Positions 1 through 64,000 of a stretch of 64,000 nt of DNA are shown piece by piece. The position numbers and the translations under genes were made by a program. Within the stretch, counting starts at the first letter, position 1; each line of letters begins with the position of its first letter. This DNA comes from Impatiens glandulifera (lineage: Eukaryota; Streptophyta; Magnoliopsida; Ericales; Balsaminaceae), in NCBI RefSeq assembly GCF_907164915.1, contig NC_061869.1:44699771-44763770 (forward strand), in the 5' to 3' direction. The notes beneath the pieces were generated by a model, which did not search any database, was not told the origin of the DNA, and saw nothing but the letters and a program-made list of their open reading frames with translations.

Positions 1-176
1 GCGATTCTTCAAGCGGCGCGGCGGCTCAGCAATTCTTCAATCGTCGTCGAGGTCTTCAAGCGGCAGGCGGTTGGCGGCGTCGTCTTCAATCCGGCGTCGT
101 CTTCAATCGAGCGTCGGGGAGAGTGAAGCGGGGTGGCGCAAAGGAGGAATCGGGCGACAGGGAAGATGAATCGGGG
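1..176. other. GC-rich leader-like segment with degenerate TCTTCAA repeats
   Basis: This stretch is clearly GC-richer than anything in the next 2 kb and contains five or six imperfect copies of a TCTTCAA(T/G)CG-type motif roughly 20 bases apart. No open frame was recognised. Its composition and its position next to a purine-rich microsatellite resemble the promoter-proximal leader at 2700-2800, so it may be the leader or first exon of another minus-strand unit in the CACTA element. That is inference. Confidence 0.3.
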
Positions 177-179
177 AGA

Positions 180-210
<31 letters not shown>

Positions 211-222
211 AAGAAAGAAAGT
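177..222. repeat. (GAAA)n microsatellite
   Basis: About ten GAAA units with one extra A interrupting the run. Simple sequence; it is the pyrimidine-rich (TTTC) strand if read with the minus-strand element. Confidence 0.9.
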
Positions 223-229
223 CGCGGGT

Positions 230-462
230 TTTGTTTTTTTAATTGGTCATTACCGAAAGTTTTATGAATAACTTTCGGTTTTGATCAATTAATTATTTCC
301 GAAAGTTAATCACAAAACTCTCGGTTTTGATGTTTCATTACCGAAAGTTTTATGATTAACTTTCGGTTTTGATCAATTGATTAATTCCGAGGGTTAATCA
401 TAAAACTCTCGGTTTTGATCAATATTTCCGAAAGTAAGGTAATTAATTTTCGGTTTTACAAC
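230..462 (-). repeat. CACTA subterminal-type hairpin repeats (CCGAAAGTT/AACTTTCGG)
   Basis: At least three successive inverted pairs of the form ACCGAAAGTT...AACTTTCGGT, separated by short AT-rich loops and by GATCAATT spacers. They are variants of the CCGAAGG hairpins found next to the CACTA terminus at 2820-3190. Such closely spaced subterminal motifs are the known binding sites of the small transposon protein (TNPA) in the En/Spm system; binding here is inference. Confidence 0.6.
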
Positions 463-1215
463 TTCACAAATTGTTAAATTTATTGGTTTCTCACTTTCTA
501 ATAACCTTGAACAACATTAATTTAACACATTTGATATCCTTAAAACATTTCTCAATCCATATCATCAAACATTACACAAATACATAGGATAATCCTACAT
601 AAACATTCATATACACTTCTCTATATGATCAAACACATTCTTGAACACTTTAACATTAAACACAATCTAAATTTTTTAAATAAAACACACACTTGATAAT
701 ATTAGTTAGGAGTCTAGATTATAACAAAAAAAACAATTATTTTAACAATTTGTCACATAGTAATTCCGAGAGTTAATCATAAAACTCTCGGTTTTTATGG
801 GTATTTCCGAAAGTTTTATGATTAACTCTCGGAATTACCATTTCACAAATTGTTAAATTAATTGGTTTTTAATCTTCTAATGACTTTGAACATTATTAAT
901 TTAACACATTTAATAACCTTAACACATTACATAAGCCATATAATCAAACTTTATACACATTCATATCATCATAAACACAAACATATAAATACACTTCTTT
1001 ATATAATCAAACACAATCATAAACATTTTAACATTAAAAACAATCTTAATTTTTTAAAAATAACACACACTTGATTAGATTAATTAAGATTCTAGATTGG
1101 AGTGTATCAAACCAATTAATTTTCCAAATTATGATTTGGTAACACCGAAAGTTAATAGTATAACTTTCGGTTTTTATGGGTTTCACCGAAAGTTTTAAGG
1201 AAACCTCTCGGTCCT
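463..1215. repeat. Two tandem ~379-bp units with a hairpin at each junction
   Basis: The sequence starting CACAAATTGTTAAATT at 465 recurs at 844, followed in both copies by the same order of AT-rich words (TTTAACACATTT, ATAATCAAAC, CACACACTTGAT, TCTAGATT). Each unit ends in CCGAAAGTT/AACTTTCGG-type inverted repeats. The copies are clearly diverged by substitutions and small indels. No coding capacity is evident; the 70-codon open frame at 862-1074 is AT-biased noise. Confidence 0.7.
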
Positions 1216-2090
1216 GACCTTAAACAGGAAGGGTCAAAACCGAAGGTTTTGAAATAAACCTTCGGTTTTACCCTTCCCCATATTTAGAAAAATTTCAGAT
1301 TTTTTTAAACTGTGGTCAAAACCGAAGGTTTTCAAATAAACCTTCAGTTTTTACCCTTCCCCATATTTAGAAAATTTCAGATTTTTTTAAACTGGGGTCA
1401 AAACTGAAGGTTTATTTGAAAACCTTCGGTTTTTACCCTTCCCCATATTTAGAAAAATTTCAGATTTTTTTAAACTAGGGTCAAAACCGAAGGTTTTCAA
1501 ATAAACCTTCGGTTTTTACCCTTTACCATATTTAGAAAATTTTCAGATTTTTTTAAACTGGGGTCAAAACCGAAGGTTTTCAAATAAACCTTCGGTTTTT
1601 ACCCTTCCCCATACTTAGAAAAATTTCAATTTTTTTAAACTAGGGTCAAAACCGAAGGTTTTGAAATAAACCTTCAGTTTTTACCCTTCCCCATATTTAG
1701 AAAAATTTCAGATTTTTTTAAACTGGGGTCAAAACCGAAGGTTTTCAAATAAACCTTCGGTTTTTACCCTTCCCCATACTTAGAAATTTTTTAGATTTTT
1801 TAAAAAGGGGTCAAAACAGAAGGTTTTTAAATAAACCTTCGGTTTTTACCCTACACCATACTGAGAAATTTTTTAGATTTTTTTAAAGAGGGGGTCAAAA
1901 CCGAAGGTTTTCAAATAAACCTTCGACTTTTACCCTTCCGCATACTTAGAAAATTTTCAGATTTTATTAAAGTAGGGCCAAAACCGAAGGTTCATTTGAA
2001 AACCTTCGGTTTTTACAATTAGAAATTTTTAGATTTTTTTAAACGAGGGTCAAAACCGAAGGTTTTCAAATGAACCTTCAGTTTTGGCCA
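1216..2090 (-). repeat. ~83-bp tandem array, hairpin form of the satellite monomer
   Basis: About eleven direct repeats with an 83-bp period (for example GGTCAAAAC at 1232, 1314 and 1398). Each carries a nearly perfect inverted pair, CCGAAGGTTT and AAACCTTCGG, around a short loop, then TACCCTTCCCCATA and TTTAGAAAAATTTCAGAT. Read on the minus strand the order TCTGAAA-TTCTAAAT-GGGGAAGGGTAA-CGAAGG-TTCGGTTTTGAC is the same as in the large array starting at 4110, so this is the same family in a state where both hairpin arms still pair. Confidence 0.85.
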
Positions 2091-2261
2091 TGCTGTTTTT
2101 TTTAAAAAATACGATAAAAAGTAAACAATAGTAAAATAATTCATTAACAACCTATTAAAACCAAACCAAACCAAACATAATAATAATTCATGAATATTAA
2201 ACAAAACACATAAATATATTGTCATAATTCGTACGGAAAAACTAATAAACACATAATAAAT
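2091..2261. other. AT-rich stretch downstream of the small ORF, nothing recognised
   Basis: Low-complexity AT-rich sequence lying 3' of the minus-strand ORF; it would be its 3' untranslated region. No clear polyadenylation context was singled out. Confidence 0.4.
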
Positions 2262-2558
2262 CTAGAAATTATTAGATGGGGTGGGAGGAGGGGGTGGTTG
2301 ATTCAGTCGACTCTTCAACACTACAAGTTCCTGTTCGAGATTCTCTAATCTCTGGGCCATTTCGACCCTGTCCGCTTTAATTTCACTGAGAAAACGGCCT
2401 CTTTCCGCATCCCTTAATCGGATTTGTTTCATTTCCAGCGTCATCTGTCTTACCTCCTCCTCACGTGCCGCAATTTCTGATTGTGCTATCAGATTCTGGT
2501 AACACGGATGCAGTTTCTCCGGTGTACGCCGAAGTCTCTTCCATGATGAATCACCCAT
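2262..2558 (-). CDS. Small coiled-coil protein encoded in the CACTA element
   Basis: A 98-residue frame. Residues 27-85 are rich in Glu, Lys, Arg and Leu with heptad-like spacing (EEEVRQMTLEMK ... LENLEQELVVLKSRL), which predicts a coiled coil; residues 88-94 are PPPPPTP. The C-terminal pattern (coiled coil, then a proline run) resembles the tail of the second protein of plant CACTA elements (Ptta/En/Spm class), but no catalytic or DNA-binding domain is visible, so it may be a truncated exon. The start codon follows a plausible 5'UTR intron on the minus strand (AG/GT donor at 2698-2696, TTTAG acceptor ending at 2562). A TATA box lies about 250 bases upstream. Codon use is less AT-biased than the surroundings, which supports past coding selection. 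The function is not known. Confidence 0.45.
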   Translation of the reverse strand: MGDSSWKRLRRTPEKLHPCYQNLIAQSEIAAREEEVRQMTLEMKQIRLRDAERGRFLSEIKADRVEMAQRLENLEQELVVLKSRLNQPPPPPTPSNNF

Positions 2559-2579
2559 ATCCTAAATGTATTTCAGATA

Positions 2580-2650
2580 TATGTATATATATATATTAAT
2601 CAAACAAAATAACGTAAACTGGCATAAATCTAGATAATATATATATATAA
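2580..2650. repeat. Two short (TA)n runs
   Basis: TATATATATATAT tracts near 2583-2597 and 2637-2650, inside the proposed 5'UTR intron of the minus-strand ORF. Confidence 0.7.
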
Positions 2651-2699
2651 ACTTAAGAATTCTAAATCTCATAATAAAAAAAACAAATGAAAAAAACCT

Positions 2700-2815
2700 A
2701 AACGAGAGAAGAGAGGAACCGGCGTGGAGGAGGCTAGGCGGCTGCGGCGCGGGAGAGAGAGAAAAAAGAGATGGCGGAATGAAAAAGAGAAGGGTTAGGG
2801 TTTGTATTTATAGAG
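2700..2815 (-). promoter_or_regulatory. Core promoter and GC-rich leader of the CACTA transcript
   Basis: On the minus strand a TATAAATA box (2812-2805) is followed at once by a telo-box-like AACCCTAACCCT (about 2802-2790), a pyrimidine-rich CT tract and a GC-rich leader, ending in an AG/GT that could be a 5'UTR splice donor at 2698-2696. Telo-box motifs and CT-rich leaders are common in plant promoters. The placement between the subterminal repeats and the small ORF fits the promoter position in CACTA elements. Confidence 0.55.
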
Positions 2816-2819
2816 GTAG

Positions 2820-3190
2820 ATGCCGAAGGTTTTAATATAACTTTCGGTTTTGATATTAGTCAAAACCGAAGGTTTATTAAAAACCTTCGGAAATAACCAT
2901 TACCAAATTTAGAATTTTTTTAATTGAGCAAAACCGAAGGTTCTTTGTAAAACTTTCGGAAATGAGAATTTCAAAAAAGGTAAAACCGAAGGTTCTTTGA
3001 ATAACCTTCGCAATTAAAAATCCATGGGATTTCAAAACCGAAGGTTTTTGTAAAAACCTTTGCAATTAACCCACATCCAACACTTAGATTTTTTTTTATT
3101 TTTTTGGGAAGGTTAAAACCGAAAGTTCTACAAAGAAATTTCGTTAATAATTATTAAACCCGAAGGTTATACACCCCCCTCGGAATCTAT
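2820..3190 (-). repeat. CACTA subterminal repeats, apparent source of the satellite monomer
   Basis: Several inverted pairs of CCGAAGGTT / AACCTTCGG lie within 370 bases of the CACTA terminus. On the minus strand, about 3093-3000, the order is TCTAAGTGTTGG, GGGTTAATTGCAAAGG, TTTTTACAAAAACCTTCGG, TTTTGA. That is the same order and wording as the monomer of the 37-kb array. The similarity covers most of the monomer length, not just the hairpin. Confidence 0.8.
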
Positions 3191-3258
3191 TTTTAATACT
3201 GAAGGATTTGTTCCTCTCGGGAGTATTTAGGAGAGTTTTATAAAACCTTTAGGAAAAA

Positions 3259-3288
3259 CAGTCGGTAAAAGTCCTTTTTTTACTAGTG
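3259..3288 (-). repeat. CACTA terminal inverted repeat
   Basis: Minus strand from 3288: CACTAGTAAAAAAAGGAC, then TTTTACCGACTG. The next three bases outside (3289-3291, TCT) are the candidate 3-bp target duplication; the partner copy would lie beyond the left edge and cannot be checked here. Confidence 0.75.
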
Positions 3289-3606
3289 TCTATCAGCCAG
3301 ACGAACAAGGAGAGTATCACGTATGCGGCTCAACTGAGTCACCTGTTGAAGTACTTGAGGGTTCCCGTTAGTGAACCGGCGCAGATCAACTCTCCAAGAG
3401 TTTTTTCTGCTTTCACGGTGGCTAGCACGCTGACGAGGTTGAAGAGCAACCTAGAGTCTGCATCAGGTGCTTCTAGTTTCCAGACAAGTGGAAAGCCTTC
3501 CACTCGATCAAATCCCTCTTCTTCTATTCTATCAACAGGGGCAAAGAGAACCAAAACTGTGAACGAATCGGAGGTCAGTTCCTCCAGTATGAAAAGTCCA
3601 AATTAG
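3289..3606 (+). pseudogene. C-terminal fragment of the repeat-associated plant family, cut by the CACTA end
   Basis: The frame is open from the first base after the CACTA terminus to a TAG at 3604-3606, about 105 residues. The segment NKESITYAAQLSHLL lines up with SKKTGYAPHLSGLF (residues 184-197) of the ORF at 61993, and a Ser-rich tail follows (SSFQTSGKPSTRSNPSSS). Similar C-terminal segments occur, from memory, in uncharacterised repeat-borne proteins of Lamiales. The N-terminal two thirds are missing because the CACTA element begins here; a GTG overlapping the terminus is not a credible start. Composition is distinctly less AT-rich than the array to the right. Function unknown; it is a broken copy. 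Confidence 0.55.
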
Positions 3607-3609
3607 AAG

Positions 3610-4109
3610 NNNNNNNNNNNNNNNNNNNNNNNNNNNNNNNNNNNNNNNNNNNNNNNNNNNNNNNNNNNNNNNNNNNNNNNNNNNNNNNNNNNNNNNNNNN
3701 NNNNNNNNNNNNNNNNNNNNNNNNNNNNNNNNNNNNNNNNNNNNNNNNNNNNNNNNNNNNNNNNNNNNNNNNNNNNNNNNNNNNNNNNNNNNNNNNNNNN
3801 NNNNNNNNNNNNNNNNNNNNNNNNNNNNNNNNNNNNNNNNNNNNNNNNNNNNNNNNNNNNNNNNNNNNNNNNNNNNNNNNNNNNNNNNNNNNNNNNNNNN
3901 NNNNNNNNNNNNNNNNNNNNNNNNNNNNNNNNNNNNNNNNNNNNNNNNNNNNNNNNNNNNNNNNNNNNNNNNNNNNNNNNNNNNNNNNNNNNNNNNNNNN
4001 NNNNNNNNNNNNNNNNNNNNNNNNNNNNNNNNNNNNNNNNNNNNNNNNNNNNNNNNNNNNNNNNNNNNNNNNNNNNNNNNNNNNNNNNNNNNNNNNNNNN
4101 NNNNNNNNN
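3610..4109. other. Assembly gap (500 N)
   Basis: Exactly 500 Ns, the usual placeholder for a scaffold gap of unknown length. The join between the gene fragment and the satellite array is therefore not sequenced. Confidence 0.98.
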
Positions 4110-5415
4110 TGGGTAATTTCAAAAGTTTTTCAAAAAACACTCGGTTTTGTCTTTTTCCAAAAAATCTAAAAATAATTCTAATTGTTGGGAAATGGGTAAT
4201 TGTAAAAGTTTTTCAAAAAACACTCGGTTTTGTATTTTTCCAAAAAATCTAAAAACAATTCTAAGTATTAGTAAGGGGTAATTGCGAAAGTTTTTCAAAA
4301 AACCCTCGATTTTGAGTTTTCCCCGATAAAAACTGAAATTAATTCTAAGTGTTGGGAAAAGAGTAATTGCGAAGATTTAAAAAAAAAACCTTGCTTTTGA
4401 CGTTTTCTCCATAAAAAATGAAAATAATTCTAAGTATTGGGAAGGGGTAATTGCGAAAGTTTTTCAAAAAACCCTCGGTTTTGACTTTTTCCCCATAAAA
4501 ATTGAAAGTAATTCTAAGTGTTGGGAAAAGATAATTGCGAAGGTTTTCAAAAAAAAAAACATTGTTTTGACTTTTTCCCCATAAAAACTGAAAATAATTC
4601 TAAGTGTTGGGAAAAGGGTAATTGCGAAGGTTTTTCAAAAAAAAACCCTTCGGTTTTGACTTTTTCCCCATAAACACTGAAATAATTCAAAATGTTGGGA
4701 AATGGGTAATTGCGAAAGTTTTTCAAAAAACACACGGTTTTGGTATTTTTTCAAAAAATCTAAAAATAATTCTACGTATTGGGATGGGGTTAATTGCGAA
4801 AGTTTCCAAAAAAACCCTCGATTTTGACTTTTCCCCGATAAAAACTGAAAATAATTCTAGTGTTGGGAAAAGGGTAATTGCGAAGATTTTCAAAAAAAAA
4901 CCTTCCGATTTTGACTTTTCCCCCATAAAAACTGAAAATAATTATAATTGTTAGGAAATGGTAAATTGCAAAGTTTTTCAAAAAAACCATCGGTTTTGTC
5001 TTTTTCCAAAAAATTAAAAATAAGTCTAAGTATTGGGAAGGGGTAATTGCGAAAGTTTTCAAAAAAACCCTCGATTTGACTTTCCCCGATAAAAACTAAA
5101 AATAATTCTAAGTGTTGGGAAAAGAGTAATTGCGAAGATTTTTTTAAAAAAAAACCTTTCTTTTGACTTTTTCCCCATAAAAACTGAAAATTATTCTAAG
5201 TGTTGGGAAATGGATAATTGCCAAAGTTTTTTAAAAAAATCTTCGGTTTTGACTTTTTCCACCATAAAAACTAAAAATAATTCTAAGTGTTGGGAAGGGG
5301 GTAATTGCAAAAGTTTTTCATAAAATTCTCGGTTTTTACTTTTCCAAAAAAACTGAAAATAATTCTAAGTACTGTGAATGGGGTAATTGCGAAGGTTTGT
5401 AAAAAAACCCTCGAT
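4110..5415 (+). repeat. Segmental duplication inside the array, copy 1
   Basis: This segment recurs at 6364-7668 (offset about 2254) with the same ordered monomer variants. Examples are TGGGTAATTTCAAAAG at 4110 and 6364, CAAAAAACACACGG near 4724 and 6980, and the odd ACTGTGAATGGGG near 5379 and 7624. Both copies end close to the same variant, the second one at the 60-N gap. Confidence 0.8.
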
Positions 5416-6220
5416 TTTGACTTTTCCCACATAAAAACTGAAAATAATTCTAATTGTTGGGAAATGGGTAATTGCAAAAGCTTTTCAAAAAACCATCGAT
5501 TTGTCTTTTTCCAAAAAATTAAAAATAATTCTAAGTATTGGGAAGGGGTAATTGCGAAAGTTTTTCAAAAAACCCTCGATTTTGACTTTTCCCCGATAAA
5601 AACTAAAAATAATTCTAAGTGTTGGGAAAAGAGTAATTGCGAAGATTTTTTTAAAAAAAACCTTTCTTTTGACTTTTCCCCATAAAAACTGAAAATTATT
5701 CAAAGTGTTGGGAAATGGATAATTGCCAAAGTTTTTTAAAAAAATCTTCGGTTTTGACTTTTTCCACCATAAAAACTAAAAATAATTCTAAGTGTTGGGA
5801 AGGGGGTAATTGCAAAAGTTTTTCATAAAATCCTCGGTTTTTACTTTTCCAAAAAAAACTGAAAATAATTCTAAGTACTGTGAATGGGGTAATTGCGAAG
5901 GTTTGTAAAAAAACCCTCGATTTTGACTTTTCCCACATAAAAACTGAAAATAATTCTAATTGTTGGGAAATGGGTAATTGCAAAAGCTTTTCAAAAAACC
6001 ATCGATTTGTCTTTTTCCAAAAAATTAAAAATAATTCTAAGTATTGGGAAGGGGTAATTGCGAAAGTTTTTCAAAAAACCCTCGATTTTGACTTATCCCC
6101 GATAAAAACTGAAAATAATTCTAAGTGTTGAGAAAAAGATTATTGCGAAGGTTTTTCAAAAAAAAAATCATTCTTTTTGACTTTTTCCCCATAAAAACTG
6201 AAAATAATTCTAAGTGTTGA
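5212..6220 (+). repeat. Tandem duplication of a ~505-bp, six-monomer block
   Basis: The block starting GGATAATTGCCAAAG at about 5212 recurs at about 5715. Shared idiosyncrasies include TTTTTCCACCATAAAAAC, TTTCATAAAAT and GCTTTTCAAAAAACCATC (5480 and 5986). Near-identity suggests recent unequal exchange. Confidence 0.8.
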
Positions 6221-6363
6221 AAAATCGTTAATTTCGAAAGTTTTTTAAAAAAACCTCGTTTTTTTTATTTTTCCCCATAAAAACTGAAAATAATTTAAGT
6301 GTGGGGAAAAGCTTTTCATTTTTTTCCCCATAAAAACTAAAAATAATTATAATTGTTGGGAAA

Positions 6364-7668
6364 TGGGTAATTTCAAAAGTTTTTCAAAAAACACTCGGTT
6401 TTGTCTTTTTCCAAAAAATCTAAAAATAATTCTAATTGTTGGGAAATGGGTAATTGTAAAAGTTTTTCAAAAAACACTCGGTTTTGTATTTTTCCAAAAA
6501 ATCTAAAAACAATTCTAAGTATTAGTAAGGGGTAATTGCGAAAGTTTTTCAAAAAACCCTCGATTTTGAGTTTTCCCTGATAAAAACTGAAAATTATTCT
6601 AAGTGTTGGGAAAAGAGTAATTGCGAAGATTTAAAAAAAAAAACCTTGCTTTTGACGTTTTCTCCATAAAAAATGAAAATAATTCTAAGTATTGGGAAGG
6701 GGTAATTGCGAAAGTTTTTCAAAAAACCCTCGGTTTTGACTTTTTCCCCATAAAAATTGAAAGTAATTCTAAGTGTTGGGAAAAAGATAATTGCGAAGGT
6801 TTTCAAAAAAAAAAACATTTTTTTTGACTTTTTCCCCATAAAAACTGAAAATAATTCCAAGTGTTGGGAAAAGGGTAATTGCGAAGGTTTTTCAAAAAAA
6901 ACCCTTGCTTTTGACTTTTTTCCCATAAAAACTAAAAATAATTCTAATTGTTGGGAAATGGGTAATTGGAAAAGTTTTTCAAAAAACACACGGTTTTGTA
7001 TTTTTTCAAAAAATCTAAAAATAATTCTACGTATTGGGATGGGGTAATTGCGAAAGTTTCCAAAAAACCCTCGATTTTGACTTTTCCCCGATAAAAACTG
7101 AAAATAATTCTAAGTGTTGGGAAAAGGGTAATTGCGAAGATTTTCAAAAAAAAACCTTCGATTTTGACTTTTCCCCCATAAAAACTGAAAATAATTATAA
7201 TTGTTAGGAAATGGTAATTGCAAAAGTTTTTCAAAAAACCATCGGTTTTGTCTTTTTCCAAAAAATTAAAAATAATTCTAAGTATTGGGAAGGGGTAATT
7301 GCGAAAGTTTTTCAAAAAACCCTCGATTTTGACTTTTCCCCGATAAAAACTAAAAATAATTCTAAGTGTTGGGAAAAGAGTAATTGCGAAGATTTTTTTA
7401 AAAAAAAACCTTTCTTTTGACTTTTTCCCCATAAAAACTGAAAATTATTCTAAGTGTTGGGAAATGGATAATTGCCAAAGTTTTTTTAAAAAAATCTTCG
7501 GTTTGACTTTTTCCACCATAAAACTAAAAATAATTCTAAGTGTTGGGAAGGGGGTAATTGCAAAAGTTTTTCATAAAATTCTCGGTTTTTACTTTTCCAA
7601 AAAAACTGAAAATAATTCTAAGTACTGTGAATGGGGGTAAATTGCGAAAGGTTTGTAAAAAAACCCTC
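6364..7668 (+). repeat. Segmental duplication inside the array, copy 2
   Basis: Partner of 4110-5415. It stops at the N gap beginning at 7669, so the assembler may have broken the sequence at this long near-identical duplication. Confidence 0.8.
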
Positions 7669-7728
7669 NNNNNNNNNNNNNNNNNNNNNNNNNNNNNNNN
7701 NNNNNNNNNNNNNNNNNNNNNNNNNNNN
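7669..7728. other. Assembly gap (60 N)
   Basis: Sixty Ns inside the array. The 30-odd bases immediately after it (7729-7760, containing AATAAAGCCGATCC) do not look like satellite, so the fill or join here is doubtful. Confidence 0.97.
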
Positions 7729-10700
7729 CCCGTCTCTAACAATAAAGCCGATCCTATCAGTTTTTGACTCTTTCAAAAAAATATAAAAATAATTCTAAGT
7801 ATTGAGAAAGGGGTAATTGCGAAGGTTTTACAAAAAACCATCGGTTTGACTTTTTCCCCATAAAAACTGAAAATAATTCTAAGTGTTAGGAAGGGGTAAT
7901 TGCGAAAATTTTTCAAAAAACCCTCGGTTTTGACTCTTCCGAAAAAACTGAAAATAATTCTAAGTGTTGGGAAGGGGTTAATTGCGAAGGTTTTTCAAAA
8001 AAACCCTCGATTTTGACTTTTCTCTCATAAATACTGAAAATAATTCTAATTGTTGGGAATGGGTAATTGCAAAAGTTTTTCAAAAAACCCTCGGTTTTAT
8101 CTTTTTCCAAAAAATTAAAAATAATTCTAAGTATTGGGAAGGGGTAATTGCGAAAATTTTTCAAAAAACCCTCGATTTTGACTTTTCCCCGATAAAAACT
8201 GAAATAATTCTAATTGTTGGGAAAAGGATAATTGCGAAGATTTTTCAACTAAAACCTTAATTTTGACTTTATCCCCATAAAAACTGAAAATAATTCTAAG
8301 TGTTGGGAAATGGATAATTGACAAAAAAATTTCAAAAAACCCTCATTTTTGACTTTTTCCCCATAAAAACTGAAAATAATTCTAAGTGTTGGGAAAGGGG
8401 TAATTGCGAAAGTTTTTCCTAAAACCCTTGGTTTTGACTCTTCCAAAAAAACTGAAAATAATTCTAAGTGTAGGGAAGGGGTAATTGCGAAGGTTTTTCA
8501 AAAAACCCTCGATTTTGACTTTTTCCCATAAATAATTCTAATTGTTGGGAAATCGGTAATTGCAAAAGTTTTTAAAAAAAACCCTCGGTTTTAACTTTTT
8601 CACCATAAAAACTGAAAATAATTCTAATTGTTGGGAAATGGGTAATTGCGAAGGTTTTTCAAAAAAACCGTTGATTTTAACTTTTTCCCCAAAAAAACTG
8701 AAAATAATTCTAAGTTTTGGGAAATGGATAATTGCCAAAGTTTTTTCAAAAAACCCTCGGTTTTGACTTTTTACTCATAAAAAATGAAAATAATTCTAAG
8801 TGTTGGGAAGGGGGTAATTGCGAAAGTTTTTCATAAAACCCTCGGTTTTGACTCTTCCAAAAAAACTAAAAATAATTCTAATTGTTGGGATGGGGTAATT
8901 GCGAAGGTTTAAAAAAAAACCATCGATTTTGACTTTTTCCCCATAAAAACTAAAAATAATTCTAATTGTAGGGAAATGGGTAATTGCAAAAGTTTTTCAA
9001 AAAACACTCGCTTTTGTCTTTTCCAAAAAATCTAAAAATAATTCTAAGTATTGGGAATGGTAATTGCGAAAGTTTTTCAAAAAACCCTCGGTTTTGACTT
9101 TTTCCCAATAAAAATTGAAAGTAATTCTAAGTGTTAGGAAAAGGATAATTGCGAAGGTTTTCAAAAAAAAACATTCTTTTTGACTTTTTACCCATAAAAA
9201 CTGAAAATAATTCTAAGTGTTGAAAAATGGGTAATTTCGAAAGTTTTTTTAAAAAACCCTCAGTTTTTACTTTTTTCTTATAAAACTGAAAATAATTCTA
9301 AGTGTTGGGAAATGAGTAATTGCAAAGGTTTTTAAAAAAACTTCGATTTTGACTCTTTTCAAAAAATCTGAAAATAATTTTAAGTATTGGGAAGGGGTTA
9401 ATTGCGAAGGTTTTACAAAAAAACCATCTTTTTTTACTCTTTCAAAAAAATATAAAAATAATTCTAAGTATTGAAAAATGGGTAATTTCAAAAGTTTTTT
9501 CAAAAAACCCTTGGTTTTTACTTTTTCCCCATAAAAACTGAAAATAATTCTAAGTGTTGGGAAAGGGATAATCGTGAAAGTTTTTAAAAAAATCCTCAGT
9601 TTTGACTCTTCCGAAAAAACAGAAAACAATTCTAAGTGTTGGGAAGGGGTTAATTGCGAAGGTTTTTCAAAAAAACCCTCGATTTTGACTTTTTCCCCAT
9701 AAAAACTAAAAATAATTCTAAGTTTTGGGAAATTGGTAATTGCGAAAGGTTTTCAAAAAAACCATCGTTTTGTCTTTTTCCAAAAAATTAAAAATAATTC
9801 TAAGTATTCGGAAGGGATAATTGCGAAAGTTTTTCAAAACCCCTTGATTTTGACTTTTCCCCGATAAAAACTGAAAATAATTCTAAGTGTTGGGAAAAGG
9901 GTAATTGCGAAGATTTTTCAAAAAAAACCCTTGTTTTGACTTTTTCCCCATAAAAACTGAAAATAATTCTAAGTGTTAGGAAATGGATAATTGCCAATGT
10001 TTTTTCAAAAAACTCTCGGTTTTGACTTTTTCACCATAAAAACTAAAAATAATTCTAAGTGTTGGGAAGGGGTAATTGCAAATGTTTACATAAAACCCTC
10101 GGTTTTGACTCTTCCAAAAAACTGAAAATAATTCTAAGTATTGGGAAGGGGGTAATTGCGAAGATTTTTCAAAAAAACCCTTAATTTTGACTTTTCCCCC
10201 ATAAAAACTGAAAATAATTCTAATTGTTGGGAAATGGGTAATTGTAAAAGTTTTTCAAAAAACCCTCGGTTTTGTCTTTTTCCAAAAAATTAAAAATAAT
10301 TCTAAGTATTGGGAAAAGGTAATTGCGAAAGTTTTTCAAAAAACCCTCAATTTTGACTTTTCCCGATAAAAACTGAAAATAATTCTAAGTGTTGGGAAAA
10401 GGGTATTTGCGAAGATTTTTCAAAAAAAAAAACTCTTACTTTTGACTTTTTCCCATAAAAACTGAAGATAATTCTAAGTATTGGGAAGGGAGTAATTGCG
10501 AAGGTTTTTCAAAAAACCCTCGATTTTGACTTTTCCCCCATAAAAACTGAAAATAATTCTAATTGTTGGGAAATGGGTAATTACAAAAGTTTTTCAAAAA
10601 TTATCAGTTTGTCTTTTTCCAAAAAATAAAAAATAATTCTAAGTATTGGGAAGGGGTAATTGCGAAAGTTTTTTCAAAAAACCCTCGATTTTGACTTTTC

Positions 10701-13700
10701 CCCGAAAAAAACTAAAAATAATTCTAATTGTTGGGAAAAGGGTAATTGCGAAGGTTTTTAAAAAAAACATTCTTTTTTACTTTTTCCCAATAAAAACTGA
10801 AAATAATTCTATTTATTGAAAAATGGATAATTTCGAAAGTTTTTTCAAAAAGCCCTCGGTTTTTACTTTTTTCTTATAAAAACTGAAAATAATTTTAAGT
10901 GTTGGGAAATGGGTAATTGCAAAGGTTTTTCAAAAAACCCTCGTTTTTTACTCTTTTCAAAAAATCTGAAAAAAATTTTAAGTATTGGGAAGGGGTTAAT
11001 TGCGAAAATTTTACAAAAAACACTTGTTTTTGACTCTTTAAAAAAATATAAAAATAATTCTAAGTATTGGGAAGGGGTAATTGCGAAGGTTTTTCAAAAA
11101 ACCATCGGTTTTGACTTTTTCCCCATAATAACTGAAAATAATTCTAATTGTTATGAAGGGGTAATTGCGAAAATTTTCAAAAAACCCTCGGTTTTTAACT
11201 TTTTCGAAAAAAACTGAAAATAATTCTAAGTGTTGGGAAGGGGATAATTGCGAAGGTTTTTCAAAAAACCCTCAATTTTATATTTTTCCCCATAAAAACT
11301 ATAAATAATTCTAATTTTTGGGAAGGGGTAATTGCGAAAGTTTTTCAAAAAACCCTCAGTTTTGACTTTTTCCCCATAAAAATTGAAAGTGATTCTAAGT
11401 AGTGGGAAAAGGATAATTGCGAAGGTTTTTAAAAAAAAAACCATTCTTTTTGACTTTTTCCCCATAAAAATTGAAAATAATTCTAAGTGTTGAAAATGGG
11501 TAATTTAGAAAGTTTTTTCAAAAAACCCTCGGTTTTTACTTTTTTCTTATAAAAACTGAAAATAATTCTAAGTGTTGGGAAATGGGTAATTGCAAAGGTT
11601 TTTCTTAAAACCTTTGGTTTTGACTCTTTTAAAAAAACTAAAAATAATTCTAAGTGTTGGGATTTGGTAATTGCGAAGGTTTTTAAAAAAAACCCTCGAT
11701 TTTGACTTTTCCCCATAAAACTAAAAATAATTCTAATTTTTGGGAAATGGGTAATGGCGAAAGTTTTTCAAAAAACACTCGGTTTTGTCTTTTTTCCAAA
11801 AAATCTAAAAATAATTCTAAGTATTGGGAAGGGGTAATTGCGAAGGTTTTAAAAAAAACATTCTATTTGACTTTTTCCCCATAAAAACTGAAAATAATTC
11901 TAATTGTTAAAAAATATGTAATTTCGAATGTTTTTTCAAAAAACCCTCGGTTTTGACTTTTTCCCCATAAAAACTGAAAATAATTCTAAGTGTTGGGAAA
12001 GGGGTAATCGCGAAAGTTTTTAAAAAAATTCTCGGTTTTGACTCTTCCGAAAAAACTTAAAATAATTCTAAGTGTTGGGAAGGGGTAATTGCGAAGGTTT
12101 TTCAAAAAAACCCTCGATTTTGACTTTTTTCCCCATAAAAACTGAAAATAATTCTAAGTGTTGGGAAATGAGTAATTGAAAAAGTTTTCAAAAAAACCCT
12201 CGGTTTTGACATTTTCCCTAAAAAAATTTAAAATAATTCAAGTGTTGGAAAGGAAGTAATTGCAAAAGTTTTTCAAAAATCCCTCGATTTTGACTTTTCC
12301 CCGATAAAAACTGAAAATAATTCTAAGTGTTGGGAAAAGGGTAATTGCAATGATTTTTCAAAAAAAAACCTTTGCTTTTGACTTTTTCCCTATAAAAACT
12401 GAAAATAATTCTAAGTGTTGGGAAATGAATAATTTCCAAAGTTTTTTCAATAAACTCTCGGTTTTGACTTTTTCTCCATAAAAACTGAAAATAATTCTAA
12501 GTGTTGGGAAGGGGGTAGTTGTGAAATTTTTTCAAAAAACACTCGGTTTTGACTCTTTCCTAAAAATCTTAAAATAATTCTAAGTATAGGGAAATGATAA
12601 TTGAAATTTTTTTCAAAAAACCTTCGGTTTTGACTAATTCCCCATAAAATCTGAAAATAATTCTAAATGTTGGGAATGGGTTAATTGCGAAAGTTTTTCA
12701 AAAAACCCTCGGTTTTGACTATTTCCAAAAAATCTTCAAATAATTCTAAGTATTGGGAAGGGATAATTGCTAAGGTTTTTCAAAAAAAAACCCTCGGTTT
12801 TTACTATTTCCAAAAAATCTTACAATAATTCTAAGTATTGGGAAGGTGATAATTGCGAAAGTTTTTCAAAAAACCCTCATGTTTTGACTATTTCCAAAAA
12901 ATCTTAAAATAATTCTAAATATTGGGATGGATAATTGCAAAGGGTTTTCAAATAACCCTCGGTTTTGAATTTTCTAAAAAAACTGAAAATAATTGCAAAG
13001 GTTTTTCAAAAAACTATCGGTTTTGACTCTTTCAAAAAAAATGAAAATAATTCTAATTATTGAGAAAGGTGTATTGGGAAATGGGTAATTGCGAAGGTTT
13101 TTCAAAAAACTCTCGATTTGACTCTTAAAAAAAACTGAAAATAAATCTAAGTGTTGGGAAGGGGGTAATTGCGAAAGTTTTTCAAAAAACCCTCAATTTT
13201 GACTCTTTCTAAAAAATCTGAAAATAATTATAAGTGTTGGTAAATGGGTAATTGCGAAGGTTTTTCAAAAAAACCTCGGTTTTGACTCTTCTCAAAAAAA
13301 CTAAAAATAATTCTAAGTGTTGGGAAGGGTAATTGCGAAAGTTTTTCAAAAAACCCTCGGTTTTGACTTTTTCCCCTAAAAACTGAAAATAATTCTAAGT
13401 GTAGGGAAGGGGATAATTGCGAAGATTTTTTCATAAAACCCTCGGTTTTGACTATTCCAAAAAAACTGAAAATAATTTTAAGTGTTGGAAAGCAGGTAAT
13501 TGCAAAGGTTTTTTAAAAAAACTCTCAGTTTAAACTTTTTTCCCCATAAAAATTAAAAATAATTCTAAGTGTTGGTAAATGGGTAATTGCGAAGGTTTTT
13601 CAAATAAACTTTTGTTTTTGACTTTTCCCCATAAAAACTGAAAATAATTCTAAGTGTTGGGAAATGGGTAATTGCAAAAGTTTTTCAAAAAACCATCAGT

Positions 13701-16700
13701 TTTGACTTTCTAAAAAAAACTGAAAATAATTTTAAGTGTTGGGAAGGGGTAGTTGTGAAAGTTTATTAAAAATGCATCAGTTTTGGAAAGAGGTGATTGC
13801 GAAAGATTTTAAAAAAACCCAGGTTTTTACTTTTCCCCATAAAACTTGAAAATAATTGTAAGTGTTGAAAATGGGTAATTGCGAAAGTTTTTTCAAAAAA
13901 CCATCGGTTTTGACTTTCTCCCCATAAAAACTGAAAGTAATTCTAAGTGTTGGGAAGACGGTAATTGCGAAGGTTTTTCAAAAAAACCCTTGGATTTGAC
14001 TTTTTCCCCATAAAAACTTAACATACTTCTAAGTGTTTGGAAGGGGGTAATTGCGAAGGTTTTTTCAAAAAAACACTCGGTTTTAACATTTTCCCGAATG
14101 TTGGGAAGGAGGTAATTTCCCATAAAAACTAAAAATAATTTAAGTGTTGGGAAATGGGTAATTGCGAAGGTTATTCAAAAAACCCTCGGTTTTGACTCTT
14201 CTAAAAAAAACTGAAAATAATTCTAAGTGTTGAGAAGGGGATAATTGCGAATGTTTTTCAAAAAACCCTCAGTTTTGTCTTTCTCCCCATAAAAACTGAA
14301 AATAATTCTAAGTGTAGGGAAGGGGGTAATTGCGAATGTTTATAAAAAAAAACCTCGGTTTTGACTCTTCTCAAAAAAACTGAAAATAATTATAAGTGTT
14401 GGGAAGGGGGTAATTGCGAAAGTTTTTTAAAAAAACCCTCGGTTTTGTCTTTTTCCCCATAAAAACTGAAAATAATTCTAAGTGTTGGGAAAAGGGTAAT
14501 TTCGAGGTTTTTCAAATACACTTTTGGTTTTGACTTTTTCCCCATAAAAAGTGAAAATAATTTTAAGTGTTAGGAAATGGGCAGTTATTAAAGTTTTTAA
14601 AAAACCATCGGTTTTGACTTTTTCCAAATAAAAACTGAAAACAATTCTAAGTGTTGGGAAAGGGGTAATTGCGAAGGTTTTTCAAAAAAACCATTGATTT
14701 TGAATTTTTCCCCAAAAAAACTGAAAATAATTATAAGTCTTGGGAAATGGATAATTGCGAAAGTTTTTTTAAAAAACCCTCGATTTTGACTTTTTCCCCA
14801 TAAAAATTGAAAACAATTCTAAGTGTTGGGAAGGGGTAATTTAGCAGACTTTTCTAAAAACCTTCGATTTTGACTTTTCCCAAAAAAACTAAAAATAATT
14901 ATAAGTGTTGGGAAATTTGTAATTGCGAAGGTTTTTTAAAAAACCCTCGGTTTTGACTCTTCTAAAAAAAATGAAAATAATTCTAAGTTTTTGGAAAGGT
15001 GTAGTTGCGAAAGTTTTTCAAAAAACCCTCGGTTTTACTTTTTCCCCATAAACTAAAAATGATTATATGTGTTGGGAAGGGGGTAATTGTGAAAGTTTTT
15101 TGAAAAACTCTCGGTTTTTGACTTCTTCCCCATAAAAACTGAAAATAGTTCTATGTGTTGGGAAGGGGGTAATTACGAAGGTTTTTCAAAAAACCCTTGG
15201 TTTTAACTATTTCCAAAAAATATTAACATAATTCTAAGTATTTGGAAGGGGTAATTGCGAAAAAATTTCAAAAAACCCTCGGTTTTTACATTTTCCCCAT
15301 AAAAACTGAAAATAACTCTAAGTGCTGAGAAGGGTGCAACTGCGAAAGATTTTCCAAAAACCCTCAGTTTTTAATTTTCCCAAAAAAACTGAAAATAATT
15401 CTAAGTGTTGGTAAATTGGTAATTGCGAAGGTTTTCAAAAAACACTCGGTTTTAACTCTTCTCAAAAAAACTAAAAAATAATTCTAAGTGTTGGGAAGAG
15501 GGTATTTGCGAAAGTTTTTCAAAAAACCATCGACTTTGACTTTTTCTCCATAAAAACTGCAAATAATTCTAAGTGTTGGGAACTGGGTAATTGCGAAATT
15601 TTTTCAAAAACCATCCATCGGTTTTAAATTTTTCCACATAAAAACTGAAAATAATTCTAAGTGTTGGGAATGGAGTATTTGCGAAGACTTTTCCAAAAAC
15701 CTTCCTTTTTTTTACTTTTCTCAAAAAAAAATTGAAAATAATTCTAAGTGTTGGGAAATGGCTAATTGCGAAGGTTATTCAAAAAACCATCGGTTTTGAC
15801 TCTTCTCAAAAAAACTAAAAAATAATGCGAAAGTTTTTCAAAACCCTCGGTTTTGACTCTTTCCAAAAAATCTTAAAATAATTCTAAGTATTGGGAAGAG
15901 GTAAATGCGAAAGGTTTTCAAAAAACCCTCGGTTTTGACTTTTTCCCTATAAAAACTGAAAATAATTCTAAGTATTGAGAAATGCGAAAGGTTTTTCAAA
16001 AAACCCTCGGTTTTGACTTTTTCTCCATAAAAACTAAAAATAATTCTAAGTGTAGGGAAGGAGGTAATTGTAAAAGTTTTTCAAAAAACCCTAGTTTTGA
16101 CTCTTTCCAAAAAATCTTAAAATAATTCTAATTGTAGGGAAGAGGGTAATTGCGAAAGTTTTTCAAAAAACCCTCAGTTTTGACTTTTTCCCTATAAAAA
16201 CTGAAAATAATTCTAAGTATTGGGAAATGGGTAATTGCGAAACTTTTTCAAAAAACTCTGGGTTTTGACTTTTTCCCCACAAAAACTAAAAATAATTCTA
16301 AGTGTTGGGAAGGGGTAATTACGAAAGTTTTTCAAAAAAATCCTCGGTTTTGACTTTTTCCCCATAAAAACTGAAAATAATTCTTAGTGTTGGGAAAAGG
16401 GTAATTACGAAGGTTTTTAAAAAACCATTGATTTTGACTTTTTCCCCATAAAAAATGCAAATAATTATAAGTGTTGGAAAGGGTAAATGCGAATGTTTTT
16501 AAAAACCCTCGGTTTTGACTGTTTCCAAAAAATCTTAAAATAATTCTAAGTATTGGGAAGGGTAATTGCGAAAGGTTTTCAAAAAATCCTCGATTTAGAC
16601 TTTTTCCCTATAAAAACTGAAAATAATTCTAAGTGTTGGGAATGGGGTAATTGCAAAGGTTTTTAAAAACACACTCGGTTTGATTTTTTCCCCATAAAAA

Positions 16701-19700
16701 CTGAAAATAATTCTAAGTGTTGGGAAATGGGTACTTGTGAAAGTTTTTCCAAAAATCCTCTATTTAGAATTTTTCCCCATAAAAATTGAAAATAAATTTA
16801 AATGTTGGAGGGGGTAATTGCAAAGGTTTTTCAAAAAAACCCTCGGTTTTGACTTTTTCTCCATAAAAACTAAAAATAATTCTAAGTGTAGGGAAGAGGG
16901 TAATTGTAAAAGTTTTTCAAAAAACCCTAGTTTTGACTCTTTCCAAAAAATCTTAAAATAATTCTAATTGTAGGGAAGAGGGTAATTGCGAAAGTTTTTC
17001 AAAAAACCCTCACTTTTGACTCTTTCCAAAAAATCTTAAAATAATTCTTAGTGTTGGGAAAAGGATAATTGCAAAGGTTTTTAGAAAAACCCTCAGTTTT
17101 GACTTTTTCCCCAAAAAAAACTGAAAATAATTCTAAGTGTTGGGAAATGTGTAATTGCAAGACTTTTTCAAAAAATTCTGGGTTTTGACTTTTTCCCCAT
17201 AAAAACTAAAAATAATTCTTAGTATTGGGAAGGGGTAATTGCGAAACTTTTCAAAAAATCCTCGGTTTTGACTTTTCCCCGATAAAAACTGATAATAATT
17301 CTTAGTGTTGAGAAAAGGGTAATTACGAAGGTTTTTAGAAAACCATTGATTTGACTTTTTCCCCATAAAACTAAAAATAATTCTAAGTGTTGGGAAAGGG
17401 TAAATGCGGATGTTTTTTAAAACCCTCGGTTTTGACTCTTTCCAAAAAATCTTAAAATAATTCTAAGTATTGGGAAGGGGTAATTGCGAAAGGTTTTCAA
17501 AAAACCCTCAGTTTTGACTTTTTCCCTATAAAAACTGAAAATAATTCTAAGTGTTGGGAAATAGGTACTTGTGAAAGTTTTTCCAAAAACCCTCGGTTTA
17601 GAATTTTTCCCCATAAAAATTGAAAATAAATTTAAATGTTGGAAGGGGTAATTGCAAAGGTTTTTCAAAAAACCCTCGGTTTTGACTTTTTCTCCATAAA
17701 AACTGAAAATAATTCTAAGTGTAGGGAAGAGGGTAATTGCAAAAGTTTTTCAAAAAACCCTAGTTTTGACTCTTTCCAAAAAATCTTAAAATAATTCTAA
17801 TTGTAGGGAAGAGGGTAATTGCGAAAGTTTTTTAAAAAACCATCACTTTTAACTCTTTCTAAAAAATCTTAAAATAATTCTAAGTATTGCAATAATAATT
17901 GCAAAGATTTTTAGAAAAACCCTCAGTTTTGACTTTTTCCAAAAAAAAACTGAAAATAATTCTAAGTGTTGGGAAATGTGTAATTGCAAGACTTTTTCAA
18001 AAAACTCTGGGTTTTGACTATTTCAAAAAACTCTGGGTTTTGACTTTTTCCCCATAAAAAAACTAAAAATAATTCTAAGTGTTGGGAAGGGGTAATTGCG
18101 AAAGTTTTTCAAAAAATCCTCGGTTTTGACTTTTTCCCCATAAAAACTGAAAATAATTCTTAGTGTTGGGAAAAGGGTATTTACGAAGGTTTTTAAAAAA
18201 ACATTGATTTTGACTTTTTCCCCATAAAAACATAAAATAATTCTAAGTGTTGGGAAAGGGTAAATGCAAATTTTTTTTAAAAACCCTCGGTTTTGACTCT
18301 TTCCTTATAAAAACTGAAAATAATTCTAAGTGTTGGGAATGGGGTAATTGCAACGGTTTTCAAAAAAACACTCGGTTTTGATTTTATACCCATAAAAACT
18401 GAAAATAATTCTAAGTGTTCGAAAATGGGTACTTGTGAAAGTTTTTCCAAAAAACCATCGGTTTAGAATTTTTCCCCATAAAAATTGAAAATAAATTTAA
18501 ATATTGGAAGGGGCTAATTGCAAAGGTTTTTCAAAAAACCCTCGGTTTTGACTTTTTCTCCATAAAAACTGAAAATAATTCTAAGTGTAGGGAAGGGTAA
18601 TTGCAAAAGTTTTTCAAAAAACCCTAGTTTTGACTCTTTCCAAAAAATCTTAAAATAATTCTAATTGTAGGGAAGAGGGTCATTTTGAATGTTTTTCAAA
18701 AAACTATCACTTTTAACTCTTTCAAAAAAATCTTAAAATAATTCTAAGTATAGGGATGGGTAATTACAAAGGTTTTTAGAAAAACCCTCAGTTTTGACTT
18801 TTTCCCCAAAAAAAACTGAAAATAATTCTAAGTGTTGGGAAATGGATAATTGCGAAACTTTTTCAAAAAACTCTGGGTTTTGACTTTTCCCCATAAAAAC
18901 TAAAAATAATTCTAAGTGTTGGGAAGGGGTAATTACGAAAGTTTTTCAAAAAAATCCTCGGTTTTGACTTTTTCCCCATAAAAACTGATAATAATTCTTA
19001 GTGTTGAGTAAAGGGTAATTACGAAGGTTTTTAAAAAACCATTGATTTTAACTTTTTCCCCATAAAAACTGAAAATAATTCTAAGTGTTGGGAAAGGGTA
19101 AATGCGAATGTTTTTTAAAATCCCTCGGTTTTGACTCTTTCCAAAAAATCTTAAAATAATTCTATGTATTTGGAAGGGGTAATTGCGAAAGGTTTTAAAA
19201 AAACCCTCAGTTTTGACTTTTTCCCTATAAAAACTGAAAATAATTCTAAGTGTTGGGAAATGGGTACTTGTGAAAGTTTTTCCAAAAACCCCCGGTTTAG
19301 AATTTTTCCCCATAAAAATTGAAAATAAATTTAAATGTTGGAATGGGGTAATTGCAAAGGTTTTCAAAAAACTCTCGGTTTTGACTTTTTCTCCATAAAA
19401 ACTGAAAATAATTCTAAGTGTAGGGAAGGGGGTAATTGCATAAGTTTTTCAAAAAACCCTAGTTTTGACTCTTTCCAAAAAATCTTAAAATAATTCTAAT
19501 TGTAGGGAAGAGGGTAATTGCGAAAGTTTTTCAAAAAACCCTCACTGTTGACTCTTTCCAAAAAATCTTAAAATAATTCTAAGTATTGAGATGGGTAATT
19601 GCAAAGGTTTTTAGAAAAACCCTCAGTTTTGACTTTTTCCCTAAAAAAAACTGAAAATATTTCTAAGTGTTGGGAAATGGGTAATTGCGAAACTTTTTCA

Positions 19701-22700
19701 AAAAAACTCTGGGTTTTGACTTTTTCCCCATAAAAACTAAAAATAATTCTAAGTGTTGGGAAGGGGTAATTGCGAAAGTTTTTCAAAAAATCCTCGGTTT
19801 TGACTTTTTCCCCATAAAAACTGAAAATAATTTTTAGTGGTGGGAAAAATGGTAATTACGAAGGTTTTTAAAAAAACCATTGATTTTGACTTTTCCCCAT
19901 AAAAACATAAAATAATTCTAAGTGTTGGGAAAGGGTAAATGCGAATGTTTTTTAAAAACCCTCTGTGGTTTTGACTCTTTCAAAAAATCTTAAAATAATT
20001 CTAAGTATTGGGAAGGGGTAATTGCGAAAGTTTTTTAAAAACCCTCGGTTTTGACTTTTTCCCTATAAAAACTGAAAATAATTCTAAGTGTTGGGAATGG
20101 GGTAATTGCAAAGGTTTTCAAAAAAACACTCGGTTTTGATTTTTTCCCCATAAAAACTGAAAATAATTCTAAGTGTTCGAAAATGGGTACTTGTGAAAGT
20201 TTTTCCGAAAAACCCTCGGTTTAGAATTTTTCCCCATAAAAATTGAAAATAAATTTAAATATTGGAAGGGGCTAATTGCAAAGGTTTTCAAATAACCCTC
20301 GGTTTTGACTTTTTCTCCATAAAAATTGAAAATAATTCTAAGTGTAGGGAGGGGGTAATTGCAAAAGTTTTTCAAAAAACCCAAGTTTGGACTCTTTTCA
20401 AAAAATCTTAAAATAATTCTAATTGTAGGGAAGAGGGTTATTGAGAATGTTTTTCAAAAAACTATCACTTTTAACTCTTTCCAAAAAATCTTAAAATAAT
20501 TCTAAGTATAGGGATGGGTAATTATAAAGGTTTTTAGAAAAACCCTCAGTTTTGACTTTTTCTCCAAAAAAAACTGAAAATAATTCTAAGTATTGGGAAA
20601 TGGGTAATTGCGAAACTTTTTCAAAAAACTCTGGGTTTTGACTTTTTCCCCATAAAAACTAAAAATAATTCTAAGTGTTGGGAAGGGGTAATTACGAAAG
20701 TTTTTCAAAAAAATCCTCGGTTTTGACTTTTTCCCCATAAAACTGAAAATAATTCTTAGTGTTGGGAAAAGGGTAATTACGAAGGTTTTTAAAAAACCAT
20801 TGATTTTGACTTTTCCCCATAAAAAATGCAAATAATTATAAGTGTTGGGAAAGGGTAAATGCGAATGTTTTTTAAAAACCCTCGGTTTTGACTGTTTCCA
20901 AAAAATCTTAAAATAATTCTAAGTATTGGGAAGGGGTAATTGCGAAAGGTTTTCAAAAAATCCTCGATTTTGACTTTTTCCCTATAAAAACTGAAAATAA
21001 TTCTAAGTGTTGGGAATGGGGTAATTGCGAAAGTTTCAAAAAAACACTCGGTTTGATTTTTTTCCCAAAAAAACTGAAAATAATTCTAAGTGTTGGGAAA
21101 TGGGTACTTGTGAAAGTTTTTCCAAAAATCCTCTATTTAGAATTTTTCCCCATAAAAATTGAAAATAAATTTAAATGTTGGAGGGGGTAATTGCAAAGGT
21201 TTTTCAAAAAACCCTCGGTTTTGACTTTTTCTCCATAAAAACTAAAAATAATTCTAAGTGTAGGGAAGAGGGTAATTGTAAAAGTTTTTCAAAAAACCCT
21301 AGTTTTGACTCTTTCCAAAAAATCTTAAAATAATTCTAATTGTAGGGAAGAGGGTAATTGCGAAAGTTTTTCAAAAAACCCTCACTTTTGACTCTTTCCA
21401 AAAAATCTTAAAATAATTCTTAGTGTTGGAAAAATGATAATTGCAAAGGTTTTTAGAAAAACCCTCAGTTTTGACTTTTTCCCCAAAAAAAACTAAAAAT
21501 AATTTTAAGTGTTGGAAATGTGTAATTGCAAGACTTTTTCAAAAAATTATGGGTTTTGACTTTTTCCCCATTAAAACTAAAAATAATTCTTAGTATTGGG
21601 AAGGGGTAATTGCGAAAGTTTTTCAAAAAATCCTCGGTTTTGACTTTTTCCCCATAAAAACTGATAATAATTCTTAGTGTTGAGAAAAGGGTAATTATGA
21701 AGGTTTTTAGAAAACCATTGATTTTGACTTTTTCCCCATAAAAACTGAAAATAATTCTAAGTGTTGGGAAAGGGTAAATGCGAATGTTTTTTAAAAACCC
21801 TCGGTTTTGACTCTTTCCAAAAAATCTTAAAATAATTCTAAGTATTGGGAAGGGGTAATTGCGAAAGGTTTTCAAAAAACCCTCAGTTTTGACTTTTTCC
21901 CTATAAAAACTGAAAATAATTCTAAGTGTTGGGAAATGGGTACTTGTGAAAGTTTTTCCAAAAACACTCGGTTTAGAATTTTTCCCCATAAAAATTGAAA
22001 ATAAATTTAAATGTTGGAAGGGGGTAATTGCAAAGGTTTTTCAAAAAACCCTCGGTTTTGACTTTTTCTCCATAAAAACTGAAAATAATTCTAAGTGTAG
22101 GGAAGAGGGTAATTGCAAAAGTTTTTCAAAAAACTCTAGTTTTGACTCTTTCCAAAAAATCTTAAAATAATTCTAATTGTAGGGAAGAGGGTAATTGCGA
22201 AAGTTTTTCAAAAAACCCTCACTTTTGACTCTTTCCAAAAAATCTTAAAATAATTCTAAGTATTGCGATGGGTAATTGCAAAGGTTTTTAGAAAAACCCT
22301 CAGTTTTGACTTTTTCCCCAAAAAAAACTGAAAATAATTCTAAGTGTTGGGAAATGTGTAATTGCAAGACTTTTTCAAAAAACTCTGGGTTTTGACTTTT
22401 CCCCATAAAAAAACTAAAAATAATTCTAAGTGTTGGGAAGGGGTAATTGCGAAAGTTTTTCAAAAAATCCTCGGTTTTGACTTTTTCCCCATAAAAACTG
22501 AAAATAATTCTTAGTGTTGGGAAAAGGGTATTTACGAAGGTTTTTAAAAAACCATTGATTTTGACTTTTTCCCCATAAAAACATAAAATAATTCTAAGTG
22601 TTGGGAAAGGGTAAATGCAAATGTTTTTTAAAAACCCTCGGTTTTGACTCTTTCCCTATAAAAACTGAAAATAATTCTAAGTGTTGGGAATGGGGTAATT

Positions 22701-25700
22701 GCAACGGTTTTCAAAAAAACACTCGGTTTTGATTTTTTCCTCATAAAAACTGAAAATAATTCTAAGTGTTCGGAAATGGGTACTTGTGAAAGTTTTTCCA
22801 AAAAACCCTCGGTTTAGAATTTTTCCCCATAAAAATTGAAAATAAATTTAAATATTGGAAGGGGCTAATTGCAAAGGTTTTTCAAAAAACCCTCGGTTTT
22901 GACTTTTTCTCCATAAAAACTGAAAATAATTCTAAGTGTAGGGAAGGGTAATTGCAAAAGTTTTTCAAAAAACCCTAGTTTTGACTCTTTCCAAAAAATC
23001 TTAAAATAATTCTAATTGTAGGGAAGAGGGTCATTTTGAATGTTTTTCAAAAAACTATCACTTTTAACTCTTTCCAAAAAATCTTAAAATAATTCTAAGT
23101 ATAGGGATGGGTAATTACAAAGGTTTTTAGAAAAACCCTCAGTTTTGACTTTTTCCCCAAAAAAAACTGAAAATAATTCTAAGTGTTGGGAAATGGATAA
23201 TTGCGAAACTTTTTCAAAAAACTCTGGGTTTTGACTTTTCCCCATAAAAACTAAAAATAATTCTAAGTGTTGGGAAGGGGTAATTACGAAAGTTTTTCAA
23301 AAAATCCTCGGTTTTGACTTTTTCCCCATAAAAACTAATAATAATTCTTAGTGTTGAGAAAAGGGTAATTACGAAGGTTTTTAAAAAACCATTGATTTTG
23401 ACTTTTTCCCCATAAAAACTGAAAATAATTCTAAGTGTTGGGAAAGGGTAAATGCGAATGTTTTTTAAAAACCCTCGGTTTTGACTCTTTCCAAAAAATC
23501 TTAAAATAATTCTAAGTATTGGGAAGGGGTAATTGCGAAAGGTTTTCAAAAAACCCTCAGTTTTGACTTTTTCCGTATAAAAACTGAAAATAATTCTAAT
23601 TGTTGGGAAATGGGTACTTGTGAAAGTTTTTCCAAAAACACTCGGTTTAGAATTTTTCCCCATAAAAATTGAAAATAAATTTAAATGTTGGAAGGGGGTA
23701 ATTGCAAAGGTTTTTTCAAAAAACCCTCGGTTTTGACTTTTTCTCCATAAAAACTGAAAATAATTCTAAGTATAGGGAAGAGGGTAATTGCAAAAGTTTT
23801 TCAAAAAACCCTAGTTTTGACTCTTTCCAAAAAATCTTAAAATAATTCTAATTGTAGGGAAGAGGGTAATTGCGAAAGTTTTTCAAAAAACCCTCACTGT
23901 TGACTCTTTCCAAAAAATCTTAAAATAATTCTAAGTATAGGGATGGGTAATTGCAAAGGTTTTTAAAAAAACCCTCAGTTTTGACTTTTTCTCCAAAAAA
24001 AACTGAAAATAATTCTAAGTGTTGGGAAATGGGTAATTGCGAAACTTTTTCAAAAAACTCTGGGTTTTGACTTTTTCCCCATAAAAACTAAAAATAATTC
24101 TAAGTGTTGGGAAGGGGTAATTACGAAAGTTTTTCAAAAAAATCCTCGATTTTGACTTTTTCCCCATAAAAACTGATAATAATTCTTAGTGTTGAGTAAA
24201 GGGTAATTACGAAGGTTTTTAAAAAATCATTGATTTTGACTTTTTCCCCATAAAAACTGAAAATAATTCTAAGTGTTGGGAAAGGGTAAATGCGAATGTT
24301 TTTTAAAAACCCTCGGTTTTGACTCTTTCCAAAAAATCTTAAAATAATTCTAAGTATTGGGAAGAGGTAAATGCGAAAGGTTTTCAAAAAACCCACGGTT
24401 TTGACTTTTTCCCTATAAAAACTGAAAATAATTCTAAGTATTGAGAAATGAGTGATGGTTTTTAAAAAACCCTCGGTTTTGACTCTTCCAAAAAAAACTA
24501 AAAATTATTATAAGTGTTGGGAAGAGGGTAATTGTGATTATTTTCTAAACAACCCTCGATTTTGACTTTTTCCCCATAAAAACTGAAAATAATTCTATGT
24601 GTTTGGATGGGGGTAATTGCAAAGGTTTTTAAAAAAACCCCGGTTTTGAATCTTTTCAAAAAATCTTTAAATAATTCTAAGTATTTAGAAAGGGTAATTG
24701 AGAAGGTTTTTCAAAAAACCCTCGGTTAAGACTCCTTTAAAAAAACTGAAAATAATTCTAAGTGTTGGGAAGGGGGTAATTACGAATGTTTTTCAAAAAA
24801 CCCTCGGTTTTGACTTTTTCTCCATAAAAACATAAAATAATTCTAAGTGTAGAGAAGGGGGTAATTGCAAAAGTTTTTCAAAAAGCCCTAGTTTTGACTC
24901 TTTCCAAAAAATCTTAAAATAATTCTAATTGTAGGGAAGAGGGTCATTGCGAAAATTTTTCAAAAAACTATCACTTTTGACTCTTTCCAAAAAATCTTGA
25001 AATAATTCTAAGTATAGGGATGGGTAATTACAAAGGTTTTTAGAAAACCCTTAGATTTGACTTTTTCCCAAAAAAAACTGAAAATAATTCAAAGTGTTGG
25101 GAAATGGGTAATTGCGAAACTTTTTCAAAAAACTCTGGGTTTTAACTTTTTCCGCATAAAAACTAAAAATAATTCTAAGTGTTGGGAAGGGGTAATTGCG
25201 AAAGTTTTTCAAAAAATCCTCGGTTTTGACTTTTTCCCCATAAAAACTGAAAATAATTCTTAGTGTTGGGAAAAGGGTAATTCCGAAGGTTTTTAAAAGC
25301 CATTGATTTTGACTTTTTCCGCATAAAAAATGCAAATAATTATAAGTGTTGGGAAAGGGTAAATGCGAATGTTTTTTAAAAACCCTCGGTTTTGACTCTT
25401 TCCAAAAAATCTTAAAATAATTCTAAGTATTGGGAAGGGTAATTGCGAAAGGTTTTCAAAATACCCTCGATTTTGACTTTTTCCCTATAAAAACTGAAAA
25501 TAATTCTAAGTGTTGGGAAATGGGTACTTGTGAAAGTTTTTCCAAAAATCCTCTATTTAGAATTTTTCCCCATAAAAATTGAAAATAAATTTAAATGTTG
25601 GAAGGGGGTAATTGCAAAGGTTTTTCAAAAAACCCTCGGTTTTGACTTTTTCTCCATAAAAACTGAAAATAATTCTAAGTGTAGGGAAGGGGGTAATTGC

Positions 25701-27100
25701 AAAAGTTTTTCAAAAAACCCTAGTTTTGACTCTTTCCAAAAAATCTTAAAATAATTCTAATTGTAGGGAAGAGGGTAATTGCGAAAGTTTTTCAAAAAAC
25801 CCTCACTTTTGACTCTTTCCAAAAAATCTTAAAATAAATCTAAGTATTGCGATGGGTAATTGCAAATGTTTTTAGAAAAACCCTCAGTTTTGACTTTTTC
25901 CCCAAAAAAACTGAAAATAATTCTAAGTGTTGGGAAATGTGTAATTGCAAGACTTTTTCAAAAAACTCTGGATTTTGACTTTTTCCCAATAAAAAAGCTA
26001 AAATAAATTCTAAGTGTTGGGAAGGGGTAATTGCGAAAGTTTTTCAAAAAATCCTTGGTTTTGACTTTTTCCCCATAAAAACTGAAAATAATTCTTAGTG
26101 TTGGGAAAAGGGTATTTGCGAAGGTTTTTAAAAAACCATTGATGTTGACTTTTTCCCCATAAAAACATAAAATAATTCTAAGTGTTGGGAAAGGGTAAAT
26201 GCAAATGTTTTTTAAAAACCCTCGATTTTGACTCTTTCCTTATAAAAACTGAAAATAATTCTAAGTGTTGGGAATGGGTAATTGCAACGGTTTTCAAAAA
26301 AACACTCGGTTTTGATTTTATACCCATAAAAACTGAAAATAATTCTAAGTGTTCGAAAATGGTTACTTGTGAAAGTTTTTCCAAAAAACCCTCGGTTTAG
26401 AATTTTTCCCCATAAAAATTGAAAATAAATTTAAATATTGGAAGGGGCTAATTGCAAAGGTTTTCAAAAAACTCTCGGTTTTCACTTTTTCTCCATAAAA
26501 ACTGAAAATAATTCTAAGTTTAGGGAAGGGGTAATTGCGAAAGTTTTTCAAAAAATCCCCGGTTTTAACTTTTTCCCCACAAAAGCTGAAAATAATTTTT
26601 AGTGTTGGGAAAAGGGTAATTGCAAAGATTTTTAGAAAACCCTCAGTTTTGACTTTTCCCCCAAAAAACACTGAAAATAATTCTAAGTGTTGGGAAATGG
26701 GTAATTGCGAAACTTTTTCAAAAAACTCTGGGTTTTGACTTTTTCCCCATAAAAATTAAAAATAATTCTAAGTGTTGGGAAGGGGTAATTGCGAAAGTTT
26801 TTCAAAAAATCATCGGTTTTGACTTTTCCCCATAAAAACTGAAAATAATTCTTAGTGTTGGGAAAAGGGTAATTACGAAGGTTTTTAAAAAACCATTGAT
26901 TTTGACTTTTTCCCCATAAAAACTTAAAATAATTCTAAGTGTTGGGAAAGGGTAAATGCGAATATTTTTTAAAAACCCTCGGTTTTGACTCTATCCAAAA
27001 AATCTTAAAATAATTCTTAGTATTGGGAATGTGTAATTGCGAAACGTTTTCAAAAAACCCTCTGTTTTGACTTTTTCCCTATAAAAACTAAAAAAAATTC

Positions 27101-27345
27101 GGGAAGAATGTCAATTTTATTTTTAAAGTTGGAGGTCGGTGTCAAATTTATTTATAAAGTTGTAAAATTCTATTTATGTATACAAAGTTGTCAAAATGTG
27201 TCAAAATTATTTAGCATAACGGAATGTTTTAAACAAATTTAATTTTTTATCCACGTGGATATTTATTTTATATTTTATTTTAACTTATTTTTTTCATTTC
27301 AATCAGACTTTTTCTTTACATTTAATAAATAAATAAATAATAATT
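27101..27345 (+). repeat. Left terminal inverted repeat of the MULE-like element
   Basis: It aligns to the reverse complement of 28095-28339 with scattered substitutions. It contains CACGTG (G-box) within CCACGTGGAT at about 27251-27260, and it ends in an AATAAATAAATAA tract. Confidence 0.8.
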
Positions 27346-28094
27346 TCATTCTCTCTCCTCCTTCACCGATTCATATTCTTTTCATTTAAATCTTAATCTC
27401 CAAAATCTCATCCACCATTTCTCATACCCACTTTGTCTTCTCTCTCCGAATTTCACCCTATGTTCTTCTCAATTGATGTCAAAGTAATAAGTTATATATT
27501 CAATGCGAAACATCAAACTAGAAATTCTGGATTTCATTTGAATAATTTACCTGCAAATTTCGCTAGGGGATTAGAACAATAAATTTTTAGCGGTTAACTG
27601 TGATGGTTAAAATTTTGAAAAATAAAATTGAGATTCTAGAAACGGTTATTGAGATTTTAGCTTTAATTATAATCGAAGTTGGAGTTGATAAGTTAAATGT
27701 GATATGTCACTTGTTTGTCATTGTTTCTGATTGTTCTTTGTGAAGGAAAAACTAGTTCCAAGATCGCATCAGTTAGTGTTTTGAAACTCATTTAGTTAAA
27801 TCCTCAATCACAGAGTTCAATTGCAGATAAACGAGGTTTATTACAAATATTATATTGTTTGTTCGAAACTGGTCCATCCGATGATCAGATCACGAAACAA
27901 GTCTGTATTATCAGGCCTAACAGTATTATCAAAGTCTATGAATGATCTAGTTAAATAAGGAATAGCAAAAACAGCTTGCACATTCTCTAGAGATTGAGAT
28001 TCGATTTGTTGAGTTCTTGAATGTGAATAGATTGGTTGCTGGGCGGCTGTGAAAAAGAGGGGATGAAGATGATGGTGGGTAGAAAGGAAAATTT

Positions 28095-28339
28095 TATTTA
28101 TTTAATTTTATATATTAAATAGAAAAAAAAGGTCTGTTTGAAATGTAAAAAATAGGTTAAAAAAATATAAAAAATAAATATCCACGTGGATAAAATCTTA
28201 ATGCCGTTTGAGACATTCCGTTAGGTTAAATAATTTTGACACATTTTGACAAGTTTATTTACATAAATAAAATTTTACAACTTTGTAAATAAATTTCACA
28301 CCTTGTTCCAACTTTATAAATAAAATTGACATTCTTCCC
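28095..28339 (-). repeat. Right terminal inverted repeat of the MULE-like element
   Basis: Reverse complement of the left repeat, again carrying the CCACGTGG palindrome (about 28182-28189) and ending at CATTCTTCCC. Confidence 0.8.
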
Positions 28340-31300
28340 ATAAAAATTCTAAGTGTTGGGAAATGGGTACTTGTGAAAGTTTTTTCCAAAAACCCTCGGT
28401 TTAGAATTTTTCCCCATAAAAATTGAAAATAAATTTAAATGTTGGAAGGGGGTAATTACAAAGTTTTTTCAAAAAACCCTCGGTTTTGACTTTTTCTCCA
28501 TAAAAACTGAAAATAATTCTAGGTGTAGGGAAGGGGGTAATTGCAAAAGTTTTTCAAAAAAACCTAGTTTTGACTCTTTCCAAAAAATCTTAAAATAATT
28601 CTAATTGTAGGGAAGAGGGTAATTTGCGAAAGTTTTTCAAAAAAACCCTTACTTTTGACTCTTTCCAAAAAATCTTAAAATAATTCTAAGTATTGGGAAG
28701 GGGTAATTGCAAAGGTTTTTAGAAAAACCCTCAGTTTTGACTTTTTCCCCCAAAAAAACTGAAAATAATTCTATGTGTTGGGAAATGTGTAATTGCAAGA
28801 CTGTTTAAAAAACTCTGGGTTTTGACTTTTTTCCCATAAAAACTAAAAATAATTCTTAGTGTTGGGAAGGGGTAATTGCGAAAGTTTTTCAAAAAATTCT
28901 CGGTTTTGACTTTTCCCAATAAAAACTGAAAATAATTCTTAGTGTTGGGAAAAAAGTAATTACGAAGGTTTTTAAAAAACCATTGATTTTGACTTTTTCC
29001 CCATAAAAACTTAAAATAATTCTAAGTGTTGGGAAAGGGTAAATGCGAATGTTTTTTAAAAACCCTCGGTTTTGACTCTTTCCAAAAAATCTTAAAATAA
29101 TTCTAAATATTGGGAAAGGATAATTGCAAAAGGTTTTCATAAAACCCTCGTTTTGACTTTTTCCCTATAAAAACTGAAAATAATTCTAAGTGTTGGGAAT
29201 GGGATAATTGCAAAGGTTTTCAAAAAACACTCGGTTTTAATTTTTCCCCATAAAAACTAAAAATAATTCTAAGTGTAGGGAAGGGGTAATTGCAAAAGTT
29301 TTTCAAAAAACCATAGTTTTGACTCTTTCCAAAAAATCTTAAAATAATTATAATTGTAGGGAAGAGGGTAATTGCGAAACTTTTTCAAAAAAACCCTTAC
29401 TTTTGACTCTTTCCAAAAAATCTTAAAATAATTCTAAGTATTGCGATGAGTAATTGCAAAGATTTTTAGAAAAACCCTCAGTTTTGACTTTTCCCCAAAA
29501 AAAACTGAAAATAATTCTAAGTGTTGGGAAATGTGTAATTGCAAGACTTTTTCAAAAAACTCTGGGTTTTGACTTTTTCCCCATAAAAACTAAAAATAAT
29601 TCTTAGTGTTGGGAAGGGGTAATTGCGAAAGTTTTTCAAAAAATCCTCGGTTTTGACTTTTTCCCTATAAAAACTGAAAATAATTCTTAGTGTTGGGAAA
29701 AGGGTAATTGCAAAGATTTTTAGAAAAACCCTCAGTTTTGACTTTTTCCCCAAAAAAAACTGAAAATAATTCTAAGTGTTGGAAAATGGGTAATTGCGAA
29801 ACTTTTTCAAAAAACTCTGGGTTTTGACTTTTTCCCTATAAAAACTAAAAATAATTCTAAGTGTTGGGAAAGGGTAATTGCGAAAGTTTTTCAAAAAATC
29901 CTCGGTTTTGACTTTTCCCCATAAAAACTGAATATAATTCTTAGTGTTGGGAAAAGGGTAATTACGAAGGTTTTTAAAAAACCATTGATTTTGACTTTTT
30001 CCCCATAAAAACTTAAAATAATTCTAAGTGTTGGGAAAGGGTAAATGCAAATGTTTTTTAAAAACCCTCGGTTTTGACTCTTTACAAAAAATCTTAAAAT
30101 AATTCTAAGTATTGGGAAGGGGTAATTGCGAAAGGTTTTCAAAAAACTCTCGGTTTTGACTTTTTCCCTATAAAAACTGAAAATAATTCTAAGTGTTGGG
30201 AAAGGGGTGATTGCAAAGGTTTTCAAAAAAACACTCGGTTATGATTTTTTCCCCATAAAAACTAAAAATAATTCTAAGTGTTGAAAATGAGTACTTGTGA
30301 AAGTTTTTCCAAAAACCCTCGGTTTAGAATTTTTCCCCATAAAAATTGAAAATAAATTTAAATGTTTGAAGGGGCTAATTGTAAAGGTTTTTCAAAAAAC
30401 CCTCGGTTTTGACTTTTTCTCCAAAAAACTGAAAATAATTCTAAGTGTAGTGAAGGGGGTAATTGCAAAAGTTTTTCAAAAAACCCTAGTTTTGACTCTT
30501 TCCAAAAAATCATAAAATAATTCTAATTGTAGGGAAAAGGGTAATTGCGAAATTTTTTCAAAAAACCCTCACTTTTGACTCTTTCCAAAAAATCTTAAAA
30601 TAATTTTAAGTATTGAGATGGATAATTGCAAAGGTTTTTAGAAAAACCCTCAGTTTTGACTTTTTCCCCAAAAAAAACTGAAAATAATTCTAAGAGTTGG
30701 AAATGTGTAATTGCAAAACTTTTTCAAAAAACTCTAGGTTTTGACTTTTTCCCCATAAAAACTAAAAATAATTCTTAGTGTTGGGAAGGGGTAATTGCGA
30801 AAGTTTTTCAAAACAATCCTCGGTTTTGACTTTTTCCCCATAAAAACTGAAAATAATTCTTAGTGTTGGGAAAAGGGTAATTACGAAGGTTTTTAAAAAA
30901 CCATTGATTTTGACTTTTTCCCCATAAAAACTTACAATAATTCTAAGTGTTGGGAAATGGTAATGCGAATGTTTTTTAAAAACCTTCGGTTTTGACTCTT
31001 TCCAAAAAATCTTAAAATAATTCTAAGTATTGGGAAAGAGTAATTGCGAAAGGTTTTCAAAAAACCCTTGTTTTAACTTTTTCCCTATAAAAACTAAAAA
31101 TAATTCTAAGTGTTGGGAATGGGGTAATTGCAAAGGTTTTCAAAAAAACACTCGGTTTTGATTTTTTCCCATAAAAACTGAAAATAATTCTAAGTGTAGG
31201 GAAGGGGGTAATTGCAAAAGTTTGTCAAAAAACCATAGTTTTGACTCTTTCCAAAAAATCTTAAAATAATTCTAATTGTAGGGAAGAGGGTAATTACGAA

Positions 31301-34300
31301 AGTTTTTCAAAAAAACCCTTACTTTTGACTCTTTCCAAAAAATCTTAAAATAATTCTAAGTATTGCGATGAGTAAGCAAAGGTTTTTAGAAAAACCCATA
31401 GTTTTGACTTTTTCCCCAAAAAAACTGAAAATAATTCTAAGTGTTGGGAAATGTGTAATTGCAAGACTTTTTCAAAAAACTCTGAGTTTTGACTTTTTCC
31501 CCATAAAAACTAAAACTAATTCTTAGTGTTGGGAAGGGTAATTGAGAAAGTTTTTCAAAAAATCCTCGGTTTTGACTTTTTCCCCACAAAAGCTGAAAAT
31601 AATTCTTAGTGTTGGGAAAAGGGTAATTGCAATGATTTTTAGAAAAACCCTCAGTTTTGACTTTTTCCCCAAAAAAACTGAAAATAATTCTAAGTGTTGG
31701 GAAATGGGTAATTGCGAAACTTTTTCAAAAAACTCTAGGTTTTGACTTTTTCCCCATAAAAACTAAAAATAATTCTAAGTGTTGGGAAATGGGTAATTGC
31801 GAAAGTTTTTCAAAAAATCCTCGGTTTTGACTTTTCCCCATAAAAACTGAAAATAATTCTTAGTGTTGGGAAAAGGGTAATTACGAAGGTTTTTAAAAAA
31901 CCATTGATTTTGACTTTTTCCCCATAAAAACTTAAAATAATTCTAAGTGTTGGGAAAGGGTAAATGCGAATGTTTTTTAAAAACCCTCGGTTTTGACTCT
32001 TTCCAAAAAATCTTAAAATAATTCTAAGTATTGGGAAAGGGTAATTGCAAAAGGTTTTCAAAAAACCCTCGTTTTGACTTTTTCCCTATAAAAACTGAAA
32101 ATAATTCTAAGTGTTAGGAAAAGGGTAATTACGAAGGTTTTTAAAAAACCATTGATTTTGACTTTTTCCCCATAAAAACTTAAAATAATTCTAAGTGTTG
32201 GGAAAGGGTAAATGCGAATGTTTTTTAAAAACCCTCGGTTTTGACTCTTTCCAAAAAATCTTAAAATAATTCTAAGTATTGGGAAGGGGTAATTGCGAAA
32301 GGTTTTCAAAAAACCCTCGGTTTTGACTTTTTCCCTATAAAAACTGAAAATAATTCTAAGTGTTGGGAATGGGGTAATTGCAACGGTTTTCAAAAAAACA
32401 CTCGGTTTTGATTTTTTCCCCATAAAAACTGAAAATAATTCTAAGTGTTCGGAAATGGGTACTTGTGAAAGTTTTTCCAAAAACCCTCGGTTTAGAATTT
32501 TTCCCCATAAAAATTGAAAATAAATTTAAATGTTGGAAGGGGCTAATTGCAAAGGTTTTCAAAAAACCCTCGGTTTTGACTTTTTCTCCATAAAAACTGA
32601 AAATAATTCTAAGTGTAGGGAAGAGGGTAATTGCAAAAGTTTTCAAAAAACCCTCACTTTTGACTCTTTCCAAAAAATCTTAAAATAATTCTAATTGTAG
32701 GGAAAAGGGTAATTGCGAAAGTTTTTAAAAAACCCTCACTTTTGACTCTTTCCAAAAAATCTTAAAATAATTCTAAGTATTGGGATGAGTAATTGCAAAG
32801 GTTTTTAGAAAAACCCTCAGTTTTGACTTTTTCCTCAAAAAAACCTGAAAATAATTCTAAGTGTTGGGAAATGTGTAATTGCAAGACTTTTTCAAAAAAT
32901 TCTGGGTTTTGACTTTTTCCCCATAAAAACTATAAATAATTCTTAGTGTTGGGAATGGGTAATTGCGAAAGTTTTCAAAAAATCCTCGGTTTTGACTTTT
33001 TCCCCCATAAAAACTGAAAATAATTCTTAATGTTGGGAAAAGGGTAATTACGAAGGTTTTTAAAAAACCATTGATTTTGACTTTTTTCCCATAAAAAAAC
33101 TTAAAATAATTCTAAGTGTTGGGAAAGGGTAAATGCGAATGTTTTTTAAAAACCCTCGGTTTTGACTCTTTCCAAAAAATCTTAAAATAATTTTAAGTAT
33201 TGGGAAAGGGTAATTGCAAAAGGTTTTCAAAAAACCCTCGTTTTGACTTTTTCCCTATAAAAACTGAAAATAATTCTAAGTGTTAGGAAAAGGGTAATTA
33301 CGAAGGTTTTTAAAAAACCATTGATTTTGACTTTTTCCCCATAAAAACTTAAAATAATTCTAAGTGTTGGGAAAGGGTAAATGCGAATGTTTTTTAAAAA
33401 CTCTCGGTTTTGACTCTTTCCAAAAAATCTTAAAATAATTCTAAGTATTGGGAAAGGGTAATTGCAAAAGGTTTTCAAAAAACCCTCGTTTTGACTTTTT
33501 CCCTATAAAAACTAAAAATAATTCTAAGTGTTAGGAAAAGGGTAATTACGAAGGTTTTTAAAAAACCATTGATTTTGACTTTTTACTCATAAAAACTTAA
33601 AATAATTCTAAGTGTTGGGAAATGGTAAATGCGAATGTTTTTTAAAAACCCTCGGTTTTGACTCTTTCCAAAAAATCTTAAAATAATTCTAAGTATTGGG
33701 AAGGGGTAATTGCGAAAGGTTTTCAAAAAACCCTCGGTTTTGACTTTTTCCCTATAAAAACTGAAAATAATTCTAAGTGTAGGGAAGCGGGTAATTGCAA
33801 AAGTTTTTCAAAAAACCCTAGTTTTTGACTCTTTCCAAAAAATTTTGAAATAATTCTAATTGTAGGTAAAAGGGTAATTGCGAAAGTTTTTAAAAAACCC
33901 TCACTTTTGACTCTTTCCAAAAAATCTTAAAATAATTCTAAGTATTGGGATGGGTAATTGCAAAGGTTTTTAGAAAAACCCTCAGTTTTGACTTTTTCCT
34001 CAAAAAAACCTGAAAATAATTCTAAGTGTTGGGAAATGTGTAATTGCAAGACTTTTTCAAAAAATTCTGGGTTTTGACTTTTTCCCCATAAAAACTATAA
34101 ATAATTCTTAGTGTTGGGAATGGGTAATTGCGAAAGTTTTTCAAAAAATCCTCGGTTTTGACTTTTTCCCCATAAAAACTGAAAATAATTCTTAATGTTG
34201 GGAAAAGGGTAATTACGAATGTTTTTAAAAAACCATTGATTTTGACTTTTTTCCCATAAAAAAACTTAAAATAATTCTAAGTGTTGGGAAAGGGTAAATG

Positions 34301-34404
34301 CGAATGTTTTTTAAAAACCCTCGGTTTTGACTCTTTCCAAAAAATCTTAAAATAATTTTAAGTATTGGGAAGGGTAATTGCGAAAGTTTTTCAAAAAATC
34401 CTCG

Positions 34405-34432
34405 GTTTTCAAAAAATAATTCAAGAGTCAAA
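34405..34432. other. Orientation switch of the satellite array
   Basis: Up to CCTCGGTTTTC (about 34400-34410) the monomers read on the plus strand. After a hybrid AAAAAATAATTC they continue as AAGAGTCAAAACTAGGG, the reverse complement of a monomer. The junction is inside a monomer and contains no foreign sequence, as expected for an illegitimate or fold-back joining event. Confidence 0.85.
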
Positions 34433-37400
34433 ACTAGGGTTTTTTGAAAAACTTTTGTAATTACCCATTTCCCAACAATTAAAATTATTTTTAGTTTTTA
34501 CGAGGGAAAAGTCAAAATCGAGGGTTTTTTTTGAAAAACATTCGCAATTAACCCCTTCCCAACACTTAGAATTATTTTCAGTTTTTTCGAAAGAGTCAAA
34601 ACCGAGGGTTTTTTGAAAAACTTTCGCAATTACCCTTCCCAACACTTAGAATTATTTTCAGTTTTTATGGGGGAAAAGTCAAAACCGATGGTTTTTTAAA
34701 AATCTTCGCAATTACCCATTTCCCAATACTTAGAATTATTTTTATATTTTTTTGAAAGAGTCAAAAACGAGGGTTTTTTGTAAAACCTTCGCAATTAACC
34801 CCTTCCTAATACTTCAAATTATTTTCAGATTTTTTGAAAACAGTCAAAATCGAGGTTTTTTGAAAAACTTTTGCAATTACCAATTTCCCAACAATTAGAA
34901 TTATTTACAGTTTTTATAAGAAAAAAGTAAAAACCGAGGGTTTTTTGAAAAAACTTTCGAAATTACCCATTTTTTTAATACTTGGAATTATTTTCAGTTT
35001 TTATGGGGAAAAAGTCAAAAGGAATGGTTTTTTTTAAAACCTTCGCAATTACCCTTTTCCCAACAATTAGAATTATTTTCAGTTTTTATCGGGGAAAAGT
35101 CAAAATCGATGGTTTTTTGAAAAACTTTCGCAATTACCCATTTTTCAACACTTAGAATTATTTTCAGCTTTTATGGGGAAAAAGTCAAAATCGATGGTTT
35201 TTTGAAAAACTTTCGCAACTACCCCTTACCAATACTTAGAATTATTTTTAGATTTTTTGGAAAAAGACAAAACCGAGTGTTTTTTGAAAAACTTTCGCAA
35301 TTACCCATTTCCCAACAATTAGAATTATTTTTAGTTTTCATGGGGAAAATGTCAAGATCGAGGATTTTTTTGAAAACCTTTGCAATTACCCATCCCAACA
35401 CTTAGAATTATTTTCAGTTTTTATGGGGAAAAAGTCAAAAGCAAGGGTTTTATGAAAAACTTTCGCAATTACCCCTTCCTAACACTTAGAATTATTTTCG
35501 TTTTTTATGGGGAAAAAATCAAAATCGAGGGTTTTTTGAAAAAACTTTGGCAATTATCCATTTCCCAACACTTAGAATTATTTTCAGTTTTTATGGGGAA
35601 AAAGTCAAAAGCAAGTGTTTTTTTTGAAAAATCTTCGCAATTACCCTTTTCCCAACACTTTAATTACTTTCAGTTTTTATGGGGATAAAGTCAAAACCGA
35701 GAGTTTTTTGAAAATTTTTTGCAATTACCCCTTCTCAAAACTTAAAATTATTTTTAAATTTTTTGGAAAAAGACAAAACCGAGTGTTTTTTGAAAAACTT
35801 TCGCAATTACCCATTTCCCAACAATTAGAATTATTTTCAGTTTTTATGGGGAAAAAGTTAAAATCGAGAGTTTTTTTGAAAACCTTCGCAATTACCCATT
35901 TCCCAACAATTAGAATTATTTTCAGTTTTTATGCTGAAAAAGTCAAAATCGAGGGTTCTTTTAAAAACTTTCGCAATTATCCCTTCCCAATACTTAGAAT
36001 TATTTTTAGATTTTTTGGAAAGAGACAAAACCGAGTATTTTTTGAAAAACTTTCGCAATTACCCATTTTCCAACAATTAGAATTATTTATGGGAAAAAGT
36101 CAAAATCGAGGGTTTTTTTGAAAAACTTTCGCAATTACCCCCTTCCCAACACTTAGAATTAATTTCAGTTTTTTTGGAAGAGTCAAAACCAAGGGTTTTA
36201 TGAAAAACTTTCGCAATTACCCCTTTCCCAACACTTAGAATTATTTTTAGTTTTTATGGGGACAAAGTCAAAAGCAAGGGTTTTAGTTGAAAAATCTTCG
36301 TAATTACCCTTTTCCCAACACTTAGAATTATTTTCTGTTTTTATCGGGGAAAAGTCAAAATCGAGGGTTTTTTGAAAAAATTTCGCAATTACCCCTTCAC
36401 AATACTTAGAATTATTTTTAATTTTTTGGAAAAAGACAAAACCGAGGGTTTTTTGAAAAAACTTTTGCAATTACCCATTTCCCAACAATTAGAATTATTT
36501 TTAGTTTTTACGAGGGAAAAGTCAAAATCGAGGGTTTTTTTGAAAAACCTTCGCAATTAACCCCTTCCCAACACTTAGAATTATTTTCAGTTTTTTCGGA
36601 AGAGTCAAAACCGAGGGTTTTTTGAAAAACTTTCGCAATTACCCTTCCCAACACTTAGAATTATTTTTAGTTTTTATGGGGAAAAAAGTCAAAACCGATG
36701 GTTTTTTTGAAAATCTTTGCAATTACCCCTTTCCCAATACTTATAATTATTTTTATATTTTTTTGAAAGAGTCAAAAACGAGGATATTTTGTAAAACTTT
36801 AGCAATTAACTTCTTCCCAATACTTCAAATTATTTTTAGATGTTTGAAAACAGTCAAAATCGAGGTTTCTTGAAAAACCTTTATAATTACCCATTTCCCA
36901 ACACTTAGAATTATTTTTAGTTTTTATGTGGACAAAGTCAAAAGCAAGGGTTTAGTTGAAAAATCTTCGCAATTACCCTTTTCCCAACACTTAGAATTAT
37001 TTTCAGTTTTTATCAGGGAAAAGTCAAAATCGAGGGTTTTTTGAAAATTTTTCGCAATTACCCCTTCCCAATAATTAGAAATATTTTTAATTTTTTGGAA
37101 AAAGAAAAAACTGAGGATTTTTTGAAAAACTTTTGCAATTACTCATTTCCCAACAATTAGAATTATTTTTAGTTTTTACGAGGGAAAAGTCAAAATCGAG
37201 GGTTTTTTTGAAAAACCTTCGCAATTAACCCCTTCCCAACACTTAGAATTATTTTCAGTTTTTTCGGAAGAGTCAAAACCGAGGGTTTTTTGAAAAACTT
37301 TCGCAATTACCCTTCCCAACACTTAGAATTATTTTTAGTTTTTACGGGGAAAAAGTCAAAACCGATGGTTTTTTAAAAATCTTCGCAATTACCCCTTTCC

Positions 37401-40400
37401 CAATACTTAGAATTATTTTTATATTTTTTTGAAAGAGTCAAAAACGAGGGTTTTTTTTAAAACCTTCGCAATTAACCCCTTCCCAATACTTCAAATTATT
37501 TTCAGATTTTTTGAAAACAGTCAAAATCGAGGTTTTTTGAAAAACCTTTGCAATTACCCATTTCCCAACACTTAGAATTATTTCCAGTTTTTTTAAGAAA
37601 AAGTAAAAACCGAGGGTTTTTTGAAAAAACTTTCGAAATTACCCATTTTTTATTACTTAGAATTATTTTCAGTTTTTATGTGGAAAAAGTCAAAAAGAAT
37701 GGTTTTTTTTAAAACCGTCGCAATTACCATTTTCCCAACAATTAGAATTATTTTCAGTTTTTGTCGGGGAAAAGTCAAAATCGATGGTTTTTTGAAAAAC
37801 TTTCGCAATTACCCCTACCCAATACTTAGAATTATTTTTAATTTTTTGGAAAAAGACAAGACCGAAGGTTTTTTGAAAAACTTTTGCAATTACCCATTTC
37901 CCAACAATTAGAATTATTTTCAGTTTTTATGGGGGAAAAGTCAAAATCAAGGGTTTTTTTTGAAAAATCTTCTCAATTACCCCCTTCCCAATACTTAGAA
38001 TTATTTTCAGTTTTTTTTGGAAGAGTCAAAACCGAGGGTTTTATGAAAAACCTTCGCAATTACCCCCTTCCCAACACTTAGAATTATTTTTAGTTTTTAT
38101 GGGGAAAAAGTCAAAACCGAGGGTTTTTTGAAAAATCTTTGGCAATTATCCATTTCCCAACACTTAGAATTATTTTCAGTTTTTATGGGGAAAAAGTCAA
38201 AAGCAAAGTTTTTTTTTGAAAAAATCTTCGCAATTACCCTTTTCCAAACACTTTGTATTACTTTCAGTTTTTATGGGGAAAAAGTCAAAACCGAGGGTTT
38301 TTTTTGAATATTTTTTGCAATTACCCCTTCTCAAATACATAGAATTATTTTTAGATTTTTTGGAAAAAGACAAAATCGAGTGTTTTTAGAAAAACTTTCG
38401 CAATTACCCATTTCCCAACAATTAGAATTATTTTCAGTTTTTATGGGGAAAAAGTTAAAATCGAGGGTTTTTTTGAAAAATATTCACAATTACCCATTTC
38501 CCAACAATTAAAATTATTTTCAGTTTTTATGGTGAAAAAGTCAAAACGAGAGTTTTTTTAAAAACTTTCGCAATTACCACTTCTCAATACTTAGAATTAT
38601 TTTTAGATTTTTTGGAAAAAGACAAAACCGAGTGTTTCTGGAAAAATTTTCGCAATTACCCATTTCCCAACAATTAGAATTATTTATGGGAAAAAGTCAA
38701 AATCGAGGGTTTTTTTGAAAACCTTCGCAATTACCCCCTTCCCAACACTTAGAATTATTTTCAGTTTTTTTGGAAGATTCAAAACCAAGGGTTTTATGAA
38801 AAACTTTCGCAATTACCCCTTTCCCAACACTTAGAATTATTTTCAATTTTTATGGGGAAAAAGTCAAAACCGAGGGTTTTTTGAAAAAACTTTGGCAATT
38901 ATCCATTTCCCAACACTTAGAATTATTTTTAGTTTTTATGTGGACAAAGTCAAAAGCAAGGGTTTAGTTGAAAAATCTTCGCAATTACCCTTTTCCCAAC
39001 ACTTAGAATTATTTTCAGTTTTTATCAGGGAAAAGTCAAAATCGAGGGTTTTTTGAAAATTTTTCGCAATTACCCCTTCCCAATAATTAGAATTATTTTT
39101 AATTTTTTGGAAAAAGAAAAAACTGAGGGTTTTTTGAAAAACTTTTGCAATTACTCATTTCCCAACAATTAGAATTATTTTTAGTTTTTACGAAGGAAAA
39201 GTCAAAATCGAGGGTTTTTTTGAAAAAACTTCGCAATTAACCTCTTCCCAACACTTAGAATTATTTTCAGTTTTTTCGGAAAAGTCAAAACCGAGGGTTT
39301 TTTGAAAAACTTTCGCAATGACCCTTCCCAACACTTAGAATTATTTTTAGTTTTTACGGGGAAAAAGTCAAAACCGATGGTTTTTTAAAAATCTTCGCAA
39401 TTACCCCTTTCCCAATACTTAGAATTATTTTTATATTTTTTTGAAAGAGTCAAAAACGAGGGTTTTTTTTAAAACCTTCGCAATTAACCCCTTCCCAATA
39501 CTTCAAATTATTTTCAGATTTTTTGAAAACAGTCAAAATCGAGGTTTTTTGAAAAACCTTTGCAATTACCCATTTCCCAACACTTAGAATTATTTCCAGT
39601 TTTTTTAAGAAAAAGTAAAAACCGAGGGTTTTTTGAAAAAAACTTTCGAAATTACCCATTTTTTATTACTTAGAATTATTTTCAGTTTTTATGTGGAAAA
39701 AGTCAAAAAGAATGGTTTTTTTTAAAACCGTCGCAATTACCATTTTCCCAACAATTAGAATTATTTTCAGTTTTTGTCGGGGAAAAGTCAAAATCGATGG
39801 TTTTTTGAAAAACTTTCGCAATTACCCCTTCCCAATACTTAGAATTATTTTTAATTTTTTGGAAAAAGACAAGACCGAGGGTTTTTTGAAAAACTTTTGC
39901 AATTACCCATTTCCCAACAATTAGAATTATTTTCAGTTTTTATGGGGGAAAAGTCAAAATCGAGGGTTTTTTTTGAAAAATCTTCTCAATTACCCCCTTC
40001 CCAATACTTAGAATTATTTTCAGTTTTTTTTGGAAGAGTCAAAACCGAGGGTTTTATGAAAAACCTTCGCAATTACCCCCTTCCCAACACTTAGAATTAT
40101 TTTTAGTTTTTATGGGGAAAAAGTCAAAACCGAGGGTTTTTTGAAAAATCTTTGGCAATTATCCATTTCCCAACACTTAGAATTATTTTCAGTTTTTATG
40201 GGGAAAAAGTCAAAAGCAAAGTTTTTTTTTGAAAAAATCTTCGCAATTACCCTTTTCCAAACACTTTGTATTACTTTCAGTTTTTATGGGGAAAAAGTCA
40301 AAACCGAGGGTTTTTTTGAATATTTTTTGCAATTACCCCTTCTCAAATACTTAGAATTATTTTTAGATTTTTTGGAAAAAGACAAAATCGAGTGTTTTTA

Positions 40401-41160
40401 GAAAAACTTTCGCAATTACCCATTTCCCAACAATTAGAATTATTTTCAGTTTTTATGGGGAAAAAGTTAAAATCGAGGGTTTTTTTGAAAAATCTTCACA
40501 ATTACCCATTTCCCAACAATTAAAATTATTTTCAGTTTTTATGGTGAAAAAGTCAAAACGAGAGTTTTTTTAAAAACTTTCGCAATTACCACTTCTCAAT
40601 ACTTAGAATTATTTTTAGATTTTTTGGAAAAAGACAAAACCGAGTGTTTCTGGAAAAATTTTCGCAATTACCCATTTCCCTACAATTAGAATTATTTATG
40701 GGAAAAAGTCAAAATCGAGGGTTTTTTTGAAAACCTTCGCAATTACCCCCTTCCCAACACTTAGAATTATTTTCAGTTTTTTTGGAAGATTCAAAACCAA
40801 GGGTTTTATGAAAAACTTTCGCAATTACCCCTTTCCCAACACTTAGAATTATTTTCAATTTTTATGGGGAAAAAGTCAAAACCGAGGGTTTTTTGAAAAA
40901 ACTTTGGCAATTATCCATTTCCCAACACTTAGAATTATTTTTAGTTTTTATGGGGACAAAGTCAAAAGCAAGGGTTTTAGTTGAAAAATCTTCGCAATTA
41001 CTCTTTTCCCAACACTTAGAATTATTTTCAGTTTTTATCGGGGAAAAGTTAAAATCGTGTGTTTTTTGTAAAACCTTCGCAATTAACCCTTCCCAATACT
41101 TAAAATTATTTACAGTTTTTTTGGAAGAGTCAAAACCGAGGGTTTTATGAAAAACTTTTG
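34433..41160 (-). repeat. Satellite array, minus-strand (inverted) block
   Basis: About eighty monomers in reverse orientation (CCCAACACTTAGAATTATT, then CAGTTTTTATGGGG, GTCAAAACCGAGGG and CGCAATTACCC). Apart from the first monomers it carries variants typical of the left part of the plus-strand block, not of the higher-order domain. An example is the deletion variant AGAATTATTTATGGG at 36079, 38676 and 40688, the complement of 8525-8539. It ends abruptly at a copia pol fragment at 41161. No genes are present inside. Confidence 0.95.
36909..40940 (-). repeat. Near-identical ~2012-bp tandem duplication (24 monomers) in the inverted block
   Basis: Ordered variants at 36921 (TTTTTATGTGGACAAAG) recur at 38933, and those at 37678 and 37884 recur at 39691 and 39897, a constant offset of about 2012-2013 bases. 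Few differences separate the copies, so the duplication is younger than most of the array. The limits are approximate. Confidence 0.8.
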
Positions 41161-42350
41161 CAGAATGAAGACCTTCATCTTCAACAAATGGATGTCAAAG
41201 GAAACTGCTTTTCTTCATGGTGATTTAGATGAAGAGATTTACATGCTACAACTAGAAGGATTTGATATCAAAGGAAAAGATGAGCTTGTGTGTAAGCTTC
41301 AGAAGAGTCTGTATGGTTTGAAACAGGCTCCAAGGCAATGGTACAAGAAGTTCGATAGCTTCATGAAAAGTAATAATTTTCTAAGGTGTGAAATTGATCA
41401 TTGATGACATGTTAATTGCTGGAGCAAGTTTGTATGAGATTAACAAGCTCAAGAAAGAGTTGTCTGAAAAGTTTGCAATGAAGGATTTGGGTCTTCTAAA
41501 CAAATCCTTGGGATGAGAATTTTCAGGGATGAAGAAGTTCTCAAGCTTTCACAAGAAGAATATGTGAAGAAAATTCTTAGTAGGTTCAACTTGTATGATG
41601 CAAAACCAGTTACTACCCCTTAGCTAGTCACTTCAGACTATCTAAAGATCAGTCGCCTTCAACAGAGGAGGAGAAAAATTATATGGCCATTGTTCCGTAT
41701 GCCTCTTCCATTGGTTGTATTATGTATGAGATGGTTTGCACAAGACTAGATATAGCACATGTAGTGGGAGTTGTTAGTAGGTTCATGAGCAACCCGGGTA
41801 GACAATATTAGGAAGTAGTAAAGTGGATACTACGATACTTAAGAGGAAGTACGGGTCTCGCTTTGTGTTTTCAAAAGTCTAATATGGGTTTGGAAGGATA
41901 AGTTGATGCTGACAATGTTGGTGATGTTGATAGTAGGAAGAGCATAACATGGTACATTTATACTTTGGGAAGTACTGCAATCAGTTGGGTTTCAAAATTA
42001 CAGAAGATTGTTGCTCTTTCTAGTTGTGAGGCAAAGTATGTAGCTGTGATAGAGGCTGCTAAGGAGATGATATGGTTACAACCATTTTTGCTAGAATTGG
42101 GTCAAGACTACGAGGGAAGTGTATTGAGAAACGACAGTTAGAGTGTCATTCATTTGGCAAAGAATCATGTTTATCATGGCAGAACGAAGCATATACAAGT
42201 TTGTTATCATTTCATCCGGTCAACTTTAGAAGATGGAGTATTAGCTCTTGAGAAGATTCCCAGGAGTGAGAGTCCAGCTGATATGTTGACAAAAATTGTG
42301 ACAAATGAGAAACTAAAGTTGTGTGCAACTTTAGTTGGTCTTCTTCGTTA
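41161..42350 (+). pseudogene. Ty1/copia reverse transcriptase - RNase H pseudogene, 5'-truncated
   Basis: Translated pieces match the C-terminal half of copia pol in order: TAFLHGDLDEEIYM, SLYGLKQAPRQWYKKF, the catalytic Asp pair in IIDDMLIAG (near 41400), MKDLG, ILRYLRGSTGLAL, VALSSCEAKYVAV and, in RNase H, NHVYHGRTKHIQV...PADMLTK ending at a TAA before 42351. Frameshifts break it near 41405, 41500 and 41620, and TAG codons replace Trp and Gln codons near 41810 and 42140. Gag, protease, integrase and the first part of RT are missing: the sequence starts directly against satellite at 41161. The 3' LTR follows at 42411. Non-functional. Confidence 0.9.
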
Positions 42351-42410
42351 AGACACCAAATGGAAAGCCACTACCGATCGAGAGATGAAGTTAGTCACCA
42401 AGTGGGAGAT

Positions 42411-42777
42411 TGTTGAGTTATGGAGCCTACACTTATAATAAACTCTACATTGTTAATTAGTTTATTGGGTTTTCTTTTTTTGGTTTTGGATTTGGGTCTG
42501 ACCAAAGTTATTTAGGTTTATTACCCGAATGTTTACCCTATAAATATGTGATTATTAAGGGTTTATATGATATATACTGAATTCTAGAGAGATAAAGTGT
42601 GAGGCAAAAACTCTGTATTCCTTCTTCTTCTTCTTCATAGTGAAATCTGGTGGTGGCTGAAGTGGATGTAGCTCAATTTGAGTGAACCACTATAAATCTA
42701 TGTCTTCTTGTGTTCTTTTTTTGCATTTTTACAAATTGTTTCAAGCTGGTCGGATTTGGGAGATACAAATCCTAACA
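42411..42777 (+). repeat. 3' LTR of the copia element
   Basis: It runs from TGTTGAGTTATGG to AATCCTAACA (TGTT...AACA ends), 367 bases, and is preceded by a purine-rich tract, AAGTGGGAGAT (42400-42410), the usual plus-strand primer site. Inside there is a CCCTATAAATATG TATA-like segment near 42537. The next five bases, ATATT (42778-42782), are the likely target duplication. A decayed relative is at 51008-51469. Confidence 0.8.
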
Positions 42778-43785
42778 ATATTAGAGATATATAGAACATC
42801 TGTGATAAGCTTTTTGTTACCTCCCGAAGTTGGAACAACAATGGTTCATTTTCTTTTCGTATCTTGATAAGAACCATCTCCAAGAACAACGGTTGAAGTA
42901 ATGTCTGAGTTGAGCTCCACGAACATATATTTATTGCTTGTCATATGGTTTCTAGCACCGCTATCAAGATACCATTGACTTTTTGATTTCTCCTCACCAT
43001 TTAGAGAAACAAACATAACATAATAATCTTCTTTCACAAATTTTGCATCATATTCTTTCTTCTCCATATTTTGAAATCGACAATCCCTTTGAGAATGATT
43101 AGGGATTTTGCATCTTTTGTATTTGAAATAACAATCTTTTGACTCATGATTTGATTTTTGCAAATGATACAAGAATAAGAATCACCAGATTATTGTGGTG
43201 CTTTTCATTTCCAACTGTTATGTCTTCTCATTTTTCTTACCAAATTTGTTGTGATGACTTCTTAAAAACGCTTTTGGTACTTGCTTGGATTTGAAGGCTT
43301 GATCAGTTGATGGAGTACAAGAGCGATTAATTCTTTACTCATGTGTTAGAAGAGATCCACTCAACTCATATATTGTCATCTTGGACAAATCTTTTCATTC
43401 TTCAATCGCATCAACAACATGATTGAACTTTTGAGGAAGGCTTCGAAGAACCTTTTCAACAACCATTTTATCTTTGATTTCATCTCCGCTGCTTTTTATT
43501 TGATTGACAATAGTGGAAACACAAGAAGAAAAATCTTGTACATTTTCTCGATCCTCCATCATTAGATTGTCAAAATCTTTCTATAAGGCTTGGAGTTTTA
43601 ATGCGATCGTTTTCTCCGTATCCTTCGTCATCTTCATCGGACACATCAAGTTCTTTATCATCTATCATATCCCAAAGACCTAGGGATATGAAAAACGTTT
43701 CTATTTGGATGCTCCAGAATTCATAGAATTCGCCTTCAAAGTTAGGAACTTGACTTGGAGAGTATGAGAATAGAGTGGATGCCAT
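42778..43785 (-). pseudogene. Ty1/copia gag - protease pseudogene interrupted by the neighbouring copia insertion
   Basis: On the minus strand the gag start (ATG at 43785) gives MASTLFSYSPSQVPNFEG followed by EFWSIQIETFF, the usual copia gag opening. After a frame-broken middle there are two decayed zinc knuckles; the second keeps C-x4-H-x4-C (CKIPNHSQRDC) but has Tyr for the first Cys. Next comes the protease signature WYLDSGARNHM (DSG at 42965-42957) and LGDGSYQ. The frame is then broken, and the sequence continues as GGNKKLITDVLYISNI up to 42778, where the plus-strand copia LTR has inserted. Integrase and RT are absent. The primer site and LTR lie just upstream (43808-44103). Confidence 0.85.
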
Positions 43786-43807
43786 TTTAAGATTGAAACG
43801 TAACCTT

Positions 43808-43819
43808 GCTTTGATACCA
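43808..43819 (-). promoter_or_regulatory. Primer binding site of the minus-strand copia element
   Basis: Minus strand TGGTATCAAAGC differs by one base from the complement of the initiator Met-tRNA 3' end (TGGTATCAGAGC). It lies four bases inside the LTR end and just upstream of gag. Confidence 0.8.
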
Positions 43820-43823
43820 AATT

Positions 43824-44103
43824 TGTTGGTGCGGAAAATAATATAACTAAGAAAATATGATTTTATTGATAGAAATCTTAAGTATCTACAACTCACTTAA
43901 TTTTGATATATTAAAAACTAATAAGTGATCCTCAATTTAAAGGATAAGATAGAAGGATCTAGAACTCAAATTAAATACAATTCATGACACTAAACAATGC
44001 ATCTCTTGAGCTTAATCTTCCTTCACGCTTCATCTTCAACTCTTGAGTTTCATCATCACATTAAATGTTTTTCAAGATTATTAATTATTTATTATTTTTA
44101 ACA
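43824..44103 (-). repeat. 5' LTR of the minus-strand copia element
   Basis: Plus strand TGTTGGTGCGG at 43824 is the inner LTR edge, set by the primer site. The outer edge is taken at TTTTTAACA (44103), which restores TGTT...AACA ends and gives 280 bases. No second LTR is left for comparison, so the outer boundary is uncertain. Confidence 0.45.
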
Positions 44104-46134
44104 TTTTCATTCTTGAATTCTATAATAACAAAGAATATAGAAATGAAGAGGACAAGCTTAAAAATAAGAACCTTCTTCAACACATTTTAACTCTAAAAGA
44201 ACATCTAACGCTTGAATTGCAAAAACACCAAAAACATTTCAAAATTCTTGTTGCCCCTTTGCCTTTGAAAAACCCCAGCACAAAACTTATTTACCTTGAT
44301 AAAGAAAGAAACCCCTTTGTAAGCTTCTTGATTCCTTTTTATTAGATTTGTCTTTTTATTTATCATTTAAAAGATGCATTTGTCTTTGAGTTTCCGTATA
44401 AGATGGGCATGGAAGCTATCCTAAAAGATTATCGAGACATACGCATAGAGAAGAAGAAAATAAGGCGCATAAGGTCAGGTTGTAGAATGGCCTCTCTCGT
44501 CGACCGGCAGAATAAACAAGAGTTACTACTAAATGGCTGGTTAAGATCTTATTGGTAGAATTATTCGGATTTTGTTGGTCCTAGCACTCGGAACGAGACA
44601 AGTACGTGTGATTCGTTTTGGCTAGTGCGCCCAAATCCGCTATATATTTGACACGGGTTTGCTGGGGGCTCTTATGTTTGGCCTCACTTGCTGGAAGATA
44701 TGGTACTGGCGGAATAGGCGAGATCATATTTTTATCACGAAGAAGTGATAGGAAGAGAATACTGCTGGCGGTAGATATCTAAATTCAAGTATTGTATACG
44801 TCATTAGTCCGATCCTTTGTAGGAACTACCCGTAATAACGAACTTGCAAAATGAATCTCTTTATGATAAAGAGATTCGTCGTTCCTGACCCTGCTTCACC
44901 TTAATTGTTATTTGAACAAGTAAAAGTTCTGTAATCATATGCTTGCATGATTTTCTCTTTTGTTTTTATTTAAGTTTTATGCATTCCATCATGTAAATAT
45001 GTAGTATATGAATCCCTTGTAAATAATCCTAAAACACCATAATAAAAACGTAAAACCAAAAGTTCAAACAATTGGATACCAAGATTAGCCAAAATGATCC
45101 GATTTTGGTTATATTTTATTAAAGTTCCTAACCTTGCTTTGATTCGATTAATTTTAGGGTGTAATGTGTTTAAAAAATAGTTTTATAAATTGAATCAAGA
45201 AACATCTTGGGTTGATGATGGGTGAAGAACCTTTGTTCAAGGGTGATGGAAAAAGAGGAAATTTGGTCTCTTTTGGTCATCTCGGATTTAAACCAATTAA
45301 AACCGAAATTACTTGCACTCATATCCATTATTTTGTAAATAAACTATTTAAGCTCGAACAAAACCTTTAAAATTACAGAAAAATTGAACCTGACCAAAAA
45401 TTACATTGAAAAATCAAAACCGACTAAAAAAATGAAAAAAAACAGAAAATTTATGCCTTGTTTTGCCTTGATCTTGATAGAAATTCGGTATGTGGTAAGA
45501 TTTCTTTGCATATTAATGTAGTGTTAAGTGTTTGGAATAAACAAGCCCAAAATTGTTTGGCCTTTAACTCAATTACATTTGACCGAAAAATATTAAAGCA
45601 GCCCCAAAAAAAGGTTTTAAATCAGATTTTCTGCATTGTTCATCCTTTCATGAATAAAAATTCGGTGAAGTGTCTAATTTTCTTGGACTTCATTCCTTGT
45701 TTATGTGTTACTAAGGTTTTCATTGATTTATAGATGAGTTTGGGGTCAATTGTGGCCAGCAATTAGTTAGATTTTTAGGAAGAAGATTAAAAAATAAATA
45801 ACAATAATAACATTTTGCTTTAGCGGTTGTTCTTCCTCCGTCCTAACGCTTCTTCAAAGCCTCAGCGAGACTTTCAGAGCCTACATTCATCCGTCCACAA
45901 TCAAGCAAGAAAATTATCCTGACCTCGCGCCTGACTAGTTTTTCCGACGTATCCGTCGAGGGAAATTTTTTGCCATCTTCTATTTAGGTGTATTCCACCT
46001 GACAAAAGAATCCAACACCTAGTTTCTCGACCTATTCGACCGAGAGAACCTTGTTGGCTAGCCAATTTTCATCCGCTACTGCTACATTTTCCACTTTACC
46101 ATGAAACCCAACCTATGGCCTATTTTCCTGACAC
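44104..46134. other. Intergenic sequence with a less AT-rich patch (44390-44905)
   Basis: Mostly AT-rich sequence without convincing genes. The patch 44390-44905 stands out by composition (about 46% G+C over 44461-44640). One plus-strand frame reads FGLTCWKIWYWRNRRDHIF, which faintly resembles the linker before RNase H in plant LINEs. An organellar origin is the alternative. The 91-codon open frame at 45458-45733 has no recognisable domain. Confidence 0.35.
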
Positions 46135-46139
46135 GTTTG

Positions 46140-46444
46140 TGTTGAGAAAAGATCTAATCTAAATACACGCCAAAAGAAGATATAAAGATATAAAATGGTA
46201 AAGAATAATAAAGAACACAAGATATAACGAGGTTCGGCCAACAATGCCTACATTCTCGGGAAGTCGTCCATTCTATTGATTTTCCATGGAATAATGGTCT
46301 AAGTGACCCTAGGTTACAATGTCTCTATTTATAGGAGTACATCAAAAGCCTAAAAGACTAAACTACTACTCCTAAGCCCAATAAAGGCTTATAGCCCAAT
46401 TACAATATATAAACTCTAATAAAATATAAGCCCAAAACTCAACA
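46140..46444 (-). repeat. 3' LTR of the non-autonomous retrotransposon
   Basis: Plus strand TGTTGAGAAAAGATC to CCCAAAACTCAACA, 305 bases. It closely matches 49504-49806, including CGAGGTTCGGCCAACAATG and CATGGAATAATGG. On the element's own strand a CTATAAATAGAG box (46335-46324) is the likely LTR promoter. Confidence 0.9.
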
Positions 46445-46458
46445 ATCTCCACCTTAGG
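46445..46458 (-). promoter_or_regulatory. Polypurine tract
   Basis: CCTAAGGTGGAGAT on the minus strand directly abuts the 3' LTR, the place from which plus-strand DNA synthesis is primed. Confidence 0.6.
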
Positions 46459-46599
46459 AGAATACCGCGCTTATTGAGATGTGATGAATAAATTACAAAT
46501 TCAACAATATCCACCTTGATGAATTTCACGTCCCTTAGGAAATACACGAGTTGTACCCATCAATCTCCCCCTTAACATAAGTCAAGACATCAAGAAATA

Positions 46600-46830
46600 A
46601 TTGGGTTCAACAGTTTAATCTTCACCTTTGCTCAAGCCATTCATCGGATAACTTTTTGTACCTCCACTTCCACTCAAAAGCCCTTAGAAGAATTACAATT
46701 TCCACCATCACGTATAGCGCGCCATCAAAATGTTATGAGCCACACATCAATCTTCACTGCTCGAGCCATTCACGAGATAAATCATTATACCTCCACTTCC
46801 GCTCAAAAGTCTCTTAGAAGATAAAATCAT
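46600..46830. repeat. Diverged direct repeat inside the retrotransposon
   Basis: AATCTTCACCTTTGCTC...CCATTCATCGGATAA...CCTCCACTTCCACTC (46618-46690) recurs as AATCTTCACTGCTCGAGCC...CCTCCACTTCCGCTC (46749-46822). Confidence 0.65.
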
Positions 46831-47019
46831 AGACTTTATAACACCAAGTAAATTTGGGTAACCACGTTATTTTAACGACGAGAGACATTCAAGAACTCTT
46901 TCTAATCTTTGTTCATACCCGTTGACATATGCGGAAACTAGAATTAACAATTCTTATTATGTCAAAATAATCTTTACATTTGTTTTCCACAAACCGAGTG
47001 TATTATTTTTCAAGTCCAA

Positions 47020-47205
47020 CAATCGACTGAAATCAAATTACCGAATAGACCCAAGACAAAGTTTTATCCTTTGCTTTTTCAAAATCAGATATCTATCGAA
47101 AACTAAGAACACCCAAAACGAACTTCTATCGTCTACTTCCTCAAAATAAGATATCGATTGAAAAGCGAGAAGACCCAAGACGAACTTTTATTGTCTACTT
47201 CATAA
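47020..47205. repeat. Three tandem ~60-bp repeats inside the retrotransposon
   Basis: Three successive copies of a block containing (A/G)ACCCAAGACGAACTTTTAT-like text followed by a TC(T)ACTT(C)CTCAAAAT(A/C)AGATATC word, at about 47047, 47106 and 47168. The copies are diverged. Confidence 0.65.
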
Positions 47206-49004
47206 TAAATAAATTAGGCTATCACGACATCTCTTTTCTCTAGCTCAAGATCTGACAAAGTATTTGTCACCCATCTTGCCTTGAACGTTGCATACTCAAC
47301 CAACTTGAACTTCATACTTCTCCTTGAACACATTAACTTGCAATATGTTAGTTTCTTGAATCCAAAAACGTCTAGCACTCCAAGTATATTATTTCAAGAT
47401 TCACTATCTCTCTTCAATTGTCTTCACCAATGTTTCAAATGATCATCCATAGTTTCTCTAAATGAAATCGAATATTCTTCCATTTGAATTGATCGAACCT
47501 CTCATCTAGCCCCTTTTTTCATGACTAGGAATCCCATTCAAGGTCTCAATCATCTCAATCATTTAATCTATGATCCACAATGTATAGACAATTAAGATAG
47601 AACAAAAGAAGTAACAAAATCATCACCTTCGAATTAACTAAGTCTCCCATCTAGCCCCTTTTTCACGCCTATAAATCCCACTCAAGGTTTTATTTATCTT
47701 CTCACATTTTAAGATAATGCAATGATTTCTTCTTGGTTCGTTTGAGAGTTGCTCTCAAGATGTCTCCACCTCAACTTATAAGTATCTTTCACTAGTCTTC
47801 CTCTTCCCGGTCTTTCATTCATATTGTGTGTTAACTGGAATTGTGTCAATCCTTAAACACCCGCCAACTCAATGCAATCTTGTAATTTGACCTAAAGGAT
47901 TGCTTCGATCATGTTTTTGTCAAGTATAAAGCACACATAATATCACCACCGTCTTCATGTTGATTAGCTCTTCGAATAAGATAAAGTCATAACCAAAAAG
48001 ATGCAAACTTTTTGGTCCCAAATAAGTCAAAATAAAACTAAAATTAGGCATACATTTTAAGCCCCTGAAAAACAAACTTTGAGACGTCCAAACCTTGATC
48101 CGGCCGTTGAAAATATAGAGGAATGAGTTACTAACCCTCTCAACAAAATCTCAGCGCAATCGGACTCCGTTTGAATCTATGATCGTTTCTTTTAATTTGA
48201 ATTCTTCAATAACCTTTTTCCAAAGAAAAATCTCTCCAAACTCATTTTAACCGAGATTTTTTCAAGTCAAAGTCCTCAACATAGTGAAATAATATCACTC
48301 ATGTATGCCAAGACAACAATCGGTTATAATAAAACCTTCAACTAATTTTCAACAAGCATGAAGATGTATCGTTTGTTCTCCACATTCTTCTAGCCAAATC
48401 CTGTATAGAAAGAATCTAACAAACCATATATATATGATTAGTTCACCCTCAACTCATACCTTAGAAACTATCATTCTTGGTAGAACCCTTGAGACATCAA
48501 CACCACTTGACAACTTCGCACCAGCACTTAACGGAGATTGCCAATCAAAACCTACTCACAAGGTTGTATGCAAATCCAAATCCGGCCATTATACACACAT
48601 ATCAAACTAAACCCTTGAAAACAAATATTGAACCTACCCGCTTTAAATAGAAAACTCTTTACATGTTGCACCAATTGTCTTCCATAATCTGCAACATCGA
48701 AATAAGCACTCCACATTCTTTTTCAACCCCAATTTTCAATCTCCATATCCACGAATATGAAATCTCTTAGTAGATAAATCACAAATCTCAATCTTTGAGA
48801 AATTTAAGTCATACAAGCCTCAATACAAATCCAAGATCTAAATATACAAAGCTTTGAGAATTTGATTAAAATCAAACAAGGCTTTACGTTTGAAAATTGG
48901 AATCAAATAGGTCTTAAACCTATTTTATAAAATCAAACGAGACTTAAATAAAAAGTCTTAGTTGAAAAAGTCTTAGTTGTTGACCGATTCAAAAATTCTT
49001 GGCT

Positions 49005-49120
49005 CCTCTCTATATATTATATTATATCATAATATAATATATATATATATATAGAATATATATGGAGATATATATGAAATATATATAGAGATATATATTT
49101 TTATTTTTTATATTTTAATA
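49005..49120. repeat. TA-rich low-complexity tract
   Basis: Long runs of ATATAT with GATATATAT and TATATGGAG interruptions, inside the non-autonomous retrotransposon. Confidence 0.85.
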
Positions 49121-49490
49121 TATCATATGTCCCAAATTAAAATAGGTCAAAAAGAATATACCTCATCTTCTTCATTCTGGTGATGTTGCCTCCACGACGA
49201 CTTTTCATCACTTGCACCCATTGGCGCCTTCGAGAAAAATAAAAGACCCATTGTTTTCTTCTTTCTTCTTCTCAATATCACCCAAAACTATGAAATAATT
49301 TAATGACCGTTCACATCTCCTTAGCAATTGAAGATTTTGACTCAAATCTTCACAACGGATAATTCTTTTGCAAACAATGTCGTTTTCTCAAATAACCAAC
49401 AATCTCAAATATTCAACAACTTCTTTAATGGTGGTTAGGGTTTCTGTCATATCTTTACAAATAGATTAAGATAAATATTCTCAAAATATT

Positions 49491-49501
49491 CTCTGATACC
49501 A
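49491..49501 (-). promoter_or_regulatory. Primer binding site of the non-autonomous retrotransposon
   Basis: Minus strand TGGTATCAGAG, a perfect match to the complement of initiator Met-tRNA as far as it goes, two bases inside the 5' LTR. Confidence 0.85.
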
Positions 49502-49503
49502 CT

Positions 49504-49806
49504 TGTTGAGAAAATATCTAATCTAAACAAGCGCTAAAAGAAGTTATAAGGATAAAGTGGTAAAGAATAATAAAGAACACAAGATATAACGAGGTTCGGC
49601 CAACAATGCCTACATTCTCGGGGAGTCGTCCATTCTATTGATTTTCCATGGAATAATGGTCCAATTAACCTTAGGTTACAATGTCTCTATTTATAGGAGT
49701 ACATAAAAAGCCAAAAGACTAAATTACAACTCTTAAGCCCAATAAAGGCTTAAAGCCCAATTACAAATATATAAACTCTAATAAAATATGAGCCCAAAAC
49801 CCAACC
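49504..49806 (-). repeat. 5' LTR of the non-autonomous retrotransposon
   Basis: Plus strand TGTTGAGAAAATATC to AAAACCCAACC, 303 bases; the final CA has become CC. Divergence from the other LTR is limited to scattered substitutions and small indels, so the insertion is moderately old. Confidence 0.88.
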
Positions 49807-49811
49807 GTTTG

Positions 49812-51007
49812 CCATAGAACTCACCTTTTAGCCTCCAAATCTCGCACCCGATATAAATAAATGCACCTCGCACTGCTGGCCACGATTCTTGATGATTGCG
49901 ACACTATATTCTTCTCATTTTTTCACCCGACCGAGCATCATTCCCATTGTGTATTATCCCCACATACCCGAACGATCTACATGTATTTTGGCCTTATTTT
50001 TCCACCCGATAGACACATACCTGATCGAGAGATAGAAAACTCGATGGTTGCTGATGTTTAAAACTGTGAATGTTGATGTTAATGTGCATCCGAATGAAAG
50101 CTAACATGGCTTTTAACCACATTTTCTACACCCGGTACATGTTTATGACCTGAAATGATGGTGTTGTTGTGCACCCAACCAAAAGTTGACATGGTTTTCG
50201 ACCACGTTTCCTATGCTCGATAGATGCCAATGACTGAGGAAGCTACAGTTGGATGTTGCTGCCTAACTTTTCTACACCCAATGGACGCTGCTGCTTGTTG
50301 TCGATTGAGGATGGGAAGCTTGTTGTTGCTAAAGACTCGACCGAGAAAAGTCGCTAGCTTCAGCGACATGGTTCTCAACTGATGGCATGATTTTGATCGT
50401 GGAGACTAACCACTGTCCCTTTGTGCTTTATTTTTCATATATTTTTTTCTTTATTTTATCATTTTTGATGGTTTTCGTTGTGGTATTTGGGTACTATGGG
50501 TTTTATTTCTATTTTGTTGGGTTTTTGATATAATCTGTAGCTCATTTTATCCTATGTTACAATTAAAAAACTAAAATATGTAGAGCGTAAGTATTTTGAA
50601 AAATGACCAAGATTAAATAGTAGAGACCTTCAGGGAGTTGTGGGACATAACTGTTTTAAAACTATTTCCTACAAGTAACCAAATACTAGACTCACTCTCT
50701 TATATTCATAATTCTTTAATTTAGGCGGTGACTCTGTAGTCTTGAGGTTAATGAAATTGGAAAAATCTAAATAGGCCTAAAGACTTCCTATTAAAAAATT
50801 CCCATCTCTCTTAAATTATTCGAGATGGTAAGATATTGAGTCGTCTATAAAGTCTCACTTTCACATTAATTTTTCTAATCATCGTAAAAACTAATTCTGC
50901 TTACAGTTATTAAAATATGAGCATGAATGTTAAATTTATTTAAGTTAAACATACAATAAGTGTAAGCTCCAAATTATCAAACTTGGCGATTATTTAGTCG
51001 TACATAG
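49812..51007. other. Intergenic sequence, pre-insertion host of the LTR element
   Basis: Continuous with the sequence left of 46135 before the retrotransposon inserted. A 66-codon frame at 49861 follows a TATAAATA by chance and has no known domain. The segment 50337-50413 is a dispersed repeat (listed separately). Nothing else was recognised. Confidence 0.5.
50337..50413 (+). repeat. Dispersed repeat, copy 1 (partner at 60326)
   Basis: CGACCGAGAAAAGT, GCTAGCTTCAG, then GGCATGATTTT and CGTGGAGACTAACCAC, in the same order as 60326-60416, which has 14 extra bases in the middle. Confidence 0.75.
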
Positions 51008-51469
51008 TGCGCAACTTCAGATGACCATCTTTGTTAAGATATCGGATGGAGATGCACTATCGATTGAGAAAATATGAAGTAAGTCTCCAAATAGGAGATT
51101 TACACTTATAATAAACTCTACCGAAATAATTAGAGTTTATTGGATTTGTGTTTGAGTTTGGGCTTGGGCCTGAACAAGATTTATTTAGGTTTTATTATCG
51201 AAATGATTACCCTAGAAATATTTTATTATTAACAGTTTTACGGTGCAAGACATAATTATATAGAGATAAATAGTGTGAGGCAAAAAAATATGCATTTCTT
51301 CTTCTTATTATTCATAGTGAAATCAGGTGGTAGTTAGGGTGGTAGTTAGAAGGGGACGTAACCCTTTTGAGTGAACCACTCTAAATATGTTCTATAATTT
51401 GTGTTCTTATTTACTTGATTTTTTTAGATCATTTCAATCAGGTCGGATTTGGGGATCCAAATCCTAATA
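51008..51469 (+). repeat. Decayed copia 3' end plus LTR (relative of 42411-42777)
   Basis: 51008-51105 matches the end of the pol region and the stretch before the LTR at about 42320-42410 (GTTAAGATATCGGATGG against GTTAAGACACCAAATGG). 51106-51469 matches the LTR: TACACTTATAATAAACTCTA, GTGTGAGGCAAAAA, TAGTGAAATC(T/A)GGTGGT, TTTTGAGTGAACCACT and GGTCGGATTTGGG are shared. The first 17 or so LTR bases are deleted. No pol remains upstream. Confidence 0.75.
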
Positions 51470-53422
51470 CAAACTATAGTCAAGGCAAACAAGCAAAGGT
51501 TTAGTGAAACCATTTTTATGTTTCAAATAAATTTTCAATTCCTTCAAATTTTTAACCCTCTTGCATTTATATGGTATATGTTGAAAGAGGTTAATGAGTT
51601 TGTCACCGTCGTGATTGTTTCAATCGATGGATCATGGAAAGTTGTAAAAAAAACTAAGACGTTGCAGATAATTAGATCCATTCTAAAAAAATGTAAATAT
51701 TGATTGATTGATACACCTAAAAATTTAGATATTTTTTATTTACTGAAGACATTGTTGGTATACTATTTTCGAATGCGTGTGAAGATCTCAAGATGTGAAG
51801 CCTATTTTGAGTAATAATCAAACTCAACCGTGATTGATTAACACTAGTTATATCTTCTTATCACATGGATGATGATTTTTGATGTGGATTATATCTCCCA
51901 ACATTTGAAAATCTAGCATTAGATGATCCTTGTTTGAATTTAATTTCTCTTCTGCTCTTATGTTGAAAGTGTATCGGTAATAATTTTGTGTCATTACAAA
52001 AGCATGAAGTGTATATATGGATTGTGGTTAATAATCTTGCAATCATTATTATGTTTTTCGCTTTTAAACACAAAATTTTCAAACTTAGAAATTATTTGTT
52101 ACAATTTTTTGTTTCTTTAAAAACAACCATCAAGGCCTGACTTAACTTCTCCTCTCAATACATTTTCACTCAACTTGTCTCAAATGCAACCGAATGTTTT
52201 CGATTCTCTTTTCATTCTCTTTGAGGTTATAGGGTTTAGGGTTTAGGATTTTCACAAATTTTTTATTTTGCAAATTTTCTTACTTTAACATGTTAAATTG
52301 TTATTCCTATTTGTATATAACTTAATTTTACTATATTCTATAAATAAAATCTTATTAATTGATATGCATGTACTTTGTTTTATAATGAAATTAATTAGAT
52401 GAAAAGTGATAAATTTGATTATTTGCTTCCAAAGTCAAGAAATCGCATTTATTTTGGATTTATTATTATTTATACGTTAATAAATTGGAGGTTGTAGAAA
52501 ATATTACTGTTTTGGCTTCACAATATACACTAATTTTTAAGTTTGGACGGAAAATGTTTATGTTATAAATTTTAAGATAGTACGATTAAGTTGTTTTCAT
52601 TACAAAAGGAAGAATGATACATATTATTTCTTGGAGAATGAAGTTGAATAAATACAAAAACTAATTTATAAATTATTCTCCTAAATGATGAAGTTTATTA
52701 TTTTAAAATGTTTCTCATTGTATATGTTATTTCCTAATTTTCTTAATTTCTATAGTCAAAGAATGACTACATTCATCAAATAATTAATTTGTGAGTAGTA
52801 AATATTTTGAGCTTACTAACAGTGTGAACGTGTAACCGTTTTCTCTTGTAATGATGGTTATCTGGTTGTAGTGATGACTATTGAACTATTTCTTAAATTA
52901 AGTGAGCATAAAAATATACACTTTTTCTTTTCTATTCTTTTCTTTTCTTTAGTTGTAGTGATGGCTATCTTTTTCTTCTAGTATTAAATACTATTTTTCT
53001 AATTTTGATGTGAAATATATGCTTTTGTTTATTTTCTTGTTACTAGTTAGTTAAATAAGGTATAGTTTCTAATATAAAGATAAAGAGTATTAATTCCTCT
53101 TAAACAATAGTATAGTTTCTATATTTTTCTTATAGCCTTTATATTATTTTATGGATTTATTGTTCTAAAATTTAGTTTTAAAAGTAGAAAAATAAAATAA
53201 TGAGTTCAAATCTCATTTAAAAAAAATTAATTATTAAAACAAAACATCCTAAAAAACTTCTTATAAGAACAAAGTAAATATAAAATATTTTAAATTGAAT
53301 TTCAACAAGTTGTCAATTTTAGAGTTTATTAGGTATTTCTGATTGTATTGGAAATTTAAACTTGTTTTTCCATTTTAAATTCCGTCTCTCCTTCCTATTT
53401 TCTAACATGTTAGAAAAATCAA
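51470..53422. other. AT-rich intergenic sequence, nothing recognised
   Basis: No domain, RNA gene or repeat partner was found. There is a short TAGGGTTTAGGGTTTAGG at 52230-52247, about two and a half plant telomere-type units, too few to be a telomere tract. A CTTTTCTTTT run lies near 52922-52950. Confidence 0.5.
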
Positions 53423-53578
53423 ACGCCCAGGAACTGCTCGCATAGCCCGTTGCAGCTAAAGGAACGTGCGCCCACGTAGCCACAAATCAGCTAAAGCCCG
53501 TTAGCATAAACACGACGAAACGCGCAGATCGCGACGGAACCATGACGAAATGCCAATCGACCGCTCCGCGTACGCATT
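53423..53578. other. Small GC-rich island in AT-rich DNA
   Basis: About 56% G+C over 53421-53580, with many CG dinucleotides (CACGACGAAACGCGC, GCGACGGAAC, CCGCTCCGCG) and two GACGAAA words. There are sharp edges on both sides. No frame, tRNA or known repeat was recognised. Confidence 0.45.
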
Positions 53579-54198
53579 CTTTTGACAAATATTTGTGAGA
53601 ACTATCATGTAGATTGTTTTTTTGTTAGGAGATGCGTTCAACTAATTAAGTGTTCTATTTTTTTTAAGTGTAGAGTGTTAGGGGCTCAATAATGAGGTTC
53701 CACGTACGTAGTACACGGAATGAGTAACCAATGGAGTAAATTGTTTAGTTTGATAGATTTTTATAACAAAAAATTTTACATATTGCCTAAATGTAATATT
53801 TGTTTCCACCTCATGAAATAGTAAGGGATTTACACCTATAATATGAATAAAATGACCGTATTCAAATAAAAGAGATGAAAAATTCAAAACAATACAATTA
53901 CTATGATAAAAAAAAACATTTATCGTGCCAATAACTTTTACAAATTAAGCCAATTATCATGCAAATGTAAAAACCAATTATCATGCAAATGTAAAAAATA
54001 TGGTTGGGTCAATCTTTATGGTGCGGTATAGATGAACCTCACTCACGTGAGGCTAGTTTGAGGAAGTGGTTTTATTGGGTTTTATCATGTTTATTTTCAA
54101 AAAAAATATTGTTTGATAATTCTTTTTAAAAACAGACTTTTTGTGTTTAAATACTAAAGTACATTAGATTTATTTTTTCTCATGGATGTAGGGTCATT
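53579..54198. other. AT-rich intergenic sequence with a small tandem duplication
   Basis: CCAATTATCATGCAAATG is repeated at 53950 and 53974, each followed by TAAAAA. CCTCACTCACGTGAGG at 54036-54051 is a short inverted repeat. Nothing coding. Confidence 0.5.
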
Positions 54199-54450
54199 TC
54201 TATGTAAAAGAAATGATAATTTTGGTGTTTTATTAAATAAAAAAAGTGATTTGATGGATATAGTGATATTTAAGTTATCGTTTAAAATCCTTAATAAAAA
54301 CCCACGGATCAAACGAGCACTTAGAGGAAAAATATGAAATCTTCTAGTCAAACATCTGAACAGATACATCAAACAAAGTTTTTTTTACAACTTCATCAAT
54401 CATTAATGATCCCCTCAACGTCTTCTTAAATATTTTTCTATTTTGATGCT
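54199..54450 (+). repeat. Block A of a permuted duplication, left copy
   Basis: TCTATGTAAAAGAAATGATAA to CTATTTTGATGCT matches 56594-56839 over its whole length (GGTGTTTTATTAAATAAA, AAAACCCACGGATCAA, ATCTTCTAGTCAAACATCT, ATTAATGATCCCCTCAAC), with substitutions and small indels. Confidence 0.85.
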
Positions 54451-54786
54451 ATTGTTAACTTCCATGTATGCATTATTGAAATTTATCAATTGCAATAACA
54501 AGCAAATAACCAAAAGAAGAATTGATATTGTAGACTATTGTCACCTTTTATAACATAACCTACTCCGATCTTGAAAATGGAAGAGTCCTAGCCAGGTTTT
54601 TTTTGTACAAACAAAAAATAAAAAATAAAATAGACACATGAATAGCAAAATAATGACTTACTTATCCATTTCTATAATCTAGCTAGAATATTCAGTTTGT
54701 CCGAAAGAAACTCTACATGCAGCTTTAGTTATTCATGGAGGGGTAAGAAATTGTATTAAAAACATTATTATTTACTGCCATCTCGA

Positions 54787-54875
54787 AAATAATAATTAAT
54801 TTCTTGTGAATATGAAAAAGAAGCACACCTGATGTATAGAAGAATGAGATAACACACTTGATACAATAACATCAA
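54787..54875 (+). repeat. Block B of a permuted duplication, left copy
   Basis: Shares GAATATGAAAAAGAA and AGAATGAGATAACACACTTG with 56503-56593. Here block B lies 340 bases right of block A, whereas at 56.5 kb B directly precedes A. Confidence 0.75.
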
Positions 54876-55069
54876 TAAATTTTCAAGACTACCAGATAAA
54901 TTCAGTGTATGAGTAGGTGGTTTACCCAAATAGATGAAGCAACAAAAAGAAACCAAATAGTTTAAAATTAATCACCTAATCTTCACACAAAATGCTACAC
55001 AAAATGCTAGAACATCTAAAAAAAGGTTAAGTAGCCATTTTATATGTTTAATTCTCAATAGTCAATGAA

Positions 55070-56239
55070 CACCACATGTATATATTCAATATTCTCAAAA
55101 CTAGAATTGTCGCTCAATATATCCTCTAGGACAAAGGATTACTTGTTTTCCTCGTTCTCCCTCAATTGCCTACGCAGGTTAGGTCCTGGACCCGCATCTT
55201 CAAAAACGGTGACAACCTCGTCCATGTGAGGAAATTTTTAAACTTGATGCAGAGTTGAGCTAATTGCTTCTTCTTGAAGGATCCATGGTCTTCCCAATAT
55301 AAGGTTAACATTTAAATCAACATCAACTATATGAAAGGTGATCTGGAACCAAACATCTGCTATCTTAATTGGTACGGAAACTACACCAAGTGGGCGTACT
55401 CCCTCGCCTAATCCTTTCAGCACATGAAGACTAGGCATCATTTTATTGATGTCAATTCCTACAGCCTTTGCTGTACCGGTAGAGCAGAGATTTACTGAGG
55501 CCCCTGTGTCGACCATGGTGTTCCAAACATACCCATTTAGGATTCGTACTGTTATCCTTAAAAATGCATCTCGGTCGTACCCGAGAGGGAGTTTGTCATC
55601 TTCTCCAAAGATAATAATTTTCCCCTTTTCCCTTGTATATTCTGAACATTGCGACGCGAGAATAGGGTTAGATGTTGGCACTGTGATAACCCAGTCCATT
55701 TTGGGATCTTCCTCTAGATCAATCCAATTACTTTTTTCTTTCCCAACCCATGAACATTCCTTTTCATTTTTCCACGGCTCTCCCGTGTAATTGTTCCATT
55801 CTCCCTCTTCATGTGATTGATTCGAGAAGTTGTCGTCATTTTTATCAAGGTCGCCCATAATATCAAAATTTTCCATAAAGGCTTCAATCGGATCTTTAAA
55901 CTTAGTAAACGCACACTCCCAAAACCATGTATTCACGGTTGGGCTTAAATATAAGGGGAATTGATGCAATTATAATGCCACTCCGCTTAGCTTGTATGGA
56001 GCCATTTTTGCAAAGAAATTATGCAGGTGGTTCTTGGCACTGTCATGTTCACAATATAGACTAATAATTGGGGTTTGGAAACCCGGAGGGTAATCTTCCT
56101 TGCACATCTTTATGTATTCATTTTTCTATATTTCTGATTGGGGAAGAAACACGGTCTCCCTTCTCTTGACTACAATAGAGATTGGGTCTCCATTGTTAGA
56201 TTCTTCGGTGAAAGCCTTCATAAAATTCCTTTTGACCAT
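55070..56239 (-). pseudogene. Ty3/gypsy gag - aspartic protease pseudogene
   Basis: The minus-strand frame opens at ATG 56239 (MVKRNFMKAFTEES). A gag-like segment follows (HLHNFFAKMAPYKLSG, then HQFPLYLSPTVNTWFW), interrupted by stops near 56130 and at 55970. The longest open stretch, 55969-55238 (243 codons), ends in a retroviral-type protease: active site MVDTGASVNLC (DTG at residues 154-156), the flap-region segment LGVVSVPIKI and ILGRPW at 224-229, all standard for plant gypsy pol. A stop follows HQV at 55238, and homologous text (FPHMDEVVTVFEDA) continues for about 150 bases. RT, RNase H and integrase are missing and no LTRs are evident, although related blocks flank it at 54.2-54.9 and 56.5-56.8 kb. 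Not functional. Confidence 0.82.
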
Positions 56240-56502
56240 TGTTGTTAATCTAATAGGATGAAAGACTCAACCTCGCAAGGAAGAGATCGTGTAGAAGGAA
56301 GTGAATAGAGATAGGTACGTAGAATAGAATTAATCAAGGAAGATGTGTTGTGGATGATGATGAGGAAGAATGGAAAGTTATCAAGTGCATTAGGGAATGA
56401 GCTTCTAGAAGAGGAGGATAGTTAATTACTATTATAAAACCTATAAAAAAACAAAAATACTTCAACAACCTTATTTAATTTACTGGAAACCACTCATGTT
56501 CT

Positions 56503-56593
56503 TAAAATAATAACTTAATAATTATATTTTTATAAATATGAAAAAGAAATACACATACTAGTAGAATGAGATAACACACTTGATACAATAACA
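56503..56593 (+). repeat. Block B of the permuted duplication, right copy
   Basis: Partner of 54787-54875; joined directly to block A here. Confidence 0.75.
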
Positions 56594-56839
56594 TCTATGT
56601 AAGAAATGATAATTTTGGTGTTTTATTAAATAAAAAAAGTTATTTAATGGATGTAGTGATATTTATGTTATCGTTTAAAATCCATAATAAAAACCCACGG
56701 ATCAACGAGCTCTTAGAGGAAAAATATAAAATCTTCTAGTCAAACATCTCAACAAATACATCAAACAAAATTTATTTACAACTTCATTAATCATTAATGA
56801 TCCCCTCAACCTCTTCTTAAATATTTCTATTTTAATGCT
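56594..56839 (+). repeat. Block A of the permuted duplication, right copy
   Basis: Partner of 54199-54450, slightly shorter through small deletions. Confidence 0.85.
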
Positions 56840-57774
56840 GCTTCAATATCATCTATGCTTCAATATTCCACAATTAAGTTCAATCAAATACTAGAGAACT
56901 CAAAGTTATAAGTGTGTATTATCATTGCACACATCATAAGTTGTTTTTTTTTCTTTTCTAGATTGTAAGCGAATATATTTCAATTTTGTTTTTAAGTTAC
57001 TATTTTGAATACAAATTTTCAATTGTTTTCAAATTTAAACTAGAATTCTAAATTTATAAAATACAAAAAATTAAAGATACAAATTTTAATTTTAATTTTA
57101 ATTAATAATATTAAAACAATAACAAAATCTTAGAATTGTGTCCATTGCACATACAAAATCTATATGTATAATTAATATTCAAAGAATGAATGCTTTTAAA
57201 AACAAATTTAACATATACCACTTCATTCTTCTACAAATTAGATTAAAAAATAAATAGACTCAGTCACCTTATTTTTCTTTATCTAATTAAATGCCAGCAA
57301 AAGGATATAAAAATATCCTCAAAAGTGTTTGCGTTCTTTACAAGAAGAAATTATCTTGCAATAAAAAATATATATAACTCATAATCTCCATTAATGTTTA
57401 AGAATACAATAGCACCATCAACATATACATAGTTATAATAAACTAGTTTCATCATTATTTGATACCAAACATACATGTTTCATCCTAAAAATTTATTTTA
57501 AATCACACTACAACTACAATTACCTGAGAAAGAATGATGCACATGGTTTCAAAATAAGATAAAACTTTCTATTGAATAAATAGTTTCAGAATAAGATAAA
57601 ATTTTATATTAAAGTCGAATACTTAATTTTAGATTTAATATTTTTAATATTGTTGTGGTTTAGTTTTGAATGTTGTTTGAGTTATAATTCGAATATCCTT
57701 TAATAAATTAGGTCAAAATTTTCAAAATTTTGATTTATCATAATTAAATTTGGACCGCATAGATTAAAAAAAAA
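56840..57774. other. AT-rich intergenic sequence, nothing recognised
   Basis: Very AT-rich, many poly-A/T tracts, no open frame of note and no repeat partner found in the window. It borders the truncated 3' end of the LINE. Confidence 0.5.
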
Positions 57775-60215
57775 ATATTATGTTTGTGACTAGTTCAATT
57801 ATGTCCACGTATGAGCTCTTCGAGGCTCACCCATTCATTGAATACTTGACCTTCTCTATAAGCAATCTACAATGGGTTATTCAGAGTTGTTTGGATGAGA
57901 GGAGAATTCTCAAATACCATATAGGCAGTTCACCTTTTTTGATTCCAAGAACGTTAAATATATTTTCTTTAGTCACGTCATCGACACCTCTATAAAATGA
58001 AAGGCTTTACTCTTCATTAATGTAAAGGCCACTGATACCAGAGAATTGATTCATAATAGTATTCATGGAGTCCACATCCGCATGCGTTACAATAAATAGA
58101 TCATAAGTAAAACATACATGGGTAATTTCTTCATCCAAACAAAAAGAATGATAGATAAATAGATTACTCTTCAATATCTCCTTAAAGATCCAATTGAAGA
58201 TTTCCATGATTAAGAAAAATATGTATTAGGATAAGGGGTCCCTTTGCCTAATATCGTTATCACCTTTGAAGAATCTTTCATGAAAACCATTCACACTTAC
58301 AATGAAATGGGTGGACGTCGTCACACACTGTATAATCTACTCCACAAAAACATTAAGAAAGCCAGAAACAATAAATTAATCTTGAATAGAATCCCATCGA
58401 ATGGAATCAAATGTTTTCATAATGCCAACCTTAATAGTAATTCTAGGTGTAATTCTATTCCTACCCTATCCTTTTAAAAGACCTTGCATAAAGAGAATAT
58501 TATTAAAAATAGAACAACCAGAAAAAGGATGATGACTTCCATGACTAACAATGGAAGAGATAACGTTTTTAAACCTATTAGAAATGATTTTATAAATGGT
58601 TTTGTAAAAACATTACAACCAGAGATAGGACGAAAATCTTTTATCCTTTTAGGATTAAATCTTTTAGGAATTATAGTAAGGATAGTCACATTCCATTGAT
58701 TTAACATTCTCTTGTGTCGAAAAATTCCAACACCACATTCATCACATCTTTGCCAACAATACTTCAGTTACTCTTGAAGAAATCTACGTTAAATTCATCT
58801 GGAACGGGACTGTTGTTCCATTTCATGTGGAAAACCGACTACATAATTTCCTCTTTAGTCACCCTTTCAATCAACCTTTCACCTTCCTGAAATCCAACCT
58901 ACTTTAACCTGATATATTTGAGATACTCAATGTTGTTGGAATTGTCCTTCCTAGTTCCAATAAGTTCCTTGTAGAAATTGATAGCCTCCTCATGCACCTC
59001 ATGTTGCCCAATAGCCACTTCCCCATTGCCCCTTTCCAATCTAACCACTTGATTCCGCATATTCCTTGTCAAGCATTTCTTGTAAAAAAATTTCTGTTTT
59101 TGTCCCCTCATGAAAGCCAGCTCAACCTTTATTTCTACTTAATGAATCTTTCATCGCAAGACATGAGCGCTCTAAATTCAGCAAGCATAGTTTTCTCCTT
59201 CTCCACAAATTCATTTCTACTAAGCATTTGTTTTTTAACCTCTTCCAACTTAGACCTAACCTCAAAAACCTTGATTGCCATGTTTCTATATCTTACACTA
59301 ATAAACCTATGCAACAATTTTTTTTTGAAATCTTAACTTCTCGCTAACTTGAAACATCAAGGTTTCATTAGTATGAGTAGCCCAAATATCCTCCAAAATA
59401 GGTATGAATTTGATACCATCCATCCAAAAGTTGAAAATTTTGAAAGGCCTTTTGACCCTCTCGTCCTTCTCCCAATTTAATTTGATCGGGCAATGATTAG
59501 ATAGTCCTGGATAACATGGGTATGACTTTTAAGAAATTTAACTACCCAAGCCTCATTTACCAAACTCCTATCAATTCGACTTCTTCTCACTTGTTCAATA
59601 CCCCGAGATGAAGACCAAGTGAAACGATTTCTAGAGTTGATGGGTTCCATACATCCAATACCCCATATGCATTCATTGAAATCAATCATCCCCTGAGTAA
59701 TTCTAGTACCTGGACTCCTCTCCTGTCTGAACTTAGTTGAGTTAAAATCCCCCAAGACAGTCCACGACCTACTATCATCCATGTTGTTCTTCAATAACTC
59801 TCAAAGTTGCTTCCTATTACATTCTGAATTACCCTCATAGACAACCTTCTGAATTATCCTTATAGACAACCTTCTGAATTATCCCCATAGACAACCGTAA
59901 CATATAATTTGCCAAAAGTTCTCTACACAAGACTTCAACAATAATGACTTGTTCCCTTTTTAGTATCTCACTTACTTCAACTGACTCCTTATTCCAGCAC
60001 ACCAAAATTCTATTTGTTCTAGCATTAGAGTTATGCACAAATTTCCACTCATTCGTTAAATACATGCTACCAATTTTCCAATATTTAAGAGTTTGATTTT
60101 AGTTTTCATAATCCCCATTACTGTAATTTTATACTTCTCAATAACATTTTCTTCACTTTCCTATATCTTAGAGGGTCATTGAGCCCTCTAATGTTTCAGG
60201 TGACAATGTTATTTA
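57775..60215 (-). pseudogene. LINE (L1-type non-LTR retrotransposon) ORF2 pseudogene
   Basis: Reading leftward on the minus strand from 60215: the endonuclease opening NIRGLNDPLRYRKVKK, then NEWKFVHNSNARTNRILVCW. The endonuclease core follows with WTVLGDFNSTKF (GDFN at 59752-59741), a RIDRSLV segment and a decayed SDH-type end near 59500. The RT follows: RNMRNQVVRLE with YKELIGTRKDN, then NVTILTIIPKRFNPKRIKDFRPISG (given here as two overlapping words, RIKDFRPIS being the RT block), the catalytic box as CFTYDLF (FTYD instead of FADD, 58111-58100) and FSGISGLYINEE. It is broken by many frameshifts and stops. The C-terminal RNase H and zinc knuckle are missing: it ends within RT at about 57775. 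No poly-A tail or target duplication was identified. Confidence 0.88.
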
Positions 60216-60325
60216 ATGATGAAAGGTATTTGATTCTCGGTTTTCCTCCTTGTACCTTCTCTTGGTCATTTTCTGCTTTTCCCTTTTCTTTTATCTTGTT
60301 GATTTTGTACCATCATCTGAAGATC

Positions 60326-60416
60326 CGACCGAGAAAAGTAGCTAGCTTCAGATCGACTAAGTAGTGACATGATTTTCAATCGATAGCATGATTTTCGACC
60401 GTGGAGGCTAACCACG
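60326..60416 (+). repeat. Dispersed repeat, copy 2 (partner at 50337)
   Basis: CGACCGAGAAAAGTAGCTAG to GTGGAGGCTAACCAC. It ends exactly where recognisable copia pol begins, so this edge is a rearrangement breakpoint or the border of a larger repeat. Confidence 0.75.
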
Positions 60417-61250
60417 AATTGAGTTTGTTTCTAGGTCTCCAGGTTCGACAAATCGAAATAGGAACCTTCATCAATCAATCCAAATACACAATCGAACTCT
60501 TGAAGAAATTTGGAATGGATACATGTGCCGAAGCGGCTACTCCAATGAACTCATCCGTCAACCTGGATAAAGACGAAGACGAACAAGACGTAGACATCAC
60601 GGCCTACCGAGGAATCATCGGATCACTTCTATATCTAACAGCTAGCCGACCGAACATTCTGTTCGCGGTTGGCATATGCGGAAGATTCCAAGCAAATCTG
60701 AAACTGTCTCACTTCACCGCTGCCAAAAGAATCCTAAAATACCTAAAATGCACTCAAGATGTGGGACTGTGGTATCCAAAAGATTCCAGTTTAATCTAAT
60801 AAGCTATTCTGATGCAGACTATGTAGGCTGCATGATAGACCGAAAAAGTATCAGCGGTACATGCCAATTCTTGGGAGACTGGCTTGTCTCTTGGTACATC
60901 AAGAAACAAACCTCGGTTACAACTTCAACCGCAAAGGCAGAATACCTAACAGCCGAAAGCTTCTATGCTCAACTCCTATGGATCCAACAGCAACTGAAGG
61001 ATTTCGGAATAATCGTTGAAGAATCTCCGATCTTCTGTGACAACACTAGTGCGATAACTACCACATACAATCCGGTGTTGCACTCAAGAACAAAATACAT
61101 TGACATAAGGCATCACTTCATCCAAGAACACGTGCAACAGAAACACATCCGACTGGAATATGTCTCAACCTAACAACAAGTAGCCGATATTCTCACCAAG
61201 CCACTACAGGAAGCTAAGTTTTTTTTTCTTTCGAAACATATTGGGACTTG
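60414..61250 (+). pseudogene. Ty1/copia reverse transcriptase C-terminus - RNase H pseudogene
   Basis: The frame runs ELSLFLGLQVRQ, FINQSKYTIELLKKFGM, ATPMNSS, YRGIIGSLLYLTASRP (end of RT), then after a one-base loss near 60795 continues with LISYSDADYVGCMIDRKS (RNase H catalytic Asp), SWYIKKQTSVTTSTAKAEY, FCDNTSAI and HSRTKYIDIRHHFI. A TAA at 61171 interrupts the conserved end, after which VADILTKPLQEAKF is still legible. The lineage differs from the 41-kb copia fragment (QSKY and SGTCQFLG wording, typical of the Tork/SIRE-like groups). It is truncated on the left at the dispersed repeat; no LTR is visible. Two ORFs of the plant family follow on the same strand. Confidence 0.88.
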
Positions 61251-61992
61251 CTGACAACAAGCAAATCCTACCTTAAATGCATTTGCATGTCTCATTCTTG
61301 AAAAATCGGGACATGAGTTCAGGGAGAAGCCTGCTCTTCTCAAACCATGCTCAAGAAATTTTTGAAAAAAACTGATCGGCTACTTTAATGGGAAATTAAA
61401 CGATCAAGTATGCTAACCGGACAAATGTCTCCAATTAAGCTTGATAAACTCACTCTACCAAACTATCTGTGCATTAATCGAACGGTTCAAATGACGTGGA
61501 CAAAACAGATGGTCTACTCCTCAAACCTGAATAAATGTCACATAAACTCGATATTTCTTCACACCGGAATAAGTTATCTCAATAAATCAGTCATGGAAAA
61601 CCAACCGATAAATTATATCATAATTTCGGTAAGTGGATTTTCGACTAACCCGAGATGGCTGACCGCTGTTGTCATGCATGCTTTGATGATTACCCTATGC
61701 ATATAAAAATAGTCTAATCCTCGATCAAAGTGAAGACACGTGTCTTTCACTGAAAGAGAAAGACTAACATTCCTTCCATATATTTTTAAGTCATAATGTA
61801 AATCTTTTCTCATCATTACTTTCTAATTGGAAATAACCATTATACACCTAAACAAGTTAACTCTACCATAATTAAAAAGATGACATCACTAAACATGCTA
61901 ACCATTATTTGTCTATTTAAGTAACACATCTAATCCTATCTCAAAATACTATTCATCATAAAAACACACTTAAAGCAAAATCATCAAGTAAA
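61251..61992 (+). promoter_or_regulatory. Spacer and putative promoter of the first tandem ORF
   Basis: No gene is seen. Base pairs 61317-61372 (TCAGGGAGAAGC, then CTCAA and a TTTTTGAAAAA end) resemble 62866-62921 upstream of the second ORF. A TATTTAAG box at 61914-61921 lies 72 bases before the ATG, and CA-rich leader sequence follows. The promoter call rests on position and on the matching arrangement at 63127. Confidence 0.4.
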
Positions 61993-62727
61993 ATGTCTTG
62001 CTCTCTCTCTAAGAAAGGTCTACTAGCCGATTTTGAATCGGTTTCCCGATCCGAGGACAATGAAGTCCAATTTATTTTTCGAGCTCTCGAGAGCTCCAGT
62101 CTTAGGAGATTCCTTGAAAATCGCTATGCATTTGACTACATTTTAGTCAATGAATTCTTCAAAACCGCAAGGGTGATACACCAAGATATCATCTTTGCTC
62201 AAGTTCACGAAAAATCATTTCTTTTTAGTGATACAGACATCGCATTAGCTTGCGAGTTGCCTACTGAAGGCTTCACCGATCTAACTTACTCTTTAGTGGT
62301 CATCGATGAGATGCTCCACCACTTTTCTAGCTCTATGATCCCGGTTAACACCTGGGGACCGAAGAGCCTCCTTGCGCATGAATACCAGATTCTCAGCGAG
62401 ATTCTGTGTAAGTCCGTTCTGTCCAGGGATAAGATTCAATATTACACCGAACAAATCTTCGAGATGATGGTCGCCGTCACCGAAGGAACTCCGGTAAACT
62501 GGTCCCAAATTATCTTTGACAACTTGAAGGAGCTGATCATCTCCAAGAAAACCGGCTATGCTCCACATCTAAGCGGTTTGTTCAATGATATCAACACCCA
62601 TCGCGGCTCGGGTATCACTCTTCACCCGATCCAGCCGCTGACAAAGGAGAGGATCCAAGAACAAATCGACCGATGGAACAAGGCCAATGCCAAGAAGGTT
62701 CCAGCGATCGGTCCATCTCACCATTAA
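61993..62727 (+). CDS. Repeat-associated plant protein of unknown function, tandem copy 1
   Basis: An uninterrupted 244-residue frame, by far the best coding candidate in the window. There is no signal peptide, membrane segment or known catalytic motif. Recognisable family blocks are ALESSSLRRFLENR (31-44), VNEFF (52-56), LPTEGFTD (89-96), EYQILSEILCKSVL (130-143), YTEQIFEMMVAVTEG (151-165) and VNWSQIIFDNLKE (168-180), with a polar C-terminal tail. From memory, proteins with an LPTEG...FDLMVAI...VNWAQ pattern are abundant in Lamiales genomes, usually without function and near retroelements; no name is safe. A paralogue follows on the same strand and a broken one lies at 3289. The start is the first ATG after a TATA-like box at 61914. 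Codon use is more GC-balanced than the flanks. It may be an expressed gene or a retroelement accessory ORF. Confidence 0.65.
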   Translation: MSCSLSKKGLLADFESVSRSEDNEVQFIFRALESSSLRRFLENRYAFDYILVNEFFKTARVIHQDIIFAQVHEKSFLFSDTDIALACELPTEGFTDLTYSLVVIDEMLHHFSSSMIPVNTWGPKSLLAHEYQILSEILCKSVLSRDKIQYYTEQIFEMMVAVTEGTPVNWSQIIFDNLKELIISKKTGYAPHLSGLFNDINTHRGSGITLHPIQPLTKERIQEQIDRWNKANAKKVPAIGPSHH

Positions 62728-63221
62728 ATCTACGATATATTTTCTCTCAATCTCAAACCGATAAATTTGCTGTAATATCGGTTAGGGATCCCAATTAATG
62801 AAATCAACTTTTATTTCGGCTCAACTTTAAAATTCTAAAAAACATTTTTGGCCAAACCGACATCTTCTCAGGGAGAAGCTACTACTTCTTTCACACTCAA
62901 GCCGAAAAGTCATTCAAAAACCGAATATTTTCAAAAATCAACATTGGGAAAAGATGTGCTCATTCCCAAAAGACGTAACTAGTTCGGATAGGCTAGCCAG
63001 CCTACATCGTACCTTTTCAAAAATATTCCCTTCAAAAGGCAAAAAACATTCAATGTGAATATTGATAACACGTAACGATTAGATATTTTTGAAGCATTCT
63101 CATTAAATGCATTGTAACCGTTCTCCTATATAAAGAGCCTATCCTCTCTCAAATCAAATCACAATTATCTGTCCCTCTCTCTTTAAAAACTAAGAATAGT
63201 GTCTCTCTCAAATTTTCAGAG
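62728..63221 (+). promoter_or_regulatory. Spacer and promoter of the second tandem ORF
   Basis: TATATAAA at 63127-63134, 88 bases before the ATG, is followed by a CT-rich leader (CCTCTCTC, CCCTCTCTC, GTCTCTCTC), typical of plant promoters. Upstream, 62866-62921 repeats a motif found before the first ORF. Confidence 0.5.
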
Positions 63222-63800
63222 ATGAATGCTCAATTCAGAAACTCCATTTGTGTCAACTTTGATTCAACCCGAGACACAAGAGCAAACGGCATGATCTTCA
63301 ATCCGCTTATTGAGACCAGGTTGAGAAAATTCCTTAAGAAAACCCACTACATCATCGAAGAGGAGGTCACCGAATTCTTCAACAATACAGAAGTAAGGAA
63401 TGATGGAAGCATCACAACTTACATCGATTCCGACTTCTATCGGATCACTGAAGATTCACTCGCAGAGTTCTTCGATCTTCCATCCGAAGGATTTTTGGAC
63501 TTTCCACTTCTTCCCCCTCAAATAGTCGAGCGTTACTGTAACAACTTTTCTGGATCCCCCTCCTATTCGGTCGATAGTCATGGCCTAAAAGACAATCTAG
63601 ATCCACTCATTCAAATTCTCCAGGATATCATTCAGCGGTCTATCCTGAGACACATGCCGAGCCAACACTACACTCGGCAAGTGTTCGAAATTATGATAGC
63701 AATACATCGATACATGCTTATCAACTGGGCCTCTCTTATCTTCAGTCATCTAAAGGCATGCATCTCAGCCGACAAAAGAAGGATCGACTTTACCCCTTAG
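63222..63800 (+). CDS. Repeat-associated plant protein, tandem copy 2, with premature TAG
   Basis: A 192-residue frame paralogous to the ORF at 61993. Shared blocks are RLRKFLKK (33-40), VTEFF (49-53), LPSEGFLD (86-93), LIQILQDIIQRSIL (129-142), YTRQVFEIMIAI (150-161) and INWASLIFSHLK (167-178). The TAG at 63798-63800 stands where the first copy continues. Reading on in the same frame gives 43 more family-like residues (INRYLCSILTSFG and LTDETLERWVQ segments) to a TAA at 63930-63932, about 236 codons against 244 in copy 1. TAG is one transition from CAG, so this looks like a recent nonsense mutation, or a real shorter product. A TATA box lies 88 bases upstream. Function unknown. Confidence 0.6.
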   Translation: MNAQFRNSICVNFDSTRDTRANGMIFNPLIETRLRKFLKKTHYIIEEEVTEFFNNTEVRNDGSITTYIDSDFYRITEDSLAEFFDLPSEGFLDFPLLPPQIVERYCNNFSGSPSYSVDSHGLKDNLDPLIQILQDIIQRSILRHMPSQHYTRQVFEIMIAIHRYMLINWASLIFSHLKACISADKRRIDFTP

Positions 63801-63932
63801 ATCAACCGATACCTTTGCTCCATTCTTACAAGTTTTGGACCAGGAACCCCGATGAGACCAGCTAACATTCTGACAGATGAGACACTGGAAAGATGGGTTC
63901 AAAGGATCGAAACAAGGATGACACAATACTAA

Positions 63933-64000
63933 TCTCGCACCATCTACACTAAGACACTATCCTTCTATGAATTAATAGGTTATTTTGATGTACAATCGAT
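63933..64000. other. Window edge, nothing recognised
   Basis: Short non-coding remainder after the read-through stop. Confidence 0.5.

Follow-up and report, generated by a model that had tools for sequence, protein, structure and literature searches.

Probable origin of an Impatiens glandulifera satellite from the subterminal repeats of CACTA transposons

The free satellite found in the window, the 64,000-nucleotide stretch of Impatiens glandulifera DNA analyzed here, most probably (with a probability of about 0.85) arose from the subterminal repeats of one lineage of CACTA (En/Spm) transposons, by way of the tandem units of a family of elements that we call family B. On sequence comparison, family B appears to be a better source than the family A element of the window itself, which would be a cousin with one full unit. 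The unit sits inside the ends of dispersed elements, in numbers that range from one through a few to dozens, so that most stages on the way from a transposon end to a satellite seem to survive in this genome. A preliminary description of the window had placed source, intermediate and product at a single locus; the graded series is instead dispersed over the genome. The CACTA subterminal origin that it proposed for the monomer is supported by the shuffle tests and filtered monomer trees presented below.

An iterated profile search of the window identifies 429 monomer matches, of ∼84 bp each, at 4110–41163, in agreement with the more than 400 copies described previously; 419 of them are near full length. 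The main TRF rows over this array have a period of 84–86 bp. Long head-to-tail arrays of this one monomer family, the hallmark of a satellite, occur at more than one place (the window; further places on C8, C9 and unplaced contigs). Within the window but outside the array, the satellite's nearest relative is the full subterminal unit of the family A element. The score of its alignment with the satellite consensus is reached by 0 of 1000 dinucleotide shuffles, and likewise by 0 of 1000 for the spacer without the palindrome, so that the proposed comparison of monomers and CACTA ends against shuffled sequence comes out in favor of homology. The array profile scores 27.2 bits on 2820–3288, with a best of 12.1 bits among 200 shuffles (14.4 bits for 2820–3190), and its best match in 22.8 kb of right flank reaches 5.1 bits. 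The words TCTAAGTGTTGG and TTAATTGC, which the preliminary description had reported in order at the CACTA end, are present there. The monomer is thus homologous to a transposon end, as expected of a transposon-derived satellite.

Table 1. Positions of the transposon, satellite and other features of the window
Feature	Position	Strand	Basis or remark
Internal 83-bp array of family A, 10.5 copies	1231..2085	-	TRF, profile, identity
99-aa open frame of the element	2265..2561	-	Pfam scan
Additional palindromic subterminal units of family A, spacing irregular	2815..3031	-	Profile and word matches
Single full subterminal unit of family A	3032..3120	-	73/89 aligned positions identical to satellite consensus
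Family A CACTA end: TIR CACTAGTAAAAAAAGG and TIR-proximal 168 bp	3121..3288	-	Also dispersed on C1-C9 and unplaced contigs
500-N gap, between CACTA side and array	3610..4109		Runs of N
Satellite array, 348 monomer matches of ~84 bp	4110..34420	+	Profile matches, TRF, identity structure
1.3-kb block, 97% identical to 6364-7668, lag 26 monomers	4110..5412	+	Identity structure
60-N gap within array	7669..7728		Runs of N
1,239-bp foreign element inserted in array	27101..28339		240-bp terminal inverted repeats, 86% alike
Satellite array, 81 monomer matches	34421..41163	-	Profile matches, junction letters
3' part of Ty1/copia element, abutting array end	41162..42780	+	RVT_2 at 41162-41401

The part of the family A element inside the window covers positions 1–3288. 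Its TIR, which starts with CACTA, lies at 3273–3288 on the minus strand, the word alone being not above chance at 3 mismatches; the 168-bp end is recovered at 40 scored places in the genome (the best 40 of 1139 candidates). Immediately to the left of the window, a 3-kb stretch (L099) encodes on its minus strand a tnp2-type transposase (PF02992, E 1.1e-88) and also matches PF13963 (E 1.4e-20). Palindromic units between ∼2815 and 3180 provide the subterminal direct and inverted repeats typical of such elements. In the family A places common to both searches (the best 40 of 1139 and of 1511 candidates), the unit lies directly behind the TIR-proximal 168 bp. The 99-aa frame of the element matches no Pfam family above the cut-off. 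As the preliminary description held, the small array inside the element is real and homologous to the satellite, scoring 33.2 bits on 1216–2090, with a best of 17.5 bits among 200 shuffles. Its proposed role as an intermediate does not stand: it is without the TAATTGC arm, it is more remote than any other group compared (0.709), and, because similar interior arrays sit in other family A copies, we regard it as a separate, parallel amplification rather than a stage.

Family B ends are dispersed on C1–C9 and have tandem copies of the satellite unit immediately internal to the TIR. Every end search, for either family, scored the best 40 of more than 1000 candidates; for family B these were the best 40 of 1053, and 30 of the 40 places (L004, L069–L097) were read. 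Eighteen ends at least 92.6% like L004 have 10–28 units adjoining the TIR. L096 reached the edge of its stretch and holds 51 units after extension. The other 12 ends, 88%–90% like L004, have 5, 0, 7, 7, 7, 3, 11, 6, 4, 12, 11 and 2 units by the TIR; the end without TIR-adjacent units (L075) has nine units further in. In the two ends compared (L004 and L072), the TIR flank is 76%–78% like window 3112–3288 and interior pieces are 67%–81% like window ∼227–1212. Judging from this TIR and the interior shared with the window element, family B, known here from one end, qualifies as a CACTA family. An exact 36-mer picked from element arrays (L070 and L072) occurs 43 times, always on C1, C3 or C7, and 42 of these occurrences fall in six of the fetched elements, a distribution that lends weak support since the 36-mer was chosen from those same elements.

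A marker of the free arrays is restricted in location. A search of 654 Mb for a 37-mer from a free array gives 126 occurrences, and none for the reversed control; the 100 that were listed fall on C8 (59), C9 (18) and unplaced contigs (23). The nine free pieces that we compared with the elements derive from five places, two of them (L001 and L002) overlapping by 251 bp. Identities were computed on strand-filtered monomers, the removal of reverse-strand palindrome matches reducing the family B rows from 431 to 315. Mean identity is 0.836 among free monomers, 0.841 between free and family B units and 0.886 within family B; to family A it is 0.757 for free monomers (A first unit) and 0.792 for family B. 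We therefore reject the neighboring family A element as the source, its first unit being at 0.757 to free monomers versus 0.841 for family B units. All 18 family B loci (0.785–0.803) are closer to family A than are all nine free pieces (0.751–0.771).

At column 77, in the right arm, T has a frequency of 1.00 in family A, 0.51 in distant family B relatives, 0.07 in family B and 0.06 in free units; family B and free units are mostly C and therefore share a derived state. Perfect 10-bp palindrome arms are found in 25 of the 36 units of family A, against 3 of 67 in the distant B relatives, 2 of 282 in family B and 3 of 531 among free units. Ten columns separate free from family B units, and in two of these the free units are nearer to family A. 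The free arrays may simply mutate faster, which by itself would move free units further from the outgroup. Several of the states confined to free units are of the G to A or C to T type.

The direction of descent was examined in monomer trees of 84 columns. In early trees with mixed family A units, the root fell on a free monomer in 5 of 8 cases, on an element unit in 2 and was ambiguous in 1, and fork support in an early monomer tree was weak (6 of 191 inner branches starred). These unfiltered rows retained reverse-strand palindrome matches, so the trees were redone on strand-filtered rows and rooted on family A first units. In all 12 subsamples the ingroup then roots on an element unit, with free monomers nested within element units. 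The tree placement suggested as a check of the preliminary description thus puts the element units at the base after filtering and was undecided before it. Taken from short monomers, the filtered trees and a variant confined to free arrays, the evidence argues that the transposon copies are ancestral to the satellite.

The reverse course, in which the satellite is older and CACTA elements acquired its arrays or monomers, is in our view unlikely. Such capture is argued in the available text on the 171-bp satellite of Chenopodium quinoa (PMC8978399), which, like the satellite here, is found both inside CACTA elements (5,550 bp, 32.5 monomers) and in arrays elsewhere; that repeat lies near the 3′ end and was judged captured, whereas here the unit is the element's own and lies by the TIR. 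Capture is compatible with the unfiltered trees, and an old capture, predating the free-only variants, would resemble the present data closely. Against it, the unit belongs to the subterminal region of family A, family B and distant B relatives, beginning at an almost constant distance from the TIR, and element units lie at the root of every filtered rooted tree. Furthermore, the 628 units of the free pieces contain the variant CCCATAAA 218 times, and it is absent from the family B loci (315 units), the distant B relatives (78 units) and family A (0 of 36 units).

The array of the window changes orientation near 34.42 kb with no foreign sequence between its plus and minus parts. A plus part followed by a minus part is the order expected of 5′ and 3′ subterminal arms, so the 37-kb array could be conceived as a single CACTA element reduced to its subterminal part by loss of the interior, the flip marking where the inverted ends meet; arrays inside elements do attain at least 51 units, and the 500-N gap could conceal a TIR. 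This reading is very improbable. At ∼41163 the right edge passes directly into a Ty1/copia reverse transcriptase fragment without a TIR, and the best TIR-flank matches in 4110–41163 are generic palindrome only. With the family A element (1–3288) set aside, the family B TIR flank likewise finds at best 26–35 bp of generic palindrome in the window and seven free pieces, and the family B interior has no match of 60 bp or more there. Matches of the 37-mer, among those listed, spread over 44.60–44.88 Mb of C8 in both orientations and exceed the span of one element. A chance or low-complexity likeness of an AT-rich satellite (∼28%–31% G+C, with many A and T runs) to AT-rich transposon ends can be practically dismissed, given the shuffle results for full unit and spacer and the low right-flank score.

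Our preferred model, descent of the satellite from family B-type elements, would run as follows. Ancestral elements would have had one full ∼83-bp unit just inside the TIR, a state persisting in family A. In the sister family B, the unit would have multiplied in place, perhaps through slippage or unequal exchange, and the resulting tandem arrays, with 10 to at least 51 copies, move with the element. Pieces of a family B-type array would then have come to rest on C8 and C9 with no element around them, possibly through loss of element ends, ectopic recombination or a circular intermediate; this step from element to free array is visible in no single locus among those read. Finally, the free pieces would have grown by local duplication to hundreds of monomers, as new variants arose and spread.

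By analogy with En/Spm, subterminal units are presumably binding sites for transposon proteins. If an element requires, or can bear, varying numbers of such transposase-binding-like units by its TIR, unit number would be free to grow. CACTA subterminal repeats might then be standing nurseries of satellite DNA, a family continually seeding free satellites, with growth tied to the loss of palindrome symmetry. We regard this broader proposal as speculative and rather doubtful.

Transposon-derived satellites are already known, and this case is a well-preserved further example. Ensat1 and Ensat2 of Arabidopsis thaliana derive from Atenspm2 (Kapitonov and Jurka 1999, as reported in the available text of PMC10794571, PMC9659126 and PMC6947457), and, as proposed for the satellite here, their monomers trace back to the terminal part of a CACTA (En/Spm) transposon. 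According to the accessible part of PMC10794571, the complex Ensat1 monomer is similar to 499 bp of the element and Ensat2 holds ∼151 bp of it; in contrast, the monomer here is a single ∼83-bp subterminal unit, present in many dispersed elements in graded copy numbers. CficCl-61-40 of Chenopodium, from the CACTA-like Jozin, resembles the present case in its CACTA origin and in having arrays beside element pieces, but its start monomer, ∼40 bp long, derives from tnp2 coding sequence rather than from subterminal repeats (PMC7320549, available portion). The foldback transposon Tetris of Drosophila virilis, likened here by its title alone (PMC4079207), also supplies satellite building blocks from a DNA transposon, although it is an animal element of another type than CACTA. 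In the open-licence literature, as far as its available text extends, we found no report of CACTA subterminal units, in graded copy number, giving rise to a satellite, nor anything on such a satellite in the corresponding text of PMC2756281.

Satellite origins are commonly argued from one similarity between monomer and transposon. Here, a single genome holds one-unit, few-unit and many-unit elements as well as free arrays, the latter on two chromosomes and on unplaced contigs, and the sequence states of the units indicate a direction. Growth in place, release and variant spread become measurable by long reads and comparison of related species.

Several smaller features of the window concern the array and its borders. 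Its left end is hidden in the 500-N gap, and the adjacency of element and array noted in the preliminary description amounts to a junction across that gap only. The 6364–7668 copy of the 1.3-kb block stops exactly at the 60-N gap. The foreign insert is Mutator-like by its look and is left unclassified, and the LTR of the Ty1/copia element lies at ∼42410–42780, with ends placed by eye.

The satellite unit, a repeat of ∼83–84 bp with palindromic arms and a spacer, belongs to the subterminal region of all the CACTA groups read: family A (the element with tnp2 at window 1–3288), its sister family B, and distant relatives of B. This position is the main ground for a direction from element to satellite. 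A tnp2 transposase is encoded in the 3 kb immediately left of the window (L099; PF02992, E 1e-88; PF13963, E 1e-20). The satellite consensus is identical to the family A unit at 3032–3120 (−) at 73 of 89 aligned positions, a score reached by 0 of 1000 shuffles for the whole unit and likewise for the spacer without the palindrome, and the arm TAATTGC is common to the satellite and the two TIR-proximal family A units. Family A ends of 168 bp were found on contigs C1–C9 and on unplaced contigs (best 40 scored of 1139 candidates), with the 89-bp unit directly after the end at places listed by both searches (unit search: best 40 of 1511). The 60 loci fetched include many overlapping pairs and yielded 36 distinct family A units.

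In family B the same unit stands in tandem. The locus L004 (C8:12376864–12379946) is a satellite match outside the clusters, yet it is no free array: its 15 to 17 monomers (two counts) are flanked on one side by a CACTA TIR and on the other by a CACTA interior resembling the window element's. The L004 TIR flank is spread over C1–C9 (best 40 scored of 1053 candidates), and 30 of the 40 scored places were read (L004, L069–L097). The run of units starts ∼145–190 bp inside the TIR in 29 of these 30 ends; in the thirtieth, L075, the units sit further in. The 18 ends at least 92.6% like L004 hold 10–28 units each, and the 12 distant relatives (88–90%) hold 5, 0, 7, 7, 7, 3, 11, 6, 4, 12, 11, and 2. 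When L096 is extended by L098, 51 units are counted across 4.15 kb, and among its monomer multiples the lags of 1,814 and 908 bp come out high by ungapped identity, which hints at block copying. With runs of 15 and 16 units, L004 and L069 look like duplicates of a single insertion: they lie 25 kb apart and are identical in the 12 bases outside the TIR.

The window array comprises 429 profile matches of ∼84 bp each at 4110–41163, 348 in + and 81 in − orientation. The orientation switches from + to − near 34.42 kb with no foreign sequence between the two parts, and one consensus is common to both. Mean pairwise identity is 0.85 over profile columns; no higher-order period extends across the whole array, only regional ones. 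Two N runs break the stretch, so that only scaffolding places the array next to the CACTA side. Positions 4110–5412 and 6364–7668 are 97% identical; the first copy starts exactly at the longer gap and the second stops exactly at the shorter one, and the pair reflects either genuine copying or an artefact of assembly beside the gaps.

Features in and around the window array
Feature	Window position	Remark
CACTA TIR	3273–3288	family A
N run, 500 N	3610–4109	
N run, 60 N	7669–7728	
Inserted element, 1,239 bp, 240-bp inverted ends	27101–28339	within satellite array
Array right edge	∼41163	adjoins Ty1/copia reverse transcriptase fragment (PF07727, E 3e-20)
LTR of adjoining Ty1/copia element	∼42410–42780	

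Comparison of free monomers, those outside any element, with element units also bears on direction. Among units read on one strand only, mean identities are 0.836 (free-free), 0.841 (free-B), 0.886 (B-B), 0.757 (free-A), and 0.792 (B-A); being as close to element units as to one another, the free monomers scatter around the element consensus. All family B loci (0.785–0.803) are closer to family A than all free pieces (0.751–0.771), and of the ten columns distinguishing free from B units, eight have B closer to family A and two have free units closer. Right-arm column 77 is T in family A; C predominates there in B and free units, and the distant B relatives are intermediate. The word CCCATAAA occurs 218 times in the free pieces (628 units) and is absent from the B loci (315 units), the distant B relatives (78 units), and the 36 family A units. 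When trees were rooted on the first units of family A, all 12 random samples had an element unit at the ingroup root; in earlier unfiltered trees this root was free in five of eight, element in two, and ambiguous in one, and monomer-tree forks are poorly supported. Direction was therefore rested on all lines together, with position weighing most.

The assembly, in which the window occupies C8:44699771–44763770, comprises 654 Mb in 1110 contigs, of which C1–C9 (39–162 Mb) look like chromosomes; C1 has 162 Mb, and the next contig seen, at 68 Mb, less than half of that. The free-array 37-mer CCCCATAAAAACTGAAAATAATTCTAAGTGTTGGGAA occurs 126 times, its reversed control not at all in the assembly. 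Among the 100 of 126 matches listed, 59 are on C8 (37.45–37.60, 43.22–43.24, and 44.60–44.88 Mb), 18 on C9 (1.97–2.09 Mb), and 23 on unplaced contigs C117, C133, and C342; these 100 seem to follow contig order starting at C8, in which case the word would be absent from C1–C7. Were the window's ratio of 17 occurrences to 422 aligned units valid throughout, a rough estimate would be ∼3,100 monomers, or ∼260 kb assembled. In the window array and the free pieces L001–L003 and L005–L008, several of which contain an array boundary, the family B TIR flank found only the generic palindrome as best match, and the family B interior had no match of at least 60 bp outside the family A element. At C8:44.78 Mb, the free array begins within a repeat copy (L003:1–230) 85% like window 52565–52820, and comparison of the two might allow its empty site to be inferred. 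In L006 (700–800 and 2600–3082), a short free array on C9 adjoins, by eye, another TIR-like end, CACTCGTAAAAAAATC, and a minisatellite-like run of TTAGAC words.

Run length varies between elements, and unit number may change inside them by unequal exchange or slippage. Arrays would then be released from elements, a step caught in none of the loci read, and could later grow by block copying, as suggested by the 97% window block, both copies of which touch gaps. Perfectly symmetric 10-bp palindrome arms are found in 25/36 family A units, 3/67 of distant B relatives, 2/282 of B, and 3/531 free units; such arms are presumably a protein-binding feature, as in En/Spm.

CACTA-derived satellites are already known in principle: reviews trace Ensat1 and Ensat2 of Arabidopsis to the ends of Atenspm2, an En/Spm element (PMC10794571, PMC9659126, PMC6947457), and a CACTA element is reported to have supplied a Chenopodium satellite from its tnp2 region (PMC7320549). 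A C. quinoa satellite within CACTA elements was judged captured (PMC8978399). New from this genome is the graded, positional series.

The 83-bp array inside the family A element (1231–2085), which the preliminary description had placed in the satellite family, scores 48 against the satellite over whole units, versus 84 for the subterminal unit, with 0 of 1000 shuffles reaching the score. Its spacer matches the satellite spacer at a level reached by 0 of 1000 shuffles in global alignment and by 15 of 1000 when aligned locally. Compared with each other, the internal-array and subterminal-unit spacers show no relationship (scores equalled by 220 and 168 of 1000 shuffles). Its arm is mostly TAAAAACC, versus TAATTGC in the satellite and TIR-proximal units, and its identity with free monomers is 0.709. 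Because of the weaker satellite match, a spacer unrelated to that of the subterminal unit, and the different arm, we take it to be a separate amplification. Other family A copies hold similar arrays at an interior place. In the distant B relative L074, a stretch at ∼1090–1490 looks, by eye, like the window element's 99-aa frame (2265–2561), and further units come after it, as the internal array comes after that frame in the window. Elsewhere in the window, a closely similar pair in the same orientation, ∼3.4 kb apart (∼46139–46460 and ∼49506–49806), looks by eye like the LTRs of a non-autonomous retrotransposon.
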